A stretch of 64,000 nucleotides of DNA. Origin: Neorhizobium galegae. GTDB lineage: Bacteria; Pseudomonadota; Alphaproteobacteria; Rhizobiales; Rhizobiaceae. The first letter of the stretch is position 1. Each line of letters starts with the position of its first letter. Below, one piece after another: positions 1 to 64,000 of this stretch. Under the pieces are notes generated by a model. That model did not search any database. It was not told the origin of the DNA and saw nothing but the letters and a program-made list of their open reading frames with translations. The stretch lies in assembly GCF_021391675.1 (NCBI RefSeq), contig NZ_CP090095.1, forward strand, positions 3,663,501-3,727,500. Direction: 5' to 3'. The translations under genes were made by a program, and so were the position numbers.

Positions 1-394
1 TCGGGCCGATATAGGTGAAGAACGCCGAATTGAGCCCTGAGCCCGTCGCGGATTTCATGCGCACCTCGTAGGTCCCATAGCCGAAACGCGCCTTGGTCTG
101 GATTTCGCCACAGGCGAAGTCACGGTCGCCGGTCTTGTCTCCCGTGAAGCTGAGCTGCAGGGCGCCGCCTTCGACCTTCACCTGCTTTTTCGACCAGGTG
201 CAGTTCTGGTGCTTGCCGTTGTTCCAGCCGTCAGAGACGTACCAGACGGAACGATCGAGGCTGTCGAAGTTCTCCACGAAGGACTGACCCGCAGCACCCT
301 GTTGGGCATGTGCTGCGGGGGAGAGAAATCCAGACACCGCGGCAGCGATGATAACCTGGCAGGTTAGTTGAATCTGTCTGGCCTTGGCCGTCAT
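1..394 (-). CDS. exoK: ExoK-like secreted beta-glucanase (GH16), 3' end cut by window edge
   Basis: Endo-beta-1,3-1,4-glycanase that trims nascent succinoglycan in rhizobia. Reading leftward from ATG 394, the protein opens with a signal peptide (hydrophobic stretch ending near AHAQQ), then FVENFDSLD, VSDGWNNGKHQNCTWSKK, FACGEIQTK and GYGTYEVRMK, which are hallmarks of the N-terminal half of GH16 ExoK. The reading frame runs off the left edge, so the catalytic ExDxxE segment is not visible. ATG lies 3 bp after the exoH stop, giving the exoH-exoK operon order known from S. meliloti; exoL-A-M-O-N-P would be expected further left. Family and order identification are strong; activity cannot be judged from the visible part. 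Confidence 0.9.
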   Translation of the reverse strand, partial: MTAKARQIQLTCQVIIAAAVSGFLSPAAHAQQGAAGQSFVENFDSLDRSVWYVSDGWNNGKHQNCTWSKKQVKVEGGALQLSFTGDKTGDRDFACGEIQTKARFGYGTYEVRMKSATGSGLNSAFFTYIGP

Positions 395-397
395 GTT

Positions 398-1555
398 TCA
401 CCTATGCTGTTGCGTCATTACGGGTTCGCCGGGATGGTTGGCCCCGGCGGGTGAGTGGGAGCTGGCGGCGGCCGAAAGCTTGGCCTTGCGGCCGCGGCTG
501 CCCGTCAACACCTCGTACAGACCGCGCAATCTGCGCGAGAAGAGATGGTTGCTGACAAAAAGAATGAGGAAGCTTCCGACGGCAGCGGCCGCGTAGAAGA
601 CGGGATAAAGGGCATCGCCTGCCACCCGGTTCCACACCATCCACATCAGGACGAGCAGCGGATAATGGGCGCAGAACATCCAGAAGCTCAGGCTTCCGGT
701 GGCGGCGAGCCGTTGGCCGGCCCAGGAACGGATGACGATCGCCGACATCAGCCAAAATCCGCCGGCCCCGACAATCGAAAGCGCACTGCGCGCCATGTCG
801 AGAGGCCAGGGGAAATCCGGGCCGGTCCAGTAGAGGCCGATGGACAGCAGCACTGCGGCGGCGAGCATTGCCGCCGTACCCAACCCCGCAAACCGGTCCG
901 CAACCTTGAGATCCACCCGGTTGAGCGCCAGGAAGATGCCGAGGGTGAAGCTGAACAGGATCGATTTCTTCAGGACGATGCCGAGCATCAACGCGGGAGT
1001 GATCGCCAGCAGGAACAGCACGCCAAGCGTCGCCGCCGGAAAACGCCGCACCGACATGGCAAGGATCGGCGACAGGATGATGCAGACGATCAGGTCGCGC
1101 AGAAAGTAGAGAGGAATATTGATCGGCAACCCTTCCGTGGCCAGTGCATTGCTCAAGAATTCCCGCGTCGAAAGGTTCCAGAGATCAGGGAAATACCCAA
1201 CACCGATGCCCATGGGTTGGACGACGAGAACGGCCCCAAGCAGACCGAGGTTCCACAATAAGAAAGGCACCAGGACAGTCCTCGCCTTGGAGCGAAGCGT
1301 CTTGGCATAGTCGAACGCCTCCCAGCCACGCTGGAACAGCAGGTAGCCGGAAATCGCGCTGAGGCACGGCACGCCGATACGGAACAGGCTATCCCCGAGG
1401 AAAACCCTGAGCCAATCGAACAAACCATTCAGCCCCAGAAAGGGGTTGGTCGCAGGATCGTGCGGCACGTGGACGAAGAGGATGCCGGAGATCAGCAGAA
1501 TACGCATCAGATTGATACGGGAGGATATGTTTGGATCGACAGTCAAACGAGTCAC
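398..1555 (-). CDS. exoH: ExoH-like succinoglycan O-succinyltransferase (acyltransferase 3)
   Basis: Integral membrane acyltransferase that adds succinyl groups to succinoglycan repeat units. The 385-residue protein starts at a GTG (1555), continues TRLTVDPN and INLMRILLISGILFVHVPHD, and carries about ten hydrophobic segments of the acyltransferase-3 family, with the family His in FVHVPHD and a second motif GVPCLSAISGYLLF. The next in-frame Met is residue 17, inside the first membrane segment, which favours the GTG start. It lies immediately upstream of exoK with a 3-bp gap, matching the exoHK order in S. meliloti. The C-terminus (SRGRKAKLS onward) is a basic cytoplasmic tail. An ExoZ-type acetyltransferase is the same family; neighbours and the N-terminus favour ExoH. 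Confidence 0.88.
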   Translation of the reverse strand: MTRLTVDPNISSRINLMRILLISGILFVHVPHDPATNPFLGLNGLFDWLRVFLGDSLFRIGVPCLSAISGYLLFQRGWEAFDYAKTLRSKARTVLVPFLLWNLGLLGAVLVVQPMGIGVGYFPDLWNLSTREFLSNALATEGLPINIPLYFLRDLIVCIILSPILAMSVRRFPAATLGVLFLLAITPALMLGIVLKKSILFSFTLGIFLALNRVDLKVADRFAGLGTAAMLAAAVLLSIGLYWTGPDFPWPLDMARSALSIVGAGGFWLMSAIVIRSWAGQRLAATGSLSFWMFCAHYPLLVLMWMVWNRVAGDALYPVFYAAAAVGSFLILFVSNHLFSRRLRGLYEVLTGSRGRKAKLSAAASSHSPAGANHPGEPVMTQQHR

Positions 1556-2381
1556 CCTTTTTGGGCAGTGCCTCCCGTCACCACCGTTTCAATCAGAGCA
1601 GACTTGAGCCCGCAGTCACGCAAAAAGGATCGGGCCGAGTTTGGCACAAAATGTGGCGGCGCAGCAAAAAAGCAACCCGCGCGGAAATACTGAGGCTCGA
1701 AGAGGCTCCCGCCCCGGCGTCCGATACGGCTTCGGGGACTTATGGTTTTCAAGGGTTCAGGGCCTACTTCAGGGCTCCCAATGCTGCACCGCAACAGCAC
1801 AAAAAAATCTTTTTGCAATAGGCCGAAACGGCTAAACCTTTCGTATCCATGTACCTCCTCGCCCTGAGGCGGACTTGGAATGTGGCGGAATCTGGGCAAA
1901 TCTGGGACACAATCAGGTGAAGGCCACGCCGGCTGCGTCGGCCCGATCCGCAGCGCCCGGAGGTATCGAGAATTTTCTGCAAACAGCGCGCTCAATCAGC
2001 AAATAAGCGGCAATTGATGGGTTGCCCCCGGCTGTACCGCCGCTTACCGCCTCCAGCTAAGGGTTCGTTAACTGCGCTGCGAAGATGCGCAGGGCGATCG
2101 GCAGATCATCGTCGAAAACAGCACCTGGGTGGCGCCCAGGGACCGATCGAGCTCTTCTAAGGCCCGCAGTCTTGCCAGATTGGAGCCCGTGACAAATTTC
2201 AGCCCGAATGTAACGGTCTTTGATAACGCGCTCGGCCGACGCCAGTGTGATCGTCTTGGCGGGAGCCATATGGTCAGATCCTGTTACGGGAGGTCATTCG
2301 ATACGGCAGCGCACTGCCGTCAACCCGGAGCCCGACAAACGTCAGAGGCTTGTAATTCTTTGAAAAGGCAGGGGCAAAAAC
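1556..2381. other. Intergenic region between exoH and exoW (no supported gene)
   Basis: These 826 bases separate the leftward exoH operon from the rightward exoWV pair, so they should hold both promoters. In S. meliloti exoI and exoT sit here; no remnant of either was recognised in any frame. The open frames present are short, overlapping and without family motifs. A 70-codon leftward frame at 2057-2269 has a weak AGGA nine bases ahead of its ATG but no recognisable product. A good ribosome binding site (AGGGG, 7 bases before ATG 2382) belongs to exoW. Confidence 0.6.
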
Positions 2382-3350
2382 ATGGCGACGTTCACGGTTG
2401 TTATCCCATTTTTCCAAAAGGAAGCCGGCATTCTCCGCCGCGCACTGAAATCGATTTTCGATCAGAGCTATCAGGACTTCGATATCGTCATCGTCGACGA
2501 CGAGTCGCCTCTCTCCGCAGATATGGAGCTTCAAGGCATTGAAGATGCTTGGAGATCCTGTATCCGGGTAATCCGCCAGCAGAACGGCGGGCCGGGTGCG
2601 GCACGCAATACCGGCCTCGACAACATACCCGCTGCCACCCGTTACGCGGCACTTCTCGATTCGGACGACGTCTGGCTGCCGGATCATCTGAAGAATGCGT
2701 TTGAGAGCATGACCCGCTTCGATGCCGAGTGCTACTGGGCCTCGATGCAGGCGAGCGACGAGTTCTACTACCACTTCGGCATGGCCGAACTCGAACAGAC
2801 GGAAGGCGGTACGCGGCTTTCTGAAAGCCCGCTGCTGATCGAAATGCCGGATCTCGCAAGCGTCATGCTGAAGAACTGGAGCTTCCTGCATCTCTCCTGC
2901 ATGGTCATCGCCCGGCCGGTCTTCGAAACGGTCCGTTTCGAACCCTCGCTACGACTGGCGGCCGAAGACGTGCTGTTCTTCGTCGACTGCATCCTGAAAT
3001 CGAAGCGAACGCTGCTCTGCGACGAGGAGGGTGCGGTCCGCGGCATGGGTCTCAACATCTTCCACAGCATCGACAATCGCTCGCCGCAGTTCCTGCGACA
3101 GCAGTTCAACACCTGGGTGGCGCTCGATACGCTGGAGGAGCGTTTCCGTTCCCGCCCCAGCGACGTCGCCTCGATCGCATCCTACAAGAACACTGCCCGG
3201 CGGCAGGCCCTCTGGAGCCAGGCCGGACGGGTGAAACGCCGCCAGGCGCCGGACCTCGGCCTGCTCGCCCGCTGGGTGATGCGCGATCCCGCGCTGATCC
3301 GGGCAGCATTCGAACTCGGGGCCGGGAAACTCGGCCGTAACGCACGCTAA
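2382..3350 (+). CDS. exoW: ExoW-like succinoglycan glucosyltransferase (GT2)
   Basis: Cytoplasmic GT-A glycosyltransferase; ExoW adds a late (seventh) sugar of the succinoglycan octasaccharide. The 322-residue protein shows TVVIPFFQKEAGILRRAL at the N-terminus, VIVDDESP (nucleotide binding), NGGPGAARNTGLDN, and ALLDSDDVW with the metal-binding DxD at about residues 93-95. There is no membrane segment. ATG 2382 is preceded by AGGGG at good spacing. It is followed after 44 bp by exoV, the usual pairing. The N-terminal and GGPGAARNTGLDN motifs match what I recall of ExoW better than ExoO or ExoU. Confidence 0.88.
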   Translation: MATFTVVIPFFQKEAGILRRALKSIFDQSYQDFDIVIVDDESPLSADMELQGIEDAWRSCIRVIRQQNGGPGAARNTGLDNIPAATRYAALLDSDDVWLPDHLKNAFESMTRFDAECYWASMQASDEFYYHFGMAELEQTEGGTRLSESPLLIEMPDLASVMLKNWSFLHLSCMVIARPVFETVRFEPSLRLAAEDVLFFVDCILKSKRTLLCDEEGAVRGMGLNIFHSIDNRSPQFLRQQFNTWVALDTLEERFRSRPSDVASIASYKNTARRQALWSQAGRVKRRQAPDLGLLARWVMRDPALIRAAFELGAGKLGRNAR

Positions 3351-3394
3351 ATGCCTGTGTTTCCTTTTAATTTCATCATCCCACGGAGGCCCGC

Positions 3395-4336
3395 ATGAAA
3401 GCGTACTACTGGGAATCGCATCACGGCAATTTCGGCGACGACCTCAATCTCTGGCTCTGGGATGTCCTGCTTCCCGGCTTCCGGGACGTCCATCCCGAGG
3501 TCCTGCTGGTCGGCGTCGGCACTGTCCTCAATCCGGTCCTGCTGCCTGCGGGCCAGAAGAAGCTGGTCATTGGCAGCGGCTACGGTTATGGCACGCCGCC
3601 TGATGTCGCCGACGCGGCGGAATGGGACGTGCGGGCGGTCCGCGGCCCGATGACGGCCGCCAAGCTCGGCATTTCGACCGACAAGGCGATCACCGACCCG
3701 GCGGCGATGATCGCCGACATGCCGGAATTCCAGAACCTGCCGAAAATTCACAAGAAGACCTTCATTCCCCATTGGGAATCCGCGGAATTCGGCATGTGGA
3801 ACGCCGTCTGCGAGCCCGTCGGCCTCACCTATCTCGATCCGCGCGGCGAGGCGAAATCGGTCATCCGCCATATCGCCCAGTCGGAGTTGATCATCGCCGA
3901 ATCCATGCACGGTGCGATCCTGGCGGATGCCTTCCGGGTGCCGTGGGTGGCCGTCAGCAGCTCCCGTTCCATTAACAATTTCAAGTGGAACGACTGGGCG
4001 GCATCTGTGGGGACGGTTTACGAACCTCGCTACGTGCCAGTCTCCACCCGCGCAGAAGCGGTGGCCAAACGCTCGCGCTTCTGGGGCTTCAGCTTCGACG
4101 GTCAGCAACCCGCGCATGAGCCGGCGCCGGAGCCGCACAGCGGCGAGGTCATTACCCGGCCGTCCTCGCGGACCGGCCTTCGCGGCATGGCGAAGCAGTT
4201 GCTTGCAGCTCCGTCAGTACTGGCGCTCTGGCAGGCAAGCCGCGCGGAACCGCGGCTCAGCCCCGTCGAGGTTCTCGACGAGCGCAAGGAGCGATTCCGG
4301 ACGATGCTGGAAGGGATACGCCGCGACTATTTCTGA
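3395..4336 (+). CDS. exoV: ExoV-like ketal pyruvyltransferase
   Basis: Transfers pyruvate from phosphoenolpyruvate to the terminal glucose of the succinoglycan side chain. The 313-residue protein begins MKAYYWESHHGNFGDDLN, typical of the polysaccharide pyruvyl transferase family, followed by VGVGTVLN, VRGPMTAAKLG, and SELIIAESMHGAILADAFRVPW, the conserved ESMHG/A segment of the C-terminal lobe. It is soluble with no signal peptide. It follows exoW and its 3' end overlaps the convergent exoU by 10 bp, with stops at 4336 and 4327. Confidence 0.9.
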   Translation: MKAYYWESHHGNFGDDLNLWLWDVLLPGFRDVHPEVLLVGVGTVLNPVLLPAGQKKLVIGSGYGYGTPPDVADAAEWDVRAVRGPMTAAKLGISTDKAITDPAAMIADMPEFQNLPKIHKKTFIPHWESAEFGMWNAVCEPVGLTYLDPRGEAKSVIRHIAQSELIIAESMHGAILADAFRVPWVAVSSSRSINNFKWNDWAASVGTVYEPRYVPVSTRAEAVAKRSRFWGFSFDGQQPAHEPAPEPHSGEVITRPSSRTGLRGMAKQLLAAPSVLALWQASRAEPRLSPVEVLDERKERFRTMLEGIRRDYF

Positions 4337-5331
4337 CCGGCGGGTATGCCGGGCAGAAGATAGCGCATGCCGACCGGCTGCACCTGCGGCTTGGACGACC
4401 TGGCGCGCAGGAGATCGAGCTTGTCGAGGAAGATGCCGGTCGCCACGGCCGGCAGGACCTGCGGGCGGGAGAGCAGGTGCCGGATGGCCGCGCCATTCCC
4501 CACCTGCGACTTGATGTCGAGGAACGCGCGCAACTCGTATCGGTCGCGCGTATGGTCGCGATGCCGGACGATCACCGCCCTCTCCTCTTCGCTGAGCGCC
4601 GGATCTGCAAGGAGCGCGTCGTCCGCCTCGTAGAATTTGCGCAGGTCGTCGGTATGATGCCGGCTGCTCAGCGAATCCTGGCGCACGATGGCACCGTAGC
4701 CGCAATGCTCGATCACCTTGTAGCGCGCGCCCTTGGCGAGCGCCCGGGCGTAGAAGTCGTAATCCTCGCCGAAACGCATGTTCTCGTCGTAGCGGAGGCC
4801 GTGGGCGTCGAGGAACGCCCGGCTCATCACCGGCTTCAGGAAACCGGTCTCGCCGCGTTTGACACCGCGCTTGGAGATGTTTCCTTCCACGAATTCGACA
4901 AGCGACATGGTCCGCGCCCGGGTCTCGAACCGCTCCGGACGGACGGATTCGCCCGGTTCGTAGATGAAGGCAATATTGTCGGCGATGAGGTCCCAGCCCT
5001 CCTCCTCCAGCATCGGCGCGAACCGCCCGGGGAAGAAGAAGTCGTCGGCATCGAGGATGCCGATCAGCGGCGCGCTCGATATGGCAATCGCATGATTGCG
5101 GGCGGCAGAGGGGCCGCGATTCTTTTCGAACGAAACAACGGTCAGCCGTCCCGACTTGTCGTCGGCCTTGCGCGCGACATCGGCGGTGGCATCGGTCGAG
5201 CCGTCATCGACCACCACGACCTCGCTGACACGAGCCTCGTTCAAGGCGGATTGGATCGCGATTCCAATCGTTTCCGCGGCATTCTTGACCGCGATGATGA
5301 CGCAGATCGTCTGAGAAGCGTTTTCCGCCAT
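4327..5331 (-). CDS. exoU: ExoU-like succinoglycan glucosyltransferase (GT2)
   Basis: GT-A glycosyltransferase; ExoU adds a side-chain glucose (sixth sugar) to the lipid-linked succinoglycan unit. The 334-residue protein has ICVIIAVKNAAETIGIAIQS, VVVDDGSTD, KNRGPSAARNHAI, and GILDADDFFFPGRF (DxD), then the acceptor-side GEDYDFYARAL. I chose ATG 5331 over the in-frame ATG 5343 because GGAGTGG sits six bases ahead of 5331. A perfect 18-bp palindrome lies 12 bp upstream of this start. The gene is convergent with exoV and overlaps it by 10 bp; exoX is upstream on the same strand. Confidence 0.85.
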   Translation of the reverse strand: MAENASQTICVIIAVKNAAETIGIAIQSALNEARVSEVVVVDDGSTDATADVARKADDKSGRLTVVSFEKNRGPSAARNHAIAISSAPLIGILDADDFFFPGRFAPMLEEEGWDLIADNIAFIYEPGESVRPERFETRARTMSLVEFVEGNISKRGVKRGETGFLKPVMSRAFLDAHGLRYDENMRFGEDYDFYARALAKGARYKVIEHCGYGAIVRQDSLSSRHHTDDLRKFYEADDALLADPALSEEERAVIVRHRDHTRDRYELRAFLDIKSQVGNGAAIRHLLSRPQVLPAVATGIFLDKLDLLRARSSKPQVQPVGMRYLLPGIPAGQK

Positions 5332-5343
5332 AGCCCACTCCAT

Positions 5344-5361
5344 GTTGCATCGCGATGCAAC
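5344..5361. promoter_or_regulatory. Perfect 18-bp palindrome upstream of exoU
   Basis: The sequence GTTGCATCGCGATGCAAC is a perfect two-fold palindrome with no spacer. It lies between exoX (stop at 5419) and the preferred exoU start (5331), overlapping the 5' leader. It could be an operator for a dimeric repressor; the binding protein is unknown. Confidence 0.4.
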
Positions 5362-5418
5362 TATGGGCGCAGGAAAATGGCCCTCGTGTGAAACTGGCAG
5401 AAAAAAGCGCGATTTCGT

Positions 5419-5715
5419 TCAGGTATCGCCGGCCGGGAGGTGCGGAGCGGGGTCGGCACGCAGCCCCTCACGGCGGCTGCCGTCCTTTGAGCTCTTGGCG
5501 GTCGCAGCGGCATCCGAAGTTACTCCTGCATCCCGCAACTGCTTTTCACGGCGGACCAGATAGAGGATGGCGACGAAATATCCCGCCTGGATCAGGACGG
5601 CACAGATCAGGGTCTGTATAAATGCCGTATAGAGCGACCCGCTGATAAAGTACGCAGCCACCGCGAACACGAGCAGAGTCCCTGTCATGCTGATAAAGAC
5701 GCGCGGCGCGTACAT
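5419..5715 (-). CDS. exoX: ExoX-like small membrane repressor of exopolysaccharide synthesis
   Basis: ExoX-family proteins lower succinoglycan production post-transcriptionally, in balance with ExoY. The 98-residue protein has two hydrophobic segments (about residues 8-23 and 28-50, including FAVAAYFISGS and LICAVLIQAGYFVAILYLV), followed by a basic REKQLRD and a polar tail. ATG 5715 is preceded by GGGAGGAAGG, a strong ribosome binding site, which fixes the start inside a longer open frame reaching 5991. Its length and its divergent position facing exoY match the S. meliloti exoX-exoY arrangement. Confidence 0.82.
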   Translation of the reverse strand: MYAPRVFISMTGTLLVFAVAAYFISGSLYTAFIQTLICAVLIQAGYFVAILYLVRREKQLRDAGVTSDAAATAKSSKDGSRREGLRADPAPHLPAGDT

Positions 5716-6442
5716 GATCCTTCCTCCCGAACATAAATGTTCCGCTCTAGGCTTTTCAGGCTCCTCTCCCGATAAACAACCATATGAGTCTGGCGGAGAG
5801 GATTCAAGTTTTCCGATCCCGATAGTGCCAGCTATTGGTGAAACTTTCGTAAGGTCCTCGAGGTTCCCAATAAATACTGCAGGCAATGGATCGATCTCTA
5901 TCTCACGACCACAAGCCCCTCGCCTCGATTTTGCCACATTTTCGCCCGGATTCCACTGGGTTGGAACGAAATCCGCGGCCAGTTCTCTCAACTCCTGTCA
6001 AACCCGATCAACTTTTGTTACAAAGCTCACGCAAACTCGCCAACCATTGTTGCGCTGCAGCATTGTATTGCGACGCAACAGGAATGGGCCTTTGGTCCGA
6101 GGCGCAAGCTACTTTGGTCCCCGTCGCCAAGAAGCGGCACGCTTTATGACTAGACGCCCGACAGGAGAGAACGCGGGGATAAGTTTGGAGCAAGATGCGA
6201 ATATTGATTACATGGCCAAGTTTACACGCCCTCTACAGTATTGACCGTACGTTCGGCGTATATCTCCCAAGTTGTTCCGGCCCAATCGCGGGTTGGCAAT
6301 CGGCCCCCACCCCCTGCCGGAGGCGGTTGGCGGAAAAGTTTGATCTTCATCAAATTGCGAACACAGACTTATTATCACATTAACGCTCAATGACGCGCCG
6401 TAATGGCACCGACTATCGCAAAACCTAAGTGGAGTTCACTCT
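5716..6442. promoter_or_regulatory. exoX-exoY divergent intergenic regulatory region
   Basis: These 727 bases separate divergent exoX and exoY. The length is large for a bacterial intergenic region and consistent with the heavy control of exoY in rhizobia. It contains an FNR/FixK-type box at 6340-6353, a TATTAT at 6370-6375 that could be a -10 element, and an inverted repeat TGTTGCG/CGCAACA at 6048-6054 and 6074-6080. Open frames here (for example 5687-6244 rightward) lack family motifs and are not called. Confidence 0.6.
6340..6353. promoter_or_regulatory. FNR/FixK-type anaerobox upstream of exoY
   Basis: TTGATCTTCATCAA matches the TTGAT-N4-ATCAA consensus of FNR/FnrN/FixK regulators perfectly, and the symmetry extends one more base on each side. 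It is about 90 bp upstream of the exoY ATG. The TATTAT at 6370-6375 would put the box centre about 36-40 bp upstream of transcription start, near the usual activating position. This would link succinoglycan initiation to low oxygen; that role is inferred. Confidence 0.55.
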
Positions 6443-7123
6443 ATGAAGTCAGCGACACGTTCGGCAGGTTCGCCGTTCTCAACGTCAGACCAAGCCCGCA
6501 TGACTCTCCCAACTGGGGGCTTGGCAAAACGCAGCTTCGATATCACCGCCGCCACCCTAGCCCTCATCCTGTTCAGTCCCATCTTCCTGATGATCGCGGC
6601 GTTGGTGAAGTTTACCGACCATGGCCCTATTCTCTATGGCCATCCTCGGATCGGCCATAACGGCCGCATATTCAAATGCCTCAAGTTCCGCACGATGGCC
6701 GTAAATGGCGACGAAGTCCTGCGGAGCCACCTGAAAGCCAACCCGCAAGCCGCGGAGGAATGGCGAGCGACGCGCAAACTCAAAGACGACCCCCGCGTGA
6801 CGGTTGTCGGCACCGTGCTGCGCAAGCTCAGCCTCGACGAGCTTCCGCAGCTTCTCAACATTCTGCGGGGTGAGATGAGCGTTGTCGGCCCTCGCCCTGT
6901 GGTCGACGAGGAACTGAACCTCTACGACAGCTTTGCGGCCTACTACCTGAGCACGCGCCCGGGCCTCACCGGGCTTTGGCAGATCAGCGGCCGCAATGAC
7001 GTTTCCTATGACACCCGTATCGCGTTCGATACCCAATACGTCCAGAACTGGTCGCTCATCGGTGATGTCGCCATCATCGTGAAAACGATCCCCGCCGTCT
7101 GCATGGCGCGCGGCAGTTACTGA
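6443..7123 (+). CDS. exoY: ExoY-like undecaprenyl-phosphate galactosephosphotransferase
   Basis: Inner-membrane enzyme that starts succinoglycan synthesis by moving galactose-1-phosphate from UDP-galactose to undecaprenyl phosphate. At 226 residues it has the ExoY length. It shows a membrane-entering N-terminal helix (FDITAATLALILFSPIFLMI), FKCLKFRTM, LRKLSLDELPQLLNILRGEM with the catalytic Asp-Glu, SVVGPRP, and TRPGLTGLWQISGRN. GGAG lies nine bases before ATG 6443. It heads the exoY-exoF-exoQ set, with an anaerobox upstream. It lacks the N-terminal membrane domain found in the second phosphosugar transferase of this window (56595-58034). Confidence 0.93.
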   Translation: MKSATRSAGSPFSTSDQARMTLPTGGLAKRSFDITAATLALILFSPIFLMIAALVKFTDHGPILYGHPRIGHNGRIFKCLKFRTMAVNGDEVLRSHLKANPQAAEEWRATRKLKDDPRVTVVGTVLRKLSLDELPQLLNILRGEMSVVGPRPVVDEELNLYDSFAAYYLSTRPGLTGLWQISGRNDVSYDTRIAFDTQYVQNWSLIGDVAIIVKTIPAVCMARGSY

Positions 7124-7224
7124 TCATCCATCCCTCTGCTGAGGCGTCGGCCCCTTGACGGGATCGGCGATTTTGGCGGGCTTCGAGCGCGGACCTGGTT
7201 CCGCGCCTTTTGAAGGAAAAATCC

Positions 7225-8481
7225 ATGCAGACACAAACCGCCTCCGCGAGGGGCCTGCGTGCTTTATGTTTTCTGGCCGGTGCGATCACAGTCGCTCTGG
7301 CCGGTAGCGCGACTGCGGACGAGGCCGGCTATCGTCTCGGCGTGATGGACAAGCTGCGCATCCGCGTCGCGGAGTGGCAGCCGGCCGACGGCACGATCCG
7401 CAACTGGGATGCGGTGAGCGGCGACTATACCATCGGGCCGACCGGATCGCTCTCGCTTCCCTTCATCGGCGACCTCCCGGCGGCCGGCAAGACGGCGGGC
7501 GAGGTGGCGAAAACCATCGGCGAGGAGTTGCGCGGCAAATTCGCGTTGCGTAACCTGCCGTCGGCTTCAGTGGAAATCGCCCAGTTCCGGCCGGTTTTCC
7601 TGGCCGGCGACGTACATACGCCGGGCGAATATCCCTTTACTCCCAACCTGACCGTGCTGAAGGCCATCAGCCTCGCCGGCGGCCTTCTCCGATCCGATTC
7701 TGGCCAGCGTTTCGCCCGCGATTTCATCAATGCTCGCGGCGACGCCTCCGTCTACGATTCCGAGCGCGGCCGGCTTCTCGCTCGCCGTGCCCGGCTGCTG
7801 GCGGAAGTCGCCGGCGCCACCGACCTGAAAGTCCCCCCGGAACTCAAGGACGTCAACAACGCCGAAAAACTGATCGCCAGCGAAGCCTCGCTGATGAAAT
7901 CGCGGCGCGACCGGTACGAACTTCAACTCAAGGCGCTGACCGACCTGCGCTCGCTGCTCGAAAACGAGGTCCAGTCGCTCAGCCAGAAGGCCGAGACCCA
8001 GAAACGGCAGCTGCAGCTCGTCAGCGAGGATCGCGAAAAGATGGCGAAGCTGACCGAACAGGGGCTTGCGACATCCAGCCGCCGCATCACCGCCGAGGAA
8101 AGAGCCGCGACCATCGAAGGCAACCTCCTCGATATCGACACCTCCACCCTTCGCGCCAAGCAGGATATCAACAAGGCGAACCAGGACGAGATCAACCTGC
8201 GCAACGACTGGGAGGCCCAGCGCGCCCAGGAACTGCAGAACACCGATGCCGAACTCGAAAAGCTCGGTCTGCAGCTCGGCACCAGCCACGAACTGATGTC
8301 GGAGGCCGTGGCTCAGTCGGCCGAGGCGCTGAAATTCGACACTTCGGGCAAGTCTGCTACCATCAAATACACGGTGGTGCGGGACAACGGTCAGGGACCG
8401 AAAGAAGTTGTCGTCGGCGAAAACGACAAGCTTCAGCCCGGCGACGTCGTCAAGGTCACCGCCGAGCTCCTGATGCAATGA
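7225..8481 (+). CDS. exoF: ExoF-like periplasmic/outer-membrane polysaccharide export protein
   Basis: Polysaccharide export protein needed for the first steps and export of succinoglycan. The 418-residue protein has a signal peptide (residues about 1-32, hydrophobic LCFLAGAITVALAGSATA), then the export-protein N-domain (YRLGVMDKLRIRV and YTIGPTGSLSLPFIGDLPAAG), the SLBB-like segment (FLAGDVHTPGEYPF), and a long coiled-coil region at about residues 160-350 rich in Leu, Glu and Lys. I chose ATG 7225, not the upstream TTG 7210, because AAGGA lies eight bases ahead of 7225. exoQ follows after 7 bp. Confidence 0.88.
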   Translation: MQTQTASARGLRALCFLAGAITVALAGSATADEAGYRLGVMDKLRIRVAEWQPADGTIRNWDAVSGDYTIGPTGSLSLPFIGDLPAAGKTAGEVAKTIGEELRGKFALRNLPSASVEIAQFRPVFLAGDVHTPGEYPFTPNLTVLKAISLAGGLLRSDSGQRFARDFINARGDASVYDSERGRLLARRARLLAEVAGATDLKVPPELKDVNNAEKLIASEASLMKSRRDRYELQLKALTDLRSLLENEVQSLSQKAETQKRQLQLVSEDREKMAKLTEQGLATSSRRITAEERAATIEGNLLDIDTSTLRAKQDINKANQDEINLRNDWEAQRAQELQNTDAELEKLGLQLGTSHELMSEAVAQSAEALKFDTSGKSATIKYTVVRDNGQGPKEVVVGENDKLQPGDVVKVTAELLMQ

Positions 8482-8488
8482 GGATCGC

Positions 8489-9748
8489 ATGAGGATTGCC
8501 AAATCTGCGCTGATCGATCCGGCTCACAATGAAGTCTACGGCGTGGCTGCGGTCGCGCTGTCCTTCTTCGTGTTCGCCTATTCGAGCCGGTTCGGGCAGA
8601 TTTCGATCCTCGCTTATTACGGCGTCTGGTTCCTGCTGCTGCTCGCCGATTATCGGCGGGCGCTCGGCAACTACCTCAAATATCTCTGGATATTGGGGTT
8701 TGCGCTGTTCTGCTTCATTTCCGCCTTCTGGTCGCCTGCCTTCGGCATCTCCTTGCGCACCGCGATACAATACCTGACGCATGTGGTCTGCGCGCTGGTT
8801 GCCATGCGCACGATCAGCGTGCTGACATTGACCCGCGGCGCGATCGTCGGCACGGCGATCGTGCTCCTGTTTTCCATGCTGTTCGGAACCTACCTCTACG
8901 ACGCGATCGACGGCAGCTACAGTTTCGTCGGCGCCTTTTCCTCGAAGAACCAGCTCGGCTTCTACGCCTCGCTCGGCCTTTTCTTTGCGGCATCCTATCT
9001 GCTCATCTGGCGGCAGAAAGGTCTCTGGTTGATGGCTTCTGGCGGGGTTGGCCTGCTGAGCGCCTATTGCCTTCTCGCCTCTCAATCGGCGACCTCCGCC
9101 ATCACCACTGCCGGCGTTCTGGCGCTTTGCGTCGGTTATATGCCGGTCGCGCATCTTTTCCCCAATCACCGCAAGCTGCTGGTCGCCGGACTGGTGGTGA
9201 TTGGAGTGGTCGCGATAATCGGGGCGCTCCAGATCGGCGCCGTCGATGCGGTCCTCGGCATATTCGGCAAGGATTCGACGCTGACGGGACGGACCTATCT
9301 CTGGCAGCAAGGGATCGAGGCAATACGCGAAAACCCGATTCTGGGCACCGGTTATCAGGGTTACTGGGTTCCTGGCTTCGCCGATGCCGAGAGACTGTGG
9401 GACGACTTTTTCATCACCGCCCGCAGCGGGTTCCATTTCCACAACACGTTCATCGAGGTCGCCGTCGAGACCGGCCTCGTTGGGCTAGCCCTGCTCTGCA
9501 TGATCATGCTGACGAACGTCTTCGGCCATCTGAGCGCGATGCTGAGCCGCAACCGCGATCCCGGCTCGACGCTCTTATGCGCGCTGAGCGTTCTGTTGCT
9601 GATACGGGCCTTCGTGGAGGTCGACGTGCTTTTCCCCTACCAGATCGGCTCGTTCCTGATGTTCTACGCCGCCGGCCGGCTGACCCTTCGCCAGAAGTCC
9701 GCCCCCTTGACCTACCCCTCCAGACCCCGGCGGACCATCATCGCCTGA
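8489..9748 (+). CDS. exoQ: ExoQ-like succinoglycan polymerase (Wzy/O-antigen ligase family)
   Basis: Inner-membrane polymerase that joins octasaccharide units into high-molecular-weight succinoglycan. The 419-residue protein is almost entirely hydrophobic, with about ten membrane segments. It has the family periplasmic loop GRTYLWQQGIEAIRENPILG, followed by GFHFHNTFIEVAVETGLVGL, the conserved HN-containing motif of Wzy_C proteins. GAGG precedes ATG 8489, only 7 bp after exoF. Its 3' end overlaps the convergent oxidoreductase gene by 11 bp. exoZ, usually nearby in S. meliloti, is not seen. Confidence 0.88.
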   Translation: MRIAKSALIDPAHNEVYGVAAVALSFFVFAYSSRFGQISILAYYGVWFLLLLADYRRALGNYLKYLWILGFALFCFISAFWSPAFGISLRTAIQYLTHVVCALVAMRTISVLTLTRGAIVGTAIVLLFSMLFGTYLYDAIDGSYSFVGAFSSKNQLGFYASLGLFFAASYLLIWRQKGLWLMASGGVGLLSAYCLLASQSATSAITTAGVLALCVGYMPVAHLFPNHRKLLVAGLVVIGVVAIIGALQIGAVDAVLGIFGKDSTLTGRTYLWQQGIEAIRENPILGTGYQGYWVPGFADAERLWDDFFITARSGFHFHNTFIEVAVETGLVGLALLCMIMLTNVFGHLSAMLSRNRDPGSTLLCALSVLLLIRAFVEVDVLFPYQIGSFLMFYAAGRLTLRQKSAPLTYPSRPRRTIIA

Positions 9749-11348
9749 ACTTTTCGGAAAGGTGTCCGGCGAGCCGGAGCGCCAGCGCCACGGCCGGCAA
9801 TGTCGGGTTGGCATGGCCTCCCGTCGGGAACAGGCCGCTGCCGGCAAGATAAAGATTGCCGATGCCATGGACGCAGCAATCGGCATCGGTCACGCCATCG
9901 TCAGGGTTGCCGGACATGGGGCTTAGACCGATCTGGTGATAGCCGTCGAATGCCTGGCTCAGCACGGCCTGCCGCCGCTGGAGGGTATCATGCAGATATT
10001 CCAGTCGTCCGAGCCCGGTTCGGCGTAGCCACATATCAAGAATCTCGTGCGATTTCAGGACTGAACTCAAGTCCTGTTCGGTCACTCGGTAGTCGACGAC
10101 AAGAGCGGCTCGGGTGCCCGCTCCGCCCTGAGGTTGCAGGTGGACCCGGCTTTCCGGATTGGGCACCTGTTCGGCATGGTAGCGAAGCAGATAGCGGCCT
10201 TTTGGATTGATGAGCGTGCGCCACGGTTCCATGCGTCGCTTCAACATGTTGAGAACCGATCCGAACAAATCGAACAGGGTGCGGCGATCGGTGCGGATAT
10301 TCCGCCAATGCTGTCGGCGGTCAATGTTCTCAGGCCCCCTGGCCGTCGGCGCCAGGCCGTTCGAGAGGCGGCGATAGAGACCGAATATCTTCAGGAACAG
10401 ATAGATGAGCGACAGCGCGCCCGAGCCATGCACGGGGTCGGCAACCGAAATCGCGTCGATCCAGAAGACGCAGTTGAGAAGCTTTTCCTCCGCCTGGATC
10501 GCCGGCGTGATCTGCAGCCTGCGACGAAAGACATAGTTTTCGTCGTCGATATTAAAGGCGAAGTGGCTCGCGATCCTGGGCTGGTCGAATTGCAGCACGG
10601 CAATGTAGCCAGTGAGGTGTCCCTGGTAGAAGCGGCCAAGCGGCCCCTCGGGGCCGCCCAGTGCCTCCGGCCGCCTCTCCCGCAGGGCGAGCAGCAGGCG
10701 GGCATTTTCCAGCCCTCCTCCGGCAAGGACGAAAGCTCTCGCCGTGATCTGGCTTTCCTGTCCGGCGCTGTAGGCCGTGAGACTCTCGACGCGCGCGCGG
10801 GACGCATCAAGCGTGATGCCGGCGACGGTCGCGTTCACGAGACGAATACGTCTGGAAGCCTTGAGCCTCTCTCCATAAATCGGCCCGAGATCCGGAAGCC
10901 GGCTCCACCGCTCCAGGGCGTTCGTGTCGATCTTATTATCCGGGACGCCGATCGGCTCAAAAGCAGGCTCGCCGGCATTGCAGTTGAGGAATGTCAGCGC
11001 TTCCGGATAGTGGCGGCGAAGCTCCTCGTGGGAAATCGGCCAACCGGAAAACGGCACATGATCCCGCACCTCGAAATCCAGTTCGTCGAAAGTGACGCAC
11101 CGGCCGCCCCAAAGCGCCGACGCACCACCGATGCCCGGACGGGACATCGCCATTGAAGGAGCATGACGGCCGTTGGTGAATTCGATATCGCCGGCACCGG
11201 CGTCTTCCGCCGCTCCGCCCGCGCCCATTTCGAGCAGGGTTACGGTGAGCCCGAGTTTCTCAAGCTTCAGAGCGAGTGCCAACCCGACGGGGCCTGCGCC
11301 GACGATGCAGACATCCGTCGTTTCCGTCTCAGAATCTGCTGAAGCCAT
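9738..11348 (-). CDS. GMC-family FAD-dependent oxidoreductase
   Basis: Predicted flavin-dependent alcohol or sugar dehydrogenase; substrate unknown. The 536-residue protein has an N-terminal dinucleotide fold TDVCIVGAGPVGLALALKLE, then GIGGASALWGGRC (flavin-contacting loop) and RAFVLAGGGLENARLLL. It ends NLYLAGSGLFPTGGHANPTL, the GMC C-terminal FAD motif. The usual catalytic region reads GYHQIGLSPM, so the active-site His-Xaa-Xaa-Gly pattern is kept. I chose ATG 11348 because GAAGG lies five bases ahead and it starts directly before the FAD motif; an upstream ATG (11417) has no ribosome binding site. It may be co-transcribed with the aldo/keto reductase 227 bp upstream. It is convergent with exoQ. 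Confidence 0.75.
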   Translation of the reverse strand: MASADSETETTDVCIVGAGPVGLALALKLEKLGLTVTLLEMGAGGAAEDAGAGDIEFTNGRHAPSMAMSRPGIGGASALWGGRCVTFDELDFEVRDHVPFSGWPISHEELRRHYPEALTFLNCNAGEPAFEPIGVPDNKIDTNALERWSRLPDLGPIYGERLKASRRIRLVNATVAGITLDASRARVESLTAYSAGQESQITARAFVLAGGGLENARLLLALRERRPEALGGPEGPLGRFYQGHLTGYIAVLQFDQPRIASHFAFNIDDENYVFRRRLQITPAIQAEEKLLNCVFWIDAISVADPVHGSGALSLIYLFLKIFGLYRRLSNGLAPTARGPENIDRRQHWRNIRTDRRTLFDLFGSVLNMLKRRMEPWRTLINPKGRYLLRYHAEQVPNPESRVHLQPQGGAGTRAALVVDYRVTEQDLSSVLKSHEILDMWLRRTGLGRLEYLHDTLQRRQAVLSQAFDGYHQIGLSPMSGNPDDGVTDADCCVHGIGNLYLAGSGLFPTGGHANPTLPAVALALRLAGHLSEKFRR

Positions 11349-11575
11349 GTATGCCTTCGAGAGAGAACCCCGGATCACCAGCAGATAGAGCAGGCCTGCA
11401 GAAATGGAACTGCCCATTCGGATGAGGCTTGGGGAATTCTCGGCTTCCGATATCGAGCGCTACTCCTTGAGTTACAGAGGCCCAGACCCAGGTTCCGCAG
11501 CCGCAACCGGATCGGCCATCCGCGACCTTTTCGAACCACAACAAAACCGGCCGACGTCCTGATCGCCCGTATCGG

Positions 11576-12637
11576 CTAGGCGATGCGTTGCGATTGCCTC
11601 AGCGGAGCGACCGACGCCGATCCACCTGCGGAGCGGGCAACGCGGCCCTCGACCGGGTGAGCCGGATCGGTAAAGCCCGGTGTCGACGGATGACCGGTTG
11701 CGACTAGACGATCGACCAGCGCCTCGTCCTCTGCGTCCAGCTTGACCTCGAGCGCGCGGACATAACCGTCCCAATGCTCCTCGGTGCGCGGGCCGGCAAT
11801 CGCCGACGTGACGAGTTGGTTGTTGAGCACCCAGGCGAGCGCGAAATCCGCAGCCGCAATCCCTTTCGCGTGTGCATGCGCGGCGATCTGCTTGGCGAGC
11901 GCGATCGATTCCTCGCGGAACTCCACGTCGTGCATGCGCTTGTCCCCGCGCCCGGCACGCGTATCGGCGGCCGGCTCCTCCCCGACATTGTACTTGCCGG
12001 TGAGGATGCCGCGCGCGAGCGGGCTGTAGGAAACCACGCCGAGACCATAAGCGGCAGCGGCCGGCAACTGCTCGGCTTCCGCCGTGCGGTTGACGATGTT
12101 GTAGAGCGGCTGGCTGGCGATCGGCCTATCGATTCCCAGCTGGTCCGCGAGGTGGGATACCTCGGCGATACGCCAGCCGCGGAAATTCGAAACGCCGAAG
12201 TAACGCAGCTTGCCAGCCCTGATCAGATCGGCGATGGCCCGCATCGGCTCATCCAGAGGTGCATCGAAAACGGAACGGTGGAAATAGAGGATGTCGATAT
12301 AATCGGTGCCCAGATTGCGCAACGAGTTCTCGACCGTCTGGAAGACCCATTTGCGCGAATGGCCGCCCTGGTTGGGTTTGTTATTGTGGAAATTGACGAA
12401 CTTCGTCGCCACAACCCAGTCGTCGCGATGAGCCTTGATGCCGCGCCCGACGACCTCCTCCGATTTGCCATCGTGGTAGACGTCGGCGGTATCGATAAAG
12501 TTGATCCCCTGGTCTCGCGCCTTGTCGATAATGCGCAAGGCCACGTCGTCCGGCGTCTGGTTGCCGAACATCATGGCCCCCAGTGTCAGCGGCGAAACCT
12601 TCAGGGCGCTGCGGCCCAGATAGCGATACTCAACCAT
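11576..12637 (-). CDS. Aldo/keto reductase
   Basis: NADPH-dependent carbonyl reductase of the AKR superfamily, cytoplasmic. The 353-residue protein starts MVEYRYLGRSALKVSPLTLG, then FIDTADVYHDGKSEEVVGR with catalytic Asp and Tyr, WVVATKF (Lys), and a later DILYFHRS where the AKR catalytic His is expected. The C-terminal cofactor loop is AIAGPRTEEH. ATG 12637 has GGGAG eight bases upstream; the longer frame to 12820 lacks one. It resembles the YghZ/YajO type rather than sugar-specific enzymes, so the substrate cannot be named. Confidence 0.82.
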   Translation of the reverse strand: MVEYRYLGRSALKVSPLTLGAMMFGNQTPDDVALRIIDKARDQGINFIDTADVYHDGKSEEVVGRGIKAHRDDWVVATKFVNFHNNKPNQGGHSRKWVFQTVENSLRNLGTDYIDILYFHRSVFDAPLDEPMRAIADLIRAGKLRYFGVSNFRGWRIAEVSHLADQLGIDRPIASQPLYNIVNRTAEAEQLPAAAAYGLGVVSYSPLARGILTGKYNVGEEPAADTRAGRGDKRMHDVEFREESIALAKQIAAHAHAKGIAAADFALAWVLNNQLVTSAIAGPRTEEHWDGYVRALEVKLDAEDEALVDRLVATGHPSTPGFTDPAHPVEGRVARSAGGSASVAPLRQSQRIA

Positions 12638-12921
12638 GCAAAATCTCCCGGTCTTTCCGTTGGATAATATTCGGCTGGCAGTGTCCGGGAAATAGCGCGC
12701 ACCCGAAAGGTCGTCACGCACCAAAAGATAGAAGAAGCCGAACTCCTTTTTCGTCTCGGCCAGCAGATTGAGGATTTGCTCCCGGATGGGCGAGATTTGG
12801 CGCCGATACCGATGCGTCAAAGCCGGTCAAAGCCTGTGTGCCCCGTCGATACGCCGCGCCGTCCAAACTCCACCTTTCGGCTGCAGCAGGATCTCCATCA
12901 TTGGCGACCCACGTAATTTTT

Positions 12922-14076
12922 TCAGAAGCTGACCGCCTTCGGCTCGATGGCCACCAGCCGGCCGCCGTCGATCTTGTAAAGCCCGATCTTACGCTCCGCC
13001 ATTCCGCTCGGCGTGAAACGGAACAGGCCCGTAACGCCTCGAAACCCCGTCTTCGTCGTCAACGCCTCCGGCGTCAGCGCCGTTGCACCCTTGCCTCTGA
13101 CGATGCCGGCAGCGACCGCGATACTGTCGTAACCCTCCGCGGCATAGACCGAGAGCGAACGCTTGTTGAAGCGGCGATATCGTTCGCCGATCAACAGGGA
13201 CGCGTCCGGATCGGCCGCTGCGATGATGACATTGGAGGCAGCCGGATCGGCATAAAGCTCTATTGGCCAGTGGCTGGTTCCGACCACGGCCAGTTTGCCG
13301 AAAGAGGCCCTGACACCCTTGAGGACGGTTCCGACCGTTGCAGAATCCCCCATCAGCACCAAGGCACCGGCATCATCGAGCAGAGCCTTGTTGCGGATAA
13401 GCAGGTCGCCAAGCGGCGCGGCTGGATCATAACGGACCACGCCGATCAGTGCGCCGCCGGCCTGGCCGACCGCGGATCTCAGGCGCTCCTCGTCGACACC
13501 GGCTATGCTATTGGGCGTCAGGACGACAACTCTCTTATGGCCGGAGGTGATGACCGGGCGCACGCCCCGCGCAACACTCGCCACCTCATCGAACCCGAAA
13601 TTGAAGACGTTCGCGCCAGCCACAGGGCTTGAAAGATTGATCAGCGGCGGTCGCTGATCGGCCGGAATGGCAGCAATCGCCGCCGTCGTCGCCTGCGGCG
13701 CATAGCTGATCAGCAGACCGGAATTGCGTGCTCTTGCAGCGGCAAGCGCCGGGGCCACGGCAGCCGGCCCCTCCGCCACGTCGACCACCTTGATCTTCAT
13801 GACGCCGGCATCGTCAAGTTCGCCGATGGCAAGGGCCGCACCGTCACGTATGTCGCGCGCAGCACCCTCATAGGTGCCGTTCGGCGCTTTGGTTAGAAGC
13901 ACGGTGACTTCCGTCGAGCCGCGCCCGAATGTTTCCTCAACCACGGATGGCGGCGGCTTCAGCGCCTTGTCGTCGAGAACCCTGTCGGCAACGGACGAGG
14001 ATTCGCATCCGGACAGGATAGCGACAGCCAGCAAACCCAGCAGCGATATACGTATCGGACGCAGGCGCGTCGTCAT
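12922..14076 (-). CDS. Periplasmic-binding-protein-like lipoprotein (LpoA/Leu-Ile-Val type fold)
   Basis: Predicted outer- or inner-membrane lipoprotein with a type 1 periplasmic-binding fold. The 384-residue protein has a lipoprotein signal with lipobox LSGC (Cys24), a low-complexity linker, then VTVLLTKAPNGTYEGAARDI and DGAALAIGELD, resembling the start of branched-chain amino-acid binding proteins and penicillin-binding-protein activators. Later segments ISYAPQ, INLSSP, VVVLTPNS and YDSIAVAAGI fit the second lobe. ATG 14076 was chosen because the signal sequence starts there; the frame extends upstream to 14199 without support. No ABC permease or ATPase is beside it, which argues against a dedicated transporter. 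Confidence 0.65.
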   Translation of the reverse strand: MTTRLRPIRISLLGLLAVAILSGCESSSVADRVLDDKALKPPPSVVEETFGRGSTEVTVLLTKAPNGTYEGAARDIRDGAALAIGELDDAGVMKIKVVDVAEGPAAVAPALAAARARNSGLLISYAPQATTAAIAAIPADQRPPLINLSSPVAGANVFNFGFDEVASVARGVRPVITSGHKRVVVLTPNSIAGVDEERLRSAVGQAGGALIGVVRYDPAAPLGDLLIRNKALLDDAGALVLMGDSATVGTVLKGVRASFGKLAVVGTSHWPIELYADPAASNVIIAAADPDASLLIGERYRRFNKRSLSVYAAEGYDSIAVAAGIVRGKGATALTPEALTTKTGFRGVTGLFRFTPSGMAERKIGLYKIDGGRLVAIEPKAVSF

Positions 14077-14227
14077 TCGGAAGGCCTTATGAGTAACGTC
14101 GGCGAGATCTGAAGGGTAAAAGAACGAACGTCCTTGCGGCATTTCCTGGACCACTCTGCGGCCTTCTTGGTTGTGGTAAGGCCATGCTATCCCAGACAAA
14201 AATCATTAACAAGCACCCTCGCTGAAA

Positions 14228-14241
14228 TATAAAATTTTATA
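14228..14241. promoter_or_regulatory. AT-rich palindrome in the lapG-like upstream region
   Basis: TATAAAATTTTATA, a perfect palindrome, sits in an AT-rich stretch about 100 bp upstream of the LapG-like gene. Similar TAAAATTTTA runs occur at 34901-34920. It may be a promoter element or a binding site for an AT-rich-binding silencer such as MucR; this is speculative. Confidence 0.25.
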
Positions 14242-14338
14242 CGTTTTATCTCAAATAACTTATTTATAGATTATCTATCTTCAAAAACCAGAAATTCAGC
14301 AGAGCTTGTTAGCATCTCTCTACCAAGGGAGATAAAAA

Positions 14339-15316
14339 ATGGCGAATAAGAAGAATACCCTGAAAATCGCAATCGCTACAGCTCTCACATTACCATTCAT
14401 TGCTTCAACTTCAGTCTCCGCTCCGATCGCAAACCAGCAGTTTCCGACAAATACTGGAGCCGGCGTAGCGGTTATCGGAACTCATGTCCTGGAATATCTT
14501 CCGACGACGCTCTCCATCATGGCTTCGCTTGCGTTCCGGAACGTACAGGTTGCCGCAGCATTTCAGACATTCAGCCAGCTCGGCTCGACGATCGCGCTGC
14601 CCGCGGCGAGACCTGCGAATGTAGTCGAGGTCGCTATCAAACCGGCCGACCTGTCACCATCCAAGCGCGTAGCGCCGACAACGCCCAACGGCGCCGTGTT
14701 CGATACGGTCGCCATCCCCTTCAAGCGCCTTGCCGCCTTGAAGAAGCTCGCGCCCGCTCTCGAAGAGATGAACAGCGGCACCGCGGTGAAATGCAACGGC
14801 AAGGGCTGCAGCCCGGCCTTCGCCGCCATCCAGCTCGTCGGTCTGAACACGTCGCAATCGTCGATCCGCGACAAGCTCAACGCCGTCAATGCCGCCGTGA
14901 ACCAGTCCATTCGCTACCGCACCGACCAGGACGCCTACAAGGTTACCGACCGTTGGAGCACGCCCCGGGAAACGCTGAGCCTGCAGCAGGGCGATTGCGA
15001 AGATTTCGCGATCCTGAAAATGGCGGCACTTCGCGCGGAAGGCATCGACCCCGAGCAGATGTCGATCGTCGTCCTGTTCGACCAGAAGCGGCACTTCTAC
15101 CACGCCGTCCTTTCGGTCGAAGCCGGCGGCAAGTTCTTCATCCTCGACAACATGCGCAACCAGGTTCTCCTGGATACGCAGCTTCCCGACTACATGCCGC
15201 TCTATTCGATCAAGGGCGGCAAGGGCTTCCTGCACGGCTCCCGCCGCAAGGACCAGAACGTCGCGATGGCAACGCCGCTGGAAAAGATTGCGCCAGGCGA
15301 AGGTGTAAACTTCTAG
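14339..15316 (+). CDS. LapG-like periplasmic cysteine protease (bacterial transglutaminase-like)
   Basis: Calcium-dependent periplasmic protease family that cuts the N-terminus of LapA-type adhesins and frees them from the cell surface. The 325-residue protein has a signal peptide (residues 1-28, ending SVSA), then a BTLCP domain. A catalytic triad is visible: Cys220 in QQGDCEDFAILK, His255 in KRHFYHAV, Asp270 in FFILDNMRN. The spacing is close to that of LapG, and the acidic residues flanking Cys220 match LapG's calcium site. AGGGAG precedes ATG 14339. It is convergent with the type I secretion operon and 6 kb from the giant adhesin, its likely substrate. No LapD partner is in the window. 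Confidence 0.85.
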   Translation: MANKKNTLKIAIATALTLPFIASTSVSAPIANQQFPTNTGAGVAVIGTHVLEYLPTTLSIMASLAFRNVQVAAAFQTFSQLGSTIALPAARPANVVEVAIKPADLSPSKRVAPTTPNGAVFDTVAIPFKRLAALKKLAPALEEMNSGTAVKCNGKGCSPAFAAIQLVGLNTSQSSIRDKLNAVNAAVNQSIRYRTDQDAYKVTDRWSTPRETLSLQQGDCEDFAILKMAALRAEGIDPEQMSIVVLFDQKRHFYHAVLSVEAGGKFFILDNMRNQVLLDTQLPDYMPLYSIKGGKGFLHGSRRKDQNVAMATPLEKIAPGEGVNF

Positions 15317-15323
15317 GCTTTCT

Positions 15324-15350
15324 GGGCCGGGATGCGATGCGCTCCGGCCC
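15324..15350. terminator. GC-rich hairpin between convergent genes
   Basis: GGGCCGG (15324-15330) pairs with CCGGCCC (15344-15350) across a 13-base loop, just after the LapG-like stop (15316) and before the stop of the convergent ribbon-helix-helix gene (15357). There is no T-run, so termination is only suggested. Confidence 0.35.
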
Positions 15351-15356
15351 TGGGCG

Positions 15357-16007
15357 TCAATAACGGGAAATATAGCCGATCAACATCGGCTTTTCATGTG
15401 CCGGGGCAAGGGCCAGGTTGATCTGACCCTTGATGACCTGCCTGGCGCAGGAAATCGTGAAGCCGGTATTCAAGGTCTTGCCGCGATTCATCTGCAGCGT
15501 GTCCATCGCGTCTTCGATCTGCGTGTCGATCGAGAACTTCAGGGTCTTCATCAGCTGCGACGTATCCTCCCCCACCAACCGCTGCCGAAGCATGACAAGA
15601 AACGGTTCGTTGAAGAACTGCAACCGCTTTTCACGTGTCAACACGACCGTCGGGGACGGCGATGCCTGAACCAGCGCACCGAGATTTTCGAGCGACGAGA
15701 CTTCCTCGACCGTCGCCAGCCGTCCAAGCGCCCATTTGAGGCTGAGGACGCGCAGCAGCGAGGTGAGATTGCCCCCCTCCGGCATCTGGGCCGCGGTGTA
15801 CTGAACCAGATCGCCGGTGGTTATCTTGCCTGCCGCCGACATGCGGCTGAGGCCTTCCCAATAGATTTTCTCGAGCCTGATACCGCGACGCTCGCCATTG
15901 CGCGCCACGACCGCGCGAAAACGCGGCTCGACTTCTTCCTTGTCGATAATCGGCAGCGGATCGCCCGCAGGTTCGATGCCGGACATTGAAAGCGCACCTG
16001 ATTTCAT
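15357..16007 (-). CDS. Ribbon-helix-helix protein with PAS-like C-terminal half, last gene of the type I secretion operon
   Basis: Function unknown. The 216-residue protein has an N-terminal region (about residues 25-90) with FRAVVARNGERRGIRLEKIY, then WEGLSRMSAAG and GGNLTSLLRVLSLKWAL, which resembles the RHH_4 family (PF13467) seen in alphaproteobacterial DNA-binding or regulatory proteins. The C-terminal half (about 110-216) has SPTVVLTREKRLQFFNEPFL, reminiscent of the start of a PAS sensor fold. ATG 16007 is 9 bp after the HlyD stop; ATG 15986 has a better AGGTG and is an alternative start. Its position suggests a regulator or partner of adhesin secretion. The family call for the N-terminus is moderate and for the PAS half weak. 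Confidence 0.65.
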   Translation of the reverse strand: MKSGALSMSGIEPAGDPLPIIDKEEVEPRFRAVVARNGERRGIRLEKIYWEGLSRMSAAGKITTGDLVQYTAAQMPEGGNLTSLLRVLSLKWALGRLATVEEVSSLENLGALVQASPSPTVVLTREKRLQFFNEPFLVMLRQRLVGEDTSQLMKTLKFSIDTQIEDAMDTLQMNRGKTLNTGFTISCARQVIKGQINLALAPAHEKPMLIGYISRY

Positions 16008-16016
16008 TGGAGGGCT

Positions 16017-17309
16017 CTACCGTTCGGTAAGCGCATCGGAACGCGCCCGATTGATAGGCTTCATGAGATAGCTGAGGACTGTCTTGCGGCCCGTCATGAT
16101 TTCGGCGGACGCAATCATGCCAGGAATGATCGGATAGGACTTGCCGTTGCGTTCCAGCTCGGACTTGTTGGTCTTGACCTGGACGAGGTAATAGGTCTCG
16201 CCCTTTTCCTTCTCAACGATGCTGTCGGCTGAAACGTTGGTCACTTCGCCGTCGAGCCCGCCGAAGATTGCGAAATCATAGGCCGTGATCTTGACGATGG
16301 CCGGCTGCCCGCGGCGGACGAACGCGACATCCCGGGGCGATATGCGTGCTTCGATCAGCAGCGTGTCTGCCGTCGGGACGATGCCGGCAACCACACGGCC
16401 CGGATCCACATAGGCGCCAATCGTATTGACTTCCAACGTATTGACGATGCCATCGACCGGCGAGCGAATATCGGTGCGCTTGACGCGGTCCGAAGCACCA
16501 CGGATCGTTTCGTCGATGACGGAGAGCTCCGCGAGGGCCTGCGCCTTGTCGGTCAGGGCCTGCTGGCGGATAGCCAACGAAATTTCCCCGACCTGGAGCT
16601 TTGCTTCTTCGATGGCACCACGAAGGCGTATCAGGCTTTCCTGATAGACCTTGAGCTGGCCCTGCTGGTCCGTAAGCTGGCTTTCGATCGTCAGAAGCTG
16701 CGTCTGCGAGACCAAACCTTTTTTGGCGAGAGGACCGTAAAGATCGCGCTGCCGCGTCGAGGAGGCGATATTCTGTTCAAGCCGATCGATGTTGGCATTG
16801 GCTTCGCTGAGTTCGTTCTGCCGCTGCTTCATGCGCTCCTGAAGCACATCGAACTTGTTCTTGTAACTGGCCTTGTTGGCCTGGAACAGCCGATCTTCGT
16901 TGTCGCAGACGTTCTTGGCGACCGCCAGGACATCGGCCGGACATACGAACGGCTGGTCGTATTCGCCTTTTTCTTCCATCTGGAGGCGCGCGATCTTGGC
17001 GCCGAGCGCCCTCGCCTTGGCAACGGATTCGCCGAGCGTGGATTCGGTTGTGGTATTGTTCAGCTGAACGATCAAATCCCCCTTGCGGACAACCTGGCCG
17101 ACCTGAACAGCTATGTCCTGGACGACGCCGGCTTCGGACGACTGGATGATCTGCGTCTTGGAAACGGGAATGACCTTGCCTTCGCCGCGGGCGATCTCGT
17201 CGATCTCCGCAAGCGCTGCCCAGGCGAGGAACGTCGTCATGCAGGCTGCCACCAGACCAACCAGCATGCGGGCGAAGAACGGGGGATTGTCGTGAACGCC
17301 TCTGCTCAC
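16017..17309 (-). CDS. HlyD-family type I secretion membrane fusion protein (LapC-like)
   Basis: Periplasmic adaptor joining the ABC exporter to the TolC-like channel for adhesin export. The 430-residue protein has one N-terminal membrane helix (MLVGLVAACMTTFLAWAALA), then a first lipoyl half-motif (GKVIPVSKTQIIQSSEAGVV and VQVGQVVRKGDLIVQL). A long coiled coil follows at about residues 85-260. The second half has TDIRSPVDGIVNTLEVNTIG and PIIPGMIASAEIMTGRKTVL, typical of the HlyD C-terminus. The start is a GTG at 17309 that overlaps the exporter stop (GTGA), indicating translational coupling; the longer frame upstream lies inside the exporter gene. Confidence 0.92.
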   Translation of the reverse strand: MSRGVHDNPPFFARMLVGLVAACMTTFLAWAALAEIDEIARGEGKVIPVSKTQIIQSSEAGVVQDIAVQVGQVVRKGDLIVQLNNTTTESTLGESVAKARALGAKIARLQMEEKGEYDQPFVCPADVLAVAKNVCDNEDRLFQANKASYKNKFDVLQERMKQRQNELSEANANIDRLEQNIASSTRQRDLYGPLAKKGLVSQTQLLTIESQLTDQQGQLKVYQESLIRLRGAIEEAKLQVGEISLAIRQQALTDKAQALAELSVIDETIRGASDRVKRTDIRSPVDGIVNTLEVNTIGAYVDPGRVVAGIVPTADTLLIEARISPRDVAFVRRGQPAIVKITAYDFAIFGGLDGEVTNVSADSIVEKEKGETYYLVQVKTNKSELERNGKSYPIIPGMIASAEIMTGRKTVLSYLMKPINRARSDALTER

Positions 17310-19462
17310 GGCTTTGCTCCCTTGCGCTGCATCGCTTCGAGCACGGCCGCCTTCGGCCCGTCGGCAACGATGCGACCCTTGTCGATCACCACCAGCCGGT
17401 CGCACAGTTCCAGCATGCTGAAGCGGTGCGTGGCGATCAGCAGCGTCGTCTCGCGGCTGAATGCGGTCGAGAGCTTGGCGAGCAGATGGCGCTCGCTTGC
17501 AAGGTCCATGGCGCCCGACGGTTCGTCGAGGAAAACGATCTTGGGCTTGGTCAGGAGCAGGCGGGCAATCGCCAGAGCCTGTTTCTGGCCGCTGGAGAGG
17601 TTGCTACCGCGCTCGCCGACCGGCATGTCGAAACCGCGCGGATGGTTGGAAACGAACTCGTCGACGCCGGTCATGCGCGACACATGCAGCAATTCCTCGT
17701 CCGTCGCATCGGCGCGGCCGATCAGCAGGTTTTCCTTCACCGTCCCCGAGAACAGATCGGAAGATTGCCCGGCCACCGCGACCGCCGAGCGGACCTCCGA
17801 CATGTGATACTGGCGGATATCGACGCCGTCGATCAGCAGGCGCCCATCGGACGGAAGGAAGAGGCCATCGAGAAGGCGGCCAAGCGTCGTCTTGCCCGAG
17901 CCGATGCGGCCGATGATCCCGACCCGCTCGCCGGGAGCGACGGTCAGCGAAAGCTGATTGATGACCTTGTAGTCAGATCCCGGATACTGAAAGGAGACGT
18001 TCTGGAAGCTGAAGCCGCCCCGCTTGATCTCCCGGTTCACGAAACCCACCGTGGACGGACGATCCTCCGGCTGTTCCATGATCTTGTCGAGGATCTTGAG
18101 CGACGTCATCGCTTGCCGGAAACGGGCAAGCGCCATCGCGATCTGGCCGAGCGGCGCGCCCGCGCGGCCTGCCAGCATGACGGTCGCGATGATCGCGCCC
18201 ATGGCCAGATGACCTTCGGAAAACTCGTAGGTACCGGCAATCACGATCAGAACGCTGACCATCTGCTGGACAAGATTGGTGAGGTTTACGGCATTCGAGG
18301 AGACATGCTTGATTTCCTCGCTGGTGCGGCTCGAGAGCTTCATCAGCTCCTGCCAGCGACGCAGCATGCCCGCTTCGGCGCGAAGGCTCTTCACCGTCTC
18401 GATGGTCGAAATCGTCTCGACCAGCAGCGCCTGACGGCGCGATGCTTCGTTGGTGGCGGCCGCCATGCGGTGGCCGATCTTGGCCTGGGCATGCAGGCCG
18501 ATCAGCACCGACAGCACCAGCGCCACGGCCGGGATCACCACAAGCCAGCCTGAAAGCATGTAGATCACGATCAGGAAAATGAACACGAACGCCGTGTCGA
18601 TCAGCAGGCCGACCGTGTTGGAGGTGAAGAACTCACGGACGAATTCGTATTGCGTGACGCGGTTGGCATATTCGCCCGTCGACAGCGGACGCGACGCGAG
18701 CGTCGAATTCAGCACCTTGTCGAAGATCATCTGGGAAAGACGCAGATCGGCGTTACGCCCGGCATGATCGATGAGCGCGGCGCGGGCGGTCTTCAGGAGA
18801 AAATCGAACGTGTAGGCAAGCGTGATGCCGATGGCGAGCACCCACAACGTCGGAAACGCCTTGTTGGGAAGCACGCGGTCATAGACGTTCATCGTAAACA
18901 GCGGCGAGCCGAGCGCGATCAGGTTGATGAACAGCGCGGCCATGATGACGCGCATATAGGTGCGCCAATAGGGAACCAGCGCCCGCAACAACCAGTGCCG
19001 GCGCTCTATTTCCCCGGCCGTGCCGACCGAGGCATTGTCGGACGCGTTCTGATAATAGAGCGTGAAGGCGAAACCGAAGCTCGGCTTTAGCGCCATGAGC
19101 TCCTGACGCGTCAGCTTGACGGGATTTCCCGAGGCCGGAACCAGATCCGTGACGTAGTTTCCATCGGCATCGGTCTCCAGCAGCGGCAGGACGCCGCCGT
19201 TTTCGAAGACGATGATGGCGGGGCAATCGAAATTGCCCTCGCGACACTCGCGTTCGCCGTGGCGGATGACTTCCAGCCCGATGCGCTGCGCCAGATGCTC
19301 GACATCGTCCAGTTCAAGAGATTCGGAAATCTCATCCGGCAATCCGGAAAACAGGACGATGTCTGATGTCGGGCGCCCGTAAAAACTCGCAACAGACCTG
19401 AATGCAGTTTTAAATGTCCTAAACGGCGTAGTGTCTGCGTGGTCGAGCTTTACGTTGAGCAT
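17306..19462 (-). CDS. Type I secretion ABC exporter with C39-like domain (LapB-like)
   Basis: Inner-membrane ATPase that exports the RTX adhesin. The 718-residue protein has an N-terminal C39-peptidase-like domain (about residues 15-135) in which no catalytic Cys-Gln pair is evident, as in LapB and HlyB. Membrane helices lie at about 165-430. The ATPase domain has Walker A GRIGSGKTT (518-526), signature LSSGQ (622-626), Walker B IVFLDEP (642-648) and an ATHR switch. ATG 19462 has AAGGA four bases ahead and lies 18 bp after the tolC-like stop. The degenerate peptidase domain fits export of a substrate with a C-terminal signal, which the adhesin has. Confidence 0.93.
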   Translation of the reverse strand: MLNVKLDHADTTPFRTFKTAFRSVASFYGRPTSDIVLFSGLPDEISESLELDDVEHLAQRIGLEVIRHGERECREGNFDCPAIIVFENGGVLPLLETDADGNYVTDLVPASGNPVKLTRQELMALKPSFGFAFTLYYQNASDNASVGTAGEIERRHWLLRALVPYWRTYMRVIMAALFINLIALGSPLFTMNVYDRVLPNKAFPTLWVLAIGITLAYTFDFLLKTARAALIDHAGRNADLRLSQMIFDKVLNSTLASRPLSTGEYANRVTQYEFVREFFTSNTVGLLIDTAFVFIFLIVIYMLSGWLVVIPAVALVLSVLIGLHAQAKIGHRMAAATNEASRRQALLVETISTIETVKSLRAEAGMLRRWQELMKLSSRTSEEIKHVSSNAVNLTNLVQQMVSVLIVIAGTYEFSEGHLAMGAIIATVMLAGRAGAPLGQIAMALARFRQAMTSLKILDKIMEQPEDRPSTVGFVNREIKRGGFSFQNVSFQYPGSDYKVINQLSLTVAPGERVGIIGRIGSGKTTLGRLLDGLFLPSDGRLLIDGVDIRQYHMSEVRSAVAVAGQSSDLFSGTVKENLLIGRADATDEELLHVSRMTGVDEFVSNHPRGFDMPVGERGSNLSSGQKQALAIARLLLTKPKIVFLDEPSGAMDLASERHLLAKLSTAFSRETTLLIATHRFSMLELCDRLVVIDKGRIVADGPKAAVLEAMQRKGAKP

Positions 19463-19480
19463 GTGGTCCTTGCCAATCCG

Positions 19481-20920
19481 TTACTGTCGGATCGGCGCCA
19501 GGAGATCCATGGGCATGCCAGCCTTTTGACGGGAGTCAATTTCGACATAGCCAGGATTCGTGACGCCACCCGGGACAGTAAACTCATTCCGGGCATACGC
19601 CTCAGCCTGACCGACGGGCTTCAGCTTCATCGACTGAAGCAGGCTGCCCGATGCGGCCAGGATCTTGTATTCGGCGAAAAGCGAAGCAAATCGTGCGGTT
19701 TCCGCAAGAATGCTGGTGTTGAAACGGGTATTCTGGGCATCCAGCACGTCGAGAAGCGAGCGCTGATTGACCTTGAACTGCTCGCGATACGAGGAAACGA
19801 GGCTACCGTTCGTCGAAGACTGGCGCGCCAGGATCGTCGACAGTTCGCCGCGGCCGCTGCGCTCGTTCCATGCGGAGCGGATGGATTCCTCAACCTCGCG
19901 ATGGGCCTGCGCCAGACCGTAACGCTGCTCGCTGGCGCGACGGATCTGCTCCTGCTCGCGCGCCTGGTCGATACCACCGCGATAGAGGTTCCAGCGGGCG
20001 GTCACACCGACCTGAACGTCGTTGGTATTGCCCTGGTTGCCATCGATGTCGTTGCCGACACGCGCGCTACCCTGAAGATCGACCTTCGGGAGATAGTTGG
20101 CGCGCGAACCGCGAACGCCTGCATCCGCCGCATCGACGTCGGCATCGGCCGCGTGAATCTGGGGGCTGTTCTTCTTGGCGATGAAGATCGCGTCGTTGAG
20201 CGTCTTCGGGATGAACTTCGCGAGCGATACCGGCACCTTGACCGGACCGATCGGCTCTCCGACCGTCTTCAGGAAGCGGATCTTTGTAAGCTCCAGCTCT
20301 TCCTGAGCTTCGCGCAACCGTGCTCGTGCCGCCTCGAGGCGCTCACGGCCCTGCAGACGGTCGGCGTCGGTCAAGGCACCGCCCTGGATGCTGGCGCCGA
20401 TATCGCCGAGAATCTGGTTGTGGGCAGCGACGTTCTGCTGGGCGATGCCGACGATCTTGGACTGCAGGATATACTCAAGATAATCTTGAGTGACCTGAAG
20501 AGCCAGCGACTCGGATCGCTCCACAACGCGGAACGAAGCGCCATCAACACGCGATGCCTGCTGCTCTACCTGAGAGCGGCGGCTGCCGCCGTCAAACAAC
20601 GTTTGAGTAATCGTCAGGCTCGCATCGGAGCCTTTAAAGTTTTCGTAGTCGCGAGTCAGCGTACCCGTACTGCTGTTAGACAGTCTACGTCGGCTTACAC
20701 CGGCCTGCAAATCTATGGAAGGAAGATAAAGACCCCGCGCCTGCCGCAACTCGAACTCAACCGCTTCACGGTTTTCTACCGCCTGCATGATTTGCGGGTT
20801 GGTTTTGAGAGTCTTTGCTACCGCCTCATCGAGCGTCATCGCGTTGGCAGGTGCGCTAAACACAACCCCCAAGGCTACTGTCGCCAACAGCGTCGCTAAA
20901 ATTCTTGTGCTCTTAAACAA
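19481..20920 (-). CDS. TolC-family outer-membrane channel of the adhesin secretion system (LapE-like)
   Basis: Outer-membrane efflux channel completing the type I system. The 479-residue protein has a signal peptide (LATLLATVALGVVFSAPANA), then MTLDEAVAKTLKTNPQI, the typical TolC start. Two long helical repeats follow, each with family motifs (YLPSIDLQAGVSRR and YLPKVDLQGSARVG; RVVERSESLALQVTQDYLEY). The start is a TTG at 20920, supported by GAGGGG eight bases upstream and by the signal peptide beginning there. First gene of a four-gene leftward operon. The upstream 430 bp is AT-rich. Confidence 0.9.
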   Translation of the reverse strand: MFKSTRILATLLATVALGVVFSAPANAMTLDEAVAKTLKTNPQIMQAVENREAVEFELRQARGLYLPSIDLQAGVSRRRLSNSSTGTLTRDYENFKGSDASLTITQTLFDGGSRRSQVEQQASRVDGASFRVVERSESLALQVTQDYLEYILQSKIVGIAQQNVAAHNQILGDIGASIQGGALTDADRLQGRERLEAARARLREAQEELELTKIRFLKTVGEPIGPVKVPVSLAKFIPKTLNDAIFIAKKNSPQIHAADADVDAADAGVRGSRANYLPKVDLQGSARVGNDIDGNQGNTNDVQVGVTARWNLYRGGIDQAREQEQIRRASEQRYGLAQAHREVEESIRSAWNERSGRGELSTILARQSSTNGSLVSSYREQFKVNQRSLLDVLDAQNTRFNTSILAETARFASLFAEYKILAASGSLLQSMKLKPVGQAEAYARNEFTVPGGVTNPGYVEIDSRQKAGMPMDLLAPIRQ

Positions 20921-21300
20921 TCGGAAGCCCCTCGCCGATTAAAATCCCATCTCGGCATTCATATACTGCGGCGATTTCGTTGGGAAGTATTATCATTTCT
21001 AATTCAGCGACCCAAGCCTGCTTCCGATATTCATCGTTCTAGGGTTAATTACCAAATGGAAACCATCCATCCATTTGTTTTTTAACAAAAAATTTATAAA
21101 GCCAACTGATTGGACGCAAAAGTAGATAATCCCGTCCGTTTTCACAGGCGTATACATTTACCTCCTGTGTAGCCGCCGGGACACATGGAGAACTGCTCTT
21201 TCGCGGTGCATGGATACACGCGCTCCACGCCCGCTAATTGTATAAATTCAGAACAGTCCTTGATTGTTCGAATTCTTTAGCAAGACATTACTTAAACAAG
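20921..21300. promoter_or_regulatory. AT-rich intergenic region upstream of the tolC-like operon
   Basis: This region lies between the leftward adhesin gene's terminator and the leftward secretion operon and must contain the latter's promoter. It holds an inverted repeat CAAATGGA/TCCATTTG (21053-21060 and 21070-21077) followed rightward by six T residues (21078-21083). That could be an intrinsic terminator of a rightward small transcript or an operator. No coding region was recognised. Confidence 0.45.
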
Positions 21301-21322
21301 AAAAGGCGCTTGCGCGCCTTTT
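21301..21322 (-). terminator. Rho-independent terminator of the giant adhesin gene
   Basis: AAAAGGCGC (21301-21309) and GCGCCTTTT (21314-21322) form a perfect 9-bp stem with a 4-base loop, 32 bp downstream of the adhesin stop. Read leftward the stem ends in TTTT followed by CTTGTTT, as expected for an intrinsic terminator. The stem's own A/T ends make it potentially bidirectional. Confidence 0.8.
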
Positions 21323-21353
21323 CTCTGGTTTCCGACTTGCAACACTCTTCACT

Positions 21354-24300
21354 TTATACGTGCGAGATGTTCGCCGAATGCTTGTCGTCGTCGAAGAGGA
21401 TCTTGACGGCTTCCGTGTGATTCTGAAGCACGGCGACATCCTTCCAGCTATCGGTGGCGACCTGGACGCTGACGGTCGTGTCGTTGCCGGCAATCGTGGT
21501 GCGAACATTCGCGGCGGCCTCTTCACCGGTTGCCTGATGACCAAGCAGGGTGTCGAGAAGCTTCGAAACATCGACCGCATCGCCTTCGTTCGACTTGTAG
21601 TCGGTGATGATGTCGGCCATGTCGAGTTCGTGCAGGGCCGAAGGATCGAGCACGAACGTATCCGCGCCGGTACCGCCGGTCATCTGCGTCAGGCCCGGCA
21701 TGGCAGCGAGGATATCGTCGCCATCCGTTCCGACCAGGACGTGATCGGGCGCATCGCTGAACAGAGTGTCGAACCCGACCTCGACGAAGGAGCCGGTCGA
21801 ACCGTCGGCATAGGTGAACGAGCCCTCAGCAAACAGCGCCTGGCCGTCGATATAACCTTCCGCACTGTCGGCATCGAGCGAGATGCCGGTGATGCCGTAG
21901 TCGTTCAGACCCTTCAGCTCGCCCTCGTCGCTGACACCGTTGCCGTTGGCATCCTGCCAGACCAGCAGCTTGTCGAAGCCGGTATCGGACGCATCGATCT
22001 TGCCGTCATGGTTGACGTCAAGCGTCGAAAGCGCCGCCACACCGCCGGCATGCGCGCCACCGGCAAAGTTCGGGGTGAAGATTTCCGAACCGTTGTCGAT
22101 CTTGCCATTGCCGTCGACATCAAAGGCAAGGATGCCGTCCGTCTTGGTCCAGGCCACCTGATCGAGCTTGCCGTCGGCATTGATGTCGAATTTCACGCCG
22201 TCATCGACGGATGTGAAGGCGAAACCGTTGTGGTCGAGGTCGAGGATGATGGGGTCGGCTGCAGCAACGAAATTAGCCGCCGTAAGCTTCCCATATCCCA
22301 CGTTATTGAGCGTCATAACGTGCTCAACAATTATCTGGTTCGAGCTTGGACTTCCCGACGCCGGATCAGTTACATCGTTAATCTGGACCATATAAATCCC
22401 GGCGTGGGCATTATTCGCCTGGGTATTCTGATAGACTATGAATGTATAAGTTCCAGATCCTGGAAAATCCTTAGTAGCAGCAGCAATTATATCCTCAACA
22501 TTGTTTCCGTCGTTATCCTGACTAAGGGACCCCACGGTGGCTCCGCTATATTGAAGAGCTATAATTTTCACGCCGGCCGCAACATCGGTATTATCTGAAG
22601 TAATAACCTGAAATGCGCCAGCCAGAACATCAGTGCCCGCCAACTTCAAGGATATCTTGTCACCCACGACATCAAAATTAGTGACTTTTGCGTCGGTAGT
22701 TCCTGATGGGTTAAGCGTATCGTTGCTGTAAATGATCTTGCCGTAGTTCGTCATATCTACGGTATCAGATCCCGTGACGGTGATCGTGTTGATCTGATCA
22801 TCTACGGGCGTTACAGCGACATTTACGGTAGCAGTTGCCGCCGTCGAATTATCTTCATTGCCATCCTCCAGGCTGACGCCGAAGGAACCGGAAGTGGTTT
22901 CCGACCCGTCGTGCCTGAAGCTGACAAGGTTGTCGGCAAGCTGTTGAGCTGTAAACGTCGTTGCAACAATACCGTTGACTAGAACCGAACCATTCGTCGT
23001 GGCAGTTACGGTAAAGGTCACGCCCGTGCCGATGTCATCCGGATCACTGAAATAGAGATCCTGGGAAGTTACAGCAACAGTGGCACCTTCATTGACAGCA
23101 AGGGCATGATCGCCGGTGATAACCGGCGCGTCATTCACCGCATTCACGGCAATCGAGATCGAACCCGTGGAAATTTCTGTATCCTCGTAAACGAGGCCAT
23201 CAGAGAGCATAGCGCTGTCCAGAACCTTTGCCGCCACGTTAAGCGTGACGTTGCCGGCGAAATCGTGCGGCGGCGTCATCGTCAGGCCAGAGGTATTGAC
23301 CCCCGCGGCATTCTCGATGACCCAGACCCCGCCGACCTGCGCGCCCTGGCTGAAGATCGCACCGGTCGGGAAGCCCGACAGTTCAACCCGCGTCACCTTT
23401 TCCGAACCGTCGGTGTCGCCGAGACCAATATTGAGGGTAACGGCCGCGATACCGTCTTCGTTACCAAGACCAGAACCGGAGATCGTCGCCGCATCCGCGA
23501 CAGGGCGAATGTTGAGCGTGATGGTTGCCGAAGCCGTGGTCGTGCCGTCACTTACTGTGTAGTCGATCGTGGTGATACCGCTGGCGTTGGCGTGCGGCGT
23601 GTAGACAAGGTCCCCGTTCTGATAGAGCCAGCCACTGCCCCCCGGCCCTGACGTGATGGTTGCGGCGGTCGGTTGCAGAGTGTCCCCATCGACATCGGTG
23701 TCGTTGGTAAGGAAATTGGTGCCGGACGTCGTGTGGTCCTCATCGACGAAAAAGATATCGTCATGCGGAGTCGGCGCGTCGTTCACCGGAGTGACGGTGA
23801 TGTTGAACGTATCGGACGCGCTATTCGGCCCGTCCGAAGCGGTGACCATGACATTGATCGGACCGTTGTAGTCGAGTGGAGCCTTGCCGCTGAACGTCCC
23901 TGTGTCGGGATCAAAGTGCAGCCAGGCCGGCAGTGCCGAACCATCGCCGAGAGTTGCCACGTAGGTCAGCAGCGAGTCCACGTCCGAGAACGTGTCTCCC
24001 GGAATCTGGAAGGAAATCGTGCCTTCCTCCGCAATGCTCAGGTCGGCAATAGGGTGGGCGAGAATAGGCGCTTCGTTGACGTTGGTCAGCTGCACGCTGA
24101 ATGTCTCGGAATAGCTGCCGTTCTTACTGTCCGTCACGCGCACCGAGAAGCCGATTGACGGGGTCGTCTCATAGTCGAGAACCGCACCCGCAGCGACACT
24201 GATCTCGCCGGTCGAGGCATTGATCACGAACCTGCCATCGGCTGATGTCAGCGACGTAGAGCTATCGGCGAGGATGAAGGCATAGCTCAGCGGGTCGATA

Positions 24301-27300
24301 GAACCGTTCACATCGACGCCATGAACACTGCCGACAACTGTGCCCGCAGCCGAGTTCTCCGCAACGGTGAGACCCGAAGTCGTCAGATCCGTCGGTGCCT
24401 GCTCGATCAACTGGGCTGCAGTGACCGTGCCGTCGAAAAACCGGAAACTCTCGACACCGGTCGCCTTGAGGACCGGGCCGCCATTCGGCAGCGAGATCGT
24501 GAACTCGCCGGTGGCGGGATCCTGCGTGACGGTCACGTCCTTCCAGACGCTTTCGCCCGCCTCGTCACCGATGACAAGCACGTCGGCTCCACCGGCACCC
24601 TTGACGACCACGCTATGGCCGGACGTCAGCTCCGAGACGTCGAAGGTTTCATCGCCCTCTCCGCCTTCGTAAGTGATGGTCGAGGTAAGCAGCGAAGTAC
24701 CCGCAAAGCTGCCGTTGACGGCAAGGGTATCAGCGCCGCCGCCGCCCTGAATGACGATGTCTTCAATCTCGTTGACCTCGGCGGCCAACGCCCCGTTCAC
24801 GGTCAGCAGAATTTCGGCCAAACCGGCATACGGAGTCCCTGGATGAGCGGCGTTATAGGCCGCGACGCTCCAGATCGCATACTGCTCGCTTGCCGAGGAG
24901 CCGACAACACGCAACAGGTCGCGACCGCCTGCGAATTCGGTGCCGCCATCGACGACATCCAGACCGTCGCCGACGGACCACTGGATCGTGTCGTCGCCGC
25001 CCTTGCCGTTGAGAACGTCGTTGCCGTCACCGCCTTCGAGGATGTTGGCGCCGTCGTTGCCGTTGATCGTGTTGCTGAGGCCGTCACCGATAACATTGAT
25101 CGGAGCTTCGCCCTGCAGCGTGATGGTCTGAACCCCGTCCAGCGTCAGCACGATGCCGGTATCCTCGGTGCCGCCGACGACCGTCAGGTTCTCCTTGGTG
25201 ATCGTCGCGGACTGGTTGGTGACCGTGCCGACCAGTTCGATGCGGAAGCCGGCAGACGCTGCGGTGTTCGCGTCACTAATCGTCGTGAACGTGCCGACGA
25301 GGTTGTTACCGTCGAACAGCTGCACCGGAGCAGTCAGATCCAGCTCGATCGCACCGCCGTTGAAGTTGATGCTTTCGACGCCATACAGCTTGTCGATCTC
25401 GCCATTGGCGGTGTTCAGCACCTGCCAGCCGCCATCGAGCATCCTGGTGATCGCGAAGTTCGACTGATTGCCGTAATAGACGACCATATCGTTCTCACCG
25501 GCAGTGGCCGCGATATCCGCCTCGCCGTTGCCATGGATCGTGTCCGTGCCGCCGGTCGCGAAGAACTGATCGTTGCCTGTGCCGCCGACCATCTTGTTGA
25601 TGCCGGTGCCGCCGCCGAAGCGGTCATTGCCCGCGCCGCCAAACAGGCTGTCGTCGCCGCCATTGCCGTTGAGAACGTCGTTGCCGTCACCGCCTTCGAG
25701 AAGGTTGGCGCCGTCGTTGCCGTTGATCGTGTTGCTGAGGCCGTTGCCGATAACGTTGATCGGGGCTTCGCCCTGCAGCGTGATGTTCTGAACCCCGTCC
25801 AGCGTCAGCACGATGCCGGTATCCTCGGCGCCGCCGACGACCGTCAGGTTCTCCTTGGTGATCGTCGCGGACTGGTTGGTGACCGTGCCGACCAGTTCGA
25901 TGCGGAAGCCGGCAAACGCTGCGGCGTTCGCGTCACTAATCGTCGTGAACGTGCCGACGAGGTTGTTACCGTCGAACAGCTGCACCGGAGCAGTCAGATC
26001 CAGCTCGATCGCACCGCCGTTGAAGTTGATGCTTTCGACGCCATACAGCTTGTCGATCTCGCCATTGGCGGTGTTCAGCACCTGCCAGCCGCCATCGAGC
26101 ATCCTGGTGATCGCGAAGTTCGACTGATTGCCGTAATAGACGACCATATCGTTCTCACCGGCAGTGGCCGCGATATCCGCCTCGCCGTTGCCATGGATCG
26201 TGTCCGTGCCGCCGGTCGCGAAGAACTGATCGTTGCCTGTGCCGCCGACCATCTTGTTGATGCCGGTGCCGCCGCTGAAGCGGTCATTGCCCGCGCCGCC
26301 AAACAGGCTGTCGTCGCCGCCATTGCCGTTGAGAACGTCGTTGCCGTCACCGCCTTCGAGAAGGTTGGCGCCGTCGTTGCCGTTGATCGTGTTGCTGAGG
26401 CCGTTGCCGATAACGTTGATCGGGGCTTCGCCCTGCAGCGTGATGTTCTGAACCCCGTCCAGCGTCAGCACGATGCCGGTATCCTCGGCGCCGCCGACGA
26501 CCGTCAGGTTCTCCTTGGTGATCGTCGCGGACTGGTTGGTCACCGTGCCGACCAGTTCGATGCGGAAGCCGGCAAACGCTGCGGCGTTCGCATCACTAAT
26601 CGTCGTGAACGTACCGACGAGGTTGTTACCGTCGAACAGACGAACAGGTGCCAGCAGATCAAGGGTCAGATTATTGAACTGGATCTTCTCGATCCCATAG
26701 AGGTTGTCGGTGTCGACACTGACGTGAGTGCCCGTGAATTCCGGAGCACCGTCCAGTGCCTGCACTCTCCAGATGCCGAGACCACCCCCAAGTGCCGTGG
26801 TGTCGAAGAAGACATGATACTTGTTCGCGGGACCGCCATAGTTTGCGCTATCGGCTTCGCCGACGGCGGCATTCAGATCTGAACCCGTGTTGCTGGTGCC
26901 ATTGCCGAAAAGGCTATCCGCGTGTTTGCCGCCCCAAAGGATATCATTGTCGGCTCCGCCGATGATGATATCCGCGCCGTCTCCGCCGGCAAGGGTATCA
27001 AGACCCTGGCCGCCGTAGAGCACGTCATTGCCGGCACCGCCGTCGATCGTCAGGGATACAGAAGCGTTGAGGCCGCTGGCATTGATGACGTCATTGCCGC
27101 CCTTGCCTTCGATGCTCAGCTCGGACGTGCTGATCCCGGAGATGGACGGTATGCCGTTGCCGTAGACTTGCAGGAGATTGGAGTTGCCTGCGATCGTGAT
27201 CGTCTCGGCTGCATCCTGGCCGCGTACCGTGATCTTGTCGGCACCCTCGGCCTGATAGAGCACCACCGATTCGATGTTGGTGGCGTTGACGTCGACATTG

Positions 27301-30300
27301 CCATCACCGTCGACATCCAGGGTGAGACCGGTCGAGGTCACGGTGAGAACTGCGGATTCCGCGGTGGCGTTTCCGGAAGTCAGGAGAACGTCAGGGGCCG
27401 CACCGCCATCGATGGTGTCTACGCCATCACCGATGGCATAGTTGAAGGTGTCGCCTCCTGCTCCGCCGTTGATCGTGTCGTTGCCGAGGCCACCCGTGAT
27501 CTTGTCCGTGTTGTCGCCGCCGTCGATCGTATCGGCTCCGGCGCCGCCCCAGATTTCGTCGTCGCCATTGCCACCAGTCAAGGTGTCGTTACCGCCAAGG
27601 CCGGAGATCAGGTCGTTGCCGTCGCCGCCATTGATGATATCGGCGGAATTCGAACCGCCGAGGGTGTCGTTGCCGTTACCGCCTTCGAGGGTGATCGGTC
27701 CGCCGTCCGCGGTGGAACCTGCAGCCAAGAGAATGACATCGTTGCCATCGGTACCGACGATCTTCTCGACGCCGGAGAGATAATCCGGAGCCGTGCTGTA
27801 ATCGGCCACGAAGCCCGATTTGCCGTCCCGCTCCAGGATGATCGTGTCGTTTCCTGCGCCACCGATAACCTTGTCAGCCGTGCCGGCAAGACCGGCGATA
27901 TTGACCGCCAGGAGGCTACCGTCGCCGAGCTGAATGTTGCGGGTACCGGAACCGGTCACATCCGCGCCGAGGACGAAGGTGTCGTTGCCGGCACCGCCGT
28001 CGAGAACATCGGCTCCGAGACCGCCGTCCAGATGATCGTTGCCGCCATTGCCGGTGAGCTTGTTGGCTTCGGCGCCGCCGATCAACACATCGTTGCCCGC
28101 ACCACCCAGGGCATCGACGATACCCGAGACGCTGTCGAGACCGATGACCTTGTCAATCTCGGAGGCACCGTCGGTCGCGGTGTTGGCAGCCACCGCCTGG
28201 CCGCCGACCATCTGGGCAGCATCGTCAAGGTTGACGAAGACGCTCGTGGAAAGGTTGGAATAGTTGATGGAGTCGATCGAGCCAGCGGCATCGACGCGAA
28301 CGGTAACCGTCGAAGTGGCGGCGTCGCCGTCCGCGTCGGTTGCGGTGAACCCGAGGGCCAGATCGAGATACTGGCTCGTCGCGTTCGGCGCCGTATGATC
28401 GAGCGGCTGAAGCAGTGAGAAGCTGTAGGCGCCGGTGGCCACATTGAGCGATGCCGTGAAGACGATATCGCCTGGGGCCGGCGGATTGGTCGAGCCGATG
28501 AACCCGGTCAGCACGCCATTGATGATATCGATCGTCACCGGATGGCCGTTCGAGCTGAGCCCCGCCACCGGAGCACCGTTTTGATCCGTTGTCGCGACAC
28601 TTCCTGTGAAGGAAAGCGTGCGCGCGCTGCCGGCATCCGCACCCCAGGCAAGGCCCGTCAGGGCGGCGGTGATAGTTTCCGTGCCGCCTTCCTCAACCGT
28701 TCCGGAGGCATTGGGGCCGGCCGTCGGCACGCTATCGGCGACCGTCACGATCAGCTGGCCGTTGAGCGCCACGCCGTCCTCGTCGCCGTCGGTCACCGTG
28801 ACCGCGGAGGAAAGGTCGAGGTCCAGCGAGCTATCGCCGTCGATGACGGCAATTTGCTGATGGCCATTGTTGACGGTCGTAGTGCCACTCGGCGCACCGA
28901 AGCCGTCAAGATCGAATTTCGTCTGATTGGCGACATTGCCGACATTCACATACCAGGTGGTGTGGGCCGGGATTTGCAGAACGTAATCCGCCCCGCCTGC
29001 GTTGTTATCCAGCACCCAGGTCCTTGCCACGCCTCCATCATTGCTGACGCGGATGATCGCGTCGCCGTCCGGCATGCGCCCCACAAAGGCTAGATCGTTG
29101 CCGCCGACATCGGGCACCGCGGCATGACTTCCGACAACGCCGAGAGCGGCAGCCGGGATCGATGCGCCGTCGATGACCACGGTGTCGGTGTGGTCGAGCG
29201 GGCCGGTCTGCGCAAAGGCATAATGGCCGGTGGCCGGATCGACGGTGAAGGTGAAGATCGTCGCCGCGCCGGCTTTCGCCACAAGCGCGTTGCCGACCAC
29301 AGAATAGGTAAGGGCGACACCGCCGGAAGTCAGGGAAGTCAGACTGGAGGACAGACCGGTGGTTTCAACCGAGTAGCGACCGACGCCGTCAGCGCCCGGC
29401 GATACCAGGGCGGAAAGCTCGCCTGCAATCGAACCGCCTGTGGCGCTTTCAGTGATAGCGCCGGTGCCGATTACACCGGTGGAGATCGGCGTGTCGTCGT
29501 CGGCATTGATCGTTAACGTGCCATCGACATGATCGCCGTCGCCGTCGGTCACGGTGTAGGTCAGGTTGAACGACACGTCGTTTTCGTTGTTTCCGGCTGG
29601 GTGGTCGATCGCCGCATTCTGAGTAACCGAATAAGCCCCGGTCGCCGTGTCGAGCGTGATCGTCATGACAGTGGTCGCACCTTGCTTGACCAGCAGAGCA
29701 TCACCGTCACGCACATAGGTGAAACCGGTGGGCGCACCCGTCGTCTTCCAGGCGATCGACCCTCCGTCGGCACCGAAATCGTGGGAAAGTTCGCCGGTGA
29801 TGTTTGCCAGGGCGTGATCTCCCGTGCCGCCGTTATTTCCCTGGGCACCGACGACGTTGTCGTCGTCTACCCATACGGCACTGTTTCCGCCAACACTCGG
29901 GCCATCGTCCTCAAAGGCGATCTTGTCGCCGATCGAAACTGACTTGGTGACCACGTCGCCGTCGTAATCGGTGGCGGTCAGAACGGCGGAGATCTTCCCG
30001 GAGAGATTAACGCCCTCATCCGAGGAGGCATTGCTCGGATGCTTCAGCGACAGATATTCCGCCACGCTGACACGGCCGTCGCCGTCGATGGCGATCGCGA
30101 AGGCCGCCAAACCGTTGGCACCGCCGACGCGGCCGACCACGACTCCTGCCTCCAGGTACAGATAGATGTGAGCTCCCTCGGTGGTCAGCAGGCCGGAATC
30201 GATGCCGTTTCCACCATCGACCCGTAAGGTCAGTGCAGTGGAGACATTGTCGTCCGCACCATTCTCGACCGAGATATCGATTACATCGTCGCGGGCATAA

Positions 30301-33300
30301 ATCGGCCCGCCGAGATCGGCATCCACGCCACGGTTGCCGACGCCGGCGAACAGGCTGCCGATGCTGCCCGCGCCGCTGTCGTCGTTCTGGAAGCCGGACG
30401 TTTCGTCGATCGTCACCGTCTCATCGGTGAAGATCGCGATCTCCGGGACGTCGTCGGTGATGGTGATCGAGAACTTGCCGCCGAGGCCGACATGGTCACC
30501 GTCGCCGTCGGTCGCCTGGATCACCGCACCGAAGTCGATGGCGGCGATCGAACCCGATCCGCTCTTGAGGGCGGTGTTCTCGCCATTACCGGCGACGTGG
30601 TCGAGCTGGTCGTATTGCTGGTAGGTAAATGCGCCGGTGACGTGATCGAGGGTCAGTGAGAAGACCGGCCGGTCGCCCCAACCGAAGCCGGCGCCGCCGG
30701 CGACATTCACAAAGGCCACCAGGGCGTCGCCGACCATCGCATAGGAGAGCGTGCCGCCCTTCGAGGTCAGGGCCAGCGCCTGCATCTTGGCTGCTGCATC
30801 GGCGACAAAACCGAAACCGCCGCCGGCTGCCGCGCCGTCCGCGCCGAAGGCGACGACCGAGGCGATCGAGCCGGACACGGTCGCCGCATCGCCAAATCCG
30901 ATCAACGAAGGTGTCGAGGTGGAACCGTCGGCAGTTCCGTCATCCGGATGCGTGCCGGACGAGAGCAGGTTGGAGATGTCGTCCTCGTCGGCCGTGGCCG
31001 ATACCTTCGCGCCGGATGCCAGCGGGCCGTCGTCGGCAAATCGGATATGGCTGCCGATCGAGACCGTGTCCCTGACGACGTCGCCGTCGTAATCGGTGGC
31101 GGTGACGACCGCCGAGATCTTGTCGCCCAGGGTCACGGTCTCGTTGGACGTCGCCGTGTCGCCCTGGTGCAAGGATACATATTGCGCGACGCTGACGCGA
31201 CCGGACTGGTCGATGGCGACCGCAAACGCCGCGGCGTCCGGGGTCCCGTTGCCATCGGAGTCGAAGCGGCCGACGATCAACCCGCCCTCTTCGAACAGAA
31301 AGATCGACTTGCCGCCGGTCGTCGCCAGACCCGAATCAACCCCAACACTGGCAATTTCCAGGGAAAGAACCTTGGTGGTCGTTTCGTCGGCGCCCGGCTC
31401 CGAGGATATGGTGGTGACCAGCGAGAAGCCGTTGCGCGCGAAGATCGCCGCATTGCCCATGTCGGCGTCGTGGCCAACATTGGCAACCGCCGCAAACAGC
31501 GATCTTACCGCCTGGTTGTCGGTATCGTTTGATTGATTGTTGACCGTCTCGTCGATCGTCGTCGAGGCGCCCGTCGCGATGATCGACGGAGCCGGGACGT
31601 CGTCGGTGATGGTGATCGAGAACTTGCCGCCGAGGCCGACATGGTCACCGTCGCCGTCGGTCGCCTGGATCACCGCACCGAAGTCGATGGCGGCGATCGA
31701 ACCCGATCCGCTCTTGAGGGCGGTGTTCTCGCCATTACCGGCGACGTGGTCGAGCTGGTCGTATTGCTGGTAGGTAAATGCGCCGGTGACGTGATCGAGG
31801 GTCAGTGAGAAGACCGGCCGGTCGCCCCAACCGAAGCCGGCGCCGCCGGCGACATTCACAAAGGCCACCAGGGCGTCGCCGACCATCGCATAGGAGAGCG
31901 TGCCGCCCTTCGAGGTCAGGGCCAGCGCCTGCATCTTGGCTGCTGCATCGGCGACAAAACCGAAACCGCCGCCGGCTGCCGCGCCGTCCGCGCCGAAGGC
32001 GACGACCGAGGCGATCGAGCCGGACACGGTCGCCGCATCGCCAAATCCGATCAACGAAGGTGTCGAGGTGGAACCGTCGGCAGTTCCGTCATCCGGATGC
32101 GTGCCGGACGAGAGCAGGTTGGAGATGTCGTCCTCATCGGACCTGATCTCAACAGCGCTGCCGGTGGCGACCGGAACGTCGTCCTTGACATCGACCGTGA
32201 AGGTGCTCTCGGCGACGTCGCCATCGCCATCACGCACGGTGTAGGTGAATTCGAAGGTCAGGATGTCGGTCTCGCTGCCGGTTTCGCCATGGCCGGGATG
32301 GTCGAGAACGCCCTGAAGCTCGAAGGTGTAGCCGCCGGCGCCGGTGTCGGAGAGGGTCACGGTGAAGACCGGTCCGCCCTCTTGGTCAGCCGCCGTCAGA
32401 ACTCTCCCATCCGTCGACAGCGTGTAGACCAGCGACTGGCCACCTGAGCTCAGATCCCCAAGCGCGATCTCGATCTCGCCACTCGATACACGCATGAATG
32501 CCGAAACCGCAGCCGTAGAAAGTACCGAGCTATCGACCGCCTTCAGCGCAGGCATGTCACCGCCGTCTGCGGGCGGGAGATCGGAGACGGCGCCCGGGGT
32601 AAAGACCACGGACCGATCTCCGGCGTCCTGGGTGCCGCTGTAGCCGCCGTCGATGCTCGTATTGCCGTCGTCCGCCCCCCAGGAAATGCCAAGCGAACTG
32701 TGCGCGGTCTTGCCGCCACCTTCGTCGACCTTGCCTTCGCCGGCTGCGCCGATCACCGACGCGTCGTCAGCGATGGTAATCAAAGCCGTGCCGGACGCTG
32801 CGGCGTCACCGTCGGCGTCGACACCCTGGAACTGGAACGAGATCGTCAACGCATCCGAGTCTGAGCTGTGATCCAGTTCCTGGAAGATCTCGACCGTGTA
32901 AGACCCATTTGCAGAGGTCGGATCCAGCGAGATCTCGAATACCTTCGCTGCTGGTTCCGAGCCATCGACATATGCCGTCAGCGTCTGACCACCATTCCCA
33001 AGGTCGGTGATCACGTAATAAAGCTCGCTACCACCCGAGGTCAGAGTCCCGCCAGTGACGGAGAGACCGACATCTGCGGCACCTGTGTAAACGCCCTCGG
33101 CATTGGCCGGGACCGCGCCTGCCGCGTTAGCAAAACCGACCGAGCGGCCGAAGGTGTCGCCTTCACCATTGCGTGTATCGGCATCCGCGCCCCAGGAGAT
33201 GCCGAGCGAGATATCGCCGGTTTTTCTGGCAGCTTCGCTGCCATCCGTGGCCGGATAGGCCGAAACATCGTCTTCATTCAGCGAGGCGCTGCCCGCCTCG

Positions 33301-34403
33301 CGCTGTACCGGGCCGTCATCACCGATCTCGATCGAGAACGAGCCGGTATCGGAATCGCCATCCTTGTCCGTGACTGTGAACGTAAAGTTCAGTCGCAGGG
33401 CGTCATCGGCACCGATCTCACCGAGATCCGGATGGTCGAGAGGCTGCGACTGCGTGTAGGTGAAGGCGCCGGTGGTCGGGTTGGTGACCGTCAGCGTGAA
33501 GACGGTGACCGTGGTCTCGCCGACGGTGATCGTGCCGGTGACCGTCAGGCCGTCAGCCGAGGTCGACACCGTGACCGCCTGACCGCCGGACGTGAGCGGC
33601 GCAGCAACACCGCTGCCGGTCCCTTCCGCCATGTCGGAAGTGCTCTGGTAATTCACCGAGGAGACGATGCCGAAATCGTCGCCGCCGTCGAAAGCGAGCA
33701 CGCCCGTGATCGTCTCGTTGCCGACGACGTCATCTGCCAGAACCGATTCGGAGAAGATGAACGGCGACCCCATGTCGAAGGCGTCCGGCTGATCGTCCGC
33801 AGCCGTCCGGTCGTCAAGCCCTCCGCCATCGCCAAATTCCGTATCGCCGAGCAGCGAGGCGAGCTGAATGGGGTCGTTCTGGCTGCCCTGGATCGAGTCG
33901 TCGAATTCAGCGCCGGAGCTGTCCGGGCGTCCGGTCGCACTGAAGGATCCGTCCGGGCCGGCTGCGACGTTGATGCCGCTGTCTTCCAGGGCGGCGAAGA
34001 GCACCTGCTGGGGTACCTCCACTTCACCGATCAGCATCGTCGGGATCTTGGTCGCGCCGTTGACGATGACGATCTCGGTTCCGTCCGCCTGCACCAGGAT
34101 CAGGTTTGCGCCGTCGACCCGGATATCGTCGATCGATACACTCGTCGCCAGGTGAACGATGTTGTTGGCGTCCGGGGTCACTTCTGCAGCCGGCGCTGCT
34201 GGAGCAGCGGCCGGCGCATTCGGATCGGTCGGAACGCGGTTCGTCGTCGGGGTGCGGCCATCACCGGCCTGCGCCACCTGGATCTCATGCTCGATCGGAG
34301 AAGGCGTAGAAGAGGCTGCGATCTCCTCCTGGATTTCCGACGAGAAATTCTCAGTCAGATTTTCTTCCGAGATGTTCGACAGACGCGGATCTTCAACGGA
34401 CAT
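21354..34403 (-). CDS. Giant RTX/cadherin-repeat adhesin secreted by type I system (LapA/BapA-like), 4349 aa
   Basis: Predicted cell-surface adhesin for biofilm or root attachment. ATG 34403 is chosen: GGGGG lies about ten bases upstream. Residues about 1-150 resemble a LapA-type retention region (SIDDIRVDGANLILVQADGT) ending in VAAG (146-149), a candidate LapG site. Residues about 230-2080 are repeated beta-sandwich domains, many ending in I-x-DD-x-P and containing LDHxxG, as in T1SS-143/VCBS-type repeats. RTX nonapeptides (GGxGxDxL) occur near residues 2095-2150, 2240-2325 and 2455-2505, and within 220-residue repeats. Residues about 3250-3900 are cadherin/Ig-like. Next come EF-hand-like DVDGNGKIDNG and DVNHDGKIDASD, a last RTX turn, and a type I secretion tail VKILFDDDKHSANISHV. 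Substrate of the adjacent exporter by position. Confidence 0.93.
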   Translation of the reverse strand: MSVEDPRLSNISEENLTENFSSEIQEEIAASSTPSPIEHEIQVAQAGDGRTPTTNRVPTDPNAPAAAPAAPAAEVTPDANNIVHLATSVSIDDIRVDGANLILVQADGTEIVIVNGATKIPTMLIGEVEVPQQVLFAALEDSGINVAAGPDGSFSATGRPDSSGAEFDDSIQGSQNDPIQLASLLGDTEFGDGGGLDDRTAADDQPDAFDMGSPFIFSESVLADDVVGNETITGVLAFDGGDDFGIVSSVNYQSTSDMAEGTGSGVAAPLTSGGQAVTVSTSADGLTVTGTITVGETTVTVFTLTVTNPTTGAFTYTQSQPLDHPDLGEIGADDALRLNFTFTVTDKDGDSDTGSFSIEIGDDGPVQREAGSASLNEDDVSAYPATDGSEAARKTGDISLGISWGADADTRNGEGDTFGRSVGFANAAGAVPANAEGVYTGAADVGLSVTGGTLTSGGSELYYVITDLGNGGQTLTAYVDGSEPAAKVFEISLDPTSANGSYTVEIFQELDHSSDSDALTISFQFQGVDADGDAAASGTALITIADDASVIGAAGEGKVDEGGGKTAHSSLGISWGADDGNTSIDGGYSGTQDAGDRSVVFTPGAVSDLPPADGGDMPALKAVDSSVLSTAAVSAFMRVSSGEIEIALGDLSSGGQSLVYTLSTDGRVLTAADQEGGPVFTVTLSDTGAGGYTFELQGVLDHPGHGETGSETDILTFEFTYTVRDGDGDVAESTFTVDVKDDVPVATGSAVEIRSDEDDISNLLSSGTHPDDGTADGSTSTPSLIGFGDAATVSGSIASVVAFGADGAAAGGGFGFVADAAAKMQALALTSKGGTLSYAMVGDALVAFVNVAGGAGFGWGDRPVFSLTLDHVTGAFTYQQYDQLDHVAGNGENTALKSGSGSIAAIDFGAVIQATDGDGDHVGLGGKFSITITDDVPAPSIIATGASTTIDETVNNQSNDTDNQAVRSLFAAVANVGHDADMGNAAIFARNGFSLVTTISSEPGADETTTKVLSLEIASVGVDSGLATTGGKSIFLFEEGGLIVGRFDSDGNGTPDAAAFAVAIDQSGRVSVAQYVSLHQGDTATSNETVTLGDKISAVVTATDYDGDVVRDTVSIGSHIRFADDGPLASGAKVSATADEDDISNLLSSGTHPDDGTADGSTSTPSLIGFGDAATVSGSIASVVAFGADGAAAGGGFGFVADAAAKMQALALTSKGGTLSYAMVGDALVAFVNVAGGAGFGWGDRPVFSLTLDHVTGAFTYQQYDQLDHVAGNGENTALKSGSGSIAAIDFGAVIQATDGDGDHVGLGGKFSITITDDVPEIAIFTDETVTIDETSGFQNDDSGAGSIGSLFAGVGNRGVDADLGGPIYARDDVIDISVENGADDNVSTALTLRVDGGNGIDSGLLTTEGAHIYLYLEAGVVVGRVGGANGLAAFAIAIDGDGRVSVAEYLSLKHPSNASSDEGVNLSGKISAVLTATDYDGDVVTKSVSIGDKIAFEDDGPSVGGNSAVWVDDDNVVGAQGNNGGTGDHALANITGELSHDFGADGGSIAWKTTGAPTGFTYVRDGDALLVKQGATTVMTITLDTATGAYSVTQNAAIDHPAGNNENDVSFNLTYTVTDGDGDHVDGTLTINADDDTPISTGVIGTGAITESATGGSIAGELSALVSPGADGVGRYSVETTGLSSSLTSLTSGGVALTYSVVGNALVAKAGAATIFTFTVDPATGHYAFAQTGPLDHTDTVVIDGASIPAAALGVVGSHAAVPDVGGNDLAFVGRMPDGDAIIRVSNDGGVARTWVLDNNAGGADYVLQIPAHTTWYVNVGNVANQTKFDLDGFGAPSGTTTVNNGHQQIAVIDGDSSLDLDLSSAVTVTDGDEDGVALNGQLIVTVADSVPTAGPNASGTVEEGGTETITAALTGLAWGADAGSARTLSFTGSVATTDQNGAPVAGLSSNGHPVTIDIINGVLTGFIGSTNPPAPGDIVFTASLNVATGAYSFSLLQPLDHTAPNATSQYLDLALGFTATDADGDAATSTVTVRVDAAGSIDSINYSNLSTSVFVNLDDAAQMVGGQAVAANTATDGASEIDKVIGLDSVSGIVDALGGAGNDVLIGGAEANKLTGNGGNDHLDGGLGADVLDGGAGNDTFVLGADVTGSGTRNIQLGDGSLLAVNIAGLAGTADKVIGGAGNDTIILERDGKSGFVADYSTAPDYLSGVEKIVGTDGNDVILLAAGSTADGGPITLEGGNGNDTLGGSNSADIINGGDGNDLISGLGGNDTLTGGNGDDEIWGGAGADTIDGGDNTDKITGGLGNDTINGGAGGDTFNYAIGDGVDTIDGGAAPDVLLTSGNATAESAVLTVTSTGLTLDVDGDGNVDVNATNIESVVLYQAEGADKITVRGQDAAETITIAGNSNLLQVYGNGIPSISGISTSELSIEGKGGNDVINASGLNASVSLTIDGGAGNDVLYGGQGLDTLAGGDGADIIIGGADNDILWGGKHADSLFGNGTSNTGSDLNAAVGEADSANYGGPANKYHVFFDTTALGGGLGIWRVQALDGAPEFTGTHVSVDTDNLYGIEKIQFNNLTLDLLAPVRLFDGNNLVGTFTTISDANAAAFAGFRIELVGTVTNQSATITKENLTVVGGAEDTGIVLTLDGVQNITLQGEAPINVIGNGLSNTINGNDGANLLEGGDGNDVLNGNGGDDSLFGGAGNDRFSGGTGINKMVGGTGNDQFFATGGTDTIHGNGEADIAATAGENDMVVYYGNQSNFAITRMLDGGWQVLNTANGEIDKLYGVESINFNGGAIELDLTAPVQLFDGNNLVGTFTTISDANAAAFAGFRIELVGTVTNQSATITKENLTVVGGAEDTGIVLTLDGVQNITLQGEAPINVIGNGLSNTINGNDGANLLEGGDGNDVLNGNGGDDSLFGGAGNDRFGGGTGINKMVGGTGNDQFFATGGTDTIHGNGEADIAATAGENDMVVYYGNQSNFAITRMLDGGWQVLNTANGEIDKLYGVESINFNGGAIELDLTAPVQLFDGNNLVGTFTTISDANTAASAGFRIELVGTVTNQSATITKENLTVVGGTEDTGIVLTLDGVQTITLQGEAPINVIGDGLSNTINGNDGANILEGGDGNDVLNGKGGDDTIQWSVGDGLDVVDGGTEFAGGRDLLRVVGSSASEQYAIWSVAAYNAAHPGTPYAGLAEILLTVNGALAAEVNEIEDIVIQGGGGADTLAVNGSFAGTSLLTSTITYEGGEGDETFDVSELTSGHSVVVKGAGGADVLVIGDEAGESVWKDVTVTQDPATGEFTISLPNGGPVLKATGVESFRFFDGTVTAAQLIEQAPTDLTTSGLTVAENSAAGTVVGSVHGVDVNGSIDPLSYAFILADSSTSLTSADGRFVINASTGEISVAAGAVLDYETTPSIGFSVRVTDSKNGSYSETFSVQLTNVNEAPILAHPIADLSIAEEGTISFQIPGDTFSDVDSLLTYVATLGDGSALPAWLHFDPDTGTFSGKAPLDYNGPINVMVTASDGPNSASDTFNITVTPVNDAPTPHDDIFFVDEDHTTSGTNFLTNDTDVDGDTLQPTAATITSGPGGSGWLYQNGDLVYTPHANASGITTIDYTVSDGTTTASATITLNIRPVADAATISGSGLGNEDGIAAVTLNIGLGDTDGSEKVTRVELSGFPTGAIFSQGAQVGGVWVIENAAGVNTSGLTMTPPHDFAGNVTLNVAAKVLDSAMLSDGLVYEDTEISTGSISIAVNAVNDAPVITGDHALAVNEGATVAVTSQDLYFSDPDDIGTGVTFTVTATTNGSVLVNGIVATTFTAQQLADNLVSFRHDGSETTSGSFGVSLEDGNEDNSTAATATVNVAVTPVDDQINTITVTGSDTVDMTNYGKIIYSNDTLNPSGTTDAKVTNFDVVGDKISLKLAGTDVLAGAFQVITSDNTDVAAGVKIIALQYSGATVGSLSQDNDGNNVEDIIAAATKDFPGSGTYTFIVYQNTQANNAHAGIYMVQINDVTDPASGSPSSNQIIVEHVMTLNNVGYGKLTAANFVAAADPIILDLDHNGFAFTSVDDGVKFDINADGKLDQVAWTKTDGILAFDVDGNGKIDNGSEIFTPNFAGGAHAGGVAALSTLDVNHDGKIDASDTGFDKLLVWQDANGNGVSDEGELKGLNDYGITGISLDADSAEGYIDGQALFAEGSFTYADGSTGSFVEVGFDTLFSDAPDHVLVGTDGDDILAAMPGLTQMTGGTGADTFVLDPSALHELDMADIITDYKSNEGDAVDVSKLLDTLLGHQATGEEAAANVRTTIAGNDTTVSVQVATDSWKDVAVLQNHTEAVKILFDDDKHSANISHV
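24989..26639 (-). repeat. Tandem 660-bp repeats (about 2.5 copies) in the adhesin gene
   Basis: Copies begin near 24989, 25649 and 26309, spaced exactly 660 bp, and differ at only a few positions; the copy that begins at 26309 is partial and ends at 26639. Each unit encodes 220 residues: a beta-rich segment starting LFDGNNLVGTFTTISDAN, RTX turns (EGGDGNDVLNGNGGDDSLFG) and a tail ending YGVESINFNGGAIELD. Near identity points to recent duplication or gene conversion. Confidence 0.9.
30443..30991 (-). repeat. 549-bp near-identical duplication in the adhesin gene, copy at lower coordinate
   Basis: Matches 31592-32140 at an exact offset of 1149 bp (383 codons) with essentially no differences; one G/A change was seen near the end. 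It encodes one domain that begins DEDDISNLLSSGTHPDDG and ends FSITITDDVP. Confidence 0.88.
31592..32140 (-). repeat. 549-bp near-identical duplication in the adhesin gene, copy at higher coordinate
   Basis: Partner of the copy at 30443-30991. The sequence between the copies encodes a related but diverged domain, so identity is confined to this block, as expected for gene conversion or recent segmental duplication. Confidence 0.88.
33957..33968 (-). other. Candidate LapG cleavage motif (VAAG) in the adhesin N-terminus
   Basis: Codons for Val-Ala-Ala-Gly at adhesin residues 146-149, in SGINVAAGPDG. LapG cuts LapA between the alanines of TAAG, or PAAG in related adhesins; here Thr is replaced by Val. 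The position, after a compact N-terminal domain and before an acidic linker, fits a release site. Confidence 0.5.
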
Positions 34404-35015
34404 GACTCTAACCCCCAATAAAAACTGTGCCGCAATCAACTCCGCCACCCAATATAAAGCAAGACTTCCTTAACCTTCGCGATATAGCCGGTTATGTGTC
34501 GGGAACGGATTTATTGACAGAAGGTTAACTGCGGCGGCGGAAGACGTATTAAAGCCACACATCTTGCCCCAATCGCCGCAAAACACGGTTTCCAAAGAGT
34601 TATCTGGGATGGTTGTTACGACCAGGAACGCGCCTTGACCGAATGACCTTGCGCCTCGGGCGATCGATTCGTCTGTGAACGGGAGCCTGATTCGGTTCTC
34701 AAGCCCGCCCCCGGCCATGGCGGCTGCACGCTCGACATGGACGCCAGATAGGCCGGCCAAGCTATAAGTGGAGGTTCAATGGGGCCAGCAAGCTTCCGTT
34801 TCCTTGTGAAAAGCCTGCATGAGGGTCGAACGATTTAAGAATACCTTACCACCCAAGGAACTACTGGGAAGTCGAGAGGCGCATCGCTCGTATATACTAT
34901 AAAATTTTAATAAAATTTTCACGACTTGCCCCAGGCCGCTTATCACCTGATCGGGAATCGGCTTCGAGGCCCCCGGTCCCGAAGCGCATGCGTTGGCTCG
35001 GTTGCCGGACGACCG
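34404..35015. promoter_or_regulatory. Intergenic region upstream of the adhesin gene
   Basis: These 612 bases lie between the GT4 stop and the adhesin start, both leftward, and should hold the adhesin promoter. The part at 34891-34920 is strikingly AT-rich (TAAAATTTTA then ATAAAATTTT). A 96-codon leftward frame (34470-34760) has no recognisable features and is not called. Confidence 0.5.
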
Positions 35016-36353
35016 TCACTTGCCTCCAACGTTCAGGAGGATTTGTTTTTCCCGTTCGTTGGAGTTTACATCCTCGTCCTCTGCAGCTGTGATCTGATTT
35101 TTGATTGCCACGGCGTAAAGCTGGATGATTTGCGTGATCTTGTCGTCCCAATCGAAGTGCCTAAGCGCTTTTGCGCGGCCGGCTTCCCCAAGGCGGCGCC
35201 GTAAGTTCACATCATCGGAAAGACGCTGCATCGCTTCGGCGAACCCCGCGACAATATCGTCTCGCGACGTTGGCGGAACGAGGACGCCGCAATCATCATC
35301 CAGATAGTCGTCGGGGCCACCCCACTTTGTGGCGATGACAGGCAGACCTACGGCCATCGCCTCAAGAACGACGGCACCGCCGCATTCGTGAATACTGGGC
35401 ATGACGAAAACATCCGACTGCTGCAGAACCCGCGCACATTCCCGTTGAGGCAAAAATCCGAGAAAGCGTACCCGGCCAACCAAATCCATGGCCTCAACCA
35501 GCGCTTCGAGCGTACTCCGCATCGGGCCGTCACCGACAATATCCAGTTCCACGAGTTCCTCCCGGCTTTTGACGCGCCCAAACGCCAGCAGGAGGAGGTC
35601 CGCCGCCTTCCAGTCAACCAATCTCCCTAGATAAACGAAGCGAACCGGCTTTCCCGGCAGATCGTCGGCGTAGCTGCGTTGCGTCCAAAGTTCGACGTCG
35701 ATGCCATTTTCAACGAGCATTGCCGCCGTGCCGCCGATATTCGTGGGTAGAACCGCGCGTGTTCTCTCATTGGCTGCCAGTAGCAGCGCAGCTTCTCGCT
35801 TGCCGCGCATCAAGAGATGCAGACCGTCTGATAAACGCCGCCCCAGCTTGAACAGTATATCGCCCCAGCCGCTTGTTCGTCCCTTCGGATGAACGCCCGG
35901 CGGATAGGACATGTTGCCGTTCATAGGTCCTATAACCACCGGCGCACCGACGTTGGCGATCAGGGATGGCTCACGTGGCGAGACCGGAATTGGTTGGTGG
36001 ACGACCTGAATACCTAGCTTGTGAACCAGTTCGCGGGTTATGCGACGTGCGGCCATCTGCGTAGCGAGGCGGCTGATATAGCCAACGGTGATGTTGGCGA
36101 GCTGGTCAGGCACGTGCTGCCCCAGCTTCCACATCAGAATATTCAGCCATGTGTCCTTGATAAAATGCATATGGTCTACGGCGTCGGGTGCGAGAGAAGT
36201 CAATTCCTCCCGAGTACGCTCATGAACGACAAGCCACGTCTCTATGCCCCGGGCGCGCAATCGGGTGAAATAATGCCACGGGAGGGAAGCTTCGCCACCG
36301 AACTTCAGGGAGGCGTGTTCCGCGACAATCAGAACCTTATCGATCGAACTCAT
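35016..36353 (-). CDS. GT4-family glycosyltransferase
   Basis: Cytoplasmic GT-B retaining glycosyltransferase, likely for a polysaccharide repeat unit. The 445-residue protein has an N-terminal lobe with LIVAEHASLKFGGEASLPWH, a glycine-rich acceptor loop, then the donor lobe: FVYLGRLVDWKAADLLLLAF, DIVGDGPMRSTLEAL, VRFLGFLPQRECARVLQQSD, and PSIHECGGAVVLEAMAVGLP, the E-x7-E motif region of GT4. ATG 36353 has AAGG seven bases upstream and begins just before the fold; two earlier Mets lack ribosome binding sites. It is divergent from the SGNH-type gene. The sugar is unknown. Confidence 0.85.
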   Translation of the reverse strand: MSSIDKVLIVAEHASLKFGGEASLPWHYFTRLRARGIETWLVVHERTREELTSLAPDAVDHMHFIKDTWLNILMWKLGQHVPDQLANITVGYISRLATQMAARRITRELVHKLGIQVVHQPIPVSPREPSLIANVGAPVVIGPMNGNMSYPPGVHPKGRTSGWGDILFKLGRRLSDGLHLLMRGKREAALLLAANERTRAVLPTNIGGTAAMLVENGIDVELWTQRSYADDLPGKPVRFVYLGRLVDWKAADLLLLAFGRVKSREELVELDIVGDGPMRSTLEALVEAMDLVGRVRFLGFLPQRECARVLQQSDVFVMPSIHECGGAVVLEAMAVGLPVIATKWGGPDDYLDDDCGVLVPPTSRDDIVAGFAEAMQRLSDDVNLRRRLGEAGRAKALRHFDWDDKITQIIQLYAVAIKNQITAAEDEDVNSNEREKQILLNVGGK

Positions 36354-36642
36354 GTTCCAACCTTGCGAGGAGATCGCCGCCATTTTCTGGCACCGCCGAT
36401 ATTTGAGCAACGCCGACTAATGCAGCCTGTGGCTACACCTAAAGAAGGTGAGAGACGCCGTCCGTCGGGCAGGCGGTCGCTTCGGGTTTCCATTGGCTTT
36501 TGTTGACAGCCAGATCGCCGATACCGGAAGGCTTACGCCTTTTGTCCATGATGCTGGACAGGATCTCCGACGTCTATGCTCCCAGGTTGTATTTCTCTAT
36601 CTGCCGATAGTTGTTCTCGCGCTCAATAAAGACGGAATTCTT

Positions 36643-37755
36643 ATGACAGCGATGCGTACCATCATCTTGTCTATGGCATGGCTACTGTCCGGCCCGGCGT
36701 CTTCACAGGAAATCACACCGGGCGATGCCCCGCTGAACTCCGCGCAGGTCTTTTTCACCGGCCATAGCTTGATCGACAATCCCCTGGCCAACTGGGTCGA
36801 GATGATTGCCAAAAGCCGCGGCAAAAATATTGCCTGGGAGCAGCAGATCGTCATTGGATCCCCGCTGAGGTATCGAACGCGAGGTGAGAACGACCAGGAT
36901 TGGAGCTGGGCCGGATACAGGTACGGGAAGAACCGCAACGGCGATCAGATGGATGTCGTCGAGGAACTGCTTCGCCCGCGGCGCATCGGCACGGGGCGCC
37001 CTTACGACACCGTTGTCGCAGCGGAAAACCACAATTTGCTAAACATGATCGTATGGGAAAACGCGATTGGCTATCTGCGCCATTTTCACGACCGCCTTCT
37101 CGACGGCAACCCTAAAGGCCGAACCCTTTATGTCCACACCTGGCTTGGCGTCGACAAGGACAATCCGCAGCCCTGGTTGGAACACGAGACAAACGCTTCG
37201 GTCGTATGGCAATGCGTAGCGGAGAAAGTGAAGCTGACACTGCAAGCTGAAAAGCGCCCGGCCAATCTTTCCGTCGTACCTGCCGGAACGGCTCTCGTGG
37301 AATTGGTGAAAAGGACACTCGACGGGAAGGTTGTCGGCCTCACCGGAAGCAACAGGAAAAAACTCGACCGGATATTCCGCGACGAGGTCCACCTGACCGA
37401 TACAGGCGTCTATTTTGTCGCTGCGGTCCACTACGCCTCGATCTATCGCCAGTCGCCCGAGGGCGCCGCAGCGCCGCCGACCGTGCCCCGGGACCTTGCG
37501 AAGGAGCTGCAGAAGATTGCATGGGGGGTCACCCGAGATTTCTTGCAGCGGGAAAGCTTGCACCCGCCGAGCATGGCAGAATGCCGGCGCGTCATCGTCG
37601 AAAAAGTCTGCCGAAGCTTCTGGGTGCATGTCGGCGAACCGAACGAGGCGAGTGGCTGCCAGAGCTATTTTGCCGAAACCCGTCCGGACCCCGGGGGCAA
37701 CCCCTTCGTCTGGCCGGATCCGAATTGGAAGGCCCTGCCAAAGCCAGCGCCTTAG
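36643..37755 (+). CDS. Secreted SGNH-hydrolase-like protein (paralogue of the right-edge gene)
   Basis: Predicted periplasmic protein of SGNH/GDSL type, perhaps an acyl esterase or acyltransferase acting on polysaccharide. The 370-residue protein has a signal peptide (MRTIILSMAWLLSGPASSQ), then QVFFTGHSLIDNPLANWVEM, where GHSL stands in the place of the GDSL nucleophile motif, VVAAENHNLLN, and DEVHLTDTGVYFVAAVHYAS, the C-terminal block with the expected catalytic Asp and His. ATG 36643 is chosen because the signal peptide begins there; the open frame extends back to 36448. The right-edge gene has SGHSLTDQP and DEVHLTELGSYYVAAV at the equivalent positions, so the two are paralogues. Cys residues in the C-terminal extension (residues about 310-350) may form disulphides. 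Confidence 0.72.
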   Translation: MTAMRTIILSMAWLLSGPASSQEITPGDAPLNSAQVFFTGHSLIDNPLANWVEMIAKSRGKNIAWEQQIVIGSPLRYRTRGENDQDWSWAGYRYGKNRNGDQMDVVEELLRPRRIGTGRPYDTVVAAENHNLLNMIVWENAIGYLRHFHDRLLDGNPKGRTLYVHTWLGVDKDNPQPWLEHETNASVVWQCVAEKVKLTLQAEKRPANLSVVPAGTALVELVKRTLDGKVVGLTGSNRKKLDRIFRDEVHLTDTGVYFVAAVHYASIYRQSPEGAAAPPTVPRDLAKELQKIAWGVTRDFLQRESLHPPSMAECRRVIVEKVCRSFWVHVGEPNEASGCQSYFAETRPDPGGNPFVWPDPNWKALPKPAP

Positions 37756-38148
37756 CTGCTTCGTCCATCCCACGATCGGAATCTGTTCGAGCCTGGATGA
37801 TTGATTTGATTTGGCGGGACACGAGAGATCGGTCTCACAGTCGCGGCACACCGGACCCCTTTCCGGTATCGCTCGACTGTCAGATGGAAGATGAACAGAT
37901 CAGCTGTCAATGTTCGGAACCTGCGCGCTGCGCCGTTCCCATGTGTTTCGCCAGGTGCAATGGCGTATGCACGATCGCCAGCCCGACAAACATCCATGTC
38001 GAAAGTTCGTCGCTCCGGGAGGCATTGCCGCGGCAACGCCCCTGTCAGCGCTGACGTGGTTTTCTATCGTATCCCTTCACGCAGCTGCGAAGGCTCGACT
38101 TCGCAGCCGTGATATCTCGGGTCGGCCCGCCAACCGACCGGCGAACGG
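37756..38148. other. Intergenic region with hairpins between SGNH-type and LuxR genes
   Basis: Convergent intergenic stretch of 393 bases. It contains a perfect palindrome GTCAGCGCTGAC (38044-38055), a 9-bp stem GCTGCGAAG/CTTCGCAGC (38084-38092 and 38099-38107, 6-base loop), and a shorter GGTCGG/CCGACC stem near 38124-38143. The 9-bp hairpin probably ends transcription from one or both sides, although no T-run follows. No gene recognised. Confidence 0.5.
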
Positions 38149-38934
38149 TTAGTTGGCCGCTCCGTATGGGAAGAGGTCATTGAGTTTGTAGGCGACCTCG
38201 GTACGGTTCGTCGCTTTCAGCTTCTTCATGATGTTGCGGATATGGACCTTGACCGTGCTTTCCCGCAGATTGAGCTCGTAGGCGATGATCTTGTTGGCCT
38301 TGCCCTTGCGAAGGGCTTCGACCACCGCTTCCTGGCGCAGCGTGAACATTCCCGAGAGTGGCCGGTGTTCCGCCGCCGCCGTCGCAGCGCTGACCAGGTG
38401 CCGCATGGAGAGGACGCTGCTTGCCGGAACGAAAATCCCGCCGGCAACGGCCAGACCGATCGCTTCCACGCAGACGCCGATGCCGACGCAAGAGGGAATG
38501 AAACCTCGAGCCCCGTATTCCAACATTTTCACGACCTGGGCGAGGTCGTCGGAGTCGGAGAGCACGATGATCGGCGGCGACTTGAACTCGGTCGTCAATT
38601 TCGAGATGTCAGTAGCAAGTGCGGAATCGTCCGCCTTTCGGCCGCCTATATTGAACAGAACGGCCTGGACAGGCGGATAGAGATCTTTTTCTAGTTTCCA
38701 TTCCTCGATGGAGCCGACAGCGCAGACATCCATCTCGAGGCCACGCCCGATGAGGGCTTTGGCAAGGCATTCGCGATCAAGCGCTCTCGCGTCGATGATC
38801 ACAAGGCATCCGTCGTGGTTTGCTCCCTCACTGCCTCGATCATCTCTTTCGGCGAGCTTTGGGATGTCATTCATAATGCGAAAGGATTCTGCCACAGCAG
38901 GAGAACGGCTGTAGCCGCTTGGTGTGGAACTCAT
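38149..38934 (-). CDS. LuxR/NarL-type regulator with degenerate receiver domain
   Basis: DNA-binding transcription regulator. The 261-residue protein has an N-terminal receiver-like domain (about residues 42-165: CLVIIDARALDRECL, AVLFNIGG, PPIIVLSDSDD, YGARGFIPS) and a C-terminal LuxR helix-turn-helix (about 195-255: LRQEAVVEALRKGKANKIIA then STVKVHIRNIMKKLKATNRT). At the expected phosphoacceptor position there is Asn95 (LFNIGG) instead of Asp, and the conserved Lys after GARGF is absent, so phosphorylation control is unlikely. AGGGGG precedes ATG 38934. It lies downstream of the flippase and PKS genes on the same strand and may control this polysaccharide/PKS locus; that is inference. Confidence 0.82.
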   Translation of the reverse strand: MSSTPSGYSRSPAVAESFRIMNDIPKLAERDDRGSEGANHDGCLVIIDARALDRECLAKALIGRGLEMDVCAVGSIEEWKLEKDLYPPVQAVLFNIGGRKADDSALATDISKLTTEFKSPPIIVLSDSDDLAQVVKMLEYGARGFIPSCVGIGVCVEAIGLAVAGGIFVPASSVLSMRHLVSAATAAAEHRPLSGMFTLRQEAVVEALRKGKANKIIAYELNLRESTVKVHIRNIMKKLKATNRTEVAYKLNDLFPYGAAN

Positions 38935-39361
38935 CTTACCCCCTTACCTGAAGTCTAGGATCGATTGTCCCCCTCAGGAACCGCAACTATAAGTACGCCA
39001 ACAGACTGTCTTTACACCTTTCAACCTTTTATTAAGGTCAATATACAGCAGATACGTAATTTAGTCTATGCGCAAGTAAGCAGCTAGATAAAAATATTTA
39101 CCGGAGGGGGCGAGCTAAGTTCCGATAGGGAATTGGATATCTCCTTATAGTTAACGTGCACGTCAAAATGCTCCCATAAAACTCGATCCCGGCCCCGCCC
39201 ATGAACTTTCGGATACTTGACCTGGTCCGACGCAAAACGTCGTATTTCGGGACAACGACCGATGCGGCGTGGAAGCAACCGCCGTCCAGACATCTCGGCG
39301 CCAAATAATCGGCAGGCCGACATATAAAAATAGCAAAACTGGAAGTTTCTGGCAGCTTTTC
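38935..39361. promoter_or_regulatory. AT-rich region upstream of the LuxR-type regulator
   Basis: These 427 bases separate the leftward flippase and regulator genes and are markedly richer in A+T near 38985-39095. An inverted repeat ACCTT/AAGGT (39024-39028, 39034-39038) is present. The regulator promoter should lie here. No coding region was recognised. Confidence 0.45.
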
Positions 39362-40825
39362 TTAAAACAGCGGCCCAGCGTGGTGGAGAATGCCCGTCGC
39401 AAGAACTCCAGCCAGATACCCGACAGGCCAGGCCAACAACACACCCGCTTCATATAGGAAATTGTTGAGGCCGTGACGGTGATTGAAGTAAAGAATCGCC
39501 GGCAATACGGGCAGTCCGTAAAGTGCGGCCGCCCATACTGCGCCCTCGAAGCCGAACAAGTAATAACCCAGGGGCAGGCATGTAAAACTCGAGACCGCGC
39601 GAATGAAATTCATGACGGTCTGGTTACGCGGTTCATTGACGGCGAGATAGACCGCAGACAGGGGACCGAAACGCATGATGAGAAGGCTGAACGATAATAT
39701 CTGGATAATTGGAGCAGCATCTCGATAGCGATCATCATAGAGCGCTTCGATGATTGCCGTGCCGCTCGAATAGATCGCGCCCGCACTTCCGATGAAAACA
39801 AGATCCAGCGGCAATCGCATTTTCCAGAACATGGAGCCGAGCTGCTCCGGGCGTTCCCTTGCAATCCTGCCCAAGGCCGGCATTGCCACGTTTAAGAACA
39901 GCCGGCCACCGGCACCTTCCAGCATCGAGATAAGATTGAAGGCCAGGCTGTAGAAGCCGAGCATGACGGGGCTTGTCCATCCGGCGAGAAAGATACGATC
40001 TCCGTTGGCTGCTATCATCGTGAGGATGGACGACAGCATGATCCAGCGGCCAAACCGAACAAGATCCCTTATCGCCGCAGCTTCCCAGTAAAGGCTGTTG
40101 TGCCGACCCGGCAGCCATATGTGAGTAAGAATAGTGGTCGTCAACGCAGATAGAAGCGTTGCGGCGACGAACGACCAAATCGAGCCTGTGTGCCACGCAA
40201 GCGAGATCCCGACCGCCAGGCTGACGACCTGAGCCACTATCTCGATTAAGGTGACGCGCCCAAGATCGAGGTGCCGGAACGCAGTGATCAGTTTTGTGGA
40301 TTGCAGCCCCATGATCACGGTACAAAAAGACATTCCCATGATGATGGCTGGCAACGACGCGACCGTGTAGACCGATCCGGCTGGGAACAGGCCATACTCG
40401 GCTGCACGCCCGATCCCGATGGCAATCAGGACGCACGCAAACCAGATCAAGCAGCCGTGGATGATTTGCAGCGTCCATGCGGTGTCGAGATAGGACTGGT
40501 CGTCGCCAAACTGGCTCTGTATGGCCGCGGGCCTGAGCCCGAGATCGGACAACATGGCGACCGACACCTGAATCATGGTGGCGACGGCCATGATGCCGAA
40601 CATTTCCGGTATCAGCAGCCTTGTCAGCACCAGGTTGCTTGCGATGCGTACGACCTGCGAGAGGAGATACCCCATCATCGACCAACCTGCGGCCTGGATA
40701 AGGGTCGTGCGAAGACGCCGTTTCGGCGGCTGAACCGTCACGGGCAAAGCGTCGAGAGGCAACGGCTCCCTGGCGTGAGGGGAAGGCACCTGCTTCCAAT
40801 CCGAGGGAACGATTGCGTCAGTCAC
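39362..40825 (-). CDS. Polysaccharide flippase (PST/Wzx family)
   Basis: Inner-membrane exporter of lipid-linked oligosaccharides. The 487-residue protein has about twelve to fourteen hydrophobic segments. After a 45-residue cytoplasmic N-terminus it enters the family start SMMGYLLSQVVRIASNLVLT then RLLIPEMFGIMAVATM, the conserved PST motif, followed by LGLRPAAIQSQFGDDQSYLD. A GTG at 40825 is preferred because GGGGAG lies about seven bases upstream; the frame opens further to 40876. It follows the PKS 3' part by 126 bp on the same strand. It may serve the second polysaccharide; as exoT is absent from the exo cluster here, it could alternatively stand in for ExoT. Confidence 0.83.
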   Translation of the reverse strand: MTDAIVPSDWKQVPSPHAREPLPLDALPVTVQPPKRRLRTTLIQAAGWSMMGYLLSQVVRIASNLVLTRLLIPEMFGIMAVATMIQVSVAMLSDLGLRPAAIQSQFGDDQSYLDTAWTLQIIHGCLIWFACVLIAIGIGRAAEYGLFPAGSVYTVASLPAIIMGMSFCTVIMGLQSTKLITAFRHLDLGRVTLIEIVAQVVSLAVGISLAWHTGSIWSFVAATLLSALTTTILTHIWLPGRHNSLYWEAAAIRDLVRFGRWIMLSSILTMIAANGDRIFLAGWTSPVMLGFYSLAFNLISMLEGAGGRLFLNVAMPALGRIARERPEQLGSMFWKMRLPLDLVFIGSAGAIYSSGTAIIEALYDDRYRDAAPIIQILSFSLLIMRFGPLSAVYLAVNEPRNQTVMNFIRAVSSFTCLPLGYYLFGFEGAVWAAALYGLPVLPAILYFNHRHGLNNFLYEAGVLLAWPVGYLAGVLATGILHHAGPLF

Positions 40826-40951
40826 AGAAGACTCCCCGTTCTTTAAGAAGACTTTCCAGTTTAATGTTGAAGGCACGCAAGCAGCGTGCCCCCGGGCATG
40901 TCATGGCAATCGCGGAAACAGTATTTTCGAGATCCGGCCATCGTTCATCGG

Positions 40952-42874
40952 CTAAGCAATCTCGGCGACCCGGGCCGGCGCTCTGCTTTGAACTTTGGCC
41001 TCCATATCGGCAGTCCCATGGAGCGCAGCCGTGACACCGGAGGCTTCAAGGACAGCACGCATGTGCTCGGAGAGCACGCGAACATACGGATCGAGCACCA
41101 TGCTGTCGTGGTCTCCTGGCACTTCCGAGACCCGCAATTGCGGTACATGCCCCCCCCACCCATTGTCAGGCAGCAGCACATCGCGGTTCTGCTTCAGGTG
41201 ACGGCCGCCACCAAGGCTATAGAAGATATCGGGCTTGGGACGAAACAAAGTGACCTTGCCGGAATAAGCCCTGACATCATACCTGAGCAAGGCTCTCCTG
41301 AACGCCATCTCAATCCTGACATTGTTGAAATACTCAGGCGATTCACCTTGATGCTCCAACTCGAACTTGGCGCGCTGTTGCTCCTGATAGGCACGACGGT
41401 CTCTCAGATACGCGCCAACGAACCTCATCTTATGTCGGCGCATGTCCTGCAATTTCATGCTGATACGGTCGCGCAGGCCCAGCCCCGGCTGCCGCGGCAT
41501 GGGGGTGTCCAGCATGATCACCTGGGAAACCTCTTCTCCTGTATCTTGAAGCTGCCGGGCCATTTCGAAGGCGGTTATGCCGCCACCCGAATAACCGGCG
41601 AGAAGATAGGGTCCGCTGGGTTGCACCGTACGGATTTCGGCGATGTAGTCGGCCGCCATCTCCTCGAACGTCGCGTGCGGCTCGTGGTCGCCGTAAAGTC
41701 CGCGGGCCTGCAATCCGTAGACGGGCCTGTCCGCACCCATGGTCATTGCCAGATGGCGAAGGTTCAGGACATTGCCGAACATGCCGGCGCAGATGAACAG
41801 CGGGGTTGCTTTTGCATTCCTACCGGGGTTCATCAGGACCAGATGAACCGGTTTTGCCGTCGTCGTCGGCAGGCTCGCCGCGAGCTCGGATCCTGCGGCC
41901 TCGCCTCCATCCGGCAATTCCGCAGCGATACGCTCCGCGCATTGGGCGATCGTCGGCGCCTCGAACAGCGTCGATATCGGCAGGTCGAGCGCATATTGTT
42001 TCTTGATCATCCGGAACAGGCGAACCGCGATCAGCGAATGCCCGCCCATGTCGAAGAAACTGTCGTGGATGCCGACCTTGGCGATCCCGAGGAGCTCCCG
42101 CCAATAGCCGGCCAGCGTTTCCTCGATCGGATTGCGCGGCTCGACGAACTCGCTTTCGAGGTCCGGTCTCTCGAAATTGTCGCCGGACGGCGTCGCGGTT
42201 TCGGCAGAGGCGGCAATCCATTCGCGCAGAGTTTCGAGATCGATCGAACTGATGATCGGCTGAGGTTCGGATGTGCCGAGCGCGCGTTGCAGCGCCGAAA
42301 AACCTTCCGCCGGCAGGATACCGTTGCGCACCTGGGTGCCGAGCTTCAACATCGCCGGAGAAAGCGCGGCCGGCTTCGCTTTGGCAGCAGCCGGCGAGTC
42401 CGCCTGGGATGCGAGACCCAGCGCAAGATCGCTCTCCAGCCTGCGCATGACGAATTTTTCGGCTTCGAAAATGACGTTGCCGAGAGGATCGGTGATCGTC
42501 ACGTCGAAGGCCGCATAACCCTCGCCGAAATCGCTGCTGTCGGCGAGTTCCACGATACTGACGACCTCGGCCGGCAGGGGCATGTGGAGGACCACCCGGC
42601 CATAGGTTGCCGGCGCCCAAAGCGAGGTCTCTGCGTCGTAGTCCTTGGCAAGCTGCATGGCAAAGCCGGTCGCGATGTCGAGCAGGCCCGGATGCAGCAG
42701 GACGCCTTTCGCAAGATCGTCGGCAAAGATCGGGTCCAGTTTCAATTCCGCAACAGCCTTGCCGCGCCCCATCGCCATGGAGCGCAGGACGGCCCAGCGG
42801 GGGCCGAAGCGGATATGCTTCTCCTGAACTGCGCGAAGCGCGCTCCGCCTCCGGCGACCCGTGACCCGTCGCAC
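40952..42874 (-). CDS. Type I PKS, 3' part: DH (second half), ACP and thioesterase
   Basis: C-terminal portion of a polyketide synthase separated from its N-terminal part by an apparent frameshift near 42825. It contains the second hot-dog of a dehydratase (IRFGPRWAVL; catalytic Asp66 in LHPGLLDIATG), an acyl carrier domain with phosphopantetheine Ser280 in FFDMGGHSLIAVRLF, and a type I thioesterase (LLAGYSGGGITAFEMA, nucleophile Ser429; final His in VPGDHDSMV). The apparent GTG start at 42874 has no domain-boundary logic: the DH fold begins in the preceding frame. Without the upstream frame this piece has half a dehydratase. Release by the thioesterase would yield a free acid or transfer to an acceptor. 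Confidence 0.85.
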   Translation of the reverse strand: MRRVTGRRRRSALRAVQEKHIRFGPRWAVLRSMAMGRGKAVAELKLDPIFADDLAKGVLLHPGLLDIATGFAMQLAKDYDAETSLWAPATYGRVVLHMPLPAEVVSIVELADSSDFGEGYAAFDVTITDPLGNVIFEAEKFVMRRLESDLALGLASQADSPAAAKAKPAALSPAMLKLGTQVRNGILPAEGFSALQRALGTSEPQPIISSIDLETLREWIAASAETATPSGDNFERPDLESEFVEPRNPIEETLAGYWRELLGIAKVGIHDSFFDMGGHSLIAVRLFRMIKKQYALDLPISTLFEAPTIAQCAERIAAELPDGGEAAGSELAASLPTTTAKPVHLVLMNPGRNAKATPLFICAGMFGNVLNLRHLAMTMGADRPVYGLQARGLYGDHEPHATFEEMAADYIAEIRTVQPSGPYLLAGYSGGGITAFEMARQLQDTGEEVSQVIMLDTPMPRQPGLGLRDRISMKLQDMRRHKMRFVGAYLRDRRAYQEQQRAKFELEHQGESPEYFNNVRIEMAFRRALLRYDVRAYSGKVTLFRPKPDIFYSLGGGRHLKQNRDVLLPDNGWGGHVPQLRVSEVPGDHDSMVLDPYVRVLSEHMRAVLEASGVTAALHGTADMEAKVQSRAPARVAEIA

Positions 42875-45800
42875 TGAGAGGCGACAGCGGCGATGTCGAC
42901 CGTCGCGCGCCTCTGTTGCGCCTGCGGCTTGAGGATGGCTTCGGCGTGCTTGACGAACAGCGCATCCTCGCCATCCGCCGGGCCGGCCAGAACCACGATG
43001 CGAAAATGTTCCGCCGCCGGCTCCAACCGCACTCGAACGGCTTTCGTCTCGCCGTCATTGAAGGCAAGCGGCCTCAGGAATACGAGGTCCGCCACTTCCG
43101 CTTCGAACGGAAGCCCGTATTCCCGGGACGCCTGTGCAATCAGCTCCAGATAACCTGTACCCGGCATGACCGCCTGGCCGGAAAGCAGCCGATGTTCGTC
43201 GAGCATCCATTCCGTCTCGGGGCTGACCAGCGCCTCGAGCCAGGGCAATCCCGTCTCGTCCTCTTTCCAGTGCTGGAAGAACGGACCGGCAGCCGGCCCG
43301 GCAACCGGCTTGATCCACCCGCCGCCCTCGGAGGCGCCAAGCGCCCGTGCCGCAAGACCGACTTCATTCCAGACGCCCCAATGCAGCGCGACGGTGGCAC
43401 GGTCGGGGCGATGAGAACGGCTCTGCGCGAAGGCATTGAGATAGGCGTTCGCGGCGACGTAATCGACCTGCCCTGCCCGCACCACATCGGTGCTGGTGGA
43501 GGAAAACATCAGGAAGAAATCGAGGGCCACGGTTTCGAATGCCGCATCCAGCACAGTGGTGCCGAGCACTTTCGGCGTCAGGACCCTGTCGATGCTGTCG
43601 CGTGTCTTGGTCTGCATCAGGCCGTCATCAACCGTGCCGGCCGCATGGAAGACACCGTTGATTTCCCCGAACCGGGAGAGCGAGGTCTCGACCGCCCGGC
43701 TCATCTGCTCCGGATTGCCGACATCGCCGACCAGATAAAGAACTTCCGACCCCTTCTCCTCAAGCCTCCGGATTGCCGAAATCGCCCGCCGAACGACGCC
43801 ATGGCCGTGGGTGCGATCGTAGAATTCCCAGTTTTCCCGCGGCGGCACAACGGTGCGGCCGACTAGCACGATCCGCGCCCGGAACCGGCCGGCGAGTTCG
43901 TCGGCAAGCGCCAAAGCGACGTCGCTCAGGCCGCCGGAGAAGAAGTAGACGCCGCCCTCACGCAGTGTCGCCTGCTCGGACGATACATCTTTCAACGGCA
44001 GCCGCTGATGAACCTGCGACCAGCGCCGCCCTTTGCGGAAGGCGACGATTTCGGATCCCGGCTTGGCATGCAGATCTTCCCAGAGCTGCTCGATCAACGC
44101 CGCCGGCTCCGCGGGCTCCTTTTTCTCTACCCGCCCCATCAAGCGCCCGAAGGAGAACCGCTTGTTGTTCCGCTCGGTCTTGGGCGGCAGATCGATATCG
44201 ATCACCCTGACCGTGGCACCCGCCATCTCCTTCGGCAGGACCAGGCTAGGCCCCAGAACGGTGGCTTTTTCGGGATAGGGCAACGGCTCGCGCAAGACCT
44301 GCTGCATGCCGTTGGTGACGACGGTGAAATGCACGTCCGCAAGGCTGGCTGCATCCCCCAGAGCCTGGGCAAGATGCAGCATGCTGTCGAAACCGCATTC
44401 CTGGTTCCGATGGAAGAAATTCGAGCCGGGCCGGAAGGTCTCGGCCCGGGTCAGAAGCCACATATGCACGACACGCGACGGCAGGCCGCCATCACCGACA
44501 AGCCCGGCAATCAGGGCGTCATATCCGGCGCGGCCCAGTTCCGGGCAGAGCATGTAGTCCTCGGCGCTGCGGCGAATGAAAGCGTCGCCGAGGGAAACCG
44601 TTACCACACGGTGGCCGGCCGTCCTCAGCGCTTCGACCAGCTTCTGACCGACCCCGGCCTCGTCGAGGAAGAAGAGCCAGGATTGCGCCTCTTTCTCGGC
44701 GCCCAGCTCGTAATTCGCTAGCGTCTGCTTCCAAGAGGGGCGATAACCCCAGCGCTCGATATCGGGTTCCTTCGAAAGGACGGGCTCGGCGCTCTTGCCT
44801 CTCTCATTTGCTCCGGCGCGGTCTATGAAGAAGCGCTTGTGCTGGAACGGATAGGCCGGCAGCCGGACCCGGCGCGGCGAACGGTCCTGCCACAGGCGGT
44901 CGATATCGACCTCGAGCCCGGTCGCCCAGGCCCGCCCCACGGCGGAGAGGAAATGGAGCCGATCGTCGCCGGCCTCGTCGGGATGCGGCAGGCTGTTGAT
45001 CACCTGGTTTGCGGGGATCGACCCCTGCGCCTTCGTCAGTGACGACAGAACACGCCCGGGACCCACTTCAATATAGATACGTCCCGGTTCCGCCGAAAGC
45101 GCTGCCATGCCGTTCGCAAAATAAACGGTCGAACGAAGGTGACCGACCCAGTACATCGGATCGGTCGCCTCTTCGGCGCTCAACGGCAAGCCCGTACGGT
45201 TCGATAGGATCGGAATTGCCGGGGCGCGAAGAGTGATATCGCGCAGAAAAGCCTCGAATGCTCTCAGGATGGGTGTAACCAGCCGCGAATGGGCGGCGAT
45301 GTTGATCGGCACGCGCGTCGCATCAATGCCTTGCCTCGCCAGGAATTCCCGGAAGAGGTCGAGATCCTCGTTGAGGCCCGACACGACGCAAAGCGACGGC
45401 GCATTGACCGAAGCGATGTCGAGCGATGCCGGCAGCAGTTCGGAAAGCCGGTCGTGATCGAGGGGCACGCTCATCATGCCGCTGGGCCGAATAGTCTCGA
45501 ACAGCTTGCCCCGCAGATGCACCAGGTTGACGGCGTCCTTGAAGGACATCACGCCGGCAACACAGGCCGCGGCGTTCTCGCCCATGGAGTGGCCGATCAG
45601 CGCCTTCGGCTTCACGCCCCAATCCATCCATAGCCGGGCCAATCCGATCTCGGTGATCAGAATGGCAGGAAGTTGGAGCGAGGGGCGTAGGAAGGTTTTC
45701 GCAGCCGTCGCGGAGTTCTCGCCGAGCCACACCGTGCGGATCTCGTTTGCTGCGTCGACAGGCAGATGGGAAAGCCCCTCTTCGACGCTCCGCCGGAATG

Positions 45801-47499
45801 TCTGATCCTCCTCGTACAGCCGCTTGGCCATGCCGACATATTGAGCACCGCCGCCTGGAAACAGGAATATGGCGCCGGAATTGTTCGGCACGGGCTGATG
45901 AACGAAACCACGGCTGCCGGGGTTCGCAAGGACCGCGATGGCGTCCTCCCGACCACGGACGGCGACCACCATGCGGTGGTCGAAATGTTTGCGGCCATGC
46001 TGCAGCGTATAGCTGACGTCATCGAGCGAAAGGCCGGGCTGTCCGGAGATCGCCGAGCCGAGCCGCTCGGCCGCCTGATCGATCGTCTTGCGCTGGCGGG
46101 CCGAAAGGAAAAGCAGCATCGGATCGGAATCGGCGCCGATCTTTGCATTAGCCCCGGCTGCGTCGGCCACGTAACGGGTCGGCGCCTGCTCGATGATGGC
46201 ATGCGCATTGGTGCCGCCGACGCCGAGCGAGTTGACGGCCGCCCGGCGAGGGCCCGGCGCATGCGGCCACTTCACCAGCTTGTTGTTGACCCGGAACGGG
46301 CTCTTCTCGAAATCGATCGAGGGGTTGGGGCGTTCGAAGCCGAGCGTCGGCGGAATCTCACCCTCGTTGACGGCAAGCGTCGCCTTGATGAGACCGACGA
46401 CACCCGCGGCGGTATCGAGATGGCCAATATTGGATTTGACCGATCCGACATGGCAGAAGCCGGTCCGCTCGGTGCTCTGCCTGAAGGCCGCCGTCAGCGC
46501 CTCGATCTCGATCGGATCGCCGAGGAACGTGCCGGTGCCGTGGCACTCGACATATTGAATGGTGTCGGCATCGACGCCTGCGAGCCCTTGAGCCTCCAGA
46601 ACCGCCTCGGCCTGCCCGCTGACGCTCGGCGCGAGATAGCCAGCTTTGCTGTTGCCGTCATTGTTGACGGCCGTACCCTTGATCACGGCATGGATCACAT
46701 CGCCGTCGCGAAGAGCATCCGAAAGCCGGCGAAGCACGACCACCCCCACGCCGCTTCCGAAAACGGTCCCCGCCGCGCGATGATCGAAAGGCCGGCAGTG
46801 CCCGTCGGGCGAAAGGATCTCGCCTTCCTGGAACGTATAGCCGCGCCGATGCGGGAATTCGATCGTCACCCCGCCGGCAAGCGCCATGTCGCATTCGCCG
46901 GAGATCAGGCTCTGGCAGGCGTAATGCACCGCGACGAGCGACGTCGAGCAGGCGGTCTGCACATTGACGCTCGGGCCGCGCAGGTCGAACGTGAAAGAGG
47001 CTCGCGTCGCCAGAAAATCCTTGTCGTTGCCCGTGTGGCGCAACAGGAACATTCCCACCTGGTCGATCAGGTTGCGATTGCTGCAAACGTTGAAATAGAA
47101 ATAGCTGCCCATGCCGCAGCCGGCGAAAATACCGACCGGGCCGGGCTGATTGTTCGGCGTCCGGCCGGCGTCCTCCATGGCTTCCCAGGCGCATTCAAGG
47201 AAATGGCGGTGCTGGGGATCCATGATCGCCGCTTCCTTCGGGTTCAGGCCGAAGAACTCCGCGTCGAACATTTCCATGTCGGGAAGATCGGCGCCGCGGG
47301 GAACGTAGTTGGGGTGATGGAGCCGCTCGGGGTCCTCGCCTTCAGCGATCAGGTCCTCCGGCGAAAACGTCCGAACCGACTCTACGCCGTCTCGCAGGTT
47401 CTGCCAGAATTCCGAAACATTGCGTGCACCCGGCACTCTCAAAGCCATGCCGACGATTGCAATATCGCTGGCACAGACCTGGTTTGACCCCTCAAGCAT
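42742..47499 (-). CDS. Type I PKS, 5' part: KS-AT-KR and first half of DH (frameshifted)
   Basis: Modular polyketide synthase. From ATG 47499 (MLEGSNQVCASDIAIVGMAL): KS with Cys184 (TACSTS), His320 (HGTGT), His360 (NIGHLD); AT with Ser638 (IGHSMGE) and specificity segment IAAHS (734-738), neither the malonyl HAFH nor the methylmalonyl YASH type; KR with Tyr1347 (VDYVAANAYLNAF) but NADPH loop GGLSDVA where GGLGGIG is usual; DH first half with His1436 (DEHRLLSGQAVMPGTGY). After ARFAQF the frame leaves the expected DH sequence, which continues in the other frame as QEKHIRFGPRW. Divergent from the NRPS, 305 bp apart. Either a recent pseudogene or a sequencing error. Confidence 0.88.
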   Translation of the reverse strand: MLEGSNQVCASDIAIVGMALRVPGARNVSEFWQNLRDGVESVRTFSPEDLIAEGEDPERLHHPNYVPRGADLPDMEMFDAEFFGLNPKEAAIMDPQHRHFLECAWEAMEDAGRTPNNQPGPVGIFAGCGMGSYFYFNVCSNRNLIDQVGMFLLRHTGNDKDFLATRASFTFDLRGPSVNVQTACSTSLVAVHYACQSLISGECDMALAGGVTIEFPHRRGYTFQEGEILSPDGHCRPFDHRAAGTVFGSGVGVVVLRRLSDALRDGDVIHAVIKGTAVNNDGNSKAGYLAPSVSGQAEAVLEAQGLAGVDADTIQYVECHGTGTFLGDPIEIEALTAAFRQSTERTGFCHVGSVKSNIGHLDTAAGVVGLIKATLAVNEGEIPPTLGFERPNPSIDFEKSPFRVNNKLVKWPHAPGPRRAAVNSLGVGGTNAHAIIEQAPTRYVADAAGANAKIGADSDPMLLFLSARQRKTIDQAAERLGSAISGQPGLSLDDVSYTLQHGRKHFDHRMVVAVRGREDAIAVLANPGSRGFVHQPVPNNSGAIFLFPGGGAQYVGMAKRLYEEDQTFRRSVEEGLSHLPVDAANEIRTVWLGENSATAAKTFLRPSLQLPAILITEIGLARLWMDWGVKPKALIGHSMGENAAACVAGVMSFKDAVNLVHLRGKLFETIRPSGMMSVPLDHDRLSELLPASLDIASVNAPSLCVVSGLNEDLDLFREFLARQGIDATRVPINIAAHSRLVTPILRAFEAFLRDITLRAPAIPILSNRTGLPLSAEEATDPMYWVGHLRSTVYFANGMAALSAEPGRIYIEVGPGRVLSSLTKAQGSIPANQVINSLPHPDEAGDDRLHFLSAVGRAWATGLEVDIDRLWQDRSPRRVRLPAYPFQHKRFFIDRAGANERGKSAEPVLSKEPDIERWGYRPSWKQTLANYELGAEKEAQSWLFFLDEAGVGQKLVEALRTAGHRVVTVSLGDAFIRRSAEDYMLCPELGRAGYDALIAGLVGDGGLPSRVVHMWLLTRAETFRPGSNFFHRNQECGFDSMLHLAQALGDAASLADVHFTVVTNGMQQVLREPLPYPEKATVLGPSLVLPKEMAGATVRVIDIDLPPKTERNNKRFSFGRLMGRVEKKEPAEPAALIEQLWEDLHAKPGSEIVAFRKGRRWSQVHQRLPLKDVSSEQATLREGGVYFFSGGLSDVALALADELAGRFRARIVLVGRTVVPPRENWEFYDRTHGHGVVRRAISAIRRLEEKGSEVLYLVGDVGNPEQMSRAVETSLSRFGEINGVFHAAGTVDDGLMQTKTRDSIDRVLTPKVLGTTVLDAAFETVALDFFLMFSSTSTDVVRAGQVDYVAANAYLNAFAQSRSHRPDRATVALHWGVWNEVGLAARALGASEGGGWIKPVAGPAAGPFFQHWKEDETGLPWLEALVSPETEWMLDEHRLLSGQAVMPGTGYLELIAQASREYGLPFEAEVADLVFLRPLAFNDGETKAVRVRLEPAAEHFRIVVLAGPADGEDALFVKHAEAILKPQAQQRRATVDIAAVASQCDGSRVAGGGARFAQFRRSISASAPAGPSCAPWRWGAARLLRN

Positions 47500-47804
47500 C
47501 GACACCGCCCTAACCCACGGAGGCCAACCTGATGACATCACCCCAATGATGCCACGAGCCTCGTTCCGCTTCCCACTGAAATCCGCGAGCGCAAACCCGC
47601 AGCCTCAATGTGCTGCCAGCCAAGACGCAATCGCAATTACTCCTTTGGAAGCCATGATCATCCGTATGGGGGAAAGCCGGGTATGGCCTGCAATTCAGGC
47701 TTAGGCGCGATCATCCGCATGGGTGGTCCGGCGCATGTTGAGTTTTATACCGCTCCCCGTTTCTATCGGAGTGCCTGGAACAGCAACGAGTGGGGACAAG
47801 CTTT
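47500..47804. promoter_or_regulatory. Bidirectional PKS/NRPS promoter region with a direct repeat
   Basis: Divergent intergenic region of 305 bases. GATCATCCG-T/C-ATGGG occurs at 47656-47670 and again at 47709-47723, same orientation, 53 bp (about five helical turns) apart, suggesting a shared regulator binding site. GGGGA nine bases before ATG 47805 is the NRPS ribosome binding site. Confidence 0.45.
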
Positions 47805-50800
47805 ATGGGCGAATTGAAGTGTGTTTTGATCGGTGGCGGTTTATTACTCGTTCAATGCGCTGAAATTCTGCGGGGGCGCGGACATAGGATCGAGGCCGTA
47901 GCAACGTCGAACGGATCGGTCAGAAACTGGGCGCTGGCCCAGGATATCCCCGTCGTGACGCAAGAAGGCGAATACGCCGCTCAGCTGACCCAATACGACT
48001 ACGACTGGCTCTTCAGCATCGCCAACCTGAAAATGGTTCCCGACGCGGCCTGGCGGCGTGCAAACATCGGCGCCGCCAATTTTCATGACGGTCTGCTGCC
48101 GGACATGGCCGGCCTCAACACACCCGCCTGGGCGATCCTCGAAGGCCATGACCGGCACGGCATCACCTGGCACGCGATCACCGAAGGGATCGACGAAGGT
48201 GATGTCTATGCGCAGCAGCATTTCGAGATCAGCGCGGATGAGACCGCCTTGACGCTGAATACGAAATGTTTCGAAGCCGGGATCGCCACTTTCTCTGACA
48301 TGCTCGGCGATATCGAGCGCGGCGCCTTGAAGCCACGCCGGCAGGATTTCGCAACCCGTATCTATTACGGACAGCTCAAGCGTCCGTCGGCCGCCGGTAC
48401 GCTCGATTTCACAGCCTCGGCAGGCGAGCTCTCTCGCCTGGTGCGCGGCCTGGATTTCGGTCCCACCTATCTCAACCCCCTGGCAACACCCAAGGTCCGT
48501 TTCGGCAACGACGTCTTCACCGTCAGGAACCTTCGCATCCTCGACGGCGAACTGAACGGGGAACCCGGTCTCGTCCTGTCGGTCGGCGCCCATGGCGTGA
48601 CGGTCGGCACCGCAGACATGCCGGTTCTGCTCGAGGCCGCCCGCAAGGATGGCACCAGGCAGATCGCGCTTTCTTCGGTACTACGTCCGGGCGATCGGCT
48701 GCCCCTTCTAAGCGAGGCGGACAAGACCGCTCTGTCGGAAGCGGTTTCCGCTCATGCGGGGCATGAAACCTTCTTCCGCCGTGCACTCGAAGCCGGCACC
48801 GATATCGCGCTTCCCTATATAAAAGCATCGGAAGCCGGCCAGGCACCGGATATCCGTATCATACCTCTGCTTTTTTCCGGGCGGCTTTCGCGCCAGGAGC
48901 GGCTCGCGTTGACAGCAGCCTTCCTCGTGCGTCTTTCCGGCCAGACCGCGTTCGACCTCGCCTATACGAACGATAGGCTGGCAGATCTCGACGCCCGCCA
49001 TCCCGGCTATTTCGCGAAGTCCATTCCGCTGCGGATCGACGCCACGGGGCAAGCCTCGGTCGACGACCTACTCAGGCAGGTCGGTCAGGCGTTGACGGTG
49101 CTGGATCAGCGCCAGGGTTATTGCCGCGATCTTGTCGACCGTTATCCCGGCCTTGCCGCGCCGGAACTGACGATCGGTGTCGCAGACATCTCCAACCCGG
49201 CGTTCGCCGATGAGATCGAGGGCTGCGCCCTGACCTTCCGGCTCGGCGAGACCAAAGCCGACCTGCTCTACGATCGGGCGCGGATCGACGAACGGCAGGC
49301 GCAGGATCTGGCAACGGCATTTGCGATCCTGGCCTCGGCGTTCGAGGACCGCGCGACGTTGCTGCAGGACCTGCCCCTGATGTCGAATGCCGACAGGAAC
49401 ATGGTCCTCTTCGACTGGAACCGGACGGAGCGCGAATACGATACCGCCGCCTGCGTCCATCAGCTTATCGAACGGCAGGTCGACCGGACGCCGGATGCCG
49501 AAGCTCTGGCATTCCACGGCCGCTCCCTTTCCTACCGCGAGATGGACGAGCGGGCGAACCGCATTGCGCAAGCGCTGGTGGCCCAGGGCGTCGGCCCGGA
49601 CGTCACCGTCGGCCTATACCTGCCTCGTTCACTCGATCTGGTCGTCGGCGCGCTCGCGATCATGAAGGCAGGCGGGGCCTATATTCCTCTCGACCCGCAT
49701 TTTCCGGCCGACCGACTGGCATTCATGATCAAGGATAGCGGCGCCAAGCTGGTTCTGACCGAGCGACGGCTGTCGAAATCCGAGACGCTCGAAGGTAGCA
49801 ACTTCCTGTGCGTCGAGGATATCCTCAGAAACCAGGCTGGAGCGGATCGCCCGGCAACCGGCGTCACTTCCAGCAATCTCGCCTATGTCATCTACACGTC
49901 CGGCTCCACCGGCCTTCCGAAGGGCGTGATGCTGGAGCATCGCAACGTCGTGAATTTCTTCGCCGGCATGGACGAACGGGTGCCGCACACGACCGATCGT
50001 CACAATGTCTGGCTGGCTGTCACCAGCCTCTCCTTCGATATCTCGGTTCTGGAACTCTTCTGGACGCTCGCCCGCGGCTTCAAGGTCGTCATCCACTCCT
50101 CCGAAATTATCGAAGCCAAGGCGAAGGGCGCGTCTTCCGCCGGAAGAGGTACCAATCTCGATTTCGGCCTCTTTTACTGGGGCAATGACGGCGGATCGGG
50201 GCCGGACAAATACCGGCTGCTGATCGAAGGCGCCAAATTTGCCGATGCCAACGGTTTCGATTCCGTCTGGACGCCGGAGCGCCATTTCCACGCGTTCGGC
50301 GGTCCCTATCCGAACCCGGCGGTCACCGGTGCCGCAGTCGCGGCTGTCACCAGGAACCTTTCGATCCGGGCCGGCAGCTGCGTTCTGCCGCTTCATCATC
50401 CGGCGCGCGTCGCCGAGGAATGGGCGGTGATCGACAATCTCAGCAACGGGCGGGTTGCACTTGCCTTCGCCTCCGGCTGGATGCCCGAGGATTTCGTCCT
50501 GCGGCCCGAAAACGCGCCGCCGAAGAACAAGGCGAGCCTGACCCGCGATATCGAGGTCGTCCGCAAATTGTGGCGCGGCGAGAGCGTCGATTTCGATTTC
50601 GGCGCCGGCACGGTTGCGGTCGTGACCCAGCCTCGGCCGGTCCAAAAGGAACTGCCCGTCTGGCTTACCACCGCCGGCAATCCGGAAAGCTACCGGGAAG
50701 CGGCCCGGCTTGGAGCCAATGTGCTGACCCACTTGCTCGGCCAATCGGTCGAGGAGCTTGCGGAAAAGATTCGCATCTACCGGCAGACGCTTGCCGAGAC

Positions 50801-52424
50801 CGGCCGCAATCCGGCCGATTATAAAGTAACATTGATGCTCCACACCCTGATCGGCAAAGACCGCGACGAGGTGCGGGAACTGGCCCGCGGCCCGATGAAG
50901 GAATACCTGCGCAGCGCAGCCGCCCTCATCAAGCAATATGCCTGGGCGTTTCCTGCATTCAAGAAGCCGCAGGGCATCGCCCAGCCGATGGATATCGACC
51001 TCCAGTCGCTGGCGCCCGAGGAGATGGATGCCATCCTTGAATTTGCCTTCCTGCGTTATTTCGAGGACAGCGGCCTGTTCGGCACCGTCGAGGATGCGCT
51101 GGAAAGGCTGGACCAGGTCAAGGCGGCCGGCGTCGACGACATCGCATGCCTCATCGATTTCGGCCTGGCCGACAATATCGTCCTGGAAAGGCTTCCCTTG
51201 TTGGCCGAAGTCGTCAAGACGAGCAAGAATCCCGTCAGCGACGAGGCCGGCGACGGTTTTGCGGAAGAAATCCGCAAGCATCGGGTTACGCATCTGCAAT
51301 GCACGCCCTCGATGGCCCGCATGTTCATGATGATCGACGAGGACCGCGCCGCCTTAAGCGATGTCCGCCATCTCTTCCTCGGCGGCGAGGCGCTGCAGGG
51401 CTCGCTTCTCGCAGCCTTGCGAACCGTCACCGACGCGACGATCGAAAACATGTACGGCCCGACGGAGACGACGATCTGGTCTTCGACATTCACGGCCGGC
51501 CCATCGACGGGCGTCGTTCCGATCGGCCATCCGATCGCCAACACCCAGCTCTATGTGCTCGACAACGCCTGTAATCCGGTGCCGCCCGGCGATATCGGCG
51601 AGCTTTATATCGGTGGTGACGGCGTCGCCCGCGGATATCACAACCGCGAACAGCTCACGCAAGAACGCTTCCTGCCCAACCCGTTCATGGAGGGCCGGAT
51701 TTATCGGACGGGCGACCTTGCCCGCTTCGACCGGAACGGCGTGCTGCATTTCCTTGGCCGCACCGATCATCAGGTGAAGATCCGCGGCCATCGTATCGAA
51801 CTCGGCGAGATCGAAGCGCGAATCGGCACATTCGCCGGCATCCGCGAGGCGGTCGTGGTCGCCCGCAAGGATAGTCCCGGCGACGTGCGCCTGGTGGCCT
51901 ATATCCGCACCGACGGGACATCCGTCTCAGAACCGGAACTTCGCACCCATATCGCCGAGGCCCTGCCCGATGCGATGATACCTTCGCATTTCGTGACGAT
52001 GGAGGCCTTCCCCCTGACGCCGAACGCCAAGGTGGATCGCAACAAGCTGCCGGCCCCGACGGAAAAGGTCCAGGCCCCGGCAGCTACGTTCATCGAACCG
52101 TCCAACAATCTGCAGCGGGATATCAGCGAGGTGTTCGGTCGCGCCCTTGGACTCGAGAAGGTCGGGATATTCGACAACTTCTTCGCTCTCGGCGGGCATT
52201 CGTTATTGGCGGTCCAGGTCCATCGGGAAATGAAGGCGAAGCTGGCGCCGGACCTGACGATCACCGACCTCTTCCGTTTCCCGACGGTTGCCCTCCTTGC
52301 CGACCACATCTCCGGCAAGGGCAAGGCAGACCTGCAGCTCGGCCGGGCAGCCGAGCGAGCCGCATTGCGGCGCAACGCGATGGAACGGCGCCCCACGCTG
52401 GTTCGCGTGGAAACCAAGGTCTAG
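47805..52424 (+). CDS. NRPS: formyltransferase-partial C-A(luciferase-like monooxygenase)-PCP
   Basis: 1539-residue non-ribosomal peptide synthetase. Residues about 1-200 are formyltransferase-like with Asn92, His94 (NFHDGLLP) and Asp130 (EGIDEGD), the spacing of the methionyl-tRNA formyltransferase triad. Residues about 350-525 look like only the C-terminal lobe of a condensation domain; no HHxxxDG is present. Adenylation: A3 YTSGSTGLPKG, A4 FDISVLELF (744-752), A5 NMYGPTE (1215-1221), A7 YRTGDLARF, A8 then Lys1409. Between A4 and A5 (about 778-1150) sits a luciferase-like FMN monooxygenase (LDFGLFYWGN, WTPERHFHAFGG, GRVALAFASGW), the MupA/Atu3671 type. Ser1466 of LGGHSL is the carrier site. 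Binding-pocket residues read DILQFGMIWK, close to the recalled glycine code. No thioesterase. ATG 47805 preferred over GTG 47790. Confidence 0.9.
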   Translation: MGELKCVLIGGGLLLVQCAEILRGRGHRIEAVATSNGSVRNWALAQDIPVVTQEGEYAAQLTQYDYDWLFSIANLKMVPDAAWRRANIGAANFHDGLLPDMAGLNTPAWAILEGHDRHGITWHAITEGIDEGDVYAQQHFEISADETALTLNTKCFEAGIATFSDMLGDIERGALKPRRQDFATRIYYGQLKRPSAAGTLDFTASAGELSRLVRGLDFGPTYLNPLATPKVRFGNDVFTVRNLRILDGELNGEPGLVLSVGAHGVTVGTADMPVLLEAARKDGTRQIALSSVLRPGDRLPLLSEADKTALSEAVSAHAGHETFFRRALEAGTDIALPYIKASEAGQAPDIRIIPLLFSGRLSRQERLALTAAFLVRLSGQTAFDLAYTNDRLADLDARHPGYFAKSIPLRIDATGQASVDDLLRQVGQALTVLDQRQGYCRDLVDRYPGLAAPELTIGVADISNPAFADEIEGCALTFRLGETKADLLYDRARIDERQAQDLATAFAILASAFEDRATLLQDLPLMSNADRNMVLFDWNRTEREYDTAACVHQLIERQVDRTPDAEALAFHGRSLSYREMDERANRIAQALVAQGVGPDVTVGLYLPRSLDLVVGALAIMKAGGAYIPLDPHFPADRLAFMIKDSGAKLVLTERRLSKSETLEGSNFLCVEDILRNQAGADRPATGVTSSNLAYVIYTSGSTGLPKGVMLEHRNVVNFFAGMDERVPHTTDRHNVWLAVTSLSFDISVLELFWTLARGFKVVIHSSEIIEAKAKGASSAGRGTNLDFGLFYWGNDGGSGPDKYRLLIEGAKFADANGFDSVWTPERHFHAFGGPYPNPAVTGAAVAAVTRNLSIRAGSCVLPLHHPARVAEEWAVIDNLSNGRVALAFASGWMPEDFVLRPENAPPKNKASLTRDIEVVRKLWRGESVDFDFGAGTVAVVTQPRPVQKELPVWLTTAGNPESYREAARLGANVLTHLLGQSVEELAEKIRIYRQTLAETGRNPADYKVTLMLHTLIGKDRDEVRELARGPMKEYLRSAAALIKQYAWAFPAFKKPQGIAQPMDIDLQSLAPEEMDAILEFAFLRYFEDSGLFGTVEDALERLDQVKAAGVDDIACLIDFGLADNIVLERLPLLAEVVKTSKNPVSDEAGDGFAEEIRKHRVTHLQCTPSMARMFMMIDEDRAALSDVRHLFLGGEALQGSLLAALRTVTDATIENMYGPTETTIWSSTFTAGPSTGVVPIGHPIANTQLYVLDNACNPVPPGDIGELYIGGDGVARGYHNREQLTQERFLPNPFMEGRIYRTGDLARFDRNGVLHFLGRTDHQVKIRGHRIELGEIEARIGTFAGIREAVVVARKDSPGDVRLVAYIRTDGTSVSEPELRTHIAEALPDAMIPSHFVTMEAFPLTPNAKVDRNKLPAPTEKVQAPAATFIEPSNNLQRDISEVFGRALGLEKVGIFDNFFALGGHSLLAVQVHREMKAKLAPDLTITDLFRFPTVALLADHISGKGKADLQLGRAAERAALRRNAMERRPTLVRVETKV

Positions 52425-52426
52425 CC

Positions 52427-53077
52427 ATGCTGCTGGAGGGCATATTCGACCCTTCCGTGTCGGTCGCCGAAGCCGACCTGCTCGGTGACGTTTCGAAACT
52501 CTATCCTGAAGAGAGAACAGCGATCGCCAATGCGGTAAAGAGCCGGCAGCAGGAGTTCACTGCCGGTCGCATCTGCGCCAGGCGGGCCATGGACCATCTG
52601 GGACTGCCTGGAATGGCCATACCCGTTGGATCGGATCGGGCGCCGATCTGGCCGGCCGGGATCGCCGGAAGCATCAGCCACTCCACCACCCGCTGCGTCG
52701 CCGCCATCGGCCGCCATTCGGACGGCATCAAGGCTCTCGGCCTCGATCTTGAGGAAGCGACGCCGCTTGACGACACCTATGCGCAAGAGATCTGCACTCC
52801 GCGCGAGCGACAGTGGCTCAACCGGCAGCAATGGGGCACTCGCGGACGATTGGTGAAAGCGATCTTCAGCGCCAAGGAATGCACCTACAAGTGCCAGTAC
52901 GGCCTGACCCGCACGATGTTCGGCTTCGAGGCCATCCGCATCGAGCTGAACCTCGCGGACGGGCATTTCGCCGCCTATTTCGAGATCGATGTCCCGCCCT
53001 TCAAGACGGGCGACCGGCTGATGGGTCAGATCAGGCTGCGCGACGGGTATGTCGTCGCCGGCATGACTATCCGTTGA
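52427..53077 (+). CDS. 4'-phosphopantetheinyl transferase (EntD/Sfp type)
   Basis: Attaches the phosphopantetheine arm from coenzyme A to carrier domains, probably those of the adjacent NRPS and PKS. The 216-residue protein shows FTAGRICARRAMDHLGL, IAGSISHSTTRCVAAIG, LGLDLEEATPL with the metal-binding Asp107 and Glu109, and FSAKECTYK with Glu151: the EntD-type motif set. It starts 2 bp after the NRPS stop, with AAGG seven bases ahead, so it is in the same transcript. Confidence 0.92.
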   Translation: MLLEGIFDPSVSVAEADLLGDVSKLYPEERTAIANAVKSRQQEFTAGRICARRAMDHLGLPGMAIPVGSDRAPIWPAGIAGSISHSTTRCVAAIGRHSDGIKALGLDLEEATPLDDTYAQEICTPRERQWLNRQQWGTRGRLVKAIFSAKECTYKCQYGLTRTMFGFEAIRIELNLADGHFAAYFEIDVPPFKTGDRLMGQIRLRDGYVVAGMTIR

Positions 53078-53412
53078 AGTCGCCGGCCGTATCCCAAGCG
53101 CCTTCCGCCTGGAACGACGTCCTTCCGGTCCGTTTCACCGTGAGGCGGACGGTCAGCAATGCGTAACCATATTTTCGGGTAACCGACTGCATTCGCTCAA
53201 CGAATTGCATCGGATAACCGTATTGGGCGCAAGGATCAGACTTCAATTGATCCACCAGCCATCAAATGGGCGTAGACATGTTCGCGGTGGCTCCACCTGC
53301 CCCGAAATAGGATGAGCCCGTGCACACTCGAACGGTGTAGCGTGGTCAGCTTAGAACCCTCGGCCCTCGGGCTATGATTGACCGCTTGAGACGCGTCGTC
53401 GGAGGGGAAGCC
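53078..53412. other. Intergenic region between PPTase and GT2 genes
   Basis: These 335 bases have no supported gene. A strong ribosome binding site, GGAGGGGAAG, at the right end belongs to the GT2 gene. A 40-bp span just upstream is an open extension of that gene but lacks a ribosome binding site. Confidence 0.5.
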
Positions 53413-54609
53413 ATGCAACAGGACATACTGATCGCCGCGGCCTTGATATTGTCCGTCGTCGTCCTGGTTCCGACTGTTTTTTTCGCGATTGAATGTCTCG
53501 CTGGAAGTCTCGGTGGGCGGAGCGGACCGCCACGTCAGAACGGGCGGCGGCCGCAAGTCGCGGTTCTTGTCCCGGCGCATAACGAAGAACTCCAGATCAC
53601 CGATACCCTGCACAGCATCCAAAGCCAGATGCGCCACGGGGATCGGCTGATCGTCGTGGCCGACAATTGCAGTGATCTCACGGCATCGCTGGCACGTGAA
53701 GCGGGCGCGGATGTCATCGTACGGTTCGATCCGCTTCGCCGCGGCAAGGGATACGCCCTCGACGCCGGCGTCAGGTATCTCGGCCTGCTGCCGCCGGAGG
53801 TGGTCGTCATTGTCGACGCCGACTGCTGGCTGGAGCCGGGCGCACTCGATAACCTCGCCATCATGGCCGCGGCAACGAACAGACCTGTGCAATCCCGCTA
53901 CCTGATGTTCGCGCCGCCGGACGCAAGCATCAACCTGGCGGTTTCCGAATTCGCATTTCTTCTGAAGAACCGGATCCGGCTTCTTGGACTGGCGAAACTC
54001 GGGCTTCCTGCGCAATTGACCGGCTCGGGCATGGCATTCCCCTGGGCCATCCTGCGGGACGCCGCGCTTGCGAACGGCGATCTGGTCGAAGACATGAAGC
54101 TTGGGCTGGACCTGGCGCGGATCGGCCACGCTCCGCTTTTCTGCGATGCCGCAGCCGTCAGCAGCAGGTTTCCGTATTCGAAGAAAGGCCTCGAAACGCA
54201 AGCCTCCCGATGGAACGCCGGCCGCTTCGCGCTGGCGGCACACCTTTTCTCCGCCTTGCTGGACGTCAACACGTTGCGGAACAGGGCCTATCTGGCGCTC
54301 GTCGTCGATGCGCTCATACCGCCGCTGACATTGCTGGCAGCGCTTCTCCTGCTCTCACTGGTTCCGGCAGTCTTCCTCGCAACTTCGGGAATTGCGATCG
54401 CGCCACTTGCGATCTCGTCCATCGGAATCCTTGCTTTCGACATCGCGCTATCGGTTGCCTGGTGGCGTCACGGCAGACGCGCGCTTCCCATGCATGCCAT
54501 GGCGGACATTCCGGGATACATGTTCAGGAAATTGAGGATTTATCCGCGCCATATCCTCCAAGCCGGCGAGGCGGCCTGGATCAGAACCGATCGAAACAGG
54601 AACCACTGA
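53413..54609 (+). CDS. Membrane-anchored GT2 glycosyltransferase with QxxRW motif
   Basis: Inner-membrane processive-type glycosyltransferase. The 398-residue protein has an N-terminal helix (ILIAAALILSVVVLVPTVFF), a GT-A domain (QVAVLVPAHNEELQITDTL, VVADNCSD, RRGKGYALDAG, VVIVDADCW with DxD), acceptor loop LVEDMKLGLDL (ED motif), and QASRW at residues about 258-262, the QxxRW seen in cellulose/hyaluronan-synthase-like enzymes. Two or three C-terminal helices follow. ATG 53413 is fixed by GGAGGGGAAG. It sits after the NRPS-PPTase pair and likely builds the second polysaccharide. Confidence 0.85.
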   Translation: MQQDILIAAALILSVVVLVPTVFFAIECLAGSLGGRSGPPRQNGRRPQVAVLVPAHNEELQITDTLHSIQSQMRHGDRLIVVADNCSDLTASLAREAGADVIVRFDPLRRGKGYALDAGVRYLGLLPPEVVVIVDADCWLEPGALDNLAIMAAATNRPVQSRYLMFAPPDASINLAVSEFAFLLKNRIRLLGLAKLGLPAQLTGSGMAFPWAILRDAALANGDLVEDMKLGLDLARIGHAPLFCDAAAVSSRFPYSKKGLETQASRWNAGRFALAAHLFSALLDVNTLRNRAYLALVVDALIPPLTLLAALLLLSLVPAVFLATSGIAIAPLAISSIGILAFDIALSVAWWRHGRRALPMHAMADIPGYMFRKLRIYPRHILQAGEAAWIRTDRNRNH

Positions 54610-54650
54610 TTGGAGAGACCGGGGCATTGCCCCCTTCGGAAGCTCCGTGG

Positions 54651-56240
54651 TCAGGACGCGGAATCCGAAACGACGCAGGCCTCCCTCTGTTTCGCCTTTG
54701 TCGCGGACAATTTCTGAGCAATATGCTCACCGACACGCAAGGCGTTAGCGGCAATCGTCAGGCTTGGATTGGCCCCCCCACTGGTCGGGAAGAACGAAGC
54801 ATCAACGACATAGAGATTGTTCAGGTCGTGCGCACGGTTGTTGGCATCCAGTACCGCCGTGGAGGGATCCGGACCAAACCGGCACGTTCCACAGGCATGG
54901 CCGTAGTTGAGGTTGACTTCGGACCCGAGCATCATCATCCGGTGCCGCTTGAATGCCTTGCGATATAACTTGCGGAAGGCCTGCATTCTTTGCCGCAGCT
55001 CATTATGAATTGTATATTCGAAATAGATGCTGGCGGCATCTTCCGGATCAGGCTTCACGCGATTTTCGGGATAGGGCAGATCCTCGAGGATAGAGGTGAA
55101 TATCGTCGCGTTGCCGGAGATAAGAGCGCCGATCATCGCCGGAATGCGCATGAAGGGCTTGAGCGGCTTCAGCCAGATCCAGCCGTTCTGGTCGATCAGT
55201 GATTTCAGGAAATGAAGCACGTTATTGGCGGTCGCAGTCAGGCCCGTGGACTGGATGACGCCTAGCTTGAGACCCTGATGTTCATAGAAATCGCGAAGGC
55301 CGATCGACTTTCCCGGCTCGGAAACACGGGTTCTGCCCCGGGGCCAGACGGCGAAGAAATCGGACGCGTGGAACATCAGGTTGCGCCCCACGAGGTCCGA
55401 CGTGTTTGCAAGGCCGTTCGGCCAGAATTCGTTGGTGGAGTTGAGGAGCAACAAGGGTGTCGAAAGCGCGCCGGCCGCGAGTACATAGAGCTTGGCTACG
55501 ATTGCCAGCTCGTCTCCATTCCTCCGGCACGACAATTGGGTGACCGCCTCGTCGTCCGCCGAGACCTTTTCCACGTTGCATTGATCGATGACCATGGCGT
55601 TTCCGGTGGCGAGTGCCGGCTCGATGAACGCCCGCCGCGCATCCTGCTTGCAGGATTTATGGCAGATGAAGCCGCCGCATTGGCCGCACCCGTCGATATA
55701 TCGGCAGGCCGTGTGCACTCGATAGGGATGCATCCCATTCGCTTGCGCCGAGTCGAAAAAATGCTGGTCGCATCGTGTCATGGCAGGAGGCTCGATAACC
55801 TCCGATCGTGGCTGCAGCGGATCCTGGCTGCCGCTCACATGCAGGAGGCGCTCCGCCTTGCGATAAAAAGGCTCAAAGTTTTCATAGTCTATCGGCCAGG
55901 CCTGCCTGCCGGACTTGTCGACGATTTTGAAATCGCTTGGGGAAAACCGTTCAAGCGCCGCCGCATAGATAAGCGTCGAACCGCCGACTCCACAGCCGAG
56001 CGCAGGAAAGAACCGGACGGGACGAGCATCCACCGAGCCGGAAATCTGCTGCGGCCATCGGCCATTTCTCAGGCGCTTCGCTTCGTCCAGACTATCGGGG
56101 TCATCACGTTCGTCCTGCGAAAAGTGAGCCAGACCCTTTTCAATGAAAAGTACGCGATGCCCGGCGGTTGCCAGCGCGTATCCCATTGCCGCCCCGCCCA
56201 TTCCGGCGCCGACGATGGCAACGTCCCATTCAAATTCCAT
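54651..56240 (-). CDS. GMC-type oxidoreductase with Cys-rich insert
   Basis: FAD-dependent dehydrogenase, substrate unknown. The 529-residue protein has WDVAIVGAGMGGAAMGYALA, a flavin loop (GCGVGGSTLIYAAALERF), a Cys-rich segment ACRYIDGCGQCGGFICHKSC like that of long-chain alcohol-oxidase-type GMC proteins, then HACGTCRFG with the catalytic-region His, and NLYVVDASFFPTSGGANPSL. ATG 56240 has GGGGG eight bases ahead and opens directly into the FAD motif; the frame extends to 56375 unsupported. It is convergent with the GT2 gene (41-bp gap). Only distantly like the GMC gene at 9738-11348. Confidence 0.78.
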   Translation of the reverse strand: MEFEWDVAIVGAGMGGAAMGYALATAGHRVLFIEKGLAHFSQDERDDPDSLDEAKRLRNGRWPQQISGSVDARPVRFFPALGCGVGGSTLIYAAALERFSPSDFKIVDKSGRQAWPIDYENFEPFYRKAERLLHVSGSQDPLQPRSEVIEPPAMTRCDQHFFDSAQANGMHPYRVHTACRYIDGCGQCGGFICHKSCKQDARRAFIEPALATGNAMVIDQCNVEKVSADDEAVTQLSCRRNGDELAIVAKLYVLAAGALSTPLLLLNSTNEFWPNGLANTSDLVGRNLMFHASDFFAVWPRGRTRVSEPGKSIGLRDFYEHQGLKLGVIQSTGLTATANNVLHFLKSLIDQNGWIWLKPLKPFMRIPAMIGALISGNATIFTSILEDLPYPENRVKPDPEDAASIYFEYTIHNELRQRMQAFRKLYRKAFKRHRMMMLGSEVNLNYGHACGTCRFGPDPSTAVLDANNRAHDLNNLYVVDASFFPTSGGANPSLTIAANALRVGEHIAQKLSATKAKQREACVVSDSAS

Positions 56241-56594
56241 CCACACCCCCAACTCAAAACAAGGGCTGTGGCGATCAAGCCTCAGCCGGCGAGGAGGCTC
56301 CTTCGGACGCAGAGCCGAGCATCCAACCGCTGCCAATGTCCATTTCTCAGCGAAACGGTAGCTCCGCCTTACCATCAGAAATATAAAATAAACTCACATG
56401 CTCAATTTTAAGTCATACCTGTAGGTTTACTAAAAACCTGAGCATAAATTGGACGTTATACACAAAGGATTGTACTCAATCATCCTAGCAACAAAAGTAG
56501 GTAATAGGGAGATCATTCTTAGGAGGTAGGCAGGATACATTGTGCCAACCCTCTCCTCGGCTATACTCGTACCGCTGGTAGGGGTTTTTTAACG
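56241..56594. promoter_or_regulatory. Divergent AT-rich intergenic region before the phosphosugar transferase
   Basis: These 354 bases separate the leftward GMC oxidoreductase from the rightward phosphosugar transferase and are A+T rich around 56380-56520. AGGGG lies ten bases before ATG 56595. No gene recognised. Confidence 0.45.
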
Positions 56595-58034
56595 ATGATC
56601 ACACCATTTGAGCCGAACATCGGAAATGACTACATATCGTATGAGCACAAGCCTCCGCGCGGAGGATTGGAATATCATGTCATCGCCTATGTGGCGGCCG
56701 CGACGGACTTCGTCTACCTTCTTGGAGCGACCGGTGTCGGCTTCACGGGCTATCAGTATGCCGTTTTCGGATCTGCGCCCGATCCTTCGCTTTTCATCGG
56801 CATCGGCCTCGTTCTGTCGACGATCTTCGTGCTCGCCATGCACAGCGCCCAGGCCTACAGCCCAGAGAGCATTCAGCTCCTGAGGCCGCAGATCCGGCTG
56901 ATCTGCGTCCTTATCCCAAGCGCCCTTGCCTTCCTGCTGACCGTCATCTTCTTTCTGAAGATCGGCACGACGTTCTCGCGCGGGGCGATCTTGATGACCG
57001 CTTTCATCTCTCTGTCCGGGCTGATCTGCACCCGCCTGTTCTGGCACTGGTATCTGCCATCGGCGGCAGCTGCGGCCTCCTTCAAGATGAAGCGGGTGCT
57101 GCTGATCTGCCATGAGGAGTTTTCGGCCGAACATTGGCAGCATCAGGCCGCCGCAAGCGGCATGACCCTCGCGCAGATCATACGCCTCTCGGATGAAAAT
57201 CTGCTGCCCGCGAACGCCCTGCAGAGACTGAAGCAAAGCGAGACCGACAGCTTAGATGAAGTATTCATCATCTGGCGGGACCCGAACGTCTCCAATCTCG
57301 AATTCTACCTCGGCGAACTCAGGCGCTCTGCTTTGCCGGTCAATGTCATCTTCGATGGCGTCGTCGGTCGTCTGACCAGCGCTCCTGCCCGCAAGATTGG
57401 CAGCATGACCGCCTTTCAGACGCAGCGGCCACCGTTGAACCTCTATGAACGCGGCACCAAGCGCGCATTCGACATCGTCTTCTCGCTGACCGCCATCCTC
57501 TCGCTGTTTCCGTTGCTGCTGGTCGTGGCGATCGCCATCAAATGTGATTCCAAGGGTCCCGTGCTGTTCAGGCAGGTCCGCAAGGGGTACGGCGGCCGCT
57601 CGTTCCGAATCCTGAAATTCCGCAGCATGACCGTCATGGAAGATTCGGGTGATATTCGCCAGGCGACCAGGAAAGATCCCCGCGTCACGAAAGTCGGAGC
57701 TATCATCCGCGCTTCGAGCATAGATGAGTTGCCGCAATTCTGGAACGTCCTTCGCGGCGAGATGTCGATCGTCGGCCCCCGCCCGCATGCGCTCGCCCAT
57801 GACGAACTCTACGACGCTCAGATCGCCAAATACGCCTTCAGGCGGCACGTCAAACCCGGCCTGACCGGCTGGGCGCAGATCAACAATTGCCGCGGCGAGA
57901 CGCCGAACATCGAGAAGATGGAAGAGCGGATATTCCACGACCTCTGGTACATCAACAACTGGTCGTTCTGGCTGGATACGAAGATCGTCCTCCGCACCGC
58001 GATCGAGATCTGCGATTTCGGCAAAGCCTACTGA
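56595..58034 (+). CDS. WcaJ-like polyprenyl-phosphate sugar-phosphotransferase
   Basis: Initiating enzyme of a polysaccharide repeat: moves a sugar-1-phosphate to undecaprenyl phosphate at the inner membrane. The 479-residue protein has four N-terminal helices (about residues 25-150), a central soluble segment, then the catalytic domain at about 285-479: YERGTKRAFDIVFSLTAILS, GPVLFRQVRKGYGGRSFRI, LKFRSMTVME, IRASSIDELPQFWNVLRGEM (Asp-Glu pair), SIVGPRPHA, and KPGLTGWAQIN. Its catalytic half resembles ExoY but with a full N-terminal membrane domain, so this is a second, independent starting enzyme. Convergent with the PLP decarboxylase (27 bp). Confidence 0.92.
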   Translation: MITPFEPNIGNDYISYEHKPPRGGLEYHVIAYVAAATDFVYLLGATGVGFTGYQYAVFGSAPDPSLFIGIGLVLSTIFVLAMHSAQAYSPESIQLLRPQIRLICVLIPSALAFLLTVIFFLKIGTTFSRGAILMTAFISLSGLICTRLFWHWYLPSAAAAASFKMKRVLLICHEEFSAEHWQHQAAASGMTLAQIIRLSDENLLPANALQRLKQSETDSLDEVFIIWRDPNVSNLEFYLGELRRSALPVNVIFDGVVGRLTSAPARKIGSMTAFQTQRPPLNLYERGTKRAFDIVFSLTAILSLFPLLLVVAIAIKCDSKGPVLFRQVRKGYGGRSFRILKFRSMTVMEDSGDIRQATRKDPRVTKVGAIIRASSIDELPQFWNVLRGEMSIVGPRPHALAHDELYDAQIAKYAFRRHVKPGLTGWAQINNCRGETPNIEKMEERIFHDLWYINNWSFWLDTKIVLRTAIEICDFGKAY

Positions 58035-58061
58035 TTTTCACTGCGAGATTTTAGGCAGGCG

Positions 58062-59300
58062 TTATGCCGAGGGGAGCGCCGGAATGTGTGTCACATCGCG
58101 CATGCCGGCGGCCTCGATGAGAACCTCGCAGGGTGGTGCGTGGCTGATGAAATGGATCGGGCTTGCCGTTAGCCCGTAAGCGCCGCTGTTGTGGACGGCA
58201 ACAAGATCACCCTCTTCGATCCGCGGGAGCATCACCCCGACAGCGAGCCGGTCGATCGACGTGCAAAGAGGCCCGACAAGGTTGACTTTCTCCGGTTCGC
58301 CTTGCCCGCCGACCTTGTGCATCGTATAGTTCCGATGCATCACCATTCCGAAATGACCGGAAGCCGGCAGGTGGTTGTTCATGCCGCCATCGCAGATGCC
58401 AATCCGCACGCCGCGCGATTCCTTGACCGAGACGACGCGCGTCAGAAAATATCCGGCCTCGCCGACGAGATACCGCCCGAGTTCGAGCACCAGCCGGGTC
58501 TCGGCAAATTGCGGCAGCGCCTTGAAACCATCGAGATCCGCTGCGATGCCGGCAACGACCGCAGAGAGGTCTAGCGGCAGGTCGCCGTCGTGATAAGGAA
58601 TTCCAAGCCCTGATCCGAAAACCAACTTCTCCGGTCGCGGAATGTAGGTTTCGCAAACCTCCCGGAAAATGCCGATGAAGTTGCGATAATTCTCGCAGAT
58701 TGCCTCCGGCTTCAGGCATTGCGTGCCGGAATAGATGTGCAGTCCGACGATCTTGAGATTGGGCAGAGCCGCAATGTCGGGGATGTCCCTTGCGATATCT
58801 TCCCAGTCTATGCCGAAGGCGGACGGCCGGCCGGCCATCTGGTCGCCGAACCCTTTGGGAACCGTGGTCGGCGCGATACGCACCAGGACATGCTGTATCC
58901 GTCCGAGTTCGCCGGCAACCGCGTTCGCAAGCACCGCCTCACGCACCGATTCCAGGATCAGTTCGCCAATGCCGCCTTCTATTGCCTCACGGATTTCGAA
59001 CGGCCGTTTTCCAGGACCTGTGAAGCTGATGCGCTCGGCTTCCCATCCAGCCGTTATCGCCGTCCGGAACTCCCCGATCGAGGAGACGTCGAGATATTCC
59101 GCCTGGCCCTTCATGAGGGAAAGCAGAGCCGGGTTTGGATTGCTTTTGGCGGCAAAGCTCAATGCGAAGCGTTGCTCGAAAGCTTGCCTCAGGAGCGCTG
59201 CCCGGCTCTCGATTGCCGATGCGAGATAGACATAAGAGGGGGTTCCGAATGATGCCGCCGCACTCTGCAGCCAGACATCGAGCGCCGAAAAATGGTTCAT
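58062..59300 (-). CDS. PLP-dependent decarboxylase, exosortase-A-associated type
   Basis: Alanine-racemase-fold PLP enzyme related to diaminopimelate/ornithine decarboxylases. The 412-residue protein has TPSYVYLASAI, Lys52 in FAAKSNPNPALL (Schiff base), LKIVGLHIYSGTQ, ICDGGMNNHLPASGHFG, and GPLCTSIDRLA containing the catalytic Cys. ATG 59300 overlaps the carrier-protein stop (ATGA). The combination of AMP ligase, carrier protein and this decarboxylase matches gene sets known from exosortase-A exopolysaccharide loci; no exosortase is seen here. The true substrate may be a carrier-bound amino acid rather than free diaminopimelate. Confidence 0.85.
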   Translation of the reverse strand: MNHFSALDVWLQSAAASFGTPSYVYLASAIESRAALLRQAFEQRFALSFAAKSNPNPALLSLMKGQAEYLDVSSIGEFRTAITAGWEAERISFTGPGKRPFEIREAIEGGIGELILESVREAVLANAVAGELGRIQHVLVRIAPTTVPKGFGDQMAGRPSAFGIDWEDIARDIPDIAALPNLKIVGLHIYSGTQCLKPEAICENYRNFIGIFREVCETYIPRPEKLVFGSGLGIPYHDGDLPLDLSAVVAGIAADLDGFKALPQFAETRLVLELGRYLVGEAGYFLTRVVSVKESRGVRIGICDGGMNNHLPASGHFGMVMHRNYTMHKVGGQGEPEKVNLVGPLCTSIDRLAVGVMLPRIEEGDLVAVHNSGAYGLTASPIHFISHAPPCEVLIEAAGMRDVTHIPALPSA

Positions 59301-59533
59301 CAGGCACTGGCTTCCGCAAAACGGATAATCCGGTCCGGCGTATCGAAATTTTCGAGCGTCACGTCTTCGGCGCGAATGGAAAGGCCCGTCGTTTGTTCGA
59401 CAAATGCCAGGAGGTTCACCATCGAAACGGAATCGAGAAGGCCTGAGGAGAACAGTTCGCTCTCGCTGTCGGCATGGGCGATATTCAGGGATTCCCGCAG
59501 ATAACCAATCAACTTTCCATGGGTAAGGCTCAT
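59300..59533 (-). CDS. Free-standing acyl/peptidyl carrier protein
   Basis: 77-residue carrier protein. The predicted four-helix fold carries LFSSGLLDSVSMVNLLAF, in which Ser35 of DSVS is the expected phosphopantetheine site. ATG 59533 overlaps the ligase stop and its own stop overlaps the decarboxylase start, both as ATGA, so the three proteins are made in a coupled way. The ligase upstream probably charges it. The family Ser motif is DS-x-S rather than the primary-metabolism DSLD of AcpP, so it is a specialised carrier. Confidence 0.85.
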   Translation of the reverse strand: MSLTHGKLIGYLRESLNIAHADSESELFSSGLLDSVSMVNLLAFVEQTTGLSIRAEDVTLENFDTPDRIIRFAEASA

Positions 59534-61167
59534 TGCAGGTTCTCCCGTGTTTCGGTCACTTTGATTTGAGCTGCCGGCGGAGGCTCGCTTAAGACATTTT
59601 CCCCGCCTTGCATCCATTCGCGACAAAGGCGCACGACATCCGGCCGCGCCAGCTTGCCGCTCGATGTCCGCGGCATGCTTTCCGGCCAGACATGGAACTG
59701 CCGCGGCACCATGTAGGACGGCATCGCGCGCCGGCAGTAGCGCAGCAGGGCCTCCTCGTCGAATTCGCCGATCGGGGTTATCGCCACATGCACCGTTTGC
59801 CCCAGTTCCTCGTCGTCGACGCCGAAGGCGACCGCCTCCGCCACCGCGCCGCTGCGGCAGACGAGATCCTCGATCTCATCCGGACTGACGCGGAAGCCGC
59901 TGGTCTTGATCATCGCGTCGTTGCGGCCGATGAACCAGAGGTCGCCGTCGGCATCGATCCGGACGATATCGCCGCTATAGACAACCGGTTCGTCGCCGAT
60001 CAGGTGCCAGAGTTCCGGACACGGCCGGATCTTCTGCTCCGTCACCTCCGGCTTGCCCCAATATCCAAGGCTGACAAGCGGGCCGCGATGAACGAGTTCG
60101 CCCTGTTCGCCGGGATGGGCGATGCCTTCGCCATGCTTGATGACATAGACTTCGGCGCCGGGGATCGCCTGACCGATAGCCCCCATCTTGCGGGTAAACT
60201 TCTGCGGCGAGAGATAGGTCGAGCGGAAAGCCTCGGTCAGCCCGTACATCAGATAGACATCCGCATCCGGGAAGACCCGCGGTATCTGCTCCAGGATGTT
60301 GAGCGAAATCTTGCCGCCGGAATTGGTGATCCGCCGGAGCGCCGGAAACTCCACCGGATTGTCCTTCAGCAGACGCACGATCTGGCTCCAGAGCGGCGGC
60401 ACGGCGGCCACCCCGGTCACCCGATGCCGCTGCATGGCCAGGACGATTTCGGTGGCCATCGGCACCGCCTGGTGCACGACGGTACCGCCCATCAACATCA
60501 TTGTCGTCAGCTGGTTCAGGCCGTAGTCGAAGCTGTAGGGCAGGATGCTGAGTAACCGGTCGTCTTCCCTCAGGCCCAGATAGCGCGATACAGAGCGGGC
60601 GCCGGCAACGATGTTGCGATGGGTCAGCATCACACCCTTCGGCATGCCCGTCGAACCGGACGTGTAGATGATCATCGCAAGTTCTGTGTCGAGGCGTGCA
60701 ATCTCGTCGCCAGAAAGATCTTCCGGAAGATGATCCCAGACATCGAATATGGTGTCGGCCGGCAATTTGCCTTTGACCAGGACATTGTCGACCGTGTCGG
60801 GTAGCTTGCGCGCGCCAAGAGCTTCGGCGACCCTTGCCTCGACAATCAGCAGGCGTGCACCACAGTCGTTGGCGACATATTCGAGCTGCTCGACCGTCCA
60901 TTGCGTGTTGACGTTGACGACCACCCCGCCCACCTTGGCGATGGCGAACATGGCGGTGACCTCGGCGATGCTCTTGCGCAGGTGCACGATCACCCGGTCA
61001 CCCGGCCGAATGTTGCGGCTCTGCAGATAACCCGCCAGTCGATCCACGTCGGCCGCAACCGCGGCATAACTCGCAGCGCGATGACCATCGACGATCGCGG
61101 GCTTACCTGGCCTCGAGCCGAGGTTGTCAGCCAGAAGCTGATAGAAGTTGGTGGTCAACGCGTTCAT
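59530..61167 (-). CDS. AMP-forming acyl/aminoacyl ligase, exosortase-A-associated type
   Basis: Adenylate-forming enzyme of the ANL superfamily. The 545-residue protein has YTSGSTGMPKGVMLTHRN (P-loop), LPYSFDYGLNQL, YLMYGLTEAFRSTYLS, VYSGDIVRIDADGDLWFIGR, and a C-terminal Lys in RTSSGKLARPD. GGAGGAG lies seven bases before ATG 61167. It precedes the carrier protein with an ATGA overlap, so its likely job is to load an acyl or amino acid on Ser35 of that carrier. The substrate cannot be read with confidence. Confidence 0.88.
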   Translation of the reverse strand: MNALTTNFYQLLADNLGSRPGKPAIVDGHRAASYAAVAADVDRLAGYLQSRNIRPGDRVIVHLRKSIAEVTAMFAIAKVGGVVVNVNTQWTVEQLEYVANDCGARLLIVEARVAEALGARKLPDTVDNVLVKGKLPADTIFDVWDHLPEDLSGDEIARLDTELAMIIYTSGSTGMPKGVMLTHRNIVAGARSVSRYLGLREDDRLLSILPYSFDYGLNQLTTMMLMGGTVVHQAVPMATEIVLAMQRHRVTGVAAVPPLWSQIVRLLKDNPVEFPALRRITNSGGKISLNILEQIPRVFPDADVYLMYGLTEAFRSTYLSPQKFTRKMGAIGQAIPGAEVYVIKHGEGIAHPGEQGELVHRGPLVSLGYWGKPEVTEQKIRPCPELWHLIGDEPVVYSGDIVRIDADGDLWFIGRNDAMIKTSGFRVSPDEIEDLVCRSGAVAEAVAFGVDDEELGQTVHVAITPIGEFDEEALLRYCRRAMPSYMVPRQFHVWPESMPRTSSGKLARPDVVRLCREWMQGGENVLSEPPPAAQIKVTETRENLQ

Positions 61168-61194
61168 GGCAAACTCCTCCAGCGGATGAGTGGA

Positions 61195-61824
61195 TCAGGG
61201 ACTGGCATCGGTCTTGGTCTGTTCGGTCAAAAACGGGCCGAGGCGGGGATAAATCTTGGCCGGGGAACCGACGACGATCGAATCCGATGGCACGTCGGTA
61301 GAGACCGCTGTATTGGCCCCTATCCGTACCCGGTCGCCGATGCGGATATCGCCGAGAATGGTGGAATTCACCCCGATAAAGACGTCATCGCCGATCCTGG
61401 GTGCACCGGCGCTCATGTTCGTGCCGATCGTGACATTGTGCATGATGCCGCACCGTTTTCCGATCACGGCGTCAGGGTGGATCGAAATCGATCCCTCTAC
61501 GTGGATGATGTGAAAACCCTCGCCGAGCGTCACCTCTGCCGGTATCCAAACGCGCGTAAGCGTCGAAACGACCATGTTGATCGCGCCGTAGATCTTCTGG
61601 AAAAACCGTTTGGCCACGTGGCTCCGAAGGCTCCCCGCCCACCGGCCGAAGCGATAGACCAGCAGCGAGATAAAGCCGGCATTGAGGATCCTCCTGCCGT
61701 GGCGCTCGTAGTCCTTCCGCACCAGTTCGCGAAACGAGGCGGGAGGCGCATGCTGGGATGCCGCACCCTTATGGTCGGCCATCACCGCAGATTGAGGATA
61801 GAGAAAACGAAGCCGTGATGTCAT
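61195..61824 (-). CDS. Serine acetyltransferase-like hexapeptide-repeat transferase
   Basis: Acyl-CoA-dependent O- or N-acyltransferase with left-handed beta-helix. The 209-residue protein has an N-terminal helical region (RELVRKDYERHGRRIL) and then hexapeptide turns: IHPDAVIGKRCGIMHNVTIG, APRIGDDVFIGVNSTILG, DIRIGDRVRIGANTAV, then VVGSPAKIYPRLG, the CysE/NodL-type ending. His is kept in GIMHNVTIG. It overlaps GT61 upstream (ATGA) and is 27 bp before the ligase. Probably acetylates a sugar; serine is an alternative acceptor. Confidence 0.82.
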   Translation of the reverse strand: MTSRLRFLYPQSAVMADHKGAASQHAPPASFRELVRKDYERHGRRILNAGFISLLVYRFGRWAGSLRSHVAKRFFQKIYGAINMVVSTLTRVWIPAEVTLGEGFHIIHVEGSISIHPDAVIGKRCGIMHNVTIGTNMSAGAPRIGDDVFIGVNSTILGDIRIGDRVRIGANTAVSTDVPSDSIVVGSPAKIYPRLGPFLTEQTKTDASP

Positions 61825-63002
61825 GCGAGTACCATCTCCAACGTGCGGTCGATATCACTCCACTCGACCCGAAAGTTCTCGCAGGTTCCCTCGCCGACGA
61901 CGAAGGCATAGCCTTGTCCCTGACGATCGGTCATGACCTTGAGAACTGAAACCACCCGATCTGCCGGCTGGATGACGAACAGGGCGGAATCCGGCGGCAT
62001 GACCGTCAGTCCGTGAACCAGGTGGCTGCCTTCGACGCCGGCGACGACCCGCGCTCCGGCACAGGCGTGGATGATGTCGTCGACCGACGAGGCTAACGGA
62101 TCGATGATCCGGAATCCGTATTTCTTCGCGAACTGTTCGGCGATATCGGACTCGTTTGACAGCAGGCGGTTTTCGCCCTTGTTACCCCGCAGGATGAAGA
62201 CGCCGGGATGAACGGGAAAAGGGGGCGCCGATGCCAGAAGCTTTTCTCGAACCTGATCGGCTCGTTTCTTCTTGCCCTCGTTCTGCCCCTTGTCCCTGAA
62301 GAGGATGACCTCGTCGAAATGGACGTCGCTGACATAGATCGGCTTGAGATCGAGTTTGGAGGCATATTGCGGCTCGTGCCCCCGCGTGATCGGCCGCGTC
62401 GTTATCGGAGCTTCGTATTGGTCCGCCAGCGAATAGGTCAGGCAATCATCCGAAAGCCAGTTGCCGAACCAGCGATTGCCGACCCAGCTCTCGAACAGTG
62501 CACCGCTGGTCGAGTGCTTGGGAGGTACATAGACAGGCAGCCGACGGCTGCGGGGTCTGAGGCTCCTCGAACACTTCGGCGCGTAGAGAACGCCATCGAT
62601 GAGGTCGACATTCTTCATCCGGTAGCCGACCGTGGCCTCCTGAGTGGTTTCATAGTTTCCACGAAAGCCCTTCACGACCTCGGTGACCGGCCCGAATTGA
62701 GTGCCCTTTATACGGTCGAGATGATGCGGCAAAAACTTTGCGGGACGAATGAAGCGCCGGGTCTGCGGGGCAATCGTCCAGCGATCGACGGCAACCGCTT
62801 CGATATCCGGGAAAGGCATCCCGGCAATCTTTCTCAGAGAATGTACAATCGGCAAAAAAGATATCAACCAACTATCCTCGCAAGGTACAATCAGCATCGG
62901 ACAAGGGGAGTTTTCCTTGTGCGAAACTCCGCATCCCGACCGAGATATTCGCATAGCTGCCAATGGTTTCGCCGCTAGTCTTTGGGCTATCGGGTTACTC
63001 AT
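61821..63002 (-). CDS. GT61-family (DUF563) glycosyltransferase
   Basis: Predicted glycosyltransferase of the GT61 family. The 393-residue protein shows family landmarks in its C-terminal half: GVFILRGNKGENRLLSNESD, KKYGFRIIDPLASSVDDIIH, and CAGARVVAGVEGSHLVHGLT, where the usual HGA-L-N is changed to EGSHLVHG. It lies in the leftward operon between the right-edge SGNH gene (85 bp upstream) and the acetyltransferase (ATGA overlap). The start at 63002 is the longest; Mets at 62954 and 62897 are alternatives and none has a clear ribosome binding site. Confidence 0.75.
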   Translation of the reverse strand: MSNPIAQRLAAKPLAAMRISRSGCGVSHKENSPCPMLIVPCEDSWLISFLPIVHSLRKIAGMPFPDIEAVAVDRWTIAPQTRRFIRPAKFLPHHLDRIKGTQFGPVTEVVKGFRGNYETTQEATVGYRMKNVDLIDGVLYAPKCSRSLRPRSRRLPVYVPPKHSTSGALFESWVGNRWFGNWLSDDCLTYSLADQYEAPITTRPITRGHEPQYASKLDLKPIYVSDVHFDEVILFRDKGQNEGKKKRADQVREKLLASAPPFPVHPGVFILRGNKGENRLLSNESDIAEQFAKKYGFRIIDPLASSVDDIIHACAGARVVAGVEGSHLVHGLTVMPPDSALFVIQPADRVVSVLKVMTDRQGQGYAFVVGEGTCENFRVEWSDIDRTLEMVLA

Positions 63003-63087
63003 TTCGGCGTATCAGGCAACGTAGGCTCCCTAGCCCTCCCGAAGCGCCGCTATCGGCTCTGAACTGAGGGCATCCACCTTAGCCGTT

Positions 63088-64000
63088 TCACTCCAGGCCT
63101 TTCCTGAAGCGCCAGGTAAAACGGACAATATTCCGGATGCATAGCAACTGCGTAATGAGATAGCTGCCCTCACGAGGGTAGGCGCGCGCCACATAGTTCG
63201 CGTAGTGGGACGCGAAGGCGAGCGAGACCGGCGCCTCGCAATCGCCCGCTTCATTCATCTTGTTTGCCCGATAGCGTTGCATGAAGTCGGCAGCAAATAG
63301 CCTCAGCGCGTCGGCTTGTCGGGCATCCAGCAAGGCGGGCGGCCGTTGCCGACGGATATCCACTCCGTAGATCGCCGCGAAGCTTACGGCGGCCACGTAG
63401 TAAGAGCCAAGTTCCGTCAGATGAACCTCATCGGAGAAGATTGCTTTCAAGCGGTCCGCCGCATTCCAGTCCTCGAATCCGCTAAAGGCTGGCTCGGACG
63501 CCAGGCGCGAGACGAGCTCGGCAAGCGCAAGCGATGTTGGAATGAAGCGAATATGGTTTTTACGGCCAGCCGCCCCGATCTTATCGTTTACCCGGTTTAC
63601 GACGCATCGCCAGACGGGCAGAGCCAGCCTCTCATACTCGATCCACGGATGCGGATCCGCTAAAGACGAAAGGCTTATCCAGGGGGTGTAGAAGTATGTG
63701 ATCCCGGCTGGATTTGCCGCGGTGAACGCTTGGTGGTAGCCATGGAGGTAACGAACAGTTTCGCTCCACATCAACGCATCCAGAACACGATGTTGTTCGG
63801 TGATGATGAGAACGTTGTAAGGCTCGTCGGTCAATCGGACGAGCCCGCCGGCGGTTCGCTGCAGGATTGAAGAACCGGTCACGTTCTCCAACCTCAAGGA
63901 CACGGAAATCCCTTCCTGCCGGGCGATCCCTTTCAAATGATCAGGATAGGGTTGATCTGTCAGGCTGTGCCCGGACAGCAGGATATGGTCTCGGTTGGCC
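63088..64000 (-). CDS. SGNH-hydrolase-like protein, 5' end beyond right edge (paralogue of 36643-37755)
   Basis: Partial gene; the frame is open to the right edge, reading DHILLSGHSLTDQPYPDHLK, so the N-terminus is outside the window. The GHSL block matches TGHSLIDNP of the gene at 36643-37755, and FSDEVHLTELGSYYVAAVSF matches its DEVHLTDTGVYFVAAV block with the expected catalytic Asp-Xaa-Xaa-His. The central ITEQHRVLDALMW parallels VAAENHNLLNMIVW. The visible part is 304 codons. It is first in the visible leftward operon with GT61, the acetyltransferase, the ligase, the carrier and the decarboxylase. Likely periplasmic and acting on acyl groups of the polysaccharide; not proved. Confidence 0.72.
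   Translation of the reverse strand, partial: ANRDHILLSGHSLTDQPYPDHLKGIARQEGISVSLRLENVTGSSILQRTAGGLVRLTDEPYNVLIITEQHRVLDALMWSETVRYLHGYHQAFTAANPAGITYFYTPWISLSSLADPHPWIEYERLALPVWRCVVNRVNDKIGAAGRKNHIRFIPTSLALAELVSRLASEPAFSGFEDWNAADRLKAIFSDEVHLTELGSYYVAAVSFAAIYGVDIRRQRPPALLDARQADALRLFAADFMQRYRANKMNEAGDCEAPVSLAFASHYANYVARAYPREGSYLITQLLCIRNIVRFTWRFRKGLE

Follow-up and report, generated by a model that had tools for sequence, protein, structure and literature searches.

A polysaccharide locus of Neorhizobium galegae with its own NRPS/PKS assembly line, a possible source of acyl groups for the polymer

Results and Discussion

In a stretch of 64,000 nucleotides from Neorhizobium galegae (the window) the region 35016–64000 is a polysaccharide locus that also carries an NRPS, a type I PKS, a 4'-phosphopantetheinyl transferase (PPTase) and a trio of ligase, carrier protein and decarboxylase. 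The assignments were made with Pfam and NCBIfam and confirm the mixed gene content that an earlier note had read from the DNA. The NRPS/PKS genes and the polysaccharide block are one evolutionary unit, and the findings suggest that the product of the assembly line builds or decorates the polymer, with decoration being well motivated but unproven. Judged from the genes, the chances are about even that the exopolysaccharide locus includes a thiotemplate factory dedicated to acyl groups, which would be attached to the repeat unit. The genes are as follows (coordinates in the window, strand, assignment).

35016–36410, minus: GT4 glycosyltransferase (PF00534, 1e-35)
36448–37755, plus: putative periplasmic SGNH-like protein 1 (GHSL...DxVH motifs, without Pfam match)
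38149–38934, minus: LuxR-type (GerE) regulator (PF00196, 3.8e-16)
39362–40876, minus: Wzx-type oligosaccharide flippase (PF13440, 1.5e-35)
40952–42874, minus: PKS 3' part with second DH half, carrier and thioesterase (PF14765, PF00550, PF00975; motifs)
42742–47541, minus: PKS 5' part with KS, AT, KR and first DH half (PF00109, PF00698, PF08659, PF21089)
47790–52424, plus: NRPS with formyltransferase, A domain with embedded luciferase-like monooxygenase, and PCP (PF00551, PF00501, PF00296, PF00550)
52427–53077, plus: PPTase (PF17837, PF01648)
53374–54609, plus: GT2 glycosyltransferase, adjoining the NRPS/PPTase pair (PF13641, 2.7e-18)
54651–56375, minus: GMC oxidoreductase (PF05199, PF00732)
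56595–58034, plus: initiating polyprenyl-phosphate sugar transferase (PF02397, 3e-68; TIGR03025)
58062–59300, minus: PLP decarboxylase, BtrK-like (PF02784/PF00278)
59300–59626, minus: stand-alone carrier protein (PF00550, 23.9 bits, cut-off 20.8)
59530–61167, minus: AMP-forming acyl/aminoacyl ligase (PF00501, 5.8e-81)
61195–61824, minus: hexapeptide-repeat acyltransferase, serine acetyltransferase-like (PF00132, 1.6e-14)
61821–63002, minus: GT61 glycosyltransferase (PF04577, 9.5e-14)
63088–64000, minus: putative SGNH-like protein 2, running past the window end (29–33% identity to SGNH-like protein 1 of relatives)

The NRPS and the PKS

The NRPS has the features of a formylating starter module, namely a formyltransferase fold with the N-x-H ... 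D pattern, followed by A and PCP. Its best PDB match is the linear gramicidin synthetase LgrA, in which a formyltransferase is likewise fused ahead of the A domain; the protein described here differs from LgrA in its embedded luciferase-like monooxygenase (LLM) domain, its glycine-like code, its single module and its PKS partner. The monooxygenase domain belongs to the MupA/Atu3671 family of LLM domains known from NRPS (TIGR04020, 471.5 bits against a curated cut-off of 244.45). Alignment to GrsA (1amu) gave the A-domain code DILQFGMIW, which agrees at seven of nine positions with DILQLGLIW, a sequence that we take to be the glycine reference code and that was not found by a library search, and the A domain is therefore called glycine-like. 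Between formyltransferase and A lies a stretch of about 230 amino acids (about residues 310–545) without a Pfam match. It is confidently folded in a model of residues 1–560 and has no fold assignment because the structure match lists were filled by the formyltransferase; our impression is that it resembles the C-terminal half of a condensation domain.

All PKS domains (KS, AT, KR, DH, carrier and TE) are present but split over two frames, as the reading frame changes near 42.84 kb and the gene is thus broken in the sequenced strain; unless this reflects a sequencing error, the strain may be unable to form the PKS-derived group. In all 12 relatives examined the PKS is a single open frame of 2186–2257 amino acids, and a programmed frameshift was rejected on this ground. 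A separate ER domain was not reported by Pfam for the PKS. Among 99 sequences scanned the DH pattern was found in 60 ORFs, and in 59 of these the motif is spaced by one residue more than in what we take to be the canonical form, making dehydration uncertain.

Ligase, carrier protein and decarboxylase

The closest solved relative of the decarboxylase is BtrK (7ru7, 1.8e-61; 2j66, 2e-61; next best PDB match 3.6e-42), which leads the DAP decarboxylases by about 19 orders of magnitude in E-value. BtrK-type enzymes decarboxylate carrier-bound aminoacyl groups, the substrate being ACP-bound glutamate, and the butirosin side-chain pathway (BtrI/BtrJ/BtrK/BtrO/BtrH) applies this carrier-bound logic with final transfer onto a sugar. 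Its ligase is of the ATP-grasp type, whereas the ligase found here is AMP-forming, no BtrH-type gene was recognised and the setting is a polysaccharide locus. The same three enzyme kinds form the VinN-VinL-VinO trio of vicenistatin, an adenylation enzyme, a stand-alone carrier and a PLP decarboxylase whose substrate is the amino acid on the carrier (PMC11284099). The product of that trio becomes the start of a free macrolactam, whereas the one described here, known from its genes, lies inside a polysaccharide locus.

As in exosortase-A loci, the best-scoring NCBIfam families are TIGR03098 for the ligase (535 bits) and TIGR03099 for the decarboxylase (359 bits), but here both stay below their cut-offs of 592 and 478, and exosortase (PF09721) has no match anywhere in the genome. 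An exosortase-A (PEP-CTERM/XrtA) type of EPS locus was therefore rejected. In 80 wider loci (see below) the decarboxylase was seen in only three, a lower bound because the gene can sit just past 10 kb, as in G045, and it probably lies outside the core of the wider system. The formyltransferase and monooxygenase domains, the glycine-like code and the closeness to BtrK are all absent from the earlier note.

Polysaccharide genes and SGNH-like proteins

The initiating transferase exceeds the cut-off of TIGR03025 (374.2 against 295.55 bits) and stays below that of TIGR03023, the WcaJ undecaprenyl-phosphate glucose phosphotransferase (398.6 against 410.75 bits); the hexapeptide acyltransferase scores 96 and 77 bits with the EpsC and CysE families of NCBIfam, both under the cut-offs. 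The position of the GT4 gene is variable: a near-identical copy occurs in only one of 12 relatives (G051), while 10 of the 11 others carry a GT4 of 27–34% identity between luxR and wzx, which is absent there in G002.

The earlier note had named two SGNH proteins, and a plausible reading of motifs and model is that both may be SGNH-type proteins. The GHSL and DxVH motifs are common to the relatives, and the second protein resembles their SGNH-like protein 1 over 242–275 amino acids. In a low-confidence model (pLDDT 50), too weak to count by itself, two enzymes that presumably have the SGNH fold rank first and second, with an E-value of only about 0.02. Neither protein has a Pfam match, and the best PDB sequence-profile match has an E-value of 0.9. 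The true start of protein 1 is probably near 36650, with an N-terminus that looks like a signal peptide by eye.

Conservation of the block

The synteny comparison that the earlier note had proposed showed the gene order to be kept in 12 of 12 relatives examined. Over 35 genomes of the genus, five block genes occur together in 10 and are jointly missing in the other 25, and the Wzx flippase occurs in the same 10 genomes as the NRPS; for another gene present in 10 of 35, an exact match has a chance of 5e-9 if relatedness is ignored. The spread is patchy, with a full-length NRPS in 18 of 57 genomes of the genus and in six of 384 further genomes sampled from the class; the locus is present in the genomes of Rhizobium sp. 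LC145 and CF080, relatives with an intact PKS. The stretch 42742–52424 (PKS 5' part and NRPS) gave no near match in a phage collection. Among the 25 genus members that lack the locus, 11 have a second PKS of about 2430–2510 amino acids, presumably the size of RkpA, with ~30% identity, as do three of the 10 that carry the locus, showing that the locus PKS and the ~2490-residue PKS are separate genes.

To look beyond the genus we used custom HMMs (not Pfam) built from proteins of this analysis, covering eight polysaccharide families. Of the 80 best homologous loci, 78 have polysaccharide genes no further than about 10 kb from the NRPS, compared to one of 20 control stretches, one of 20 also having a PKS-type match; the 59 loci with a length of 24 kb or more all have such genes. 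These 80 are the best-scoring of at least 581 candidate stretches, mostly from Rhodobacterales and not independent samples, and include Hydrogenophaga, a member of the Myxococcales and a Deltaproteobacteria MAG. In 54 of 70 loci a GT2-type ORF was found at most 2 kb from the NRPS. The models can under-call (in L058 they missed two annotated GT2 genes) as well as over-call (of two GT4-type matches in G382, one lacks a Pfam family). Motif counts omit 10 of 87 NRPS loci, in which no ORF carried both search motifs. When all ORFs of the 80 loci were clustered, large families were split, and the clusters do not enter the counts. The NRPS tree of 76 rows, leaving out four of 77 NRPS rows and the control L165, was made by a quick method with no bootstrap and has long branches at the controls. 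Viewed plasmid records comprise seven of the 17 covering at least 80% of the NRPS, plus a Deinococcus record just below 80%; in the Deinococcus homologue the formyltransferase is not on the same frame.

More divergent relatives differ. In G441 (44% identity) the NRPS/PKS pair stands beside genes for zinc-type ABC transport (ZnuA/ABC-3 type), an MFS protein and a TRAP-type binding protein, with no polysaccharide family within 15 kb by the custom models and none by Pfam among the 10 ORFs scanned. In Aliiroseovarius (42% identity) the nearest annotated glycosyltransferases are only found about 16 kb or more away. The NRPS/PKS product can thus exist without a polysaccharide locus. Such a pair away from polysaccharide genes, which the earlier note had named as speaking against its proposal, is found in G441 and nearly so in Aliiroseovarius, but the closer family shows it in none of its 59 long loci. 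Unlike the NRPS described here, the four LLM-containing NRPS examined whose match starts after the formyltransferase (two from Streptomyces, one each from Nostoc and B. glumae) have none of the eight polysaccharide families nearby.

Proposed biosynthesis and rival explanations

In the proposed model the PPTase would arm the carriers, and the NRPS would load glycine, which would be N-formylated and then oxidised by the embedded FMN monooxygenase. The PKS would add one malonyl unit with reduction and perhaps dehydration, and its thioesterase would pass on a short C4 formamido-acyl group. In a parallel route the ligase may put an amino acid onto the small carrier protein, where the BtrK-like enzyme would decarboxylate it, leaving the carrier with a beta- or gamma-aminoacyl group. 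Either acyl group, or both, would then reach the repeat unit ahead of Wzx flipping and Wza export, with the TE, the hexapeptide acyltransferase and the neighbouring GT2 as candidates for the attachment; no enzyme for the required transfer from carrier to sugar could be identified. Small acyl groups borne on carriers would agree with an assembly line of this modest size, which has a single glycine-type A domain and a single PKS module, and with the BtrK-like decarboxylase. The earlier note had proposed thiotemplate products as polymer substituents, which is supported in part: the fixed order, the concordant presence or absence in 35 of 35 genomes and the 78 of 80 loci make the thiotemplate genes a constant member of a polysaccharide locus, while the G441 pair speaks against the proposal.

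It is also conceivable, although we consider it less likely, that NRPS and PKS make a small free metabolite, a signal or a metal-binding compound, which is merely co-regulated with the biofilm polysaccharide, the locus being shared because both gene sets serve surface life. The transport genes beside the G441 pair and the Aliiroseovarius context would fit such a product, as would the type I thioesterase at the end of the PKS, since these domains often release free acids. Against it stand the interleaving with priming transferase, flippase and glycosyltransferases in all 12 relatives, the frequent GT2-type neighbour, and the scan of the 35016–64000 genes with Pfam and NCBIfam, which reported no siderophore-receptor or metabolite-exporter family. 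One paper classes an NRPS-like/T1PKS cluster of Aquicoccus porphyridii, which is among our loci, as ordinary secondary metabolism, in favour of a free metabolite.

It appears improbable that the PKS product serves the polymer as a lipid-like anchor or primer, as may be supposed for RkpA/WcbR, and not as a substituent. Its precedent are the rkp (Sinorhizobium) and wcb (Burkholderia) capsule loci, where, as here, a type I PKS gene lies among polysaccharide synthesis and export genes (PMC3908369). Here the PKS consists of one KS-AT-KR-DH-carrier-TE module and is partnered by an NRPS, and with one KR-DH module, a glycine-type NRPS and no separate ER reported by Pfam a long saturated chain is unlikely; the PKS of presumed RkpA size is moreover a separate gene. 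To our knowledge the rkp/wcb loci have no formyltransferase-A-monooxygenase-PCP partner, and what is added here to the known PKS genes of capsule loci is this variant with an NRPS. Two unrelated insertions that are adjacent by chance, which the patchy spread might suggest, are extremely improbable and were rejected in view of the all-or-none presence over 35 genomes and the recurrence in distant bacteria compared to the neighbourhood controls.

Returning to acyl groups on the polymer, we propose tentatively, and with slightly less than even confidence, that the whole family of one-module formylglycine NRPS/PKS makes a covalent substituent of an extracellular polysaccharide and not a free natural product. 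The family is spread through the Alphaproteobacteria and is also found in one betaproteobacterium, Myxococcales, Deltaproteobacteria and Deinococcus. If this is true, clusters listed as generic NRPS/T1PKS would be polymer-decoration systems wrongly read as small-molecule producers, which could explain why their free metabolites are hard to find. It would also tie natural-product enzymology to the synthesis of matrix polysaccharides and lead one to expect biofilm polymers that bear new acyl or aminoacyl groups, with the N-formyl and monooxygenase chemistry possibly giving the matrix metal-binding hydroxamate-like or amido groups. A literature search, with subscription journals mostly outside its reach, recognised no work linking such an NRPS/PKS combination to a polysaccharide.

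The break in the PKS frame, the LuxR-type regulator and the GMC oxidoreductase are further features absent from the earlier note; the regulator is present in 12 of 12 relatives examined, and an orthologue of the oxidoreductase occurs in the same 10 of 35 genomes.

Results and Discussion

Pfam and NCBIfam scans bore out the gene content of this polysaccharide locus, which reads in order:

35016-64000, first half: GT4, putative SGNH-like secreted protein (SGNH1), LuxR-type regulator, Wzx flippase, type I PKS (two frames), NRPS, PPTase, GT2
35016-64000, second half: GMC oxidoreductase, initiating sugar transferase, PLP decarboxylase, carrier, AMP-ligase, hexapeptide acyltransferase, GT61, second putative SGNH-like protein

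The locus continues past the window end: the adjoining 10 kb (L061, whose positions plus 63500 give window coordinates) encode Wza (PF02563) and a Wzy-type polymerase/ligase (PF04932) besides GT2 and GT4. The PKS (40952-47541, minus strand), in which we found KS, AT, KR, DH, carrier and TE domains, is split at about 42.84 kb within the DH domain. As one uninterrupted frame of 2186-2257 aa encodes it in all 12 relatives examined, including genome G051 with a 98% identical NRPS, the window copy is broken or mis-assembled, and either a recent mutation or a sequencing or assembly error may be the cause. The putative DH has a motif spacing one residue longer than the canonical one in 59 of the 60 ORFs showing the pattern, from 99 sequences scanned.

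Within the genus, a full-length NRPS is present in 18 of the 57 genomes searched, the source genome counted. Gene order was compared in 12 of the 17 other carriers and the synteny of the block, which the earlier note had proposed to check, is kept in every one: Wzx, PKS, NRPS, PPTase, GT2, GMC, initiating transferase, decarboxylase, carrier, ligase, hexapeptide transferase, GT61 and Wza. Genome G045 carries about 5 kb extra between GMC and GT2, and the position of the window GT4 and SGNH1 is not constant. All five gene searches covered 35 genomes of the genus; the same 10 of them hold orthologues for NRPS, PKS, decarboxylase, GMC and Wzx, and the same 25 lack all five. Weaker relatives (29-48% identity) of PKS, GMC and decarboxylase occur in other places. 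The thiotemplate and polysaccharide genes are one evolutionary unit.

To look beyond the genus we scanned a species-genome collection, which gave at least 581 stretches encoding some relative, and scored the best 80 (46-91% identity) for eight polysaccharide families lying no more than about 10 kb away. Among these best 80, at least one family was found in 78 and two or more in 67, together with a PKS in 69 and a PPTase in 67; the two loci without any family are contigs of about 7 kb. For those of the best 80 that reach at least 24 kb (n = 59) the counts are 59 for one family, 56 for two or more, 58 for PKS and 56 for PPTase. As controls, 20 fixed-position 20-kb stretches of relatives contained at least one family in one case and two or more in none, and polysaccharide families were found at 0 of the 4 LLM (luciferase-like monooxygenase)-NRPS loci whose match starts past the formyltransferase, two of them near-identical. 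We have shown that the NRPS/PKS genes form a fixed cassette within polysaccharide loci, and a co-location of the thiotemplate and polysaccharide genes through chance can practically be dismissed. In annotated plasmid records of Shinella, Ruegeria, Paracoccus, Aminobacter, Parasedimentitalea and Deinococcus the pair is flanked by flippases, sugar transferases, GTs or nucleotide-sugar genes, and an unannotated Methylobacterium record gave two GT4-type matches. Hydrogenophaga pseudoflava (L081, Betaproteobacteria) also holds the cassette and nests among Paracoccaceae in the tree (SH-aLRT 96), a placement consistent with horizontal NRPS transfer between classes.

Sampling 384 other genomes evenly from the class yielded six full-length NRPS homologues; four of these (49-52%) are surrounded by two to five polysaccharide families. 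The homologue of genome G382 (44%) occurs with a LuxR regulator, an epimerase, a DegT aminotransferase, a UDP-sugar dehydrogenase and two GT4-type matches, one of which was unconfirmed by Pfam in a scan covering that one only. In genome G441 (44%; L171/L172) the NRPS/PKS pair adjoins ZnuA, ABC-3, TPP-enzyme, DctP and MFS genes; a search within 15 kb detected no polysaccharide family. This stand-alone relative perhaps makes a free metal-related metabolite. The nearest annotated glycosyltransferases in Aliiroseovarius (42%) lie about 16 kb or more from the NRPS. Both contexts show that, in a divergent branch, the pair can exist away from polysaccharide loci. The tie to polysaccharide genes that the earlier note had drawn holds for all 59 long loci among the best 80 but not for G441, where the pair stands alone, and hardly for Aliiroseovarius.

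The ligase, carrier and decarboxylase resemble in composition the characterised trio VinN/VinL/VinO (PMC11284099). The closest solved structures to the decarboxylase are two BtrK entries (1.8e-61 and 2e-61), with diaminopimelate decarboxylases behind them (3.6e-42). Ligase and decarboxylase of the window both score under the cut-offs of the NCBIfam exosortase-A families, and a genome search gave no exosortase match anywhere in the source genome. The decarboxylase was detected within about 10 kb in at least 3 of the 80 wider loci, a lower bound because that of G045 sits just outside 10 kb, and it is probably part of the rhizobial version and not of the core.

With moderate confidence we infer from these genes that NRPS and PKS would join glycine and one malonate into a short formamido-acyl group, that an FMN monooxygenase would modify this product, that it would be used in building or decorating the polymer, decoration being what the earlier note had proposed, and that the trio would supply a second, carrier-bound, decarboxylated aminoacyl group. 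No enzyme obliged to move the product onto a sugar could be named from the sequence. A free metabolite co-regulated with the polysaccharide is a possible, clearly less probable reading; the G441 pair fits it, and the gene order kept in the 12 relatives speaks against it. The free-metabolite reading would also match the Rhodoalgimonas paper, which compared an NRPS-like/T1PKS cluster as a secondary-metabolite cluster, included Aquicoccus porphyridii (L099 among our best 80 loci, matched by strain and not by locus) and does not use the word exopolysaccharide in its main text. That the product serves as an anchor or primer is unlikely. PKS genes inside rkp/wcb capsule loci are already known (PMC3908369) and α-hydroxylation has been proposed for an LLM domain in the palmerolide paper; our literature search returned no publication that we recognised as linking a formyltransferase/LLM NRPS to polysaccharide.

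Some further genes were observed near these loci. On a plasmid of Paracoccus sp. Arc7-R13 the locus includes, amid glycosyltransferases, another annotated NRPS gene (3.9 kb, L057:2775-6653). Exosortase XrtD (VPLPA-CTERM) is encoded at distances of about 13-14 kb from the NRPS genes of Ruegeria (L056:5146-6798) and Aliiroseovarius (L058:38407-40008), in the latter about 14 kb downstream. In the window, 14339-34448 adjoins the polysaccharide locus and encodes an RTX/cadherin-type protein of 4364 aa (PF00353, PF19116), the type I secretion components OEP, HlyD and ABC, and a BTLCP (Peptidase_C93) protease, a set that we take to resemble a LapA/LapG-like biofilm adhesin system; the N-terminus of the large protein was also matched near the locus in 4 of the 12 relatives. 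A second polysaccharide locus at 398-11417 comprises an acyltransferase, GT2s, a pyruvyl transferase, a sugar transferase, Wza, Wzy and another GMC oxidoreductase.
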